Below, one piece after another: positions 1 through 64,000 of a DNA stretch of 64,000 nt. Made by a program: the position numbers and the translations under genes. The notes beneath the pieces are model-generated. The model ran no database searches. It was not told the DNA's origin and saw nothing but the letters and a program-made list of their open reading frames with translations. Positions within the stretch are counted from its first letter, which is position 1, and every line of letters starts with the position of its first letter. Source of the DNA: Nicotiana tabacum (Eukaryota > Streptophyta > Magnoliopsida > Solanales > Solanaceae); assembly GCF_000715075.1 (NCBI RefSeq), contig NC_134085.1:150998178-151062177 (forward strand), written 5' to 3'.

Positions 1-1294
1 TAATATCAGAGTTAGAGGAATATGTCTACGCTCAATGTATCTAGCACCCTCAAGCATTTTGGTTCGTCCACAAATTTTTGGGTTTCTAATTTTAAACTAT
101 CAATTAATCCAAGGGCTTATTAGGTACTATGATAATTTCATCCTTATAATTGTTTGACTCAAAAGATATCGAAACTTTTTTGAACAAATCAATCAAAGAT
201 GAAGGGGTAAATCTTAGTCAGACATAATTAATCCCATATCAAAGAGCTAATGGCATGGATCGTGTATAAGATGAAAGAGATGTAAATGATCTTATTGAAA
301 TTCTATATTGTGTCTCCCATCGATCGATGGGAAGATAGCTTTACATATTCCTCTATAGATTGCTTCTTTCCTATCAAGAATGTTAGAAGAGAACTTCGGA
401 GAGAGAAAGGAGGGAGCTCCCTAATCGAAGGTTTTTCCTTACTATATATAGTCAAGGCACCCTTACTCTTTGCTTGGTCCGACGCTCGCCTGCCTCCAAT
501 GTGTCTTGGTCGTCCCTTTAGGCGCTGCTCCTTCCGACTTGACGGATGTCGGGAAAAGGGTGCAAAGTGGACTATGTTATCTTTCACTGACCGATTTCTT
601 AGACGGGACATTGATTGGTTCGGTCGTGACGGTCAGATTTTGACCAATATAATAATACTTTCATACAAATACCAAATCATTAGAATTTGTTTAAATTTTT
701 TCCCTCTCCCTTAAAAAGTCTGTTAGCACTCTTCTATTGGAGCAATGAGGATAAAACATAATTGGAGTAATAAATGATTATTTATTTCTCTAAAATGCTT
801 AATATTCTAAAATAAATTTAAGTTTTTAAAATAATTAATATTTGTAATGGAGGAAGGAAGTTTTGTTCCAGCGTGACATGAGTTTTCTAAGTTTTGCTGC
901 GTCATTGGATGCGAAAACAATAAGAAAAAACTAGTGCTCCACCCTTGACCTAAATTTGTGGACTGTTATTTTATGACAGTTTTTAATTGAGTTGTTGAGG
1001 GTCGGCCGTGTCCTTACCAGATTTATTTTCCCTATTGCCTCCAATTTATTTTATTTATACTCAGTGATGAAGAAGAAGTAACAAAAGAAGAACACAGAGA
1101 AATGGGAATTTCTAGGTATTTGACTTTCATTTTATATAAAATCCACCTCTTTATGTTGCCATCGTCATACTCGGAATTTTAGATGTCCTTTGGACGACTT
1201 CTTGTTAATATTTTTCAAAGTAATGGACTTGGAACTAAGTTGAAGAAAATGTAATGTGTGTAATTAGAGTATATTTTTTCCCTGAAAAATAGAA
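1..1294. other. Unassigned left flank, no supported gene
   Basis: This AT-rich stretch shows no recognisable protein. An open frame at 286-714 has no family resemblance that I can see and crosses a TATA-like run (443-450). A TATA-like ATTTATA near 1052-1059 lies about 45 bp upstream of an ATG at 1102 whose frame runs only about 25 codons, so a promoter with a short first exon is conceivable but unsupported. The block could equally be a decayed repeat. It is the outermost, oldest layer visible in the window. Confidence 0.5.
315..332. repeat. 18-bp perfect palindrome
   Basis: The sequence TCCCATCGATCGATGGGA is its own reverse complement. Nothing around it identifies a function. It may be a chance feature or a transcription-factor dyad. 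Confidence 0.6.
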
Positions 1295-1312
1295 AATAAT
1301 ATAAGAGACCAA

Positions 1313-1440
1313 CAACAATAACGGCCCAGTGTAATCCCACTTGTGAGATCTGGGGAAAGTAGTATGTACGCAGATCTTACCTCTATCCTGAGGGGTAGAA
1401 AAGCTGTTTCCAGGAGACTCTCATCTTAAAAAGACAAAAA
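1313..1440 (+). mobile_element. SINE insertion (Au/SolS-like) with perfect TSD
   Basis: A body of about 128 bp begins CAACAATAACGGCCCAGT, contains the phrase GTACGCAGATCTTACC, and ends in an A-rich tail. This wording is typical of the tRNA-derived Au/SolS-type SINEs of Solanaceae (family name from memory). Both sides carry the same 18 bp, AATAATATAAGAGACCAA, at 1295-1312 and 1441-1458. That is the long TSD expected of LINE-machinery retroposition. The perfect TSD argues for a fairly recent insertion, although the body carries several differences from the consensus I remember. It would be transcribed by RNA polymerase III, and it encodes no protein. Confidence 0.85.
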
Positions 1441-1458
1441 AATAATATAAGAGACCAA

Positions 1459-2282
1459 AGTTGCATTTTAATTCTTGCCGGGGCAGATGTAGAGTTTTGT
1501 CACAGGGTTCATCTGAACCCAGTACTTTCGACACGAAGTATAAATTTATGTGTAAAAATTCATTAAAATTGCAACAAATGGTAGGTCTGAACCCATAACT
1601 TTAAAAATACAATGGATTCAATGTTAAGAACTTTAATATTTGAACCAATAGAATCTAAATCTTAACTTTAATGTTAAGAACTTTAATAGTCTTTTGGCTT
1701 TCTCAAACCACAGAAGTACCCCTTCTTGCTCTTAAAAAAAAAAAAAAAAAGCTAAGGCCTGTTAGCTTCAGGGACAGAAATCACACATCTTTTTCAATCA
1801 AATGTCAAATTGGATGTTAAGTTGAAGAACACGAAGATTAAAACGGGAAAAGTGCATTATCTTTCGAACCAAAACAATTGTTTGTTACCTTTTTTTTCTA
1901 CTGATGAAGTAAAATAGAAAATAACCAATTGTGTTCTCTCTATTAAGATTTACTAAGGCTCGCTTTATCAATAGCATTTTAAAAGTTTCTATCTTAAGCA
2001 GTTATCCCTATCTGTTGATTAAACCACACCACCTTCACCTCCAACTAGTAAGTATGAGATTCGAGTTAAGGGGTTGAAAAGAAAAACTGGTACTCCTATT
2101 TGGTACAAAAGGAACTTCAATACCAAACAAAAATTAGGCATGCAACTAGAGTAGACCAGACAGCCATCATAGTCATTTAATTAGCAAAAAGAAAATGATG
2201 TTCTTAAGCAGAGCTTGTCGAGTTCTTATTATGTCTGTGTCTGTCTTCTTTTGTTCGGTTTTAAATTTTGTATACAGACAGT
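1459..2282. other. Flank with unclassified decayed repeat and poly-A run
   Basis: From about 1495 to 1700 there is text reminiscent of a common solanaceous interspersed repeat (paired phrases GGTTCATCTGAACCC and GAACCCATAACTT), without clear termini. A 17-base A-run at 1734-1750 follows. No coding potential is visible. The stretch ends where element A begins; the five bases before A are ACAGT (2278-2282), which should recur at A's other end outside the window. Confidence 0.4.
1620..1687. repeat. 18-bp direct repeat, period 50
   Basis: AATGTTAAGAACTTTAAT occurs at 1620-1637 and again at 1670-1687. The 32 bp between the copies contain no recognisable element. It may be a small local duplication in an old repeat. 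Confidence 0.7.
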
Positions 2283-3148
2283 TGATCACACCCAATTATG
2301 CTTCCTAAGAGGTTTAGCGGTCGTTGTAAATATAATCCGGTTTACAAGTTCGGAATCGAATTCCACAAGGAATTAACCTACTAATCACAATCACTAGTTT
2401 CGCAAAAATTCAAGTAATCAACCTTCAAAAATATTGAATAATGAGTTGATTGTTTACTAACTAAAAGCAAGGTAATTAAAAAGCAGTAATTTTGATACAA
2501 ACAAAGCAAATATTGTAGACAAGATTGGAAAGGTCTAGGGTTACGATTTCCCCTCTCGTCAGAATCCTCCCCGCCACGTCTCATTTAAATTCGCCTAGAT
2601 ATTCTCTAAATCGTGAGTAATTTAGGTATCGTAATTCTTTTCCGAGCAAATACAACAATTTACTAGACGTATTCTACCGAACTACGCTAGTTGACACTAG
2701 TTTAACGCTTACTAAGATCGCACCAAAGTTTCGTTATACTAATCACACCTTTAAACCCTCCGTATCGATCCCTCATATACGTTAGGAGTGATGTTGTTCA
2801 ACAATTACTTAAATATGTACCTTTTCCAAGTAATACACACTAAATAAGCACAGTCAATTGAGGGCTCTTCAATCAACCATAATAATCATATAGTTGAACA
2901 AATAGAGAAAAGTAAATGGCAAATTCATATTAAACGTAGTGAAAAAGTCATACTTCAAGAGGTTCCATCAAACCCTAGATGGAAATTTAGCTCCTCATAA
3001 TTATTTGCACAAATACAAGATTAGAATTCATAACAATGGAAAATTAGGAAGAAAGAGGAACAAACGTGAAGTTGAATCCTTCTCCTTGCTCCATGCGTGT
3101 TCTTACCTCTCCAAAGTCTTCTCTCCCCTCAAAGAGTGGCTAACTTTC

Positions 3149-3160
3149 ATATTTATATGG
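3149..3160 (-). promoter_or_regulatory. TATA box of element A LTR
   Basis: On the minus strand the sequence reads CATATAAATATG, about 365 bp from the LTR's 5' edge. Element B has its TATA box at nearly the same distance (about 336 bp), which supports the assignment. Confidence 0.55.
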
Positions 3161-3220
3161 TATGGGGTTGAGTTGGGCCGAATTGGCTTCTCCTAATTCA
3201 GATTGGAAAAGCTGAGTTTT

Positions 3221-3347
3221 TCTGCTCCGGTCCCGGTCTGGAGAAGTGACCCTCACTTTGCTGTCCGAGACTTTTCTGATTTTTTCTGCTTCGGTCCCGG
3301 TCTGGCTAAGTGAACCTTGCAACGCTGTCCGAGGCTTTTCTCTTCAG
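3221..3347. repeat. 64-bp tandem duplication in element A LTR
   Basis: Two adjacent copies, 3221-3284 and 3285-3347, share the phrases GGTCCCGGTCTGG, AAGTGA and GCTGTCCGAG. Related text (GGTCTCGGTCTTGCGAAGC and a second similar unit) recurs at about 5887-5990 in A's 3' noncoding region, so the motif is dispersed within the element. Confidence 0.7.
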
Positions 3348-3522
3348 CTCTTTTTTCACCAATTTTTTCTTCCATTTGATCCTTTTCCGTGCAAGTTTAT
3401 TCCTACACATAAGAAACACGTAATGAGCATATTTTCACTTCAAAAGTAATGTGAACTCCCGCAAACTCACACACGAAATAACACACAAACATACTCAAAA
3501 CATGCACTTTTCATCCTTATCA

Positions 3523-6168
3523 CCACCCCACACTTAAACTCTTGTTCATCCTCGAGCAACTTAAAAGTAAGCACATAAGCAAGAAACACCTTTCAAAACA
3601 TACTCAAGCATCACACCAATGACAATGGTTTATATCAATGCTTAGAACCCATCATATGCACTCTTCATATCTTTCTTCATGTTTTAAACCCAGGCCAAGA
3701 TCATCTAAAATACTCATGTGGCTCTTTCTAACATCCTCGCCTCAAAACTTGACTCTAATGTATTCTACACTATGACTCACTTCTTGTGCCACTTAAAAAT
3801 CAAGGTCTCTACCAATCCTTTACAAATCATGTGTCCACACGAACAAACCAAAGAGAGAAAGTAGTCCACACACTCAATATAAGTTCAAGTATAGTTTAAG
3901 GACTCAAATATAGAAAGAATTCTCTCACTCTCACAAAGAAACTCTTATGCCACCCAATTTAATACCATATGCTTGCCCTTAGTGTAAGTCTATACTAATT
4001 TAAGCGCGTAAAGTCAAGGATCAAGTAGGACTTTATATGTTGTAATGTAGGCTAAGGGAAGGGTAGGATATATTTGAGAAAATAGTGACTAACCCTCCTA
4101 AGCTTTTAATACACTACACTTCACTTTTAAGCACCTCCTTGTCATGACTAATTCAATGTCTTGCCATGAAATCATACACATTTAGGCCCTTCTTCATTAA
4201 GCACATCAATATATAAATATTTACTAGCCCAGACCTATATGAGAGGTGTTATTCTTTTTTTCCCACTCTCTTCAATTTGGTATTTTCGGCTAGTACTTTT
4301 TCTTATTTGTACAAATGTGCACCTTTTCGGCCTTTCTATGGTGGCACTCAAAAGCTACCCACTCTCTTTCTTTACTCTTCTAGTTACTTAAGTGCTTTCG
4401 GAGGTAAAGGTTCAACAAAATTTGATTCAGAACAAAAGAGATCTGTCTTGTAATGTGGTTGCCAAAGAAAGGGTCTACAAGCTCAAAAGGGGTGACTACG
4501 GATAATATTAGTATTGGTAGGCAAATAGGCTAACTAGTCAATCAAAGAAAGCCTATATCACTTCCCAAACTTACAAGACTTAATCATTTCGCTTTGACTC
4601 ACACACGGGGCAAGTTCTAGACTTACAAGGATGGCACATAATACAATAAAGTCTCACCTCACACAATGCACATGACTCACTTAGGATGGCTCGGACCAGA
4701 CACTCGAGTTAAAGCAACTAGCACAATCATCATAAGCTTTCAATACATAGAAATTAATCACAAGATTCTAGAGATGAGCCTCAGTGTCAAAAATAGTTAC
4801 ACATATTGTCAAAGCATGTAATTATAGAGTTCATGAAGAAAGTACTTAGTTCAAATGCTCCAGACCTATGCTTCGATATAAAATATGTCAAAAGCACAAA
4901 TTACACAAGCTTCTTCCAATTCCATTGTTAGTTCAACCATAAAACAAAATAAAAGAGAAATAAAAAAATCTTTTTGCATTTTTCTTTAGACTTTAATCCC
5001 TCAAGAAAACTGCCTAGGTAATCCAACTTCGGGAAAAGTCCATAATTCTTTACAAAGTTTGAAAAAAAAGATCTACCCGGTTCAAGAAAATGGCATCCTC
5101 GGGAAAGAACTATGGTTTAAAGAAAACCCGGGATTTAGCCACTACAAAAAAACTACTATAATTATACAATTACATTGACACATACCACAAAAATTAAAGC
5201 CTGACACCCCACCCCACACCTAAGAATGTGCACTGTCCTCAGTTGCGCAATATCACAGAAATACAAATAAGCAAGATCAAAAGTAGAGTGGATGTCAGAA
5301 ACTCCTTCAAAATCACTCTGGTCGAGATGAGGACCGGTAGTGAACCACGGTCACATCGGCTAGTCCTGGCTCCTCTACAATAATGCCATCAGTAGCACTC
5401 AAATCAATTGTCTGGAGCCCATGTACATCAGTCTGTAACTTGATAGTTATTCCATGTTAATTAGCACAATTCAAAAACATGTGGGTAATGCACACCTTAG
5501 TTATGCCTAAGTTGGCCGCGAATGATACTTGTCTTTGAAAGAGCACAATTGAAGTTCATAAGACACCCAACGGCTACCCCACACCTAAGATATGTTCTTA
5601 TTGCCAATAAAGGTAGGTTAGCTACTCAGATTTCACTAAACCTCACCAAAAAAATTCATTCGAACAAATTATCGAACACTTTATGTGCACAACTTTTGTT
5701 AAGCTTCATTTGGTTCAATTTTCTAATAGTGTCATGACCTAAGGGAACGAGAGAGGATTTTTTAATAAACTGACTAGAAAACAAAAAAATAGACAAGAAA
5801 AAAAATTAAGAAATTACCTGGGGTCGTGCTAGGACCGCGTAATGCGCGACCTGGAGACGCGCCCTTTTACCTGGTTCAGTTATGCCCGGTCTCGGTCTTG
5901 CGAAGCGAGACACACTTCACTATCCCTAAAAGTTTTCTCCTTAACATTCTTGGTCTCGGTCTCGCGAAGCTAGCTTCATTTTGCTGCCGCCCCACGTTCC
6001 TTTTTTTTCTTTTAACTAAATGACAACTAGATGAAAACAAGAAAATTGGGTTGCCTCCCGACAAGCGCTTGATTTAACGTCGCGGCACAATGAATTACAC
6101 TATTACAATAGGTTGCCTCCTACGAAGCACCTGATTTAACATCACGACACAACTTGGGCTATCCTTTA
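3523..6168 (-). other. Element A polypurine tract and noncoding 3' region
   Basis: 3523-3535 reads AAGTGTGGGGTGG on the minus strand and is the likely PPT. The rest, between pol and the LTR, has no open frame of note on either strand. In Athila-type elements this interval can hold an env-like ORF; none is recognisable here. Purine-rich runs resembling extra PPTs appear on the minus strand near 5200-5220 and 5576-5583. Confidence 0.6.
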
Positions 6169-7711
6169 TCAAGGATCCTTCAAGTACATAGTTGAGATCA
6201 ATTTATATTCTTCAACCATGCCTTGATAATGATTTGACCTTTGCCTGTTAACTTTGAACTTGCGGGAGCCATCTTCTGATGCAATTTCTACAGCTCCGGC
6301 GGGATACATCTCTACCACACGAAATGGTCCTGACCATCTTGACTTCAACTTGCCCGGAAACAACTTCAATCTCGAATCGTATGGCAATACAATATCTCCA
6401 GGTTTAAAATTTTACTCAAGAATATTTTTGTCATGCATCATCTTCATTCTCTCCTTATATAGCCTTTTACTTTCAAAATTATGGTTGCCGGAACTCATCA
6501 AGCTCGTGAAATTCTGTGATTCTACGTGTACCCGCTATTTCTATGTCTAGATTCAGCTGCCTTAATGCCTACAAAGCTCTATGTTCCCACTCCACGGGTA
6601 AGTGACACGCATTTCCAAACACCAGTTTATATAGAGATATGTCAATTGGGGTTTTAAAAGCAGTACGATAGGCCAAGAGTGCAACATCTAGCTTTCTTGC
6701 CCAATCCGTTCTTGTAGCATTAACGGTCTTTGTCAAAACACTCTTTATCTCTCGGTTCGACACCTCCACTTGCCCGCTTGTTTGTGGGTGATATAGGGTG
6801 GCAACCTTATGGCGAACACTGTATTTTTTAAACAACTTTGTGAAAGCTCGATTGCAGAAGTGAGTGCCTCCATCACTGATTATTGCCATTGGAATGCCAA
6901 ACCGAGTGAATATATTCTTTCTCAAAAACCAATGACTCTCTTTGCATCATTTGTAGGGAGTGCCACAGCTTCCACCCATTTTGACATATAGTCCACAGCT
7001 ACAAGTATGTACTTGTTGCCATATAAGCTGACAAAATGGCCCATGAAATCGATTCCTCATACGTCAAACACTTACACTTCCTGAATTGGGTTCATGGGCA
7101 TCTCATGTGGGCTAGAAATATTCCAGGTCTGTTGCCATTCATCACAACCCTTCACCTAGAGGTGTGCATCTTTGAAATGTCAGATAATAGAAGCCCGACT
7201 CCAACACTTTCGCAGCTGTCCTTACTCCTTCGAAATGGCCATCATGAGTATGCGTGACAAGCCTGCAAAACAGAAGATTGGTTTGTCTCAGGGATACATC
7301 TCCGGATCATGTTATCAACACAAATCTTGAACAGATAAGGCTCATCCCAATAATACATACGACAGTCACGAAAGAACTTTTTCTTTTGGACAGAGGAGAG
7401 GTCATAGGGGATAATACCGCTTGCCAGGTAATTTGCAATATCTGCATACCATGGCATTCCCTCAAGGCTCTGAGGCTCGTGGCCAACAATTGTTCATCTG
7501 GTAAAGTCTCCACAATCTCTTCCACCTCAACCTTCTTCTCTACTTCTTCCAGCCTAAACAAGTGATCAGCTACTTGGTTCTCCATTCCCTTTCGGTCACG
7601 GATTTCCAAGTCAAATTCTTGCAGCAGTAGCACCCATCGAATAAGGTGCGGCTTTGACTCCCTTTTCTCAATTAGGTACCTGAGAGCAGCATGGTCAGTA
7701 TAAACAATTAC
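6169..7711 (-). pseudogene. Element A pol remnant: RNase H end and integrase
   Basis: Reading leftwards on the minus strand: the RNase H end ([14 protein letters not shown], about 7700-7660), a worn integrase zinc-finger region (HFEGVRTAAKVLESGFYY, about 7240-7160), then the integrase core with GIDFMG (first Asp), [11 protein letters not shown] (second Asp) and [15 protein letters not shown] (Glu). The C-terminal module contains SRLKLFPGKLKSRWSGPF. This wording is characteristic of Athila-lineage pol. Several frameshifts and stops break it, for example a TGA where the family has Trp just before GIDF. The upstream RT is cut off at 7711, where element B is inserted. Confidence 0.88.
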
Positions 7712-9020
7712 TGATGGATATAAATTATTCTTATATTTTAATAAAAAAATATAATATGTTAGATATAAAACATGACCAATTTATATCCTATTCTCGCACT
7801 TTTCTAACAATTCTTCCAGGAAAAAGAATACATGGAAAAAGAGAAAAAGAAATAACCTACAGTTCAAAGAAGAAGGATACATCCGTGACAATTTCATCTA
7901 AGACTACACAAAGTCAAGGGATATAAAAGTTATTGCAAATTCTAACAAACATTTCATGACAAATTGCCATGTCAATTTCTCATCAAGGCCATATGATATA
8001 TTGATATTATCTTGAAAATTCTCACCAAGGTCTTGCAGAAATTTTCCTATAAATAAGCATATGTTTGTAGAAGAAAGAGCATCCCACTTTGTATCCAATT
8101 TCCTATCTAATTTTTTCTAAGTTTCTAAAGAGAAAGAGAAGAGTAATCTTGGTCTCTTCCTCTAGTCTTTATCTTTGTAGTAAAAATATTCTTAGTCTTT
8201 TGAAAGTATTTTTTACCTTTCTTACTTCATAATGGAGTAATTTCTTTTTGTTGGGATAGTTGATAAAACTTGATATAATTATAATACTATCTTAGTTCAA
8301 TACATTCTTGCCCTGAAACTCTATTTACATTTCATACTGTGCTGGAATGATGATTTTTTAATAATTCTTATCACATCTAAATATTTTATATCTAAGTTAT
8401 TCTTATATTAATTTTGTAATTCTCACAGAGCAAAATTAATATATAATAACTAATGAATATAATATTAGAGTGAAAGTAATTTTTGGTAAGATTGTTATTT
8501 CAAGTCTGTAATCTTGCTTTCCTCAGTTTTAATTCTCACGGAGGAATTGTTGAAGGCAAGATTATTGATTTTCTAGTAAAAATATTCTCACGAAGATTTT
8601 ACTACACTTGAGCACAATTCAGGCAAGATATTTCAGTTTAATTGTCACTAGTTTTAAATCAATTAATTGACATAACCTCACAGAGTGTTAATTATTTATT
8701 TATTTCTTAGTGTAAAAATATAATTGTATTAGCAATAAGCAATTATTCTTTAGAGAAATACGTATAAAACTGAGATTTTATTGTAATGATATATCAAGTG
8801 AATTCAACGATTCTCAACTCTTTTTAAATATAAACTTTTCAGAAGAAATTTGTCTTATTTTATAATTTCAAACACACCTTTCATCAATTTGGTTCTCTCA
8901 AATAGTAGTCAAAATATTACAAGTCTGTAGTTTAGATTGTCCAATCTCTGTGGGACGATATCATAACTATACTATTTGACAGAGTACGAGCAGAAAATCC
9001 TATACACACAAGCTTCGTCA
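7712..9020 (+). mobile_element. Element B (Athila-like) 5' LTR
   Basis: The pol frame of element A stops abruptly at 7711, and a new block begins with TG. It runs to just before a PBS at 9027. The length of about 1.3 kb suits Athila. The exact 3' edge is uncertain (CA at 9019-9020, or within ACACACA at 9004-9010). The five bases ATTAC (7707-7711) should be the left TSD; the partner lies outside the window. B is opposite in orientation to A. Confidence 0.75.
8047..8055 (+). promoter_or_regulatory. TATA box of element B LTR
   Basis: CTATAAATA lies about 336 bp into the LTR, a plausible U3/R border. It is followed by an A/G-rich leader. Confidence 0.55.
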
Positions 9021-9026
9021 AATTTT

Positions 9027-9044
9027 TGGCGCCGTTGCCGGGGA
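9027..9044 (+). other. Element B primer binding site
   Basis: TGGCGCCGTTGCCGGGGA matches the PBS reported for Athila elements (tRNA-Asp type, from memory). It fixes the strand and the internal side of the LTR. Confidence 0.85.
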
Positions 9045-9715
9045 TTGGCACACATCTACTTCAGATTAACTATTTTATTACTAATTTGAGAATTTATTAT
9101 ATTGTTAATTTTTCCTTCAAAATGTTATCTCTTAAATACTACTATCATAATTGTTATTAATATTAGGAGCAATTCTATATAATATTGTAAAAAAGCATAT
9201 ATAAAAAAATAAAAATAAAAAACTTCAACCTACTTTATTTTATATTTTATTATTATATTATTATTGTTAGTACTAACATCTATATAATAGTATAATATAT
9301 TAGTTTTATGATTCACAATCTCATTTTTTTATTTGTCAATTTGTTTAGTATATTTTATTATTTTTATTATTAAAATTGTAAGTACTTGTTTTATTATTCT
9401 AATTCTAAACGTATCCTTTGTACTATTCTATATTACTATTATTATAACTATTACTTTTAATGTATTTTTATAAAATAATATTTTTGTTCAACTTTTTTTA
9501 AGTGATAGTACTTTAATCCTTCAGCATACTTGATTTATTATTGAATTTTTTTTCATATAATATAATTAGTATTATATTATTTCTTTTGATGGTTAGTTAC
9601 AACTTATTATTTTAGTTAACTATAATATTTGCGTACTATTTTTTTATTTATTTTTAAAAATTATCTATTACTATTTTAGGAACTGTCTTTATTTTACTTT
9701 AATTTCAAATAGTTT
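9045..9715 (+). other. Element B AT-rich leader
   Basis: About 670 bp of very AT-rich noncoding sequence lies between the PBS and the gag start. I see no ORF, array or clear signal in it. Confidence 0.6.
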
Positions 9716-10929
9716 ATGACCTGCTCTTCTACAAAAGAGTTGGCTAATTATGATCCTGAAATTGAAAAAACTTTGCGATTGTGCAGGAAAGGACAAATAT
9801 CGTCTCAAAACATAACTTGCAACAGAATGGAGCACCAATTACAAGATGATAACAATCCACTACAAATTCCACCACCAGCTCATGTAGAGGAGCAGTTTGA
9901 TGAAGTAGCACCAAGACCAGCAAACAGAATCCTAAGGGATTATGCTAGACCTGATCGCTTTAACTGTGAATCTAGTGTCAGGAAACCTCCAGTAGCAGCT
10001 AATAACTTTGAAATCAGGACAGCCCTGATTCAAACAATTCAATAATCTTGCATTTTCACTGGTGATCTAAGTGAAGATCCACATAGTCATTTAATTGACT
10101 TTTTAGAATTGGTTGAAACCGCAAAGTATAATGGAGTACCTCCTGAAGCAATTAAGTTAAGGCTATTTCCTTTATCTTTAAAAGGAGAGGCCAAAACTTG
10201 GTTACGAAGTTTGCCGCAAGGGTTTATTACCACATGAGACCAAATGACTCAGAAATTTTTAAATAAATATTTTTTCCCTGCTAAAACAACAAAGTTAAGA
10301 CATGATATATCTAACTTCTTGTAGACTAACACTGAGTCAGTTTATCAAGCTTGGAAAAGATTGAAAATAATGTTAAGGAAATGTCCACATCATGACATTC
10401 CTGAACATATGCAGTTGTACATTTTTTATCATGGTTTGAAACCATCTTCTAGAAATGTAATAGATGCAGCTGCAGGAGGTTCCATAATGGGAAAAATCAC
10501 AGAAGATGCATTGCAATTGCTTAATGAAATTTTTGAAAATGCCATACAATGGCCATCTGAGCGTGTAATCATTAAGAAATCTGCTACAGTAAATCAGGTG
10601 GATGCTTTAAATATACTAACATAACAGATTGTTTCTTTGGCACAAAAATTTGAATCTTTCAGGTAAATACACAACAACCAAGCCAATATGAGGCTTGTAA
10701 CTTGTGTGGGGGAAACCATCTAAACCACGAATGTCAAGCAACCAATCAAAATGATGAACAAGTCAATATCATCGGATACAAGCCGTATCCTTTTGGAAGT
10801 CCATTAGCACAAAAACATCCAGGATTTCAATGGAGCAATGCAAATGGTGCTGAAAACTCTCAAAACTATCAAAAGCAATAGGTACAAAGTCCACCCGGAT
10901 ATTAAAATCAAAATAGTGGACAATAAAAT
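9716..10929 (+). pseudogene. gag: Element B gag remnant
   Basis: The frame opens with ELANYDPEIEKTL, a typical Athila gag N-terminus, and continues in the same frame with FLELVETAKYNGVPPEAIKL and LSLKGEAKTWLRSLP (capsid region). Four in-frame stops interrupt it: at 10046, in Thr-stop-Asp near 10236, in Leu-stop-Thr near 10322, and at 10622. After a frame change a zinc knuckle CNLCGGNHLNHEC (CX2CX3HX4C) appears at about 10696-10734. Two of the stops are explained by TGG to TGA and CAG to TAG transitions. The gene ends at 10929, where element C is inserted; the rest of B lies outside the window. Confidence 0.88.
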
Positions 10930-11102
10930 TGTCACGCCCCGAACTTGGGGAAGCGAGACCAGCACCCAGTGTCTTACCTATCCTTGCGTACCAACTTGCA
11001 ACTAAGGGACTCTGAATATATGATGTCATACTTTTGGCCATGGGACACATTGCAAGACGACAACGAATACTGACTAAATATGAATATAAAGCTTGTCCAA
11101 CA
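10930..11102 (-). mobile_element. Element C (Tekay-like) 3' LTR, left fragment
   Basis: The fragment starts TGTCACGCCCCGAAC, one terminus of a solanaceous gypsy LTR. It stops at 11102, where element D is inserted, and resumes at 61350. AAAAT (10925-10929) should be C's left TSD in element B. With the right fragment the LTR is about 2.16 kb after removing D's duplicated target. Confidence 0.75.
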
Positions 11103-11695
11103 TATCACGACCCAATTCTCGAACCTGGTCGTGATGGCGCCTCTCATGAAGACAAGACCAGTCATTCAACCCAATTCATCCTTTTAAGACAATTAATTAA
11201 CACAATTATAGTATAAACATTGTTTAATAATATCCAATAGCAGAAAGTATAGATAAAATACGGAAAATCCAACACAACTCAGCCCTAACCGGGATGTCAC
11301 AAGTCATGAGCTACTACAGAGTTTACTAAAAATTCTACAAAGTATGGAATTAGGAACAAAGTCTGAAGATATCATAAATGACAGAAGATAAGGGAGAAAA
11401 CGGGTCTGCGAACGCCATGCAGCTACCTCGATAACTCCGATGAAAACTGAACTGCAGAAAAACTCGCTCTATGCTTTAGGAATACCTGTACCTATACACA
11501 TGGTGCAGGGAGTAATGTGAGTACTCCGACCCAGTGAGTAATAAATATAAATAATGACTGAAGGTAAGAAAACACGTTAAGGCACACAACATTCTATACA
11601 GAAGCAGTGAAATCATTTAAAATAATAATTCAGTGAAGCATCATGTGAAATTTCTTTTAAACCGGTAAAACATGTAATTTTGCAGTAAAATGACG

Positions 11696-11835
11696 AGTAG
11701 AAATCTGCCCCTCGAGCTCAATATCAAAACAACAAGTAGAAATCTGTCCCTCGGGTTCAGTATCAAAATAATAACTAGAAATCTGCCCCTCGGGCTCAGT
11801 ATCTCGGAACAGTATCAGCCCCTCAGGCTCAGAAC
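11696..11835. repeat. 39-bp tandem repeat in D 3' LTR
   Basis: Units begin at 11696, 11735 and 11774 (AGTAGAAATCTGCCCCTCG), followed by a degenerate fourth. Because 39 is a multiple of 3, the minus strand shows a repeating EPEGQIS peptide, which is an artefact of the period and not a gene. Confidence 0.85.
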
Positions 11836-12144
11836 AGTACAAAGCAACTAATCAATGAAATAAGAGCACATAATCATTATGGCAGATAATGCAGATAAAG
11901 AATAAATGCATGAGTGCAATGCAATGCATATGACGGTACCCTCTGGTACCCACTGCGGCGTGCAACCCGAGCCATCCATATTTATTTATCGTCGACGACG
12001 CTCACTGGGGGTGTGTACAGACTCCGGAGGGGCTCCTACAGCCCAAGCGCAATAACAAGCCATCTCGTGGCATCAATCAAGTCCTGGTCAGTCATTGTTA
12101 CCTGACCAATTTATATCACACAGTGCCATTGTTACCACTGTTTC

Positions 12145-12211
12145 AAGTCACTCGGCCTCAATATCAATGTAATCAACCAGGCTCTCGGCCTCAATATCAA
12201 TATAACACTGC
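12145..12211. repeat. 33-bp tandem repeat in D 3' LTR (two copies)
   Basis: CTCGGCCTCAATATCAAT occurs twice with a 33-bp period. The corresponding part of D's 5' LTR (19050-19190) has about four copies. Confidence 0.7.
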
Positions 12212-13164
12212 TGCGGCGCGCAGCCCGATCCATGCTCAGTCCAGAAATCATCATAAGCCCCTTGGGCATTTGTAAAACAGTAGTTCTCAGCCCGAAATAT
12301 CATTTAAAAATATCATTTAAGTTTTCAAATCTTAGAAAGATGGCTGAGTTTGCAAAACAGTATTTAAAACCTTGGACTGAGATCAAATGATATGCATGTA
12401 TGCGAAAACAGTGATGTCAATCCCTGAAGGATTTAAATAATTGGCAAGAAGCCCAAATGTAACAATTAAATCCAAGTAAGGATGATTCTCAATTTAGTTC
12501 AAGTAGAAAATACGGTAAAAACATCTCTCGGGACGGACTAAGTCGCAATCCCCAACGGTACTCTACCCCACGCCCATTATCCGGCGTGCAAGTCACCTCA
12601 ATATAGCGTTACGATGTGAAATTCCGGGGTTTCAAACCCTCAGGACATCATTTACATCAATTACTCACCTCAAACTGGCCAAAACTCTAGCTAGCTATGC
12701 CCTTGCCTCTCAAATTGGCCTCCACGCGCGTCGATTCTATCCAAAATCAGAACGAGTAGGTCACAATATGCTAAGGGAACATAGCCCAAGCGAAAACATT
12801 CAAAAAATATCAAAAATCTCGAAATTAGCAAAACCCGAGCCCCGGGCCCACATCTCAGAATCGGGTAAAATTTACATTTTCAGAATCTTCATACCCTCAC
12901 GAGTCTAACCATACCAAAATTATCCAATTCCGATACCATTTGGTCCTTCAAATCATCATTTTACATTTTTGAAAGGTTCCACAATTTTCTTCCCAAATTC
13001 CATCTCAAATCACGTATTAAATGATGAATTCAGTGATAGATTCATGTACTCTAACCAAATCTGAGTTAGAATCACTTACCCCGACCAATTTATTGGAAAA
13101 CCTTCGAAAAATCGCCAAAATCCGAGCTCTCTAGGTCAAAATATCAAATAAAACCCAAAACCTC

Positions 13165-13174
13165 GTATTTATAG
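13165..13174 (-). promoter_or_regulatory. TATA box in D 3' LTR
   Basis: The minus strand reads CTATAAATAC. The same site is conserved at 20119-20128 in the 5' LTR. It lies about 980 bp from the LTR's 5' edge. Confidence 0.5.
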
Positions 13175-14152
13175 GGTACCCCTCAGATTCCAACACCGCT
13201 GACCGCACAAAAATGATCGCGGTCCGCACAAAAACGACCGCGGTCGTGCAGGTCTTGCTCTGCAGGGATAGACTTTTGTATTTTGGCCATAACTTTCTCT
13301 ACAGATGTCCAAATTACGTTATCTTTACCCTTCTGGAAACTAGACACAAAGAGCTACACCTTTCGTTTTTGAATCACCTCAAAATTCCTTGTGGATCAAA
13401 AGATATAAGCTTCCAAAGTAGGACCAGCAACCTGCAGTCTTCGGTGACCGCGGCCGCGGCCACTTTGACGCGGTCAACGCTAGGCCAGCGCTAAGTTCCG
13501 GGGTGTCCGTACTCGCTCAAAACTCACCCAAACACGCCCGAGGTCCCCGGGACCTCAACCAAAAGCACCAACGCATCCTAAACATTATTCAACCTTGTTC
13601 CAATCATCAAAACACATCGACTAACACCAAAAATCATCAAATCACATAGAATTCAAGCCTATGAATCTCAAGAACTTCCAAATTCCATTTTTGATAAAAA
13701 ACCCAACCAAACCACGTCCGAATGACCTGAAATTTTGCACACATATCCCAAATCACTTAACGGAGCTACAACAACTCTCGGAATTGCATTCCGACCCTCG
13801 GATCAAAATCTCACCTATCAACTGGAATTCGCCAAAATACTAACTTCGCCAATTCAAGCCTAATTCTACACCGTACCTCCAAAACCACTTCCGATCACTC
13901 TCCTAAGTCAAAAATCATCTCTCGAAGCTAACCGAACCATTGGAACTTACATACGAACCCTCTAACACATAAGTCAACATCTGGTTGACTTTTCCAACTT
14001 AAGCCTTCTTAAAAGAGACTAAGTGTCTCATTTCTTATCAAAACCAATCCGATTTAACTCTAACACACCGAATACCGATAACGAAACATGAAGAAGCATA
14101 AAATGGGGGAAATAGGGCGGTAACTCATGTGACGACGAGTCGGGTCGTCACA

Positions 14153-17100
14153 TTCTCCCCAACTTAAACGAACGCTCGTCCTCGAGCGTACCCAGAGTTG
14201 TCCTAGAAGCCAACCGAAAGCTGAATGACCTTATCGAGCATAAACCTGTAGGTAATCCCACACTACCCTATCTCGTATAGGTCTGATAACATAACATAGC
14301 TGAAATTTCACAATCCATCTAGTCCATAAACCATAGAACCACACCGCACCTTCCGAAATCATACACAAGATTAGAACTTCACATCCATACTCAGAATAAG
14401 CCCGAACCAACTGTAATAACCCATACCTGCAACATCAGGTGCAATTATATGATATACCACATAACTCAGACACTCAGAACGATAATTTCTATTCACAGTA
14501 GCTGCACATAATAATCGAATATCGATAGTAAACCTCTTAACAACTAAAGCCTCATTACAACACTTTCACATACTGCCAATGATAAAGGAAACACGCAATA
14601 AATCATAACCATTTCCTATGTCAACCATTCATGAAGTCATTTCTCTCCTAGTAATTACCATAGCAAATTTTGAACGAACCTAAATATTTACCTATCACAC
14701 ATACTGATATCGAATCCATTTGCATTCATTAATGATTTCAACGATCTCTTTTGACCAAACACACTATTCAGGTGACATGACACATTAATACATGCCTAAG
14801 CCACAACTTGCATAATACGTGCACTGATAAGAAATAGTTCGAACATACTCAATTCATGAAAATGACTCAACTGAGAGAGTTGTACCTCAAACTCACCAGT
14901 ACTGCCACAACACAAGGCTGAGACCCTGTCTCACATCATAGAAACAGGACACACAAATTTGACCCACAATGTCATGTTTCCACATAGCTTTGCTGCAACG
15001 CGCGTTCCTATCCAAATACTACTCCACAGGAAACACCTCAAGTCACTATGCTTGAAATCGACAATCATGCTCAATTGATGTCTGGAGCCAAAGCAAATCA
15101 TTACACCCATGGTGAAACAAATAACACACACCACGCAAACTTGATAGAACATAACTGGTACATTATTCACCGAGCAACACCCAATTACTCATCCCGCTTG
15201 ACTTCCACTACTACAACTCCTATCGAATCCAGACGATCCGGTGCCCGACACCAAATTAATACCAAAATCAACAACCTCGCCCGGCGACATGCCTAGCCAT
15301 ATGAAACTCATCTGAAAAGTCCCCCAACACCGGAACTGAATTAATGATAGCAACCTTTGCACTGACATCCATCACGAATGCCCAATTAAGAAAACAATCC
15401 TTCCCAATCGTCCGCTGGTCCTTTGAAATATAAACCACTCTACTAGAGTATAATCCAATGCACTTCATCACTCAACCTGTGGCATTTTCGGTATTGCTCG
15501 TAGCACAATAGTTTAGAATCACTCAACAGTGAGACAACCAGTCTGAATTCCGACATCACATCCAAAATCTAACATACCAGCAAACAAAGATCCACTCGAG
15601 CCTCCAAATCCCGATTGCCGCTAAACGGTGCTGAATACACACGATCCACCACCACAACCTAGCATGTACATGAGAACTCCCAGTCTCCAACTCCATATTA
15701 CATACATATCATCATACCTGATTCCAGTTTCCACCGTGCGAATACATGCACATTTTTTATACCCAATCATTCCACGACAGATACTCAAAATTTTCCTGTG
15801 CCACCAAGCAAACCTGAATACCACCAGTGGACCCACCAAGAACATGCCGCAATACTACCGAAATATCATCAGTTTAATCACATTACCTTTTTCTGTGACA
15901 TATACTCTCATCAAATCACTTCCAATTAACAATACCATTTCCTTAATCATCTGAAGATCATTCACCCTAATCATCTGAAGCTCATTTCTCTAATCACCTA
16001 AATCTGCCTGTACCGCTTAAGAATGTTATGAATTTCCATTCAGAACTGAACTGTAACCTTACACACGCAAATTTCAACCCTTCACAACATATCGCATATA
16101 CCATACCATACTAAGGTAACATGAGGACTTCACCTCCTTTCCGAACCATGAACGTTTACGTACTCAACTAATCAAGAACTTCCATTGATCCCATCTAGAA
16201 GAAAAATCATCACACATCCCATGCTCTGCATGACATACATAGGTCTTGTTCAAATTCTTACAATACCGATATGACAGATAGGATCTGTATAAATTCATAA
16301 CACCGCCGAATCAACAATTCATTGGGTCTATACTTCTGGCAAGAACTATCACCTCATTCTGAACCAAACAATGGTCTTAACCCCTTAATTTACTTCATAT
16401 ACTTAGATTGTACTGATCTCGTATCACCCATTACGAACTGCTCAGGCAATAAGCCACCCAGACATAATCAAAAGCCGCATATGATGCCCCAATATGCCAA
16501 CAGGCTACCAATTCGAACGCGGTACAAAAAAAAGAAAATGAACTCTAGAAGGAATTACCAATCCCACGCACTAATACGGACTTTCCTTAGAAAACAGGAA
16601 GCAAGGCATACAAAATAGCATATAGAAAACTATACTCAACATCACACTGTTGCAAACTTCATACTTGGTTTACATCTTTAATCAATCAAGTGATCACATG
16701 CCACACTTATAGAATCTTCCCGTGGGACACACTCCCACAAGACACACTCCCACAACCTACCACAACAATATCTGGAGCGTACATCCAAACCACCGGTCGC
16801 ACTAACGCTAAAGAGCGATCAAGAATTGTTAACCAGGACGCAAAACCCCTTTTACAAAACACCGATCTTAGGTGACGCTGAAGACAATACCAACTTACCG
16901 TAAACATCGAAACTTATCTCCTGCTCATCCGAGCTCATGACATCTTGTCAAAAATTTTCCTTCACTCGTGCCATTCTCGGCCCAATTTCCACAACCAGAA
17001 CTGATTCACCAGCATGCATCAAATCGGAACTAACATAGTACATAACCGCATAATCCGCTAACCAATAGCAAGCTCCCCAACTTGGCTCGAAGCCATAGAT

Positions 17101-18062
17101 CACAACATACTATACTCATAACGCATATACTCCATTGTTGCCTCAATACCATAGTGAGATTAAACTCGACCCTTCATAAGCTTGTGGAAACACAAGTCAT
17201 TTAGAATTTTTAACTCTTCTGCAAATCTCGCATTCACTCACACTGCAGTTAATCCCACTCTCTAGGCGATCCAATTTAGATTTCAACACATTTTATTCAC
17301 TTGCAATTGAGGTTTTCTAATAGATAACATAAGGATAACACAACTTTAGAACACCCCGCAGGAGATGACCCACCTGCTTTGCCCCCAACTAACATTTTTG
17401 CATACCTTCCACCGCCATAAGCATTACGTAGTCACTTGATCCTCCTGAGTCTGTACTTATACCATAACATGAAATTTACTTCACTCCCAACTAGGAGACA
17501 TGAAAAGATTCTTCACACACCTATAACTCGGGCCTATACCTCGAATCAAGATGGAATTCAAGCATCTAATAGTTCTTCTATCTTCCATCAGACCCTTCTT
17601 GTCGTTTCCAAATCATATGAATACATCTCGCAGTACTAACATACTCATCACATAGTTACTCAACCGTCACTTCCACTAATAGGGACAATACCGAACATAT
17701 AAGTTCAAAACACTTGCTCACACAATCAGCACCTCGGTGCTCCCGCCATAGGCAAAGATCCACCCTCAAGTCCTCCAGACTGGCCCACCATAAACTCACA
17801 AAGATAACACCTCGCCCCTCGATCGGGGAATCACAAGCCATCGAGGCACATCTGATACTGAGCGCTCATGCGCGCGTACGAATGCGTGGAAGGAATTTCA
17901 AAAGTTTCTTTTCAAGATGAATCAAGGACGCACGATAAGAATTCAAGAATGTGAAGTTTTACTAAAGGTTCTGCAGCCTCTCGAGGATAAATACAGACGT
18001 CTCCGTACCAATCCGCAAGACTCTACTAAACCGGCTCATAACTCGCTAGACCAATTAACCTA
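14153..18062 (-). other. Element D interior, almost noncoding
   Basis: The 3.9-kb interior lies between the PPT (14153-14164) and the PBS (18063-18075). No gag, RT, RNase H or integrase frame survives; only a worn protease/RT linker is recognisable (15221-15570). Other small open frames on both strands look like chance. The minus-strand text just inside the PBS (about 17850-18000, including GCGCGCATGAGCGCTCAGTATCAG) resembles the leader and gag start of Tekay-type elements. The element is therefore a decayed, internally reduced derivative that would need proteins in trans. Confidence 0.75.
15221..15570 (-). pseudogene. Element D protease/RT linker remnant
   Basis: Minus-strand fragments in shifting frames read SALDYT, NWAFVMDVSAK, NSVPVLGDFSDEF and GMSPGEVVDFGINLVSGT. 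They line up with the Tekay/Del chromovirus stretch after the protease and before RT, whose conserved sense is AFVRDVS, SVPVVRDFPDVF and GMPPDRDIDFGIDL. At least two frameshifts and several stops are present. No RT motif follows to the left. Confidence 0.7.
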
Positions 18063-18075
18063 GGCTCTGATACCA
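18063..18075 (-). other. Element D primer binding site
   Basis: The minus strand reads TGGTATCAGAGCC, complementary to the 3' end of initiator tRNA-Met, the usual primer for Tekay/Del and many other plant LTR elements. It lies three bases from the LTR edge at 18079. Confidence 0.92.
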
Positions 18076-18671
18076 ACTTATCACGACCCAATTCCCGAAC
18101 CTGGTCGTGATGGCGCCTCTCATGAAGACAAAGCCAACCATTCAACCCAATTCATCCTTTTAAGATAATTAATTAACACAATTATAGTATAAACATTGTT
18201 TAATAATATCCAATAGCGGAAAGTATAGATAAAATACGAAAAATCCAACCCAACTCAGCCCTAACCGGGGTGTCACAAATCATGAGCTACTACAGAGTTT
18301 ACTAAAAATTCTACAAAGTATGGAATTAGGAACAAAGTCTGAAGATATCATAAATGACAGAAGATAAGGGAGAAAACAGGTCTGCGAACGCCATGCAGCT
18401 ACCTCGATAACTCCGATGAAAACTGAACAGCAGAAAAACTCGCTCTATGCTTCAAGAATACCTGTACCTGCACACATGGTGCAGGGAGTAATGTGAGTAC
18501 TCCGACCAAGTGAGTAATAAATATAAATAATGACTGAAGGTAAGAAAACACGTTAAGGCACACAACATTCTATACAGAAGCAGTGAAATCATTTAAAATA
18601 ACAATTCAGTGAAACATCATGTGAAATTTCTTTTAAACCGGTAAAACATGTAATTTTGCAGTAAAATGACG

Positions 18672-18812
18672 AGTAGAAATCTGCCCCTCGGGCTCAATAT
18701 CAAAACAACAAGTAGAAATCTGCCCCTCGGGCTCAATATCAAAATAATAACTAGAAATTTTCCCCTCGGGCTCAGTATCTCGGAACAGTATCAGCCCCTC
18801 AGGCTCAGAACA
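18672..18812. repeat. 39-bp tandem repeat in D 5' LTR
   Basis: Counterpart of 11696-11835, with three units plus a degenerate fourth. The two arrays agree in copy number, so the expansion predates insertion of D. Confidence 0.85.
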
Positions 18813-19049
18813 GTACAAAGCAATCAATCAATGAAATAAGAGCATATAATTATTATGGCAGATAATACAAATAAAGAATAAATGCATGAGTTCAATGCAA
18901 TGCATATGACGGTACCCTCTAGTACCCACTGCGGCGTGCAGCCCGAGCCATCCATATTTATTTATCGTCGATGGCACTCATTGGGGGTGTGTACAGACTC
19001 CGAAGGGGCTCCTACAACCCAAGCGCAATAACAAGCCATCTTGTGGCAT

Positions 19050-19190
19050 CAAATCTAGGCCCTCGGCCTCATATCATTCTCAGTATAATCACCCAAGCTC
19101 TCGACCTCAATATCAATGTAATCAACCAGACTCTCGGCCTCAATATCAATGTAATCAACCAGGCTCTCAGCCTCAATATCAATATAACAC
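19050..19190. repeat. 33-bp tandem repeat in D 5' LTR (about four copies)
   Basis: Units share CTCAATATCAATGTAATCAACCAG (split here by variation). The 3' LTR has two units, so copy number changed in one LTR after insertion. Confidence 0.75.
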
Positions 19191-21166
19191 TACTGCGACG
19201 CGCAGCCCGATCCATGCTCAGTCCAAAAATCATCATAAGCCCCTTGGGCATTTGTAAAACAGTAGTTCTTAGCCCGAAATATCATTTAAAAATATCATTT
19301 AAGTTTTCAAATCTTAGAAAGATGGTTGAGTTTGCAAAACAGTATTTAAAACCTTGGACTGAGATCAAATGATATGCATGTATGCGAAAATGGTGATGTC
19401 AATCCCTGAAGGATTTAACTAATTAGCAAGAAGCCCAAATGTAACAATTAAATCCAAGTAAGGATGATTCTCAATTTAGTTCAAGTAGAAAATACGGTAA
19501 AATCCCCAACGGTGCTCTACCCCACGCCCGTTATCCGGCGTGCAAGTCACCTCAATATAGCGTTACGATGTGAAATTTCGGGGTTTCAAACCCTCATGAC
19601 ATCATTTACATCTATTACTCACCTCAAACTAGCCAAAACTCTAGCTCGCTATACCCTTGCCTCTCAAATTGGCCTCCACGCGCATCGAATCTATCCAAAA
19701 TCAGAACGAATAGGTCACAATATGCTAAGGGAACAAAGCCCAAGCGAAAACATTCAAAAAATATCAAAAATCTCGAAATTAGCAAAACCCGAGCCCCGGT
19801 CCCACGTCTCGAAATTGGGTAAAATTTACATTTTCAGAATCCTCATACCCTCACGAGTCTAACCATACCAAAATTATCCAATTCCGATACCATTTGGTCC
19901 TTCAAATCATCATTTTACATTTTTGAAAGGTTCCACAATTTTCTTCCCAAATTCTATCTCAAATCACGAATTAAATGATGAATTCAGTGATAGATTCATG
20001 TACTCTAACCAAATCTTAGTTAGAATCACTTACCCCGACCAATTTCTTGGAAAACCTTCAAAAAATCGCCAAAATCCGAGCTCTCTAGGTCAAAATATCA
20101 AATAAAACCCAAAACCTAGTATTTATAGGGTACCCCTCAGATTCCGACACCGCTGACCGCAAAAAAATGACCGCGGTCCGCGCAAAACCAGCGGGGTCCA
20201 TGCAAAAACGACCGCGGCCGCGCAGGTCTTGCTCTGCAGGGATAGGCTTTAGTATTTTGGCCATAACTTTCGTTACAGATGTCCAAATTGCGATATCTTT
20301 ACTGTTTTGGAAACTAGACACAAAGATCTACAACTTTCGTGTTTGAATCACCTCAAAATTCATTGTGGATCAAAAGATATAAGCTTCCGAAGTAGGACCA
20401 GCAACCTGCAGTCTTCAGTGACCGCGGCCGCGGCCACTTTGACGAGGTCAGCGCTAGGCCAGCGCGCCCAGCGCGAAAAGGAGCGCGGTCCGCGCCACAA
20501 CTGCTGCCCCCTCCATTTTCTAAGTTCCGGGGTGTCCGTACTCGCTCAAAACTCACCCGAAACACGCCCGAGGCCCCCGGGACCTCAACCAAAAGCACCA
20601 ACGCATCCTAAACATTATTCAACCTCGTTCCAATAATCAAAAGACATCGACTAACACCAAAAATCATCAAATCACATCGAATTCATGCCTATGAATCTCA
20701 AGAACTTCCAAATTTCATTTTTGATCAAAAACCCAACCAAACCATGTTCGAGTGACTTGAAATTTTGCACACATATCCCAAATCACTTAACGGAGCTATA
20801 ACAACTCTCGGAATTCCATTCCGACCCTCAGATCAAAATCTCACCTATCAACTGGAATTCGCCAAAACACTAACTTCGCCAATTCAAGCCTAATTCTACA
20901 CCGTACCTCCAAAACCACTTACGGTCACTCTCCTAATTCACAAATCACCTCCCGAAGCTAACCAAACCATCGGAACTCACATCCAAACCCTCTAACACAT
21001 AAGTCAACATCTAGTTGACTTTTCCAACTTAAGCCTTCTTAAAAGAGACTAAGTGTCTCATTTCTTATGAAAACCAATCCGATTTACCTCCAACACTCCG
21101 AATACCGATAATGAAACACGAAGAAGCATAAAATGGGGGAAACGGGGCGGTAACTCACGTGACGAC

Positions 21167-24100
21167 TGTCACACCTCCTTTTTCACTACACCCGTAAGGG
21201 CGTAAAGGAGTTTTTCTCATTTAAAGGACAATCGGAACGAGATTTAATTATTAATTATTCAGAGTCGCCACTTGGGAGATTAATGGTGTCCCAAGTCTTC
21301 GGTTGAACCCCGAACTGAGGAAAAATATGACTCTGTTACAGTCTGCGAACCAGAAATCCGAGTAAGGAATTCTGTTAACTCGGGAGAAGGGGTTAGGCAT
21401 TCCCGAGTTTCGTGGTTCTAGCACGGTCGCTTAACTATTGTATTTAATTTTATTTGATCTTAATACATGCTAGCTTATGTGCCTTTTATAATTATTTTTT
21501 AAAAGAATTGCAACGTCGTGAAAATGCGTTTCGAACCGCGCCGCAATCAATGCGCCCGTGGTTGTCAACACACTTCAACTTCGTTGAGATTGGGATTTGG
21601 GCCGCACCAATACGCACCCGAATTTAAGAAAGTGATTTAATTAAATCGTGCCTAAAGATTCTAACGTATTATTATTTTTGGGGAAGGCGGTGGAATTTAC
21701 TAAACAACCTTTCCAAACTTAATTAATTAAATAATTCTACTAGTATCTACTTAATTTGTCTCTAAGAATCCTGATTAGTTAAGGCCAATACTTTTCAAAT
21801 CCGAGTTCAAATATCCAGGAAAAAGTGCAGAGAAAATTGGTCTTGAGCCCATAAGGCCCAAATCATATAATTGCACATGCTGCAAGCTCAAACTCCTACA
21901 GCTCCAAGCATTGGGCCTAACGCAAGCCAAAATTTTAAACCCAATGATAGGCATCTGTAAAGCCCAGGGATTGAGCCCTTGGGGCACCCTTTGGTTTAAC
22001 TAATTGTTTCAGGATTTTAATGCACCTAGGCCCAATTCAAGTCACTACTTGACCAAGACAGACCTGGGCTGCCTATTAATACACCCAGGCCCAAATGAAA
22101 ACTGGCACAGTACGAAGCTATTGAATATGCAATTCAGATTAAAACCAAAATTGAAACCAATCACGCGTATTGAACTCAAAATCAGTTGTAACTTTGCAAA
22201 TTTAACTTTAACAAACTGCTAAACTTAAACAAACTGAAAGCTACAGCTACATAAACATGGAATGCAACAGTCTGAATAGTCTGGAAATGGTTTGAATTAA
22301 CAATCTCTAATACGATTCAATCCAAACGAATCAGATATATATAATCACTTATCAGTCAACTAATTACAACTATATACATCCAACGAGCACAGATTGACCA
22401 AGGTGATTGCATTGCATCCCACATTGTGATTACATCAAGGTGATTTTGAAAGTGTACCTGGAAATTGGAATGTAAATAGAGAAGGGGAGGTTAGCAGCAG
22501 TAACAACTCAGCAGCAGCTCAGAAACTAGAGTAATAACCCAGTCACAGTCAGTGAAGGAGTAATACAGTCCACCCAAGTTCAACAATTCAGAAGAAATGA
22601 GTTGAAATGCAGAGCAAACCCCATGAATCAACCCAAAACACACTCAGGAATACCAACCATTAAAAATCCTAGATAAATGATTCCAAATTTGACTTGTTTG
22701 AATTTAGAAACCACTCGAAATTAAACCAGGAAAAGTGTTGTAATTCAGCTAATAGAATTTCAGATCTGGAGACTGAAGAATATGTTTAGTGAAATGTTTA
22801 GGCTGAAAATTCAATCCCCTTCCTCAAGGCACTTCATGCCCTTTTATATAGGTGATCCAAGAGGGTTAATCAGATTTTTGGTTTTCTTTTTAGTCCCTCC
22901 CCTATTTTCAGTTTAGTCCCTCATTTCTTGACTTGTTTCCCAAGCTAATATCCTAAGCTGGCTGAAATCTACACTAAAATACCCTTCTAGAAGGCCCTAG
23001 GATGCTCTTCTACCCCTAAAAAACCTATACTACCCTTACCCCTATTTTGAAATTACTATTCCCAAAGAAACTGCCCTTTTCCATGCCTAAACTACCCCTG
23101 AAAGCTTCTCCAAGTTACTGATTCTACCTATATTCTCAACAGCTATAACCAATCCCCTGAATTAATTCAAAACTAACTAGGACTGATTAATTAGAAGTCA
23201 GAAATTAACCAATTGAACTAACCAATCCCAATTATTCAATCACCCAAACTCAAACAACTTAAAAAAAAACAGGATCAGTCAATATTAATGGAAAAAAAAT
23301 GGTACTGAATCCAAACTAATTAATTATGCCGATTCTACAATTAAAATTGTGATTAACTAATAAACGACACATGCCTCAAACTAAATTAAAAATGCGAAGA
23401 TGCTTTACTGATCAAGGAGCAAGGAACAAAGAAGATTTAAACTATACTAATACACACAAAAACGAAATCGTAAAATTAACAGAACACCTTAATGAAATCA
23501 AAACTTATAACTAAAACTGTAACTATTCAATTAAAAAGAAACAAGAAAGCTCACTGAAGCACGAGAAACTCCGGCCGATTGTTATCATCCGAATCTTTCC
23601 AGATTTTTGACACATAACATCCCTAACCATGTGTTTTTTCACAAAAGAACACATGGTTAAGGATTTTATGGTCTAAAATCACAAAGATTTTGGGTTAGGG
23701 TTTTGGCCAGAAATTCTTAGATATGAAATTCGAGCCGCTTCGCCGAGATTCGAAGGAAGATGGCCATGGATTTGGGTAGAGGGAAGTGTGAGGATGGTGT
23801 GGTATGATTTTGGGCCGGTTTGGATGAACTTGCGACTTGGCCGGAAACTTCAATCGAAGATTCGACGAGCTCCGGCAATATTCGAGGGAAACCAATGGTA
23901 GGAATGGAAAGAGGAGAGTGGGGAGGACGAGGGGTGTAAATTTGGGGGTGATTAGCGTCCGCGCCACCACCGGCGATCTAGGGTTTTCAGGGCGGCACGG
24001 CTAGGGTTTGTGGGGGTTGAGGAAGACGATGATGAATGGGGTGGGGGGGACCTTCAGACAGTCTTATAGTACACCTACCCCGCCTCTGAGCCGTTGATCT

Positions 24101-27100
24101 TGTTAACCTCGACGGTTTGGATTAATCAACGCCAAACGACGTCGTTTTGATTTTATCGAATTGGACTGGATGGAGAGATGGTTCTGGGTCTGGGTCGAAA
24201 ACTGACTTGGGCCGAAGTTTGGGTTTAAATTTGAGATAAGCCCAATTTGTTCTTGTTTGTTTTCTTCTTTGTAATTTTGTGTTTTTATTTTTTTCTGATT
24301 TTATACAATTGCAACAATTAAAATAAAGTCCTAATATATTTCAAAACTAAACTAATTAAATTCTAAAATTATTTAAAACCTATTTTACGCCAAATTTATG
24401 ATTAAAACAATTAAAATGTGAAAGTGAGCTATTTGTAATTTTTCATGTTTGGTTCTAAAACAAATTAACCCCTAATTGATCCTAAAAATATAAAATTATA
24501 TCCTAAATGTCACACCTCCTTTTTCCGCTCCCGCGAGGGGCGTAGGAGTTTTTCTAATTAAAGGACAATCAAAACGGGATTGGTTTGTTTATTTCAGAGT
24601 CGCCACTTGGGAGATTTAGGGTGTCCCAAGTCACCAATTTTAATCCCGAATCGAGGAAAAGAATGACTCCATATTACTGTCTGCGTACCAGAAATCCGGA
24701 TAAGGAATTCTGTTAACCCGGGAGAAGTTGTTAGGCATTCCCGAATTCCGTGGTTCTAGCACGGTCACTCAACTGTCATATTCGGCTTATTTATCTGATT
24801 TTAATACAAATATGAACTTATGTGTCAATTTTAACTTTTTACCACTTTATTATTATTATTTTAAAAGGATGTGAACATTGTTTAAAATATGTCTTTGGAT
24901 TACGTCACATGAAATGCACCCGCAATCCGAAACACATTTTTATTCAATGTTTTGGGATTTGGATTTGGGTCGCATGAAATGCACACCCGAGTTTAAGAAG
25001 GTAAGCTTATTAAAATGCGCGCCTGAAGCAATTAACGTATTATTATTTCTGGGTAAGGCCGTGGAATTTTGCTAAACGGCTCATCTCAAAGTCTAATTAA
25101 TTTTAATTAAACATTTATCGAGGGCCCCATAATTTTGTATTTTTATTCGGCGAGGCTCGTCTCATTTATTTTTAAAAGACAATCCTAAAATGCCTACATT
25201 ATTCTCTATTAAATTTGTCTCTACAAAATAAAATAAAAAATATCTTAATTTATTTACATGCTGAAATCAACCAATAATATTTAATTAAACAACATTCCTC
25301 CAAGTTCCAAAATGGTCTATTTTGATAAACTAACGTGCTTTTTGAGACATGGTAATCATCCAACAATAGCGAATTAACTAGACGAAGTTACTACACCATT
25401 TATTTATTTTAGGCAATATATAGATAGTTCGTCCGTTAAGCTATCATCCGATGTTTCACTATATATATTAAACAGCTACATGATTCTGATTAGAGTAAGC
25501 TAAACAATTTATATATACAAATAAAATTTAGAATATAATTAAAATAAATCTGAAACTTCAACTCTTCATTTTCGTATTTATGCTACATGTTTCAGTTTAC
25601 AATAACCAGCGAGTCAGTTGTGTACCTGATATTGGAAGCAAAAGAAAATGAAGATGAGAATCAGCAGCAATAATAACAATATAGCACAGCAACAACAGTC
25701 CAGCAACAGTAATAACCCAGGAATAGACCGGTGGAGTAGTAATCCCAAAACAAAAGCTTCAAGCTCTTATGAAACAACCAACAATTAATGCTGATTTCAA
25801 AACAATGAATGAAAGCAGAAGATTTTTTTAGTTTTTTTTATTTGAAAGTTTAAATATTTTTCGGAATTTTTCTTTCTCTTTTAAATATTCAGCCCTTTTT
25901 TCTCTGTCCCTTTTTTTTCTGTCTATTCTCTCTATTCTTATTCTCCTATTTCAGATTCGTTGCCCCCCTCTTATTCTGATTAAGACCTCTATATATATCC
26001 CATCCCAGAATCCTTTAATCAATTTAAATCAACCCATATTCTCCTACCAAACTCATTATCTTCCCACTCATCTCCCACTATATTAAACTAACATATCAAA
26101 CCAAACCATCATATTTTGTCCCCCATGCCTAACATAAATAATTACCATATTCCCCTCCACTACATTTTGTCTTGTCCCCCATTCAATTAAACAATAATAT
26201 CAAAACCCACCCCATTACATTTTGTCCCCTATGCTTAACATAAAGAATTACAAAATGTTCAATTACCAAACTACCCCTCTGACCTTATTGCAATTACCAA
26301 ACTACCCATGAACGTACTGCAAATTACCAAACTACCCCCATCAGCTATAACAATCAATTAATCAAACTTAACCAAAATATAGACAATATGATCAATTTCT
26401 AACAATGTTCAAACAACAAATCATATGAACAACAAATCACATGAACACAAATTGAACCACAAAGAACAACTAAAATTTGATTGAACAATATTTTTAGCAA
26501 CATACAAACCTATTTTCAGATTCAACAACAACAACAAGCTTTATTCAAACTTCGAATTAAACTTAAACAAAACAAATAAACATATTCAAATCACTAATCT
26601 TCAAATAATCAATAAAATCAAATCCAACAAAATTATAACAAAGATACATGATCCAAAAATTAAAACCAAAACATAACTTCACATTAAATTACTAAATTAA
26701 AAGCGAACTTCAATCAAAGATGAACATGAATTAAATTTATTTTTTAAACAACAAAACATGATGGATTCACATGATTTAAACAATGTTAACAATTTCTGAA
26801 AATACATAAAACACATGAAACAAATTGAAGAAATAATTAATTTAAACTTCAATTTGAATCTAACAAACATCAAACTAACAATTCCTTTTTTTACAAAAAT
26901 GAATAAAATTAACATGAAATAAACATGAAAAACAACTAATTAATTTCCCATTTGAATCTGAAAATTAAATTAACAAAACACATGAACAAACTAAAAAATT
27001 AATTCAAACGATAGACATGAACAAAACAAGGATCGAACATTTATCGATTTTTACTTCGAGAAATATCAAAACGAAATATGGATAAAAAACTCAAAAAACC

Positions 27101-28616
27101 AACTAACCGGAAATGAACAACGACGAACTCGATTGTAAACAAATCTGTCCGGGCCTCGACTCAACCAAAGACCTTCGAACTTTGACGAGACGAAGAAGAC
27201 GAAGCAACAAAAGGCTGGACGAAGAACAGTAGAAGCCAAAGCAGAAACGTGCAGCCAGCAGCAACAATGGTCGACGCAGCTGTGCGTGCTCGTCCATGGC
27301 GGAGAAGAAGACGAAGCAGCGGCGGCACAGTAGCAGCTGAAGACAGCGACGTGAGCAGCAGCAGTAGAACGGCATAGTAGTGATGGTCGACGGACTGTGG
27401 TGAAGCAGTAGCATCTCGTCGAACTCAAACTCGATGAAGAAAAATGAAGCAGGCAGCTGTGGGGTTCGTTTGGATGCAGCGAGGGGGAAAATGAAGCAGA
27501 AGGTAGTCGTAGATGGTCGACGCAGAAAGCAACAACGTTTGGGGAAGATGAAAGCAGATATAACAGCAGCATGAAGTGAGGAAGAAGAAGCAGCAACGTG
27601 GGTTAGAGCTCGACGAAGACGATGAAGCAAAGGCAACGATGGTTAGAGCTCGACGAAGATGATGAAGCCAAAACAACGATGGTGTTATGGTGGAGCTGGG
27701 GGCGGCATGGTCGCAACTGGGGACGACGCTAGGAGGAGGCTGGTACGGGCAGCCATGGATGGGGTGTTTTGGAGCTTGAGGAAGAAGAAGAAAAATGAGG
27801 GGGGGGTGGCGGAGTGGTTTAGTGTTTTAGGGTTTTCTTCTTTTTTTTTTTTTTTTTTTTGTGTTGTTTTATGAAATGTAAGATAATAGGGGTGTTGGGT
27901 TATGGACTGGGTCGACTCAGTTCGAAATGGACTGGGTCGTTTGGGAAGATTGGGTCTTTTTTTGGGCATGTGGTTGAAATAGAAGAAGAGGCCCAATTCC
28001 GACTTTCTTTATATTTTTGCTCTCTTTTCTTCTTTTATTTTTCTAAAACTAAATTATAAAAATACTTAACTTATTATTAAGAACTAAATTAAGTTATAAA
28101 AGCGCAAATTAACTCCCAATAACAATTAACGCACAATTAAGTAATAATTAAGCATAAAATTGTATATTTGGACATTAAATGCTAAAAATGCAAAAGATGC
28201 TTATATTTGTAATTTTTAATTTTTGTAAAACAAATTTAATTACTAACAATTATGTAATTAAATCCTACATGCAAAATGCGATATATTTTTGTATTTTTAA
28301 TAATTTAACAAATAAACATGCACAGATAAACATACAAATAATTACACAAAAATACCACAAAATTGCACACCAAGAAAAATCATTTAATTTTTGAATTTTT
28401 TGGGAGTAATTCTCATATAGGGCAAAAATCACGTGCTTACACTAAATGCAAATGCATATTTTTTGTATCTTATATGAATTAACATGCACAAATAAAAATG
28501 CAACCATTATCAGAAAATGATACCAAAATGCACAAAAAATTGTAAAAATAAAGAAAAATTATTTTGTTGGAATTTTGGGAATTATTCATATATAGGGCAA
28601 AAATCACGTGCTCACA
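21167..28616 (-). mobile_element. Element E (Ogre-like) 3' LTR, interrupted by solo LTR G
   Basis: On the plus strand it begins TGTCACACCTCCTTTTTC and ends CACGTGCTCACA. Removing G and its duplicated CTAAA leaves 3,511 bp, against 3,510 bp for the 5' LTR at 57819-61328. The PPT directly to the right (28617-28631) marks it as the 3' LTR of a minus-strand element. ACGAC (21162-21166) and ACGAC (61329-61333) are E's TSD inside element D. Total E length without nested insertions is about 19.6 kb, normal for Ogre-type elements. Confidence 0.93.
24508..28441 (-). mobile_element. Solo LTR G (Ogre-like), 3,934 bp
   Basis: It begins TGTCACACC and ends GTGCTTACA, flanked by CTAAA at 24503-24507 and 28442-28446. 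E's other LTR at about 61146-61170 shows the empty site (TATCCTAAATGCAAATGC), which proves insertion. No internal region remains, so it is the product of recombination between two LTRs. It is in the same orientation as E and closer in sequence to the LTRs of element F. Its GC-richer middle (about 27180-27840) holds overlapping Ser/Leu/Cys-rich minus-strand frames that are not genes. A minus-strand TATAAAG lies at 28007-28013. Confidence 0.95.
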
Positions 28617-28631
28617 ACTGCCCCTCTTTGC
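28617..28631 (-). other. Element E polypurine tract
   Basis: The minus strand reads GCAAAGAGGGGCAGT immediately before the LTR start TGTGAGCACG. Element F has the equivalent tract at 43121-43135. Confidence 0.88.
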
Positions 28632-28754
28632 TTGGAAACATGAAATGTTTTCGGGCAAAGATAAGTGAGCAAATACGAGCAATTTTTGCCTGTTTGGAAA
28701 TTCCGTGTGAAGCATTGTTTGAAAAGCTCGACCGTTCCCTGCTTCAGAGGTTGC

Positions 28755-28793
28755 CTACATATCCTGGGCTAAACAGGAATCAGGTCAGTGTAG
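28755..28793 (-). ncRNA. Two-stem hairpin motif, copy 1 (E, next to PPT)
   Basis: Plus-strand layout: outer CTACAT (28755-28760) pairs with GTGTAG (28788-28793), and inner TCCTG (28762-28766) pairs with CAGGA (28774-28778). Here the outer stem is CTACA/TGTAG where most copies have CTACG/CGTAG, so both sides changed together. The label is for a predicted RNA or DNA structure, not a proven RNA gene. Confidence 0.6.
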
Positions 28794-29106
28794 TTCGGGA
28801 ATGTCTGGTAGCTGGGACTACCAGGAGCTGTGATTTCACTACGATTGCTGTTGCTGCTGCTTTCTGACTTCCCTTATTACACCGTGTAAAAATAAAAGAA
28901 GCTAAACTATCTATGCGCTATGAATTACAAAAGTCCTATCTAGATTCTTCAAACTTGCTCTTGTACTTCCTCGTTGCCTTGTTGTCTTGTGTTGTCTTGT
29001 TTCCTCATTGTCTTGTGTTTTCTCGATAAAATTTCCTGTTGCTATTTCGCCTGGTTAACTGAGATGCTGTTCCCTCTCTCCAAACTGCTGAACTTGAGTA
29101 ATCTTG

Positions 29107-30185
29107 AACTCGAATGTATTCCTCTGTTATCCAGGCGGGCTTCTGATTGCTGAACTTGAACTTGGAAATACTCCTCTATTATCCAGGCGGGCTCCTGACT
29201 TCACAGAAATATACAAAACGAAGAAAACTTTCTGCCCCAGTTTGGAAACTGGGCACACGTTACCAGATATTCCTGACTGCGACTACCTAAAAATTTAGCA
29301 CTTCCATTTTCCCGGCGGGCTCCTGACTTCGCCTACTTAAAAATTTAACACCTCCATTCTCCAGGCGGGCTCCTGACTTCGACTACTTAAAAATTTAACA
29401 CCTCCATTCTCCAGGCGGGCTCCTGACTTCGACTACTTAAAAATTTAATACCTCCATTCTTCAGGCGGGCTCCTGACTTTGACTGCTTAAAATATTTAAC
29501 ACCTCCATTCTCCAGGTGGGCTCCTGACTTCAACTACTTAAAAATTTAACACCTCCATTCTCCAGGCGGGATCCTAACTTCGAATACACAAAGAAATTGA
29601 TTGAAAACTAAAATCTGAATTGTGTTACCTCTGTTCTTCAGGCGGGCTCCTGATTGCTAAAATTGAATTGTATGTCTCTATTCTCCAGACGGACTCCTGA
29701 TTGCTGAAATTCAAAATGCGTGTCTCTGTTCTCCAGGAGGACTCCTGACTTTTAAAATTTAAACTGTATGTCTCCGTTCTTCAGGCGGACTCCTGACACC
29801 AAACTTAAAAAGTATGTCTATGTTCTCCAGGCGGACTCCTGACTTCAACAAAATAATTAACCAACAGAAATTTTTTGTCCCAGTTTGGAAGCTGGGTGTA
29901 TGGGTGAGTGTTAAACTGAATCATATTATCACATATTACTAAGAATTGAAAGCTAAATCCTATTATCCAGGGAAGTCCTGACAACTCCTCATAATTACAA
30001 ACCTAAAGTATTACTCTCACTATATCATGTTATCTACAAGGGTTTAAACTACATCCTTTTATCCAGGAAGATCCCGTCAACTCCAAATAATTATGAACCT
30101 AAGGTGTTACTTCTCACTATACCATGTTATCTTATCCGGTTATTTGAATTATGTCCCTATTATCCAGGAAGGTCCTGACAACTTG
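29107..30185. repeat. Mini-hairpin tandem array in E 3' UTR
   Basis: About 13 copies of a core like CAGGCGGGCTCCTG recur every 47-76 bp (about 126 bp at one gap). Between 29281 and 29580 the unit is a regular 50 bp. The core is an inverted repeat, CAGG-CGGGCT-CCTG. Variants further right include CAGGA-GGAC-TCCTG (about 29732) and CAGGA-AGG-TCCTG (about 30161). No spacers of unrelated sequence separate the units. Confidence 0.85.
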
Positions 30186-31488
30186 CATTTTATCCTAAAC
30201 ATGCAAACTTTGCAACCAAATTATATTCCCCTACGCTATTCATGATTATCTCGTATTTAATCAAACCGCACTTTGCGGTCAAACTTGATTACTGGTTGCT
30301 TTCCCTTTATAGAGAATTCCTCCTGAACAACCAACTTTCTGCCCCTGTTCCAATCAAAGAAAATTCTGTTAGTTTAAAATGGTGGTTAGTTGATGACATT
30401 CTTGCTGAAAAATCCTTCCCCTGCATTGCCTTGTGTTGACTGACCTCCACGCACTGACCCTGAACCACTTGACTTTCTGAACAACTTTTAAATTCCCCGA
30501 CCTCTGGCGACCTAAATGTTTTACACTCATGCTGTTATTTCGCTTTTCTGACCCTTTTGTTTGAACCTTTGTATTTCCCACAACATCTCCCAATCATTTT
30601 ACCGATGAACTTCCGTTAATTCCCTGTATTCCATTTTACATCATGTTGTTTTTGACATGCTCTGACCACATTGTACTTTATAATTCCGGAAGCTGGTAGT
30701 GAGCCTTGAGATCCTTTCCCACGTGCCTTTGAACATAACTAACATTAGAACATTTAGACAAACAAAACCCCCAAAAGAGAATGAAATGCAATGGTTTTAC
30801 GGGTTAATGATAAGAATAATCCAAAACCGGATGACTACTAAAAATGAAGTGAAGAAAACTTATCTGACCGGAACAACTGACGCCAATGGTCATGACATGC
30901 ATTTCGGACTAATCGACCCAACCGATCCACTAAAACAACTCTCAATTGCCATACCTCATTGCTCAGAACTTCCATCAATTGTTTGAATTACCCAGACGTT
31001 AACCTTGTTTTCCTGCAGTACCACACAACGGTTTCCATCAATAGACCTTTCTCAATTTGCCATCTCTCAACTCACTTTCGCCTTGAGGTGCCCGTGAAGG
31101 TTTTCACCACTAAGACTCTCTCATTTTATTTTCTCTCAGCTCCCGTCGCCTTACGGTGCCCGTGAAGGTTTTCACCAATAAGACTCTCTCATTTTTACTT
31201 TTGTTCTTTCTTGCTTGAACCAGAGTGTTGCCACTGCTACGAATTACCGCTACCTGCTCGACCTGGCATTTCTTAGGAATTGATCAGAAGGTCTTTCTTT
31301 AGACCGTAATGTAGGATTTTGGATTGGGTTAGAAAGAAAGGTATAAAAGGCTCAAAACAATTCAAATGGGTTTAAATTACAACTCTCGGAATCCAATTTT
31401 CACAACAATCACAACTTCTGCCCCAGTTTCTTGCTTGAGGATTTTTGGATTTTTATTTTGGTATGACTGAACCTCGGAGTAAGGCTGC

Positions 31489-31521
31489 CTACGTACCCTT
31501 TCGGGATCAAGTCAAACGTAG
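31489..31521 (-). ncRNA. Two-stem hairpin motif, copy 2 (E, after pol)
   Basis: Outer CTACGT (31489-31494) pairs perfectly with ACGTAG (31516-31521). The inner stem is CCC/GGG with loop TTTC. A polypyrimidine block follows at 31540-31735. Confidence 0.6.
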
Positions 31522-31910
31522 TTCACTGTATCATAGTTACCTTTGTTGTTGTGTTTTTTTTATTTCTTTTTCTCTCTTTTCTTCTTATTTTCCTTATTTT
31601 CCTTCACTTTTCATTTTTCTTCCCCTTTTTTTTGTTTTTGTTTTTTATTTTTTTTTTTATTTTTTTTCTTTTTCCTTCTTCTTTCTTTTTTTCTCTTTTC
31701 TTTTTCCTTTGCTTTCTTTTGTTTTTTTTATGTTCGGCACCTGTGTTCCTTGATAGTGTCATTGATTCCAAAAGAGGGATATGAAAAATAAGCAAGGCTC
31801 AAAGGGAATGACAAGGGATAAAAGTGTTTGGATAGCAGGATAAAACGCCTTCGTCATTTCAATCTTTAAGATATGCCAAATACAAATAGATATATTCAAA
31901 AATAAAGAAA

Positions 31911-34424
31911 TCATACATAATATCTCTTGACTGCATCGGAATTGATGGCCATTTCTATACATTTTCCTTCTACATCTATCAAATACAATGCCCCGTTAGA
32001 CAACACTCTGGTTACTACAAATGGTCCCTGCCAGTTTGGGGCAAATTTTCCTTTTGCTTCAGCCCAATGAGGCAAAATCCGCCTTAGTACTAACTGTCCG
32101 ACTTTGAATTTCCTTGGATGCACTTTCTTGTTGTATGCTCTTGCCATTATTCGTTGGTACAGTTGACCATGACACACTGATGCCAATCTTTTCTCATCAA
32201 TCAAACTCAACTGCTCAAGGCGGCTTTTCACCTATTCATCATCATCGATCTCAGTCTCCGCAACGATTCGCAGAGATGGGATTTCCACCTCTGCAGGTAT
32301 TACTGCCTCGGTGCCATACACCAATGAATAAGGAGTCGCCCCCACCGAGGTACGAACGGTGGTGCGGTATCCTAACAATGCAAAAGGTAATTTCTCATGA
32401 CACTGTCTAGACCCTTCAACCATCTTCCGGAGTATTTTCTTTAAATTCTTATTGGCTGCTTCAACCGCACCATTTGCCTTGGGACGGTATGAAGTAGAAT
32501 GCCTATGGGTAATCTTAAACTGATCACATGTCTCTTTCATCAAATGGCTATTAAGATTAGCTCCATTATCCGTGATGATTACCTTCGGAATCCCAAACCG
32601 ACAGATGATATTTGAGTGCACGAAGTCGACTACAGCTTTCTTAGTCACAGACTTGAATGTTTTAGCTTCCACCCATTTGGTAAAATAGTCCATAGCTACC
32701 AGAATAAACATGTGCCCATTTGACGCTGCTGGATCAATTGGCCCAATAACATCCATGCCCCATGCAACAAAAGGCCATGGTGCGGACATCATATGTAGTT
32801 CTGATGGTGGAGAGTGAATCAAATCTCCATGCACTTGGCACTGATGACATTTACGCACAAAACTGATACAATCCCGCTCTATAGTGAGCCAATAATAACC
32901 TGCTCGGAGAATCTTTTTTGCTAGAACGTACCCACTCATATGCAGTCCACAAACTCCGGAATGTACCTCAGTCATGATAGATGTAGCCTGTCTCGCGTCC
33001 ATGCATCTTAACAATCCGAGATCTGGAGTTCTTTTGTACAACACTCCTCCACTAAAGAAAAACCCGCTTGCCAATCGCCGAATCATTCTTTTCTGATCAC
33101 CGGTGGCCTGTACTGGATACACTCCCATCCTGATGTACTCTTTGATATCATGGAACCACAGCTCGCCGTCGATTTCCTCTTCTATCATATAACAATAAGC
33201 ATGCTGATCACAGACCTGAATCTGCAACGGATCAACATAAGCCTTGTCTGGATGATGCAACATCGACGCCAAAGTAGCCAAAACGTCAGCAACCTCATTA
33301 TGAATCCTTGGAATGTGCCTAAATTCTATAGCCTGAAACCGTTGACAAAGCTCATGCAGACACTGCCGATACAGTATAAGCTTCAAATCCCGTGTTTCCC
33401 ATTCTCCTTGAATTTGGTGTACCAGTAGGTCTGAGTCACCCATGACCAAGACTTCCCATACACACATATCTACAGCTAATCTCAATCCCAATATACACGC
33501 CTCATATTCTTCCATGTTGTTTTTACAGTAGAAACGAAGCCGAGCTGTAACGAGGTAATGCTGACCTGTTTCAGAAATAAGTACCGCTCCTATTCCTACG
33601 CCTTTCATATTTGCAGCCCCATCAAAGAAAAGTTTCCATCCCGGCTTCTCGGCTTGTTCCAATTCATCAATGTGCATCACCTTTTCATCAGGGAAATAAG
33701 TTTTCAAAGGTTCATAATCTTCATCGACGGGGTTCTCAGCCAAATGATCGACTAGTGCCTGTGCTTTCATCGCAGTCCGTGTCACATAGATAATGTCAAA
33801 CTCTATAAGCAAGATCTGCCACTTTGCAAGCCTCCCTGTGGGCATGGGCTTCTGAAAAATATACTTCAACGGGTCCAAGCGAGATATGAGGTAAGTAGTG
33901 TAGGATGACAAATAATGTTTCAACTTCTGTGCCACCCAAGTTAGGGCGCAACATGTCCTCTCCAGATGAGTATACTTAACCTCGTAAGATGTGAACTTCT
34001 TGCTGAGATAGTAGATAGCCTGCTCCTTTCTACCCGTAACATCGTGCTGCCCCAGTACACAGCCGAATGAATTATCCAAAACCGTCAGATATAGAATCAA
34101 AGGCCTCCCTAGTTCTAGCGGGACCAACATGGGTGAGTTCGACAAATACCCCATTATCTTATCAAAAGCCTCCTGACATTCATCAGTCCATTTGACCGCA
34201 ACGTCTTTCTTCAACAATTTGAAAATCGCCTCACAAGTTGTCGTGAGCTGAGCCATGAACCTGTTGATATAGTTCAATCTTCCCAACAAACTCATCACCC
34301 CGATTTTGTTTCTTGGAGGTGGCAATTCCTGAATAGCTTTGATCTTCGACGGGTCTAATTCAATACCCCGCCGGATGACTATAAACCCCAACAACTTCCC
34401 AGATGGCACCCCGAAAGCGCACTT
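31911..34424 (-). pseudogene. pol: Element E pol: RT thumb, two RNase H domains, integrase
   Basis: A 753-residue frame (34493-32232) begins usefully at KCAFGVPSGKLLGF, which is the RT thumb; the fingers and palm with the YxDD motif are absent. A Ty3-type RNase H follows (about residues 130-250), then the second, archaeal-type RNase H typical of the Tat/Ogre lineage (about 286-412; FFDGAA, NMEEYEA, GDSDLLVHQ, HNEVADVLA). Integrase has a zinc finger (H511, H518, C549, C552) and the DDE triad at D581, D642 and E678, with the canonical 35-residue spacing. A TAG at the end of this frame, in place of the family's Trp, splits off the C-terminal 106 residues (32231-31911, GKFAPNWQGPF). The product could not copy RNA. 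Confidence 0.93.
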
Positions 34425-35242
34425 CTGTGTTTGTTCCTCCTCCGTCGAACCCTCGAACACAAATGCTATTTTTGCAGATTCTATCATCATCAATCTTCAA
34501 CTTGTTCAATGTGGACAATGTACAAATATTAGCACTTGACCCGTTATTGATCAGCGCCCGAGTAACTATTGAACCTTCACACTTGACCGTCAAGTAGAGA
34601 GCTTTATTGTGTTCTATGCCTTCCATAGGCAATTCATCATCAGAAAATGCTACCCTGTTTACCTCAAAGATCTTGTTGGCAATTGTCTCCAGATGGCTCA
34701 CTAAAATTTTGTCGGGCACATGAGCTTCATTCAATATCTTCATCAAAGCTCGGCAATGCTCGTCAGAATGGATCAATAATGACAACAACGAAATCTGGGC
34801 CGGTGTTTTTCTCAATTGTTCAACAATGGAATAATCTTGCACTTTCATCTTTTTCAGAAATTCTTCTGCCTCTTCTTCCGTCACAGCCTTTTTGACTAGC
34901 ACTGGATTGTCTTTAGCGCCCCTAGCCTTTCTCAACTCTTCGGGAGCAAAACAACGTCCCGACCGAGTTAGTCCTTGTGCTTCACAACTCTCTTCCTCAA
35001 TTTCCTTTCATTTGTATGTCACCACTACCTTGTCATATTTCCACGGTACAACTTTGCTATCAACCACGGGTAATTGGACTACCGGTTTTATGACAACTGG
35101 TTCTATGTAGGCCCCTTTCACAACAACCACGGGCACAAATGATGACCCTGGTACCACTTACTTGACTAGATCTGGCTTTTTTTGCAGCAACAAATGGTCC
35201 TTTTCCCATTACCAACACTGGCTTATCTTTTATTACTTTTAG
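34425..35242 (-). pseudogene. Element E protease, truncated
   Basis: The frame 34935-34360 contains the retropepsin-like segment ALINNGSSANIC. In relatives the motif reads DNGSS, so the catalytic Asp is replaced by Asn here. About 30 residues later, after VRGFDGGGTNTE, the sequence jumps into RT-thumb coding in another frame (junction about 34424-34440). This means the protease C-terminus and the RT fingers and palm were deleted. The linker 34936-35242, between gag and protease, is recognisable (VVPWKYDKVVVTYK) but has frameshifts and a TGA where Trp is expected. Confidence 0.8.
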
Positions 35243-37172
35243 CTAAACCACTGGCCTTGCGCTCACTGTCTTTTCTTTGACCTTGGCTTCCGTAGAATGG
35301 ATCACCATAACCGTCTGAGAGGGTTTTTTAGGCTCTGTCCCCTTATGTATCAGTTCGATCATATTGGCTTCATAATGCACTGGTAATGGATTTTGATTGA
35401 TGTTTGGGGCCTCTGGAGCCTGTACTTCAATACGGCGATTATCAATGAGTTCTTGTATCGCGTTTTTCAACTTCCAACATTTTTCAGTATCGTGCCCCGG
35501 CATCCCTAAGCAATACTCGCAGCTAATAGAATGGTCCAGGTTTCTGGGAAAGGGGTTTGGTGCTTTGGACTCAATTGGGGTCAACATTCCCAACTGTTTC
35601 AATCTATGGAAGAGAGCGGTGTAAGATTCTCCCAGCGGAGTAAATGTTTTTCTGTTTGGGGCCTTCTTACTTCTAAAAGCTTGGTTTGGGCGGAAGCTGG
35701 TTCCTGGTCTGTTTGCCCTGGGAGGTGGATAGGTGTTTTGTGGGGGTGGATGTGTGTTTTGGGGAGTCGGTGCATGCCATTGTGAGTGCACCGGAGGCTG
35801 AGTGTGGGTCTGGGCGTGGTGGATAGAAAAGTGTGGTTCTGGTGGTGGATAGTAGTGTTGCGGTGGGCCATATGGGGTATATTGGTAGTTTGGGTGGTGG
35901 GGTCTGGGTTGGTTGTAGTAGGGTGGAGGGTTATTGGGCCTGGACCAAGCACTAGCTTCAACCGTAGCAACTTCTTCCTTCTTATTCTTTCCAAGCACAC
36001 CACCAGTACCGCTTTGGATGGCCTGGGTGGTCGCTTTCAATGCCGAGTAGCTCAAGATCTTGTTAGATTTCAATCCCTCCTCAATCATGGCTCCCATCTT
36101 TACCACTTCATTAAATGACTTTCCGACAGATGTCACTAGATGACCAAAATAGGTAGGCTCCAGTGTTTGCAAGAAGTAATCTACCATCTCACTCTCCCTC
36201 ATTAGAGGACCAACCCTTGCTACTTGTTCCCTCCAGCGGAAACCAAACTCTTTAAAACTTTCCCTAGGCTTCTTTTCCAAGCTTCAACAATGACAGACGG
36301 TCAGGGACTATCTCAAGGTTATACTGAAAATGGCCAATGAATGCTTGTGCCAAATCATCCCATGTATACCATCGGCCGGGGTCCTGTCTCGTGTACCATT
36401 CCGGCGCAGACCCGCTCAAGCTTTGACCAAAATAGGCTATCAACAATTCATCCTTTCCCCCAGCACCTCTCATTTTGCTACAAAAGCCACACAGATGGGC
36501 TACTGGGTCACCGTGCCCCTCATACAAGTCAAACTTCGGCATTTTAAAACCCGCAGGCAACTGAACATCGGGGAAAGGGCACAAATCTTTGTATGCAACG
36601 CTGACTTGGTTGCCTAAACCATGCATGTTCCTGAAGGATTGCTCCAGGCTTTTGACTTTACGAATCACTTCCTCCTGTTCTGCATTCTTAACCGGTTTCT
36701 CCACTTCTCCAGGGATTTCAAAATGGGGAGAATAAGTATATGGCTTAGGAGCTTTGAAAGTGGGTTCGGGAGGGTAATATTGGGTGTCGTGAGCTTGGAA
36801 TAGCGGTTCACTGGACGATCTATGTAATGGGGCTGGGGGAGGTGCCACAAAGACTGGAACCATGGGTAGGGGAGGGTTCTGTTTGGGGGGTGGAGCTGGG
36901 GGAGCGTATGAAATGGTACCATAGCCCTGGGCGTGATAGGGGAAGGCTGAAGATGCGTGGGGAGTGGTGGGCTCCTGAGCCTGAGCCAGAGGTGGGATGT
37001 AAGATGGATTAGCGGGATATAGTGGTGCCGGATGTCCCTGAGACCATGCCCGATGCATTTCAGCCATTTGTGCTTTTAGTTTCCTCATCTCTTCTTTCAT
37101 AGCACCCACATCTGTTACCTCAACTTCATTTGAAGGGTCTATGATGCTGATTTCCGAGTCCTACCCTGTCAT
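35243..37172 (-). pseudogene. gag: Element E gag
   Basis: An ATG at 37172 is followed four codons later by TAG (probably CAG in the parent), then the frame runs on through EVEVTDVGAMKEEM. Next come a short coiled N-terminus, a Pro-rich stretch, and the capsid region (PKFDLYEGHGDPVAHL, EWYTRQDPGRWYTWDDLA). A one-base shift at about 36264-36280 moves reading into the second frame (EKKPRESFKEFGFRWREQ), which carries a Pro/Tyr/His-rich linker and a zinc knuckle CEYCLGMPGHDTEKC. The layout matches Tat/Ogre gag. With two lesions it is not translatable as one protein. Confidence 0.9.
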
Positions 37173-37861
37173 GTTTACTTTATCTTTCGACCGGGTGTTG
37201 TACGGGTGAGTTGCCAGAATTGCCAATCAACTAACCACCTGCCTGGAAATTCACACATTTAGACAACCACTTTGTTAGCGATTAAGTTTTAACAGATTTG
37301 ACAACCGTACGTTGGCATGAATGCACTTATGCAGTTAATCATTGCTATTATGCATTTGCTCGATTGCATGCGTCATCCTGGCATTTCGTTCTTTGTTTTT
37401 CTTTACCCTTCTTTCAAATTCCTCACCTTATCCCTCTCTTGTGCTCTTTCCTTTCTTCTTATTTCATTTTCTTTTGTGTTTCCGCTCATTTCTTGCTTTC
37501 TCTTTCTCTTTTTGTTTTTCCGCTCTCTTCTTTCCTTCTCTCTTTTTTCCGCTCCCTTATTTTCTCTCTCTCTTTCTTATGTTTTGCTGTTACGATTACG
37601 ATCGAATCCTATGAAGATTGCCTACGTATCATGACCCCGCACGAATCAGACCAAGCGTAGTTCGTGAAAAATAAATGCAACAATGACAGGTGGAAATAAG
37701 AATAAAATTTTTTGAAAATTTCATTTTTCATTACTAAAACAAACTATTACAAACTAAACATTCTCCGGAATGAAACTAACATACGCAAAATAAAAACACA
37801 GACTCTAAGATAATGGACAGTTGAAAGACAGACTCAAAAGGTAGAAAACTACAAACATGGC
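37173..37861 (-). other. Element E spacer between ORF1 and gag
   Basis: Noncoding. It contains a long pyrimidine-rich block on the plus strand (about 37380-37600, purine-rich in the element's sense) and hairpin copy 3. The plus-strand frames of Phe/Leu/Ser repeats in it are artefacts of the pyrimidine bias. Confidence 0.75.
37622..37660 (-). ncRNA. Two-stem hairpin motif, copy 3 (E, ORF1-gag spacer)
   Basis: Outer CTACGT (37622-37627) pairs with GCGTAG (37655-37660). Inner TCATG (37629-37633) faces CACGA (37640-37644); on the minus strand this is a complete stem with one G-T wobble. Its counterpart in F (49241-49279) has the fully paired TCATG/CATGA. Confidence 0.6.
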
Positions 37862-38908
37862 CTATGCATACTCTAGTGCTTCAAACTTAGGTATCCGCGG
37901 GGCGTCGTTCGGCCTCGCCGCGGACCTAGGATCCAAATCCCTTTCAAGCTGCTCTAATTCATTCATGGTTCGTTTCACATAGATCATCACTGCAGAGATA
38001 AAAGTAGTAGGGGTCATGTCTTTACAAACCCGGCATCTCCTGAAAATGGCATGAGCAATGGATCTAATCCTGTCTTTTGTTTGCTTCTTTTCTATAAGCA
38101 ATCGTCTTATCTGATCATTGCATTTCTTTAAAGATCGGGAGTCCTGCAGGTGTTGATCTTGCAACTGCTGCACTTTTACCTCCATTTTGGCCAATAAGTC
38201 ATAACAATGTCCACTTTCAATTCCAAAATCTCTAGCTTGCCTAACCATTTTACCCTCAAGAGCAGCCACTTTTCTCTTTAAATCGACAATAATTTTCTCA
38301 TGGTCCCTTTTCAACTGATTCAAGTACTGGCAACGCTCCTCTGTTCTGGTAGCCCACTGTGCTTTAAGCTCTGCCATGATATTTCGGATTTATCTAATTC
38401 ATCCCGCCATTCCCTGACTTCGTTTTCTAATCTTTTTATCAATTGCTCAACGGATCGGTTCCTTGGTTGCTTATCGACGATTATCTTCAATTGCCGGATT
38501 TGGGCACTAAGCACTTCGTTTTCTCGAGCCAGTCTGTTCTTTTCACCTTGATCTACGGCAACCTGTACACTGTTCTCGAATTTTAGACTCTCAACTTGCT
38601 GCTTCAATTTACCAATCTCAACTCGATAGCCTTCTTTCTTTGCTAACCAGTCCTATTGCTCTTGGGACGACTTGGCGAAATCTTCGAGATGAGGTCTTTT
38701 AGCCGGTCTCCCACACGCCACGTCACCTCTGAACCAATCATGATACCCCGGGGCAACTTCCCCTTTAGCCCTATCTGACACACAAGTGTTCGCCATCAAA
38801 TGTTGACACTCACTCCAGATTTGGCGAACCTCTTCTTCGGGGAACCGACCGTCAGGACTAATTTCGACCACTTGGGTACTCAGATCTTCATCTGTCGGTA
38901 CTACTTGA
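37862..38908 (-). pseudogene. Element E ORF1, C-terminal part
   Basis: This continues the frame that starts at 56521 and was split by element F at the CTTGA target. Minus-strand reading gives VEISPDGRFPEEEVRQIW, then a TAG at about 38653, then a long Glu/Lys/Leu-rich segment with heptad-like spacing (coiled coil). A one-base shift near 38380 links to a last frame of 171 residues ending at 37862. ORF1 upstream of gag is a known feature of Ogre elements; its function is unknown. The coiled coil suggests multimerisation, which is inference. Confidence 0.8.
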
Positions 38909-41900
38909 TGTCACACCTCCTTTTTCCGTCCCCGCGAGGGGTGAAGGAGTTTTTTCCAATTAAAGGACAATCGAAACGGGATTTGTTTATTTATTTCAGA
39001 GTCGCCACTTGGGAGATTTAGGGTGTCCCAAGTCACCAATTTAATCCCGAATCGAGGAAAAGAATGACTCCATATTACAGTCCGCGAACCAGAAATCCGG
39101 ATAAGGAATTCTGTTAACCCGGGAGAAGGTGTTAGGCATTCCCGAGTTCCGTGGTTCTAGCACGGTCGCTCAACTGTCATATTCGGCTTATTTATCTGAT
39201 TTTATACAATTATGCGCTCATGTGCAAGTTTTAACTCTTTAACGCTTTTATTATTATATTTTAAAAGAATATGAACATCGTTTAAAAATATGTCTTTGGA
39301 TTGCGTCACATGAAATGCACCCGCGATCCGGAACGCATTTTTATTCAATGTTTTGGGATTTGGATTTGAGTCGCATAAATGCGCGCCCGAGTATAAGAAG
39401 GTAAGATTATTAAAATGCGCGCCTAAAGCAATTAGCGTATTATTATTTCTGGGTAAGGACGTGGAATTTTGCCAAAACGGCTCATCCCAAAGTCTAAGTA
39501 ATTTTAATTAAACATTTATCGAGGGCCCCGCAATTTGTGTGATTTATTAGGCGAGGCTCATCTCATTTATTTTAAAAGGATAATCCTAAAGTGCCTACAT
39601 TTTTTCTATTAAAATTGTCTCTACAAAATGAAATAGAAAAAGGTCTTAATTTATTTACATGCTTGAGTTGTTATATTTGGGTTTCGAATATGATTCATAA
39701 ATTCTAAAAATGATGCAAGCGGGGCAATCTGTTGCCAGTGCGGGCCCAGGCTCAACGTGTATGGCATAAACTGGACCTGGGCCATCTTATTCACATGTTA
39801 CTACCTAGTTACATTATACTAGGCATGTTCACAGTTTGTCAAATTAAAAAAAAACTTAGCAATCTAATTTTAATTCTAAACCATTTACATGCTGAAATTA
39901 ACCAATAGTATTTAACTAAACAACATTCCTACAAGTTCCTAAATGGTCTATTCGTTTGATGAAATAACGTGCTTTTTGAGACATGGTAATCATCCAACAA
40001 TAACGAATTAACTAGACGGAGTTACTACACCATTTATTTATTTTTAGGCAATATATAGATAGTTCGTCTATTAAGCTATCGTCAGATGTTCCACTATATA
40101 TATTAACAGCTACATGATTCTGATTAGAGTAAGCTAAATAATTTATATATACAAATAAAATTCAGAATATAATTAAAATAAATTTAGAACTTCAACTCTT
40201 CATTTTTGTATTCATGCTTCATGTTTCAATTTACAATAATCAGCGTGTCAGTTGTGTACCTGATATTGGAAGCAAAAGAAAAGGGAGATCAACAGAAATT
40301 CAGTAGCATACAATAGCAGCAACTCCCTGCAACCATCAATGAGAAACCAGTGAAGGATTTTAAAACTCAAGATAAAAATCCAGAAACACCAGCAACAATC
40401 AACGGACAGAAGCCAAGGGAATCTTTTCAGATTTGAAAGACTAATTAATGTTCAACCCTTAATTTCTAAATCCGTATATCAGAATATTTAAATTGTATAT
40501 CAGGTGTATACTATTCTTCTCTTGAATTTCCAGAATGTTTTTCTTTTTATTTTTGGAGTCTTAGTATTTTCGGAATTTTTCCCTCTCTTAAAATTCAACT
40601 CCCTTTTTTTCTCTCTCTTCCTTCTTTTCTCTGTCTCTTTTTTCTGTCTGATCAAGTTTTTCTATTTATCCCCATCTTTCAGCATTTTTTAAACATAAAA
40701 CTCACTATCTTCCCACTCAACCCCCTTTTAATCGCACTACTTAATGTTTTGTCCCCCACTACATTAAACAAATATATCAACTCCACCCCATTACATCTTG
40801 TCCCCCATGCTTAACATAAAAAAAAAATATTATTCCCCCACTAATTTATGTCTTGTCCTCCATTATATTAAACAATTGTTCAAATGTTTAATTCCAAAAA
40901 TACCCCTCCGACCTTACTGAAATTACCAATTTACCCCTGAACGTACTGCAAATTACCAAACTACCCCCATCAGCTATAACCAATTCACCTAATCAATTTC
41001 AACCAAAATACAGCAAATAAGACCAATTTCTAAATAATTTTCAACAACAAATTCAAACTAAATGATGAACAACAAAGAAACAACTAAAGTTATTTTGATT
41101 GAACAATATTTTTTAACAACAAACAAACCTACTTTCAGATTCAACAACAACAACAACAAACAAGTATATTCAGATTTCTAAATTCAATAATCATTTGAAC
41201 TTAAAATTAAATCTAACAACATTACAACCAATAATTTCTATATTAATCTAAACAAGATCATGAAACAAACTGAAGAAATAATCTAAAATGATAATCAACA
41301 AACAAGAAGATCAAACTTATACTAATTTCGGATTCAAGAACAATAAAACAAAGTATGGACATAAATGAAAAGTTTTATTCAAATTCGAATTAAACTCGAA
41401 TTAAGCTTAAACAAAACAAATAAACATATTCAAATCACTAAACTTCAAATAATCAATTGATCTTTTTAAATTAATTCCAACAAAATTATAACAAAGATAC
41501 ATTGAATCAAAAAATTAAAAACCAAAACATAACTTCACATTAAATCACTGAATTAAAAACGAACTTCAAACAAAATGAACACGAATTAAATTTATATTAA
41601 ACAACAAACAACTCAAGCGATTTAAACTAACACTCTTCTATATTAAATTTAAATCCTTTTAAATTAATAAAACAAACTGAAAATAATTAATTGAATCTTC
41701 AACTTAAATCTAGCAACATTAAAATTAAGCTAATCAATTTCTACCTAAAAATAAACAAGAAAAATGAATGAAAACAAACTGAAAAAAAAAACGATGAACA
41801 TGAAATTAATATCAAACATAATTGATTTCAAATCCTAAAAATATCAAACAAATTACGGACGGGAACGAAACTTAAACCAACTAACCGGATCGGAATGATG

Positions 41901-43120
41901 ATGAACTCGAATGAAAACAAATCTGCCCGGAAACAAATATCGCACCAAAATAACTCGACGCCGAAGATGACCCGAATAAGAAGCAACTGAAGGTCACAGT
42001 CGCGTGCTACAGGCTGGACGGAGTAGCAGCAATCCACAGCTGGAAGATGCATCCATGGCAACAGCGACGCGAAGGAGAAAAAGAAGCAACAAGCAGCAGT
42101 GAAGGAGGAGAATCAGCAGCGGGCAATAGTGATGGATGTCGTTGGTTGTTTGGATGATTTCGACGTGAGTATGGCTGGTTGCTGCTGGGTTGTCGTGAGG
42201 ACGATGAAGCCACGAGAGGGGGGGTTCAGCCATGGCAGCTGGAGTTATCGTGGTCGATGAGTTGAGTCGAGGAAGAAGAAGACGCAGCGAGGGGTGGCTG
42301 TTTGGATGTGCAGGAGCAGAAGCCATGGTTGGAGGGGCATGAAGGAGCAGAAGCCATGGTTGCTTTGGGTCATTCATGGCTGTCGTTGGACGATGGTGGA
42401 GCAGGAGTTCATGCTGTGCATGTGTGTGTGTGTTGAAGTAGAAGAGGCGGGGGAGAAGGGAAGCCATGGTTGGAGCTCGGAGGTTTTGAGAAGATGAAGA
42501 GAAAGAGAGGGGGCGGGTAGTGTAGGTTTAGTTTTAGGGGTTTTTGGAGTGGAAAATGAAAAATTGGAAGATGGGGGTGGGTCTTTGGGGTTATGGACTG
42601 GGTTGACCCGGTTTGAAATGGACCGGGTCGTAGGGAAGGTTGGGTATTTTTTGGGCCTGTGGCTTGAATTTGAAGAAGAGCCCAATTCCGATTCTCTTTA
42701 TATTTTTTGCTCTATTTTCTTCTACTTTCTAATTAATAAAACTAAAATTCTAAATTAAGTTATAAACTAAATTAACTTATCAAAAATACTAAATAATTCC
42801 CAATAACTATTATCGCACATTTAAATAGCAATTAACGATAAAATCGCACAATTTAGACGTTAAATGCTAAAATGCAACATACATTATTTTTTTTATGATT
42901 TTCTAATTTTTTGTAAAACAAACTTAAATAAATACTAAATGAAAATGTGACATATTTTATATTTTTATTAATTTAAACGAATAAACATGCACAGACTAAA
43001 ATACAAATAATTATACAAAAATACCACAAAAATTCAAAAAATTGCACACCAAAGAAAAATTGTTTTATTTTGAATTTTTTGGGAGTAATTCTTTCATAGG
43101 GCAAAAATCACGTGCTTACA
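38909..43120 (-). mobile_element. Element F 3' LTR
   Basis: 4,212 bp, starting TGTCACACC and ending GTGCTTACA. It lies next to the PPT 43121-43135 (minus strand GCAAAGAGGGGCAGC). On the minus strand a TATAAAG is at 42696-42702, about 420 bp from the 5' edge, followed by a GC-richer leader with CAG/CTG-rich runs (about 42000-42500). Open frames there (42007-42685 minus, 42294-42497 plus) are compositional. Confidence 0.93.
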
Positions 43121-43135
43121 GCTGCCCCTCTTTGC
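43121..43135 (-). other. Element F polypurine tract
   Basis: The minus strand reads GCAAAGAGGGGCAGC against the LTR start TGTAAGCACG. It matches E's tract at 28617-28631 except for the last base. Confidence 0.88.
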
Positions 43136-43251
43136 CCGAAGACACGAAGGGTTTTCGTGCAAAGATAAAGTGAGCGATTTTTGCCCATCCGAGTACTCCG
43201 TGTGAAGCATTTTTTTGAAAGATTTGACCGAACCTTTGCTTCAGAGGTTTC

Positions 43252-43291
43252 CTACATATCCTGGGCTAAAACAGGAATCAGGTCAATGTAG
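43252..43291 (-). ncRNA. Two-stem hairpin motif, copy 4 (F, next to PPT)
   Basis: Outer CTACAT (43252-43257) pairs perfectly with ATGTAG (43286-43291). Inner TCCTG (43259-43263) pairs with CAGGA (43272-43276). It is the positional counterpart of copy 1. Confidence 0.6.
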
Positions 43292-43782
43292 TTCGGGAAG
43301 TTTTGGTAGCTGGGACTACCATGGGACTGCAATGTTACTGCTGTTGCATGCTACTTTTACTTGTTTGCTGACCTCCTTATTACACCATGCTTAAAAGAAA
43401 AATCAAGAAGTTAGGCTAGACTACGGATTACAAGATCCCATCTATCTTCCATTTGTTCTTGATGCCTTGCTTTCTTGTCGGCTTGCGTCGATTCCGGTGC
43501 TTCATTCTTCCGAGAACTGACGGGGGTGACACCGACCTTTTGCTACTCTGAATACCTATTCTCACTGTCTGGTTCGGTCCGCTGGAGATATGGCTTTCTT
43601 CATTTAAGCTTTGTTATGCTGGGCATAATTCAATGTTCATAGGCCGCTTCTTTCAAGTCCCTTTGACTCATGAGCTTGATTTTGCGCTGGGATCTCTTGT
43701 TGCAACCTTCCTCTTTCCGGTGCTGGGGATTTTTATTATTTCCCGCTGGGGATTCCTGTTGGATTCTTCTGCTTTACTGACT

Positions 43783-44700
43783 TGCAATGTATTCCTCTAT
43801 TATATGGGTGGGCTCCCAACTTCAACCAACAACTTTGAAAATAAATTCGTCATTCCTCTCTTCAGGCGGGCTCCTGACTTCATCAACAACTTTGAAAAAT
43901 AAAATGCCTTTCCTTTCTTCAGGCGGGCTCCTGACCTCAACAACAACTTTGAAAATAAAGCGCCATTCCTTTCTTCAGGTGGGCTCCTGACCTCAACAAC
44001 AACTTTGAAAATAAAATGTCATTCCTTTCTTTAGGCTGGTGTGATTTCAACAACTTTTAAAAATAAAACGCCTTTCCTCTCTTCAGGCGGGCTCCTGACT
44101 TCATCAACAACTTTGAAAAATAAAATGTCTTTCCTTTCTTCAGGCGGGCTCCTGACCTCAACAACAACTTTGAAAATAAAGCGCCATTCCTTTCTTCAGG
44201 CGGGCTCCTGACCTCAACAACAACTTTGAAAATAAAATGCCATTCCTTTCTTTAGGCTGGCGTGATTTCAACAACTTTTAAAAATAAAACGCCTTTCTTC
44301 TCTTCAGGCGGGCTCCTGACCTCAACAAAACTTTGAAAATAAAATGCCATTCCTTTCTTTAGGCTGGCGAGATTTCAACAACTTTTAAAAATAAAACGCC
44401 TTTCCTTTCTTCAGGCGGGGCTCCTGACTTCAACAACAACTTTGAAAATAAAATGTCATTCCTTTCTTTAGGCTAGCGAGATTTCAACAACTTTGAAAAA
44501 TAAATGCCTTTCCTTTCTTCAGGCGGGCTCCTCACTTCAACAACTTTGAAAAATAAAATGCCATTCCTTTCTTCAGGCTGGCGAGATTTCAACAACTTTT
44601 AAAAATAAAACGCGTTTCCTTTCTTCAGGCGGGCTCCTGACTTCAACAACAACTTTGAAAAATAAACGCCTTTCCTCTCTTCAGGCGGGCTCCTGATTTC
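43783..44700. repeat. Mini-hairpin tandem array in F 3' UTR
   Basis: Units of about 58-60 bp carry TCAGGCGGGCTCCTGA (stem TCAGG/CCTGA, loop CGGGCT) followed by a TTCAACAACAACTTTGAAAATAAA-like stretch (broken here by variation). Some units alternate with a second type containing TTTAGGCTGGCG, giving a higher-order pattern. The first unit (43805-43818) reads TGGG-TGGGCT-CCCA, so both stem arms changed in concert. Confidence 0.9.
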
Positions 44701-44710
44701 AACAACACAC

Positions 44711-44890
44711 AATATCCTATTCGAGGGCGGATGAACCCAACATATCCTATTTTGAGGGCGGATGAACCCAAAATATCCTATTCGAGGGCGGATGAACCCA
44801 AAATATCCTATTCGAGGGCGGATGAACCCAAAATATCCTATTCGAGGGTGGATGAACCCAAAATATCCTATTCGAGGGCGGATGAACCCA
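44711..44890. repeat. 30-bp tandem repeat, six units
   Basis: The unit reads AATATCCTATTCGAGGGCGG plus ATGAACCCAA. The units are nearly identical and abut directly. It lies between the two mini-hairpin arrays of element F. Confidence 0.9.
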
Positions 44891-45630
44891 ACTAGGAAGT
44901 GCGTCTCCTACGAGTAAAACTTGTATGAACCAAAATCAGGAAGTGCGTCTCCTAAATCAAAATATAACCTGAAAGACCCAGCCTAGGAAGTGCATTCAAT
45001 GATTCAAACTAGGAAGCGTGTCTCCTACAAATGAACTTAAATGAACCAGACTAGGAAGTGCATCTCCTAGGGGTGAAACTTCAATGATTCAACTAGGAAG
45101 TGCGTCTCCTACAAACTTAATTTAGGAAGTGCGTCTCCTATCCATGAAATTAAACTTAGGAAGTGCGTCTCTTATGGGTAAAATAACTCAGGAAGTGCGT
45201 CTCCTATGGGGTAAAAGTAAACTTAGGAAGTGCGTATCCTATGGGGTAAAAGTAAACTTAGGAAGTGCGTCTCCTGGGGTAAGATAAACTTAGGAAGTGC
45301 GTCTCCTATGCATGAAATCTTAATTTGGGAAGTGCGTCTCCTATGCATGAAATTAAACTTAGGAAGTGCGTCTCCTATGGGTAAAAATAACTCAAGAAGT
45401 GCGTCTCCTATGGGAAAAATAACTTAGGAAGTGCATCTCCTAGGGTAAAAATAAACTTTTAGGAAGTGCGTCTCCTATGGGTAAAACCTTAATGATTTTG
45501 AACTAGGAAGTGCATCTCCTATGCCTGAAAATAAACATAGGAAGTGCGTCTCCTATTGTTAAAACTAAACTTAGGAAGTGCGTCTCCTATTGGTAAAACT
45601 AAACTTAGGAAGTGCGTCTCCTATGCGTGA
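44891..45630. repeat. TAGGA/TCCTA mini-hairpin array, about 21 units
   Basis: The core TAGGAAGTGCGTCTCCTA recurs every 25-47 bp with variable A-rich links. Each core is an inverted repeat, TAGGA-AGTGCGTC-TCCTA. The array is noncoding on both strands; the short plus-strand frame 45230-45427 is a by-product. Confidence 0.88.
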
Positions 45631-48166
45631 ACCATTTCCTTAAAACTTGTGTTGTCTTCCCTCGCAACTGCCGGAGATAACACTGTTGGGGAATTATTTA
45701 CTTACATGTTGGGGGATAAAATGTTATTAGATGGGGATAACGCTGTCGAGGATAACACTGCTGGGGGATTTTGATTCTTCAAAACTAGTGCTTCACTCTT
45801 CGGAAGGCTGCTGGGAATGATACTGGCCTTTTGCTTTTTCCGAGCACAAGTTTCATCCTTTTATTCTGTCCGCTGGGAACAACTTCCTTTATTAAAACTT
45901 GTTATGCTGGGGGTAAAATTGGTTCAAAGACCACTTTCCTTGAGACTGGTGCTATCTTTATTCTTCCCCGAATGGGTATCTGACTTCCGGAAAATTTTCT
46001 TAATGAAAGAAAAATTTTCTGCCCCAGTTTGACAATCTCCCTTATGGCATGCCTTTCCGCCATCAATGTCATTTCCTTTTAAGATTCGACTGTGGTGGTT
46101 GGTTGTGATACTCCTACTGGGGATGGCTTTTCTCTTTCTCCTTCCCTGCTCTACGTTCCAAAAAACTTGTTGGGGACGATATTATTTGCTGGGAATGATC
46201 CCTTTCTGCTGGGGATATCCCTCTTCTTTTGTGGCATAGTTCGGAAACTGTCATTTTTCCGACCTTTTAGTCTCGCATGAATTTCCCAAATCATGCTCAT
46301 TGCTCTCCTTGATTTGTCCACGGGCCTTGGCCTTGAGGTTTAATAACCTTTGATTTCGGTAAGGATATCCCTCTTGACATTCGTCAATCCTTTTGTCAAT
46401 TCCCTTTTGCTGGGGATATCTTTCTTGACACTGGCCTCGCGCTTATTCCTTCCTGACTTAGACCATTTGGATCTTCTAATCAGATATGGTCTTGCCTAAT
46501 TGGAAAGCTGATGGCAGATTTTGAAGTCATTTCTCACCTTTTCTAACCAAACAGACTCTACTGAGGAATTTTCTATGAAAGAAGAAAGATAAACAAAAAG
46601 GGAACCGAATAAAAGACAAAGGAAAAAGATGACTCTTTAACAAGAGAAACTATAAATAAAAACCTATCAAACACAGATACCGACTCTAATGGTCATGACA
46701 TGCGCATGTGGCCTATCCTCTACCGTCAATCATCTTTCAAGATCTTCATTTGGCGATTCCCCATTTGATTCTCAATCTTATTCGACTTGTAGTGCCCGAA
46801 GGGTTTTCACTATCAAGCCTCTCTCATTTTGGTTTTTCTCTCAGCTTTCATCGCCTTATGGTGTCCGTGAAGATTTTCACCGATAAGACTCTCTCATTTG
46901 TATCACTTTCCAGCTGGGGATTTGGAGTGTTGCCGATATGACTCTCCCTGCTGGGGATTAAAGTTCTTTCTGCTGTGGATCAGAGTGTTATGTTCATCGG
47001 TAAGACTCTCATTTGTCTGACTTGGCATCTTTTGAAGACTGATCAGAAGGTCTTTCTTTGGACCGTAATGTGGGTTTTTGGATAGGCTAGAAAGAAAGGG
47101 TATTAAAGGCTCAGAAACAAATCAATTTGAGGTTCAAAATTACAACCTTCGGAACCATATTTGTTTACAACAAGCGCAACCCATGTCCCAATTTCTTGCT
47201 TGGGGATTATTTATTTTTTTTAATTTTTATTACACCATGACCGAGCCGTGAGGCGCCTACGTATCCTCTTTGAGGAATCAGGTCGAACGTAGTTCCCAAT
47301 TCCTCTGTTTTCTTCTGACTTTCTTTTGTTTTTTTGTTATCATTTTTCTTTTCTTCTTTTTTTTTTCATTTTTCTTTTGTCGTTTTGTTGATTTTTTTTC
47401 TTTTTCTTTTTGTGTTTTTTTTCTCCTTATCTTATCTTTTTATGTTTGTGTTTCTACTCTTTGCTACTGATTCCGAAAGAGTGGTATGAAAGAAAACAAA
47501 TAAGGCTCAAAGGGTTAACGAAGGAGAAAGTGTTTAGATAGCAGAATAAAATGCCTTCGTCATTCCAATCTTCAAAATACGCCAAGCACAAACAACACCA
47601 TTAAATATTCACCACATCTTCTGATTGTGCCGGACTTGATAACCATATGCATACATTTTCCTTTTTCTTTTGTCATTTTTAAAGCACCGTTGGGCAATAC
47701 TCTCACTTGATTTTATGGTTTTTCTTTATGTTTTATTTTCCCGGACTCGAGTTTTTAAATGTTCTGATCACCTCCCAATGGTTTTATGATTATCTTTTAA
47801 GATCAGGCCCAAACTGTGTGCGCATGTCATGTCACCAGAATCGGCGCTGAACAAAAATGATAAAAGGACCAAACAAAAGATGACGGGAAATAATAAAAGA
47901 CCGGATTTTGCATTAGATTACCGGTGAAATGGTTTGAATAACAAAACAAACGAAACAAACCGAAATAAAATCCTAAAACAGCCCGGACAAAACTTAAACA
48001 AACCGCTATGACAAAATGGAAAGATAAGAAAGTTTGACGCAAGACAATATCCGAATTACAACCCTAATAATCCGGAGAACAGAAATGACAACAAAATAAA
48101 CCATCAAAAGCTTCTCTCTTGCTAACCAAGGAACGAAGCGCCCTCCCAATTATCAAACCTGATATC
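45631..48166 (-). other. Element F 3' UTR remainder and pol scar
   Basis: 45650-46480 contains scattered GCTGGGGA and GCTGGGAA phrases. 46780-46900 holds two copies of the GAAGGTTTTCACC-like duplication seen in E. 47300-47460 is a pyrimidine-rich block. From about 47500 to 47700 the text aligns with the end of E's pol (compare 31800-32010: TGCCTTCGTCATTCCAATCTT, CATACATTTTCC), but after about 47720 pol coding stops and unrelated noncoding text leads to gag. Nearly all of pol is therefore deleted here. Confidence 0.75.
47257..47292 (-). ncRNA. Two-stem hairpin motif, copy 5 (F, after pol scar)
   Basis: Outer CTACGT (47257-47262) pairs with ACGTAG (47287-47292). Inner TCCTC (47264-47268) pairs with GAGGA (47272-47276) around a 3-base loop. 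It is the counterpart of copy 2 and is followed by the pyrimidine block 47300-47460. Confidence 0.62.
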
Positions 48167-48967
48167 TTAGCCACTGAGCTTTGCATCAATACTGCCAAGA
48201 CCATTACCAGCTTCAACATCATCAACCTCCGTCAACAAGTTCTCGATAGGGTTCGAGTGCTCCATGTCACTGTTATTGATCACAATCCGCCCTTTTTGGA
48301 TCATTTTTTCTACTCCCCTTTTCAGATTACGACAGCTCTCAATATTGTGCCCTCTGACATTGGAGTGGTATACGCATCGTGCTGCTGGATCAAAGTTTCT
48401 TGCACGTGGATCTGGAGTATATGCGGGGAGCGGCTCAATCAAGCCAGCATGCCTTAGCCTTTCAAACAGACTTACATAAGATACTCCGATAAGGGTGAGA
48501 GCCTTTCCTCGTTTCAGCAACCTCTCATTCCTAAATGCTTGATTGGGCTGGAAACCTGATCCAGGGGGCTTCCGGTAGGCTTGTGAGGGAGGATAGGCCT
48601 TCTGTGGAGCTGGGTATTTGGAAAGTGAAGCATGTCTTTGGGAGTCTCGTGGAGAGAAGTAGTGTCGAGGAGGGGAGTAGCGTTGACGAGTGATGGAGCT
48701 ACTCGGGTAGCTGGGAAAGCTGCCATAAGTGGGTTGGGATCGAGAGTATGGGGGATCTTCCATTATGGTATTGGGTGCTTGGGTAATGACAGAGTTCAAT
48801 AAGCTTGGCGGTGGAGGGGGTGGTGCTTTCCCAGTCATCTATGCCTGATACATGTCTGCCATATGCTGTCTCAGCATTTTCACTTCTTCTACCAACCCGT
48901 TGTTCCGTTTGACCAGTTGTTGTCGGTCATCAGTACCGACCCACTTGGTTCTGAGGTTCTGAGTCAT
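48167..48967 (-). pseudogene. gag: Element F reduced gag
   Basis: It starts at ATG 48967 with a coiled N-terminus (KRNNGLVEEVKMLRQHMADM), meets a TAG at about 48839 where the family has Trp, and continues as a 223-residue frame. That frame is Pro/Ser/Tyr-rich, then has FQPNQAFRNERLL, SLFERLRHAGLI and a worn zinc knuckle region CVYHSNVRGHNIESC. Compared with E's gag, the whole capsid core is missing between the Pro-rich stretch and the nucleocapsid part. It probably makes no functional Gag. Confidence 0.85.
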
Positions 48968-49240
48968 TGTCTTTTGACTTTGCTTTGCAGGGAGGAGTTA
49001 CCACAACCAACCACTTTTTGATATGAACACAGCAAAGTGAAGCCATCACATTAGTGTTAGGGCATTTGACAGATAATCATATATCAAAGATACAGTGCAC
49101 CTAAGCAGTTAAAAAGTTCTATCATGCCTTCATTTCAGTTAAGTGCGTAGTTCCGGCTTCTTGTAATTGTGCCCCTTTGAAAATCTCCCACACTTTCCTT
49201 TATTTTTTTTTCAATTGTGGTCGAATCTTATGGAGATTGC

Positions 49241-49279
49241 CTACGTATCATGACCCCGCATGAATCAGACCTTGCGTAG
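49241..49279 (-). ncRNA. Two-stem hairpin motif, copy 6 (F, upstream of gag)
   Basis: Outer CTACGT (49241-49246) pairs with GCGTAG (49274-49279, one wobble). Inner TCATG (49248-49252) pairs with CATGA (49259-49263). It is the counterpart of copy 3. Confidence 0.62.
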
Positions 49280-49794
49280 TTCGGACCAATAAAAGATAAA
49301 TAATAATAAAACATTTTTTTTTGTTTTGGAATTTTCAATTTTCATATTAAAACAAACTTGATTACAAAAGTTTTAAAAAAACTGACCATATTAACAGACT
49401 TTGACAAAAGACAACAAATGGCCTCGAAAATCAAATAACTCGCATACTCTAATCAAAGAATTACAAACTCAAAAACAAATGGCCAGTTCCTTTCCCCGTT
49501 TGACAAATGCAACCAAACGGTTAATTTTTTGCAAATGTGGCCCCTTCCAAATTTCATATGAATTTTGAGGTCGGGGAGGATTATTTTATGACACTTTACA
49601 AACTTGCCCATTCTTTTACGAAAATAGCCTTTCGACAACTGAAAGATACTCTGAGGCTATTTCGGCAAGAACGGTTTAAGACGCGGCCGAAACTGGCTTG
49701 GCTTATTTTTGACTAATAATCCGAACGGTGTTCACCTGACCGCTGACTCTTTGTTGTTGTTTTTTTCAAATTACAATGAAAACCTGGTGTTGCA

Positions 49795-50189
49795 AACACG
49801 ACCCTTCAGCACCTCGGGGACGAAGATTTTTAAGGCTGTGTGAGTCAACTAGACCAAAATCCTAAAAAAATGACCCAAGGTGGCTGTTTATACAAAGTCG
49901 GCCTTCCGGCATCCCTTTCGGGAATATTCGGCTATTTTTGACAAAAACAGCATCACCCGACTTATTTATGACTCTTTTTATCATTTTTTCAAAAATATAA
50001 AACTCAATATTGCAAACACGACCTTTCAACGCCTCAGGGACGAAGATTTTTAAGGATGTGGGGGTCAATTGGACCAAATCTTAAACATGACCCAAAAAGT
50101 GGCTGTTTATGCTAAGTCAGCCTTCCGGCGTCCCTTTCGGGAACATTCGACTATTTTTGACAAAACAACATCACCCGACTTATTTATGA
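49795..50189. repeat. Tandem duplication of about 218 bp in F leader
   Basis: Two copies share AAACACGACC, GACGAAGATTTTTAAGG, GTGGCTGTTTATRC, CCTTCCGGC and TCACCCGACTTATTTATGAC. Element E has a single related copy at about 56645-56815, so the duplication is specific to F's line. Confidence 0.85.
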
Positions 50190-50277
50190 CAAAATTAAAA
50201 CTTTGACATATTTTTTGTTTATTTATTTGTTTTTGGTTATTTTAGCAAAAAGGGAGGTTGGACCCGATGAGGGTTGC

Positions 50278-50316
50278 CTACGTATCTCACATCCGGTGAG
50301 AATCAAACCCGCGTAG
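50278..50316 (-). ncRNA. Two-stem hairpin motif, copy 7 (F, leader)
   Basis: Outer CTACGT (50278-50283) pairs with GCGTAG (50311-50316). Inner TCTCAC (50285-50290) pairs perfectly with GTGAGA (50296-50301). It is the counterpart of copy 8. Confidence 0.62.
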
Positions 50317-51244
50317 TTCGGAAAATTAAACAAACTATTTTAAAACACGACTTTTTTTAATTTAATTTTTAGCATTTCAAGCAAAATAAATGAATAAAAT
50401 AAAAAAAACTATTTTAAAAAAAATAACATATTTTCGCTTCCGTTGGCAAATAAACTATTTTGAAACAAAAATCAAGACTCTTTTTCTTTTCCCATAACAG
50501 AACAAACTATTTTTTTTGAATAAAACAACTATTTAAAAATAAAATATTTTTCTCAAAATTTCGGCAGAGTTTCGACAGTATTTGGGTATTGATTTTTTTC
50601 CAAAACAATCAATTAACTCTTCAACTGCTATTTTTCTTTTCTCTTTTTTTTTTGTTTAAATTTCTAACATTCCCGAGATTCAGAAGCCGATCAACATGCA
50701 AGCCCGAGCAAATAAATGCACAGAAAACAAATAGGATGCATCAGGATGGTCTTTTCATTTCAGGTTGCTAGCCCTAGACGGACCCAACCCCTATGTTGAG
50801 TCCCCTAAGTCAACATGCACATGATGCAGATAAGCGTTCCTACTAGGGATCCGGCATGAAGTTGGGTTATTCTAGGTTCAAAACCTGAGTGTTTGTTCTA
50901 GACCTGCTTACCCGAGCGGACAGCTCGAGCCGAGGGGGAGGCAGCAATCCGGGAATACAGAAGCTTCGCCGGCTTTGCAACTTATCCAAACCTCGTTCTA
51001 AATTGGGATTTGACACTATACAGAAAAGAAGTCGTACGAAGTACACCCTTCTTCATGATTCAGAAGACTCAGAGAGGAGATGAGTTTCGACACAGTTTAT
51101 ATACAGTTTACATAATATCAAAGCGGTAAAAGGCAATCAATTAGCACATTAGGCACATATCACGTAACAAAATCAAACAAAACCAAATACAACAATTATT
51201 CCAAGCTCGAATTCTGAACCCTGAACAAAACGTTCTGGGTTCGT

Positions 51245-51262
51245 TCCCCAGTGGAGTCGCCA
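51245..51262 (-). other. Element F primer binding site
   Basis: The minus strand reads TGGCGACTCCACTGGGGA, four bases (GAGC on the plus strand) from the LTR. This is the form of PBS reported for Ogre/Tat elements (tRNA-Arg type, from memory). Confidence 0.85.
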
Positions 51263-51266
51263 GAGC

Positions 51267-54200
51267 TATCACACCTCCTTTTTCCGTCCCCGCGAGGGGT
51301 GAAGGAGTTTTTTCCAATTAAAGGACAATCGAAACGGGATTTGTTTATTTATTTCAGAGTCGCCACTTGGGAGATTTAGGGTGTCCCAAGTCACCAATTT
51401 AATCCCGAATCGAGGAAAAGAATGACTCCATATTACAGTCCGCGAACCAGAAATCCGGATAAGGAATTCTGTTAACCCGGGAGAAGGTGTTAGGCATTCC
51501 CGAGTTCCGTGGTTCTAGCACGGTCGCTCAACTGTCATATTCGGCTTATTTATCTGATTTTATACAATTATGCGCTCATGTGCAAGTTTTAACTCTTTAA
51601 CGCTTTTATTATTATATTTTAAAAGAATATGAACATCGTTTAAAAATATGTCTTTGGATTGCGTCACATGAAATGCACCCGCGATCCGGAACGCATTTTT
51701 ATTCAATGTTTTGGGATTTGGATTTGAGTCGCATAAATGCGCGCCCGAGTATAAGAAGGTAAGATTATTAAAATGCGCGCCTAAAGCAATTAGCGTATTA
51801 TTATTTCTGGGTAAGGACGTGGAATTTTGCCAAAACGGCTCATCCCAAAGTCTAAGTAATTTTAATTAAACATTTATCGAGGGCCCCGCAATTTGTGTGA
51901 TTTATTAGGCGAGGCTCATCTCATTTATTTTAAAAGGATAATCCTAAAGTGCCTACATTTTTTCTATTAAAATTGTCTCTACAAAATGAAATAGAAAAAG
52001 GTCTTAATTTATTTACATGCTTGAGTTGTTATATTTGGGTTTCGAATATGATTCATAAATTCTAAAAATGATGCAAGCGGGGCAATCTGTTGCCAATGCG
52101 GGCCCAGGCTCAACGTGTATGGCATAAACTGGACCTGGGCCATCTTATTCACATGTTACTACCTAGTTACATTATACTAGGCATGTTCACAGTTTGTCAA
52201 ATTAAAAAAAAACTTAGCAATCTAATTTTAATTCTAAACCATTTACATGCTGAAATTAACCAATAGTATTTAACTAAACAACATTCCTACAAGTTCCTAA
52301 ATGGTCTATTCGTTTGATGAAATAACGTGCTTTTTGAGACATGGTAATCATCCAACAATAACGAATTAACTAGACGGAGTTACTACACCATTTATTTATT
52401 TTTAGGCAATATATAGATAGTTCGTCTATTAAGCTATCGTCAGATGTTCCACTATATATATTAACAGCTACATGATTCTGATTAGAGTAAGCTAAATAAT
52501 TTATATATACAAATAAAATTCAGAATATAATTAAAATAAATTTAGAACTTCAACTCTTCATTTTTGTATTCATGCTTCATGTTTCAATTTACAATAATCA
52601 GCGTGTCAGTTGTGTACCTGATATTGGAAGCAAAAGAAAAGGGAGATCAACAGAAATTCAGTAGCATACAATAACAGCAACACCCAGAAACCAGCAATGA
52701 GAAACCAATGAAGGATTTTAAAACTCAAGATAAAAATCCAGAAACACCAACAACAATCAACGGACAGAAGCCAAGGGAATCTTTTCAGATTTGAAAAACT
52801 AATTAATGTTCAACCCTTAATTTCTAAATCCGTATATCAGAATATTTAAATTGTATATCAGGTGTATACTATTCTTCTCTTGAATTTCCAGAATGTTTTT
52901 CTTTTTATTTTTGGAGTCTTAGTATTTTCGAATTTTTTTTCCCTCTCTTAAAATTCAACTCCCTTTTTTTCTCTCTCTTCCTTCTTTTTTCTGTCTCTTT
53001 TTTCTGTCTGATCAAGTTTTTCTATTTATCCCCATCTTTCAGCATTTTTTAAACATAAAACCCATTATCTTTCCACTCAACCCCCTTTTAATCCCACTAC
53101 TTAATGTTTTGTCCCCACTACATTAAACAAATATATCAACCCCACCCCATTACATCTTGTCCCCCATGCTTAACATAAAAAAATACATTATTCCCCCACT
53201 AATTTATGTCTTGTCCTCCATTATATTAAACAATTGTTCAAAAGTTTAATTCCAAAAATACCCCTCCGACCTTACTGGAATTACCAATTTACCCCTAAAC
53301 GTACTGCAAATTACCAAACTACCCCCATCAGCTATAACCAATTCACCTAATCAATTTCAACCAAAATACAACAAATATGACCAATTTCTAAATAATTTTC
53401 AACAACAAATTCAAACTAAATGATGAACAACAAAGAAAAAACTAAAATTATTTTGATTGAACAATATTTTTTAACAACAAACAAACCTACTTTCACATTC
53501 AACAACGACAACAACAAATAAGTATATTCAGATTTCTAAATTCAATAATCATTTGAACTTAAAATTAAATCTAACAACATTACAACCAACAATTTCTATA
53601 TTAAACTAAACAAGATCATGAAACAAACTGAAGAAATAATCTAAAATGATAATCAACAAACAAGAAGATCAAACTTATACTAATTTCGGATTCAAGAACA
53701 ATCAAACAAAGTATGAACATAAATGAAAAGATTCAACAACAATAACAAGCAAGTTTTATTCAAATTCGAATTAAACTCGAATTAAGCTTAAACAAAACAA
53801 ATAAACATATTCAAATCACTAAACTTCAAATAATCAATTGATCTTTTTAAATTAATTCCAACAAAATTATAACAAAGATACATTGAATCAAAAAATTAAA
53901 AACCAAAACATAACTTCACATTAAATCACTGAATTAAAAACAAACTTCAAACAAAATGAACACGAATTAAATCTATATTAAACAACAAACAACTCAAGCG
54001 ATTTAAACTAACACTTTTCTATATTAAATTTAAATCCTTTTAAATTAATAAAACAAACTGAAAATAATTAATTGAATCTTCAACTTAAACCTAGCAACAT
54101 TAAAATTAAGCTAATCAATTTCTACCTAAAAATAAACAAGAAAAATGAATGAAAACAAACTGAAAAAAAAATGATGAACATGAAATTAATATCAAACATA

Positions 54201-55506
54201 TTTGATTTCAAATCCTAAAAATATCAAACAAATTACGGACAGGAACGAAACATAAACCAACTAGCCGGATCGGAACGATGATGAACTCGAACGAAAACAA
54301 ATCTGCCCGGAAACAAATATCGCACCAAAATAACTCGACGCCGAAGACGACCCGAATAAGAAGCAACTGAAAGTCACAGTCGCGTGCTACAGGCTAGACG
54401 GAGTAGCAGCAATCCACAGCTGGAAGATGCAGCCATGGAAGCAGTGACGCGAAGGAGAAGAAGAAACAACGAGCATCAGTGAAGGAGGAGAAGCAGCAAC
54501 GGGCAACAGTGATAGATGTCGTTGGTTGTTTGGATGATTTCGACGTGAGTATGGCTGGTTGTTGTTGGGTTGTCGTAAGGACGATGAAGCCACGAGAGGG
54601 GGGGGGGGGACAGCCATGGCAGCTGGAGTTATCGTGGTCGATGAGCTGAGTCGAGGAAGTAGAAGACGCAGCGAGGGGTGGCTGTTTGGATGTGCAGGAG
54701 CAGAAGCCATGGTTGGAGGGGCGTGAAGGAGCAGAAGCCATGGTTGCTTTGGGTCATTCATGGCTGTCGTTGAACGATGGTGGAGCAGGAGTTCATGCTG
54801 TGCATGTGTGTGTGTGTTGAAGGAGAAGAGGCGGGGGAGAAGGGAAGCCATGGTTGGAGCTCGGAGGTTTTGAGAAGATGAAGAGAAAGAGAGGGGGCGG
54901 GTAGTGTAGGTTTAGTTTTAGGGTTTTTTGGAGTGGAAAATGAAAAATGGGAAGATGGGGGTGGGTCTTTGGGGTTATGGACTGGGTTGACCCGGTTTGA
55001 AATGGACCGGGTCGTAGGGAAGGTTGGGTATTTTTTGGGCCTGTGGCTTGAATTTGAAGAAGAGCCCAATTCCGATTCTCTTTATATTTTTTGCTCTATT
55101 TTCTTCTACTTTCTAATTAATAAAACTAAAATTCTAAATTAAGTTATAAACTAAATTAACTTATCAAAAATACTAAATAATTTCCAATAACTATTATCGC
55201 ACATTTAAATAGCAATTAACGATAAAATCGCACAATTTAGACGTTAAATGCTTAAATGCAACATACATTATTTTTTTTTAATGATTTTCTCATTTTTTGT
55301 AAAACAAACTTAAATAAATACTAAATGAAAATGCGACATATTTTATATTTTTATTAATTTAAATGAATAAACATGCACAGACGAAAATACAAATAATTAT
55401 ACAAAAATACCACAAAAATTCAAAACATTGCACACCAAAGAAAAATTATTTTATTTTGAATTTTTTGGGAGTAATTCTTTCATAGGGCAAAAATCACGTG
55501 CTTACA
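51267..55506 (-). mobile_element. Element F 5' LTR
   Basis: 4,240 bp. The plus-strand edge reads TATCACACC rather than TGTCACACC, a single transition at the LTR terminus. It is otherwise near-identical to 38909-43120; an extra AT-rich piece of about 30 bp near 53728-53757 is the clearest indel. This LTR's minus-strand TATAAAG at 55080-55086 would drive F's transcript. A G-run of 10 or more bases sits at about 54600-54609. Confidence 0.93.
55080..55086 (-). promoter_or_regulatory. TATA box of element F 5' LTR
   Basis: TATAAAG on the minus strand, conserved in F's other LTR (42696-42702) and in solo LTR G (28007-28013). Initiation would be expected about 30 bp further left, near 55050. Confidence 0.55.
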
Positions 55507-56521
55507 CTTGATACCTCCCGAGTTGCCTCAGAACCCGATATGGTGCATAGGGCTGGATTCTTTTGAGTCCCATCAACAGAAAATGCGGCCGGGCTGCTGG
55601 CATATATATGACTTCTTCGACAGGCAACCATCCAAGCACCCACTGTATCTGGCTGGCAGTGAGGGTCCGAAATAATGATGTCCAGGTCGTGACTCCTTTA
55701 GGTAGACTAGCCCCTTTGATTCTTGTGTAAAATTCTCCTATACAAGTTTTCTCAAACGAACCATAACTCAATAGTTGAGAGCGGGGGCACAAATGCTCAG
55801 TCATCCACATTTGTAACAACAAGTTACATCCCTCAAAAAATTTGCCCCCAGCTTTGCAAGCTGTGAGAGCCCGGAAGATGTCAGCCACGATCATAGGTGC
55901 TAAAGTGCTTTTCCCCATGGGTTGCAAAGTACCGACGACCCCTACTACTTTCAAATCAATAGCACCATCTTTCCTTGGGAATACTATGAGGCCCAAATAG
56001 GCTATCATAAAAGCCACCCGTCTGTGTTCCTCCCATTTTTGTTGGTTACTTCTATTGCATAGCTTAAAGTCTGAATTATTGAACCCGCACACGTGGCCAT
56101 ATATATCATATATGAAGCGGAAACTGCAGAAACCCTTTGCAAAATCTGGATGATGAACCGTTCGGGGTATTTTCAAGGAGTCCAAAAACCGGTGTATGGT
56201 AATGGCCCTGGGAGCAATTAAGTATTTGAACCTCAACGGAGCTTGATCACTTCCGATGTACCCCGCTATTTCTTCCAACGTCGGGGTGAGCTCAAAGTCC
56301 GAGAAATGAAATACCTTATGTGCCGAATCCCAATAAGCAACCAATGCCCTGATAATATCCCCCCGAGGCTGGATGTCTAATAAATCCGGAAGATCTTTCA
56401 AATATTTTTTCACTTCGTCTTGCCCTTCTTTGCCTAAATCATTCCACCATAATTGCAACTCAAAAGGGATTTTGGTCATTATTGAAAAAGGCTCATTTAT
56501 CATTGTGCTCATCCTGCACAT
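55507..56521 (-). pseudogene. Element E ORF1, N-terminal part
   Basis: An uninterrupted frame of about 338 residues starts at 56521 (MCRMSTMINEPF) and ends at the insertion of F; its last two residues and stop, as read now, come from F's LTR and the duplicated target. It contains WWNDLGKEGQDEV, FSDFELTPTLEEIAGYIG and FCSFRFIYDIYGH. The style recalls a plant domain of unknown function common in Ogre-related proteins (DUF7745, or the plant mobile domain group; from memory). There is no signal peptide or membrane segment. The frame was still open when F inserted, so this part of E had not decayed much. The other half is 38908-37862. Confidence 0.85.
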
Positions 56522-57796
56522 TTATTAAGCGATTAAGCAAAAAGAAAACTTTTTATTTGACTCAAAAAAAAAAACTATCTATAACTTGACTCAAAATTAC
56601 CTATATATTTCCAAATTTTACAAATGAAGAACTCGACTCTCAAACGCGGCCTTTCAGTACTTCGGGAACCAAGATTTTAAGGCTGCGAAAATCAACCGGT
56701 CACAAATCAAAAATTGACCAAGATGGCCGTTTTTGCAAAGTTAGCCTTCCACAGCTCCGTTTGGGAACATTTGGCTATTTTTGACAAAAACGGCATCACC
56801 TGGTTTATTTATGACAAAAATTAAAATTTTGATATTTTTTGGTTATTTTTGCAAAGGGGAGGTTGGACCCGATGAAGGTTGCCTACGTATCTCACGCCCT
56901 GTGAGAATCAAACCATGCGTAGTTCGGGCCAATTAACCGAACTATTTTAAAACAATACTCTTTTCCATTTTCAATTTTTCTTTTTAACAAACAATAAACA
57001 ACCTACATTCCAAACTTAAGAATAAAAAACTTTTTTTTTTCCAACAAACACTTTTCCAACAATAAAAGACTCTTTTTTCTATTTTTCTTTTGCTTCTAGT
57101 AAAACAGACTCTTAGAAATAAAGCATTTTCCTTTTTTTATTTTCTCAAAATTTCGGCAGAGTTTCGACAGTGTTTGGGCATTGGGTTTTTAACTCCCTAC
57201 CTGTTATTTCTCGCTCTTTTTTTTTCCTTCCTCAAATTTCCAACATTTCGAGATTCAGAAACCGGTCAACATGCAGGTTCGGAACAAATAAATGCACAAC
57301 ACAAAAGAATGCATCAGGATGGTCTTTTCATTTCAGGTTGCTAGTCCTAGACGGACCCAACCCCTGTGTTGAGTCCCCTATGTCAAATGCAACGTGATGC
57401 AAATAAGCGTTCCTACTAGGGATCCGGCATGAAGTCACGTTATTCTATGTTCAAAACCTGGGTCGGTGTTCTAGACTGTGTACCCGAGCGGACAACTCGA
57501 GTCGAGGATGGGGCAACTTACCGGGAACCAAAAGGCCATCCGGCTTCGTAACTTGTCCGGCCTCTTTCTTATTTCAAGGTATGACACTAACAGAATAGGG
57601 AGTCTCAACCAGTAAGCACATCCCCGGAGGTGAAGAGAGAAGGGACTCAGGCACAATTTATATATAGTTCAGATAATATCAAAGCGGTAACATTTATCAC
57701 ATTCAGCATAAAACATGTAGGAAATCAGATACAATCAAATACAACAATTTATCTAAGCTCGAATTCTGAACCCTGAACCAGAGATTCTGGGTTCGA
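56522..57796 (-). other. Element E 5' leader
   Basis: Noncoding, between ORF1 and the PBS. It carries hairpin copy 8 and a pyrimidine-rich run (about 57200-57235), and its PBS-proximal 550 bp are homologous to F's leader. Short open frames here (57090-57397) are not supported. Confidence 0.75.
56883..56922 (-). ncRNA. Two-stem hairpin motif, copy 8 (E, leader)
   Basis: Outer CTACGT (56883-56888) pairs with GCGTAG (56917-56922). Inner TCTCAC (56890-56895) pairs with GTGAGA (56901-56906). Stem and linker match copy 7 while the loop differs. Confidence 0.62.
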
Positions 57797-57814
57797 TCCC
57801 TAGCAGAGTCGCTA
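57797..57814 (-). other. Element E primer binding site, decayed
   Basis: The minus strand reads TAGCGACTCTGCTAGGGA. Compared with F's PBS, two Gs have become A (TGG to TAG, TGGGGA to TAGGGA), which would weaken tRNA priming. The 4-base spacer GAGC to the LTR is the same as in F. Confidence 0.82.
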
Positions 57815-57818
57815 GAGC

Positions 57819-60800
57819 TGTCACACCTCCTTTTTCACTACACCCGTAAGGGCGTAAATGAGTTTTTCCCATTTAAAGGACAATCGGAATGGGATTTAAT
57901 TATTAATTATTCAGAGTCACCACTTGGGAGATTAATGGTGTCCCAAGTCACCGGTTGAACCCCGAACCGAGGAAAAATATGACTCTGTTACAGTCTGTGA
58001 ACCAGAAATCCGAGTAAGGAATTCTGTTAACCCGGGAGAAGGGGTTAGGCATTCCCGAGTTCTGTAGTTCTAGCTCGGTCGCTTAATTGTTGTATTTAAT
58101 TTTATCTGATATTAATACATGCTAGCTTATTTGCCTTTTATAATTATTTTTTAAAAGAATTGCAACGTCGTGAAAATGCGTTTCGAACCGCGCCGCAATC
58201 AATGCGCCCGTGGTTGTCAACACACTTCAACTTCGTTGAGATTGGGATTTGGGCCGCATCAATGCGCACCCGAATTTAAGAAAGTGATTTAATTAAATCG
58301 TGCCTAAAGATTCTAACATATTATTATTTTTGGGGAAGGCGGTGGAATTTACTAAACAACCTTTCCAAACTTAATTAATTAAATAATTCTACTGTTATCT
58401 ACTTAATTTGTCTCTAAGAATCCTGATTAGTTAAGGCCAATACTTTTCAAACCCGAGTTCAAATATCCAGGAAAAAGTGCAGAGAAAATTGGTCTTGAGC
58501 CCATAAGGCCCAAATCATGTAATTGCACATGCTGCGAGCTCAAACTCCTACAGCTCCAAGAATTGGGCCTAACGCAGGCCAAAATTTTAAACCCAATGAT
58601 AGGCATCTGTAAAGCCCAGTGATCGAGCCCTTGGGGCACCCTTCGATTTAACTAATTGTTTCAGGCTTTTAATACACCTAGGCCCAATTCAAGTCACTAC
58701 TTGACCAAGACAGACCTGGGCTGCCTATTAATACGCCCAGACCCAAATGAAAACTGGCATAGTACAAAGCTATTGAATATGCAATTCAGATTAAAACCAA
58801 AATTGAAACCAATCACGCATATTGAACTCAAAATCAGTTGTAACTTTGCAAATTTAACTTTAACAAACTGCTAAACTTAAACAAACTGAAAGCTACAGCT
58901 ACATAAACATGGAATGCAACAGTCTGAACAGTCTGGAAATGGTTTGAATTAACAATCCCTAATACGATTCAATCCAAATGAATCAGATATGTATAATCAC
59001 TTATCAGTCAACTGATTACAACTATATACATCCAACGAGCACAGATTGACCAAGGTGATTGCATTTCATCCCACATTGTGATTACATCAAGGTGATTTTG
59101 AAAGTGTACCTGGAAATTGGAATGTAAATAGAGAAGGGAAGGTTAGCAGCAGTAACAACTCAGCAGCAGCTCAGAAACTAGAGTAATAACCCAGTCATAG
59201 TCAGTGAAGGAGTAATACAGTCCACCCAGGTTCAACAATTCAGAAGAAATGAGTTGAAATGCAGAGAAAACCCCATGAATCAACCCAAAACACACTCAGG
59301 AATACCAACCATTAAAAATCCTAGATAAATGATTCCAAATTTGACTTGTTTGAATTTAGAAACCACTCGAAATTAAACCAGGAAAAGTGTTGTAATTCAG
59401 CTAATAGAATTTCAGATCTAGAGACTGAAGAATATGTTTAGTGGAATTTTTAGGCAGAAAATTCAATCCCCTTCCTCAAGGCACTTCATGCCCTTTTATA
59501 GGTGATGCAAGAGGGTTAATCAGATTTTTGGTTTTCTTTTTAGTCCCTCTCCTATTTTCAGTTTAGTCCCTCCTTTCTTGACTTGTTTCCCAAGCTAATC
59601 TCCTAAGTTGGCTGAAACCTACACTAAAATAACCTTCTAGAAGGCCCTAGGATGCTCTTCTACCCCTAAAATACCTATACTACCCTTACCCCTATTTTGA
59701 AATTACTATTCCCAAAGAAACTGCCCTTTTCCATGCCTAAACTACCCCTGAAAGCTTCTCCAAGTTACTGATTCTACTTATATTCTCAACAGCTATAACC
59801 AATCCCCTGAATTAATTCAAAACTAACTAGGACTGATTAATTAGAAGTCAGAAATTAACCAATTGAACTAACCAATCCCAATTATTCAATCACCCAAACC
59901 CAAACAACTTTAAAAAAAACAGGATCAGTCAATATTAATGGAAAAAAAAATGGTACTGAATCCAAACTAATTAATTATGCCGATTCTACAATTAAAATTG
60001 TGATTAACTAATAAATGACACATGCCTCAAACTAAATTAAAAATGCGAAGATGCTTTACTGATCAAGGAGCAAGGAACAAAGAAGATTTAAACTATACTA
60101 ATACACACAAAAACGAAATCGTAAAATTAACAGAACACCTTAATGAAATCAAAACTTATAACTAAAACTGTAACTATGCAAGTAAAAAGAAACAAGAAAG
60201 CTCACTGAAGCACGAGAAACTCCGGCCGATTGCTATCATCCGAATCTTTCCAGATTTTTGACACATAACATCCCTAACCATGTGTTTTTTCACAAAAGAA
60301 CACATGGTTAAGGATTTTATGGTCTAAAATCACAAAGATTTTGGGTTAGGGTTTTGGCCAAAAATTCTTAGATCTGAAATTCGAGCCGCTTCGCCGGGAT
60401 TCGAAGGAAAATGGTCATGGATTTGGGTAGAGGGAAGTCTGAGGATGGTGTGGTATGATTTTGGGCCGGTTTGGATGAACTTGCGACTTAGGCGGAAACT
60501 TCAATCGGAGATTCGACGAGCTCCGGCAATATTCGAGGGAAACCAATTGTAGGAATGGAAAGAGGAGAGTGAGGAGGACGAGGGGTGTAAATTTAGGGGT
60601 GATTAGCGTCGACGCTGCCACCGGCGATCTAGGGTTTTCAGGGCGGCGCGACTAGGGTTTGTGGGGGGTTGAGGAAGATGATGTTGATGGGGTGGGGGGG
60701 ACCTTCAGACAGTCTTATAGTACGCCTACCCCGCCTTTGAGCCGTTGATCTTGTTAACCTCGACGGTTTGGATTAATCGACGCCAAATGGGGTCGTTTTG

Positions 60801-61328
60801 ATGTTATCGAATTGGACTGGATGGGGAGATGGTTCTGGGCCTGGGTCGGAAACTGACTTGGGCTGAAGTTTGGGTTTAAATTTGAGATAAGCCCAATTTG
60901 TTCTTGTTTGTTTTCTTCTTTGTAATTTTGTGTTTTTATTTTTTTCTAATTTTATACAATTGCAACAATTAAAATAAAGTCCTAATATATTTCAAAACTA
61001 AACTAATTAAATTCTAAAATTATTTAAAACCTATTTTACGCCAAATTTACGATTAAAACAATTAAAATGCGAAAGTGAGTTATTTGTAATTTTTCATGTT
61101 TGGTTCTAAAACAAACTAACCCCTAATTGATCCTAAAAATATAAAATTATATCCTAAATGCAAATGCATATTTTTTGTATCTTATATGAATTAACATGCA
61201 CAAATAAAAATGCAACCATTATCAGAAAATTATACAAAAATGCACAAAAAATTGTAAAAATAAAGAAAAATTATTTTGTTGGAATTTTGGGAATTATTCA
61301 TATATAGGGAAAAAATCACGTGCTCACA
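57819..61328 (-). mobile_element. Element E 5' LTR
   Basis: 3,510 bp from TGTCACACC to GTGCTCACA, the intact partner of 21167-28616. It preserves the empty site of solo LTR G at about 61146-61170. Scattered substitutions against the 3' LTR are visible throughout (for example GAGTCACC at 57914 against GAGTCGCC), more than between F's LTRs. The minus-strand frames 58427-58639 and 60415-60621, mirrored in the other LTR, are conserved only because the LTRs are duplicates. Confidence 0.93.
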
Positions 61329-61333
61329 ACGAC

Positions 61334-61349
61334 GAGTCGGGTCGTCACA
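61334..61349 (-). mobile_element. Element D 5' LTR, terminal 16 bp
   Basis: GAGTCGGGTCGTCACA completes the D LTR cut at 21166 (compare 14137-14152 in the other LTR). It is preceded by E's TSD copy ACGAC (61329-61333) and followed by D's TSD copy CAATA (61350-61354). Confidence 0.92.
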
Positions 61350-63341
61350 CAATAAGGCCGTCATATTTATTACATCTGACTAACCAACCAAAAATACATA
61401 CAAGGCCTGAAAGCCCAACATACTGCACTAACTGACAAGATATGTCTACAAGCCTCTACTGATGGATATACTGTGATCGGAACGGCTCTCCGACCTACTC
61501 ATGACATATATACGTATATATACAAGATATACATAAGGAGGCTCTAGACCCGGAAACTCCGAAAGGCATGGAGCTTACCGATCAAGCTGAGCTCGGGCAA
61601 TACTTATTGAAGAGGCCTACTCGTCCGTCTGTCTGACCTGCACACATGAAATGCAGCGCCCGCAGAAAAGGGACGTCAGTACGAAATAATGTACTGAGTA
61701 TGTAAGGCAATATACTGAAAGCTGAAGCTGAACTGATAATATAATAACTGCAAGTAGCTGGAAGTCAAAGATAATCTGAAGATATGCTTACCTGCTGATA
61801 CTGACTCAATTCTCTCAATATAGTAATTAAATAGTTGTCCGGCCCTATAAGGCTTAGTATACGTATATATATCTGCTCTGCCGTAGTAGGCTCGCTCATA
61901 AGCGCTCGGCCATACTAGGCTCTGTATTTCGACCATGCTGGGCTCGCTCATACGCGCTCGGCCACAGTAGGCTCGGTATATATATAACTGCTCTGCCGTA
62001 GTAGACTCACTCATATGCGCTCGGCCATACTATGCTCTGTATCTCAACCAAATGGGTCTCTCATAAGCGCTCGGCCACAGTAGGATCGATATATAACTTA
62101 CCATCTGATCAGAGGTTGCCTAATAGGGGCCTACCCATCGATTATAGCTCGATGGTAATGAAAATACTTTTCATACTGTATATATATAAATTCTCTGCTC
62201 TCTTGACTGAAAGAAGGAAATACTCAACTTGCAGTCCCGATAAGGAGAATATTATAACTTACAACACTAGGAAAATATACGCAATTTGCGAGACTAGCAA
62301 AATATACTTAAATTCCGGGATATGAATGTAATGACGAGATCATGCCAAATGAAAGAACAACTTAGCCTTAACATAGCTGGAGTAGGAACAACTCCATATA
62401 ATTATCCCGTTGGAAACCTTTGTGGATTGAACTTAGAATCCAAAAATCGGATTTAAGCTTCTGCGCTTTTTAACTTGAGGAACGATATTTGCTTGGTTTT
62501 GAATTTTGGACGAATGTAGTATTGTTCTTACGTCCTTGGTTACAAATCACAAGCTGATTGTGATTTTAGATCCTTTTACCAAGAAATGATACCAAGCAGA
62601 TGGTTGTATTGTTGTAATGGTAATTGTTTAAAATGTGCTATGTTTAAATGGTAAATGTTCTTACGGCAGGGATAGAACAAATTTACCACTTTGTAATTTG
62701 TTGATTGATATGCTATGTTCTTATGGCAGGGATTTATAATTGTAAATATTTAAAAAATACAAGTCTTATTTAAGACGTTAAATCTTAGTCATGATTATGC
62801 TATGTTCTTAGGTAGCCATTTGGCAAAAGTGACTAAAGAGTCACCCTTTTGCTATTGTGGCTTCTTGCCACGTTGGGGGTTAATTTATTAAGTTTTTATC
62901 CGCTTATTAGTTAATCGGGTAATGTCCCGTTACCTGGTAATTAATCAATTACCCGCATAATTAAAAAAAATCCCAAATTACTAAAATTTTATTTATTATT
63001 AAAATACTTTATATATACTTTATATGTTATATTACCGTGGTCATATGGTACCTTGCATGATACTAGTTTATAATTATCGGGTATTATCGTTCGACCCGTA
63101 TTTTATTCCAAATTGGCCACTTTCAACGAAATTCATTTTGTTTGACTTGCTTCCCCTCTCACCTTCACGAATTTACTAATCACTTGTGAAATAGCATAAT
63201 CCTTATAACCTCCAAATAATCTTTTACTTGGACTGATGTCAATTACCTTACGACATTCCACGTTTAATACTTTAGGGTGCAACATCGTCGTAACTTAACA
63301 CTGCGAAACGTGATATCGACGTAATATTGCGGGGCGTAACA
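61350..63341 (-). mobile_element. Element C 3' LTR, right fragment
   Basis: It resumes the LTR cut at 11102 and ends GGGGCGTAACA at 63341; on the minus strand the LTR begins TGTTACGCCCC. The purine-rich PPT lies immediately to the right, so this is a 3' LTR of a minus-strand element that extends beyond the window. A minus-strand TATATAAAGTA near 63005-63015, about 330 bp from the edge, is a possible TATA box. Confidence 0.8.
61873..62096. repeat. 115-bp dimeric tandem repeat in C LTR
   Basis: Two copies start CTGCTCTGCCGTAGTAG at 61873 and 61988. Each consists of two related half-units sharing CTCATANGCGCTCGGCCA. The minus-strand frame 61676-62014 is a by-product. Confidence 0.85.
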
Positions 63342-64000
63342 TTATTCCTCCCTTTGGAACATCGTCCTCGAATGTTTGACTGATGCACTTATTATTTTCA
63401 TAACTTATATTTTCCAAATACTTTAGAACTTGCCTTGCCATCTAGGCGACTATTCTATGAATAAGTCCAAAGTCCAGGGCATTCCCCTCTTAGGCCTCCT
63501 TCTCAGACCACAACCTGTAGTCCGAATCCTTCCAATCTAGTAACTGTTGCTAGCTTTTATCATGTAGCCTGTACAATTTTCGACCTTGTAAGTGTTCCCA
63601 ATCTCTAGGCTTCATATGTAGAGCTTGATAAGATGTCCCTTTGGACATCTATGAGTATACTGAAGTTCTTCGCTCGGTAGTTTGCTGAATTTACGAATAT
63701 TGCTATATCTCATCGCATAGGTCCGTTTAGCCATCCGTATGAATTTACTGCCATAACTCTTACTTTAATTTATCGTTGCTGAGGTATGTAACCAAATCCC
63801 AGCTTACTCTCGTTGCTTATTCCATATGTATAAATTTAAGTCCTTTAATGCTTCTTCATTACTGCTCATCTTTAGAATGACGACCTAATCTCATCTTATA
63901 CTTTGTGACTTTTACCCACCTTAATGTTGTTCTACAATCTACAATTTGAAGACTTGAAACTTCTTACGTATACATTGCCGCTAGGGCCTATGTCTCATCG
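63342..64000 (-). other. Element C polypurine tract and start of interior
   Basis: The minus strand reads CCAAAGGGAGGAATAA against the LTR start, preceded by ATTCGAGGACGATG, a phrase typical just upstream of the PPT in Tekay/Del chromoviruses. The rest of the stretch has no open frame; it is the 3' noncoding end of element C, which continues outside the window. Confidence 0.75.

Follow-up and report, generated by a model that had tools for sequence, protein, structure and literature searches.

In Nicotiana tabacum, Ogre-like retrotransposons carry on their coding strand a 70–82-nt RNA element that is shown by comparative analysis to be conserved as a predicted fold. The 64-kb stretch of DNA analyzed here, hereafter the window, contains eight copies. 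An earlier note had described them as two-stem hairpins of about 40 nt folded on the plus strand. Instead, four helices including a pseudoknot are found, and the fold is assigned to the minus strand, the coding one; the copy at 37622, for instance, has arms TCATG/CACGA that give a G·U pair when read on the minus strand and a C·A mismatch when read on the plus strand. We tentatively suggest that this fold acts in cis through host machinery, most likely in RNA stability.

Host Retrotransposons and Element Copies

The window holds two related LTR retrotransposons, E and F, with F nested in E (Table 1). Elements of the Ogre/Tat group of Ty3/gypsy are giant, with long LTRs and an additional ORF1 ahead of gag. 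All of these traits are found in E, which measures about 19.6 kb minus insertions and has a 3.5-kb LTR, with gag assigned by position only; its pol is of the Ty3 type, with RNase H before integrase. Insertion of F has split ORF1 of E, and 37862–38377 is read as its continuation. The ORF list of the window contains no pol ORF of at least 150 aa for F. Both E and F are classed as Ogre-like Ty3/gypsy retrotransposons, the label being given on the features above; further traits of the group are a tRNA-Arg primer binding site and an RT that falls within Ogre in phylogenies.

All eight copies previously reported are present, and covariance model R1 recovers exactly these at 59.9–80.3 bits, with nothing further in the window to E = 10 under default filters; R1 was built from 45 sequences, the eight copies among them. 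The best score on 0.69 Mb of viral DNA (80 of at least 120 contigs, preselected for a letter motif) is 19.2 bits. In the window, the pattern CTACGTA..ATCA..CGTAG recovers each of the six copies with CTACG, as compared to 0.00 expected from 100 dinucleotide shuffles. The copies had been treated as independent cases. However, they represent four positions in each of two related elements that are homologous, with alignable flanks, at all four: before ORF1, between ORF1 and the gag position, after pol, and before the 3′ LTR. All eight are sense-oriented and lie outside the LTRs and listed ORFs, in F as well, despite its lack of a pol ORF. Copy D of E lies 892 nt past the LTR and 326 nt ahead of the first listed ATG of ORF1, and copy B of E has the shortest inner stem of all (CCC/GGG) with a GAAA loop. 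Some other retrotransposon copies have two D sites, such that five elements per retrotransposon are possible.

Table 1. Features of retrotransposons E and F and of the element copies in the window
Feature	Position	Strand	Basis and remarks
5′ LTR of E	57818..61330	−	96.7–98.3% identical to 21166–24509 + 28442–28618; flanks read as 5-bp duplication ACGAC
Element copy D of E	56848..56925	−	Between 5′ LTR and ORF1; CM R1 73.3 bits, letters, ORF list
ORF1 of E, 5′ part	55502..56521	−	Plant mobile domain / DUF7745; PF24924 8e-24, PF10536 6e-16
5′ LTR of F	51269..55506	−	Inside ORF1 of E; 97.3% identical to 38911–43120; CTTGA on both sides
Element copy D of F	50243..50319	−	949 nt after 5′ LTR; CM R1 71.5 bits; flanks alignable with D of E
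Element copy C of F	49206..49282	−	Upstream of gag-position ORF; CM R1 80.3 bits; flanks alignable with C of E
ORF of F, gag position	48167..48838	−	ORF list; no Pfam match
Element copy B of F	47226..47295	−	CM R1 63.9 bits; flanks alignable with B of E
Element copy A of F	43213..43294	−	End 92 nt before 3′ LTR; outer stem A-U type; CM R1 65.9 bits; flanks alignable with A of E
3′ LTR of F	38911..43120	−	LTR comparison
Element copy C of E	37587..37663	−	Between ORF1 (stop side 37862) and gag-position ORF (start 37109); CM R1 75.5 bits
Two overlapping ORFs of E, gag position	35243..37109	−	ORF list; no Pfam match
pol of E (RT RNase H, RNase H-like, integrase)	32232..34493	−	PF17917, PF17919, PF13456, PF00665, PF17921
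Element copy B of E	31452..31524	−	707 nt downstream of pol ORF end (32232); CM R1 65.1 bits
Element copy A of E	28717..28796	−	End 98 nt before 3′ LTR; outer stem A-U type (CTACA/TGTAG); CM R1 59.9 bits
3′ LTR of E	21166..28618	−	Broken by solo LTR 24510–28441, with CTAAA on both its sides

Covariation Supports a Pseudoknotted Fold

Read from 5′ to 3′, the predicted fold consists of the first strand of helix a (CUACR/YGUAG), the 5′ strand of helix b, UGAU, hairpin c, the 3′ strand of helix a, GCA, hairpin d, a C, and the 3′ strand of helix b. Helix b, of about 4 bp, joins the linker directly 5′ of UGAU to bases 3′ of hairpin d, and its interlocking with helix a forms the pseudoknot. The nearly invariant unpaired letters are UGAU, which faces UA in an internal loop, GCA, and the triplet GAA upstream of helix a, where the onset of conservation is sharp. 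The loop of hairpin c conserves neither letters nor length. The C between helix d and the 3′ strand of helix b is present in 121 of 129 aligned matches, in a joiner of 1–2 nt.

Pairing was first examined in a MAFFT alignment made without use of structure. Paired cells amount to 91.9%, as compared to 80.9% in shuffles (none of 500 reaches the observed value), and sliding the partners by 1–3 columns leaves only 19–38% paired. A second alignment of 108 distinct rows, 107 of them from the N. tabacum genome (eight from loci L173–L176 and the others from the initial 3.8 Mb of a single contig), was made to a model without helix b. The four core pairs of helix b are nonetheless 95.1% paired versus 79.4% in shuffles (0/500), and all four show two-sided changes. 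Covariation was then ranked against an R-scape-like null that preserves phylogeny. Of 2,926 column pairs, the six that rank highest all belong to the predicted fold, with three in helix b, two in c, and one in d. Within the set of 20 proposed pairs, five have E < 0.05; across all 2,926 pairs, only 17–80 falls below this threshold (E = 0.017), with 24–39 and 54–76 at 0.05 and 25–38 at 0.067. Together with the identity between E and F copies, which is 74–90% inside the element and 55–72% in the flanks (0.90/0.70 for D, 0.86/0.55 for C, 0.74/0.67 for B, and 0.90/0.72 for A), these data bear out the earlier proposal of selection on a fold. Covariation in the inner stem is likewise significant, and further significant covariation lies in two helices that had gone unmentioned. 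The concerted change claimed for the outer stem fares less well. One type of two-sided change, G-C to A-U in the two class A copies, is seen, but the remaining stem is almost invariant, and covariation across the 108 rows is not significant (E = 0.66 within the 20 proposed pairs).

Strand preference is also evident. G·U cells outnumber A·C cells on the sense strand by 62 to 32, or by 51 to 16 when two helix-end pairs are left out, and 52 of 53 adjacent matches within a locus share a strand, with overlapping loci counted repeatedly. The number of pairs with two-sided change is at chance level (14 versus 12.4 in shuffles, with 64 of 500 shuffles reaching 14), as is the number of further pair types (reached by 252 of 500). 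These two of five shuffle measures do not rise above chance in later repeats of the test either. An initial test of helix b, made without regard to position, gave a weak result, with at least four pairs in 20 of 23 class representatives but also in 67% of swapped pairs; its summed score exceeds 4,991 of 5,000 permutations. The representatives come from a rough grouping by string similarity (23 groups here, 20 in the analysis of conservation onset). RNAalifold, which cannot draw pseudoknots, returns a consensus of helices a and c only. With helices enforced, 36 of 108 single sequences fold within 2 kcal/mol of the minimum free energy for a plus c, 37 for b plus c, and 58 for either, so that predicted single-sequence energies do not strongly favor the fold.

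Abundance and Occurrence in a hAT Transposon

The element pattern has 83,864 matches across the N. tabacum genome, versus 677 for the reversed pattern. Bulk counts for one pseudoknot pair, covering three of its four letter combinations, give 10,405 for GGTC..GACC, versus 332 for GGTT..GACC and 635 for GGTC..AACC, the last being too high for a mismatched class because many of 100 listed strings keep GACC plus a later CAACC. Inspection by eye of 100 strings that match the element pattern finds about 12 outer-stem mismatches of the G·U type and seven of the A·C type, a sample too small to use.

The same fold, in different letters, lies 52 nt beyond the stop codon for a hAT transposase of plant origin (L121/L122) on a chimeric contig of a bacterial assembly. 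The transposase has the hAT dimerization domain PF05699 (1e-21) and PF14372 (2e-9), and its closest named relatives are from Dipteronia, Acer, and Xanthoceras. This evidence comes from one locus. In the N. tabacum genome, 89 of 8,788 candidate hAT relatives were scored, the best at 33% identity, and the element is absent from the 3′ flanks of all 20 of these 89 that were examined. A pattern with the hAT-like linker has just four matches in the genome, all of them Ogre class D variants.

Several leads were set aside. In viral contigs, the loose letter pattern occurs in at least 120 stretches and was judged to be chance, stricter forms having 0 matches; a longer motif found at five of at least 120 loci, two with an identical string, was judged likewise. 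The A-U form gives four viral matches in which no such fold was seen, and a search of viral contigs for Ogre pol yields two pattern stretches, none confirmed. Readings as a tRNA-like structure, hammerhead, or splice site were dropped, as their core letters do not fit the covarying helices.

Proposed Function

Occurrence in a hAT transposon disfavors a role in Gag packaging and favors an element that would act in cis on the transcript via host RNA machinery rather than retrotransposon proteins. Its likeliest job would be to shield transposon RNA from decay or silencing-linked degradation, as a stability element perhaps blocking 5′–3′ exonucleases or RNA quality control. Parts of a long siRNA-targeted transcript would thereby persist. 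A decay block alone leaves the copy just before the 3′ LTR unexplained.

A broader reading, which we hold more guardedly still, is that of a pseudoknotted RNA family with tens of thousands of copies in one genome, common to Ogre (class I) and hAT (class II) elements of distant eudicots. It may be a host-directed module that keeps transposon RNA alive, for example as a novel RNA that resists exonucleases or, with lower probability, as a novel catalytic RNA sharing the helix order of HDV. If two transposon classes without a common replication step truly have the element in common, the probable cause is a host process that both must cope with, for example RNA decay, silencing, or export. To our knowledge, few pseudoknots with covariation support are known from eukaryotic transposons. 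Pattern matches number in the tens of thousands in the N. tabacum genome, in contrast with the absence of a relevant Rfam 15 match (three loci searched to E = 10, and the window at the gathering score). A literature search found no description of the element, and the accessible portions of PMC12513839 and PMC4659654 contain nothing on it. The occurrence of the fold in both Ogre-like and hAT elements suggests an undescribed RNA control element common to transposons.

A nuclear export or splicing-control element bound by a host protein, like the constitutive transport elements of retroviruses, would also fit two unrelated transposon classes, multiple copies, and near-invariant unpaired UGAU, GAA, and GCA, as expected for a protein-binding site; Ogre and hAT RNAs must exit the nucleus unspliced. 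Nothing in these data separates export from stability, and we regard this role, with its putative host ligand, as rather unlikely. Similarly doubtful is a retrotransposon-specific signal, whether for packaging by Gag/nucleocapsid or ORF1, dimerization, or reverse transcription, as the earlier note had guessed. Several copies per genomic RNA, all eight outside LTRs and listed ORFs, would suit such a signal, as would retention in F, which would depend on help in trans. However, such a signal agrees poorly with the presence of the element in a hAT DNA transposon, whose RNA is not packaged (one locus, 3′ UTR). Packaging signals also usually lie close to the 5′ end, whereas copies here additionally follow pol and precede the 3′ LTR.

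We consider it improbable that the element is a self-cleaving ribozyme that cuts transposon transcripts at its own 5′ side. HDV-like ribozymes, reportedly found in other kinds of retrotransposons, have the helix order P1, P2, P3, P1′, P4, P2′, to which the order a, b, c, c′, a′, d, d′, b′ of the element is equal, pseudoknot included. The sharp 5′ onset of conservation agrees with such a ribozyme. HDV-like ribozymes need no conserved nucleotide upstream of P1, whereas GAA is conserved upstream of the 5-bp outer helix here. As described in PMC10879173, their fold is a nested double pseudoknot in which J4/2 opens with a catalytic C. The conserved C before the last strand is a candidate counterpart, but its very short joiner differs from the multinucleotide J4/2, and the freely varying loop of hairpin c could not form the second, inner pseudoknot made by the conserved P3 loop. 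Moreover, Rfam matches of three copies to E = 10 include no such family, and four cuts per genomic RNA of an LTR element would be self-defeating.

It is very improbable that these are mere repeat copies of common descent or palindromes at the DNA level. In favor of this view, members of a class are closely related, E and F are homologous at all four places, and two shuffle measures are at chance. Against it, covariation exceeds the phylogenetic null, pseudoknot pairs emerge although unused in the alignment, G·U bias marks one strand, the elements are better conserved than their flanks, and the hAT of another plant keeps the fold in different letters.

Comparison with Known Systems

Hammerhead ribozymes, said to be the catalytic RNA of plant retrozymes, are likewise RNA structures in plant LTR-type elements, but their core letters and helix order differ from those of the element, and they are not among its matches in the Rfam searches given above. 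Constitutive transport elements of retroviruses and retrotransposons resemble it as structured, host-bound, repeated RNA sites, without an established match in sequence or fold.

ENEs, which are present in hAT elements, form a triple helix with poly(A) through a U-rich internal loop, whereas the element has UGAU opposite UA, no U-rich loop, and locations that include sites far from the 3′ end. PMC12501189 describes the ENE as a cis-acting, transcript-stabilizing RNA structure of transposons that is strongly associated with LTR retrotransposons. The analogy with ENEs of plant and fungal transposon RNAs, such as Evade, is one of putative role as a cis-acting structure, not of fold.

The fold also differs from that of xrRNA-D, in which, beside P1 and P2, the P2 loop generally pairs with the 3′ flank as a pseudoknot. 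In the element, the 5′ pseudoknot strand precedes the apical hairpin rather than lying within its loop, and a whole hairpin stands between the stem and the 3′ pseudoknot strand. PMC6299227 presents xrRNA-D of Tombusviridae and Luteoviridae as a short pseudoknotted RNA of plant viruses, located at intergenic and 3′ untranslated sites of their RNAs. As in the element, nucleotides immediately ahead of the 3′ pseudoknot strand and letters of the loop are conserved there (PMC6299227). The likeness to xrRNA-D thus lies in putative role rather than in fold.

Anatomy and Placement of the Element

The eight copies named in the earlier note are all present, with the layout it described. There are eight because E and F, two nested Ogre-like LTR retrotransposons, each hold four homologous positions. 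Copy D lies before ORF1, C between ORF1 and the gag position, B after pol, and A directly before the 3′ LTR. No copy in the window falls inside an LTR or a listed ORF of at least 150 aa. A letter pattern for the element occurs six times in the window versus 0 times in 100 shuffles; the two CTACA copies lie outside this pattern and are matched by its A-U form. In the window's own genome (4.0 Gb, 700 contigs), the pattern has 62,738 matches versus 232 for its reverse, and 83,864 versus 677 when two outer-stem positions are left free.

The fold had been placed on the plus strand as two stems. However, E and F read on the minus strand, and copies in sense orientation reveal two more features, hairpin d and helix b. 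Hairpin d directly follows a conserved GCA. Helix b forms between the 4–5 bases before UGAU and complementary bases directly 3′ of hairpin d; the strand pairs seen are GGTT/AACC, GGTC/GACC, GACC/GGTC, GACT/AGTC, and GATC/GATC. The strands are ordered a, b, c, c′, a′, d, d′, b′ (a, outer stem; c, inner hairpin; primes, 3′ strands). Because the outer stem closes between both b strands, the fold is a pseudoknot.

On the sense strand, G·U cells outnumber A·C cells by 62 to 32 (51 to 16 without two helix-end pairs), figures that swap on the opposite strand and derive from non-independent cells. In 52 of 53 cases, neighboring matches have the same orientation, with overlapping loci counted more than once. 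Identity between E and F within the element is 90% for D, 86% for C, 74% for B, and 90% for A, versus 70%, 55%, 67%, and 72%, respectively, in the ∼250-nt flanks. Conservation rises from <0.45 bits per site upstream to 1.8–2.0 at GAA, and UGAU, GUAG, and GCA are near invariant. At the level of sequence comparison, these data show selection on a predicted RNA fold of the sense strand, with copies recurring in untranslated stretches.

Element E encodes an ORF1 with a plant mobile domain, gag-position ORFs without a Pfam match, and pol. The ORF1 tail, which we read as coiled-coil-like, matches Isy1 and MAD profiles, all below threshold. As read, E appears to carry ACGAC on either side. F has CTTGA on both flanks and no pol ORF that reaches 150 aa. 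Minisatellite arrays are found in both elements; those of soybean GmOgre reportedly also lie 3′ of the coding region (PMC3305785). The LTR pair abutting E contains no copy by the covariance model and is a natural negative control. Copy number per retrotransposon varies, since some hold two D copies.

Features in the window and in sampled loci (L-numbers)
Feature	Position	Strand	Basis or remark
snoR71 (plant C/D-box snoRNA)	10292-10398	minus	Rfam, 44.3 bits
Further LTR pair	11097-21166		immediately next to E; 3.1 kb per LTR, 91% identical
LTR of E	57818-61330	minus	self-comparison
LTR of E, second	21166-24509 + 28442-28618	minus	self-comparison; solo LTR in between
Solo LTR inside 3′ LTR of E	24510-28441		CTAAA 5-bp flank repeat; family related to F, ∼71–92% identical in pieces
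LTRs of F (F inside E)	38911-43120 and 51269-55506	minus	self-comparison
ORF1 of E	55502-56521 and 37862-38377	minus	plant mobile domain / DUF7745
Minisatellite arrays	29149-29852, 43787-44709, 44882-45636		between copies B and A; spacings ∼50–57 bp and 32–67 bp
Two D copies before C	L158:549-5582, L195:6356-7690, L148:1498-3017		221 nt apart in L195
Divergent copy	L196:318-401	minus	44.8 bits; far longer hairpin d, other inner stem
Plant hAT DNA	L121:7630-8000 and L122		GenBank JAFUBK010000065.1, contig from ∼7.6 kb through 9.4 kb or beyond

Covariation Supports the Fold

Forty-five copies, picked from 114 in 23 similarity groups, were aligned with MAFFT without structure (alignment A1). Standard pairs fill 91.9% of 875 cells, versus 80.9% when the 3′ letters are reshuffled (0/500), and sliding the partners reduces pairing to 19–38%. 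Two-sided changes are seen at all five pairs of helix b, four of five in c, four of five in d, and one of five in the outer stem. On two of the five measures, this alignment does not exceed the shuffles: the number of pairs with two-sided change (reached by 64 of 500 shuffles) and that of further pair types (252 of 500).

A covariance model that includes a, c, and d and leaves out b finds exactly the eight copies in the window and 129 matches in 96 partly overlapping sampled loci. The window copies and L122 match by construction, because the model contains them. Across 0.69 Mb from 80 viral contigs, no hit scores above 19.2 bits. Loci L123–L196 were taken around the earliest-listed pattern matches, which span the opening 3.8 Mb of contig C1 of the window's genome, with four further loci elsewhere. 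The 129 matches yield 108 distinct rows, 107 from the window's genome and one from a hAT contig (the DNA of L121 and L122 is identical); none of them is a window copy. The four-pair core of helix b is paired in 95.1% of cases in these rows versus 79.4% when shuffled (0/500). The divergent copy in L196 retains all four helices by eye and, judged likewise, is a distinct subfamily.

Of the two stems whose covariation the earlier note took as selection on a fold, the inner one (c) withstood an R-scape-style check, as did helices b and d. Columns were re-evolved on a FastTree tree built from the alignment itself and scored by GTp statistics as in R-scape; this null covers one genome, mostly one contig, and used 60 simulations on a tree derived from those 77 columns. 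All six of the highest-ranked pairs among 2,926 are proposed ones (17-80, 24-39, 54-76, 25-38, 16-81, and 15-82). Within the proposed set, 5 of 20 pairs have E < 0.05, and 15-82 has 0.057; over all 2,926 pairs, E is 0.017 for 17-80, 0.05 for 24-39 and 54-76, and 0.067 for 25-38. The concerted variation claimed for the outer stem is not significant under this null (9-44, E = 0.66), since four of the five pairs in that stem are almost constant. Bulk counts for one pseudoknot pair give GGTC with GACC 10,405 times, GGTC with AACC 635 times (many of these strings still hold GACC), and GGTT with GACC 332 times.

In several eudicot families, phrases similar to the element are common in the DNA. In the window, snoR71 is the sole Rfam 15 match at gathering score, and permissive Rfam scans of three copies return low-scoring unrelated families or nothing. 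Among papers listed in searches of an open-access library, none describes the element in its title and abstract; subscription journals and the original Ogre papers may mention it.

A Copy in a hAT Transposon

Across GTDB genomes, a strict pattern has one match, on a contig of a bacterial MAG obtained from roe-deer jejunum. A bacterial ssb gene there, as read, appears truncated at the junction with plant DNA and is followed by a hAT transposase. Its closest named relatives are in Dipteronia (Sapindaceae, a rosid), Acer, and Xanthoceras; the closest relative overall, outside those named, is 96% identical. Given these plant relatives, the sequence is plant DNA, carried on a contig that is either chimeric or misassigned. 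The MAG, assigned to Bacilli and a GTDB species representative, would owe this DNA to chimeric assembly or contamination.

The element starts 52 nt past the transposase stop, in sense orientation, and has all four helices in other letters (d, CTTAAT/ATTAAG; b, GGCCTT/AAGGCC). Its b partner, misplaced in alignments A1 and A2, is less certain because another AAGGCC stands farther along this 3′ region. Among 20 hAT 3′ flanks examined of 89 hits in the window's genome, none contains the element.

Possible Function

Because F keeps all four copies while lacking a pol ORF, we infer that the element acts in cis. On our analysis, its most likely role would be host-directed RNA stability. Roles in export or packaging rank after stability; Gag-based packaging in particular does not appear to be the simplest reading, because a DNA transposon shares the element. 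Self-cleavage is possible and compatible with the topology, but its testable features come out against it.

In a concrete version of the host-directed stability role, the element would block decay. Such roles exist: PMC6299227 places xrRNAs of plant viruses in intergenic and 3′ UTR positions, and PMC12501189 describes a stabilizing ENE in Evade.
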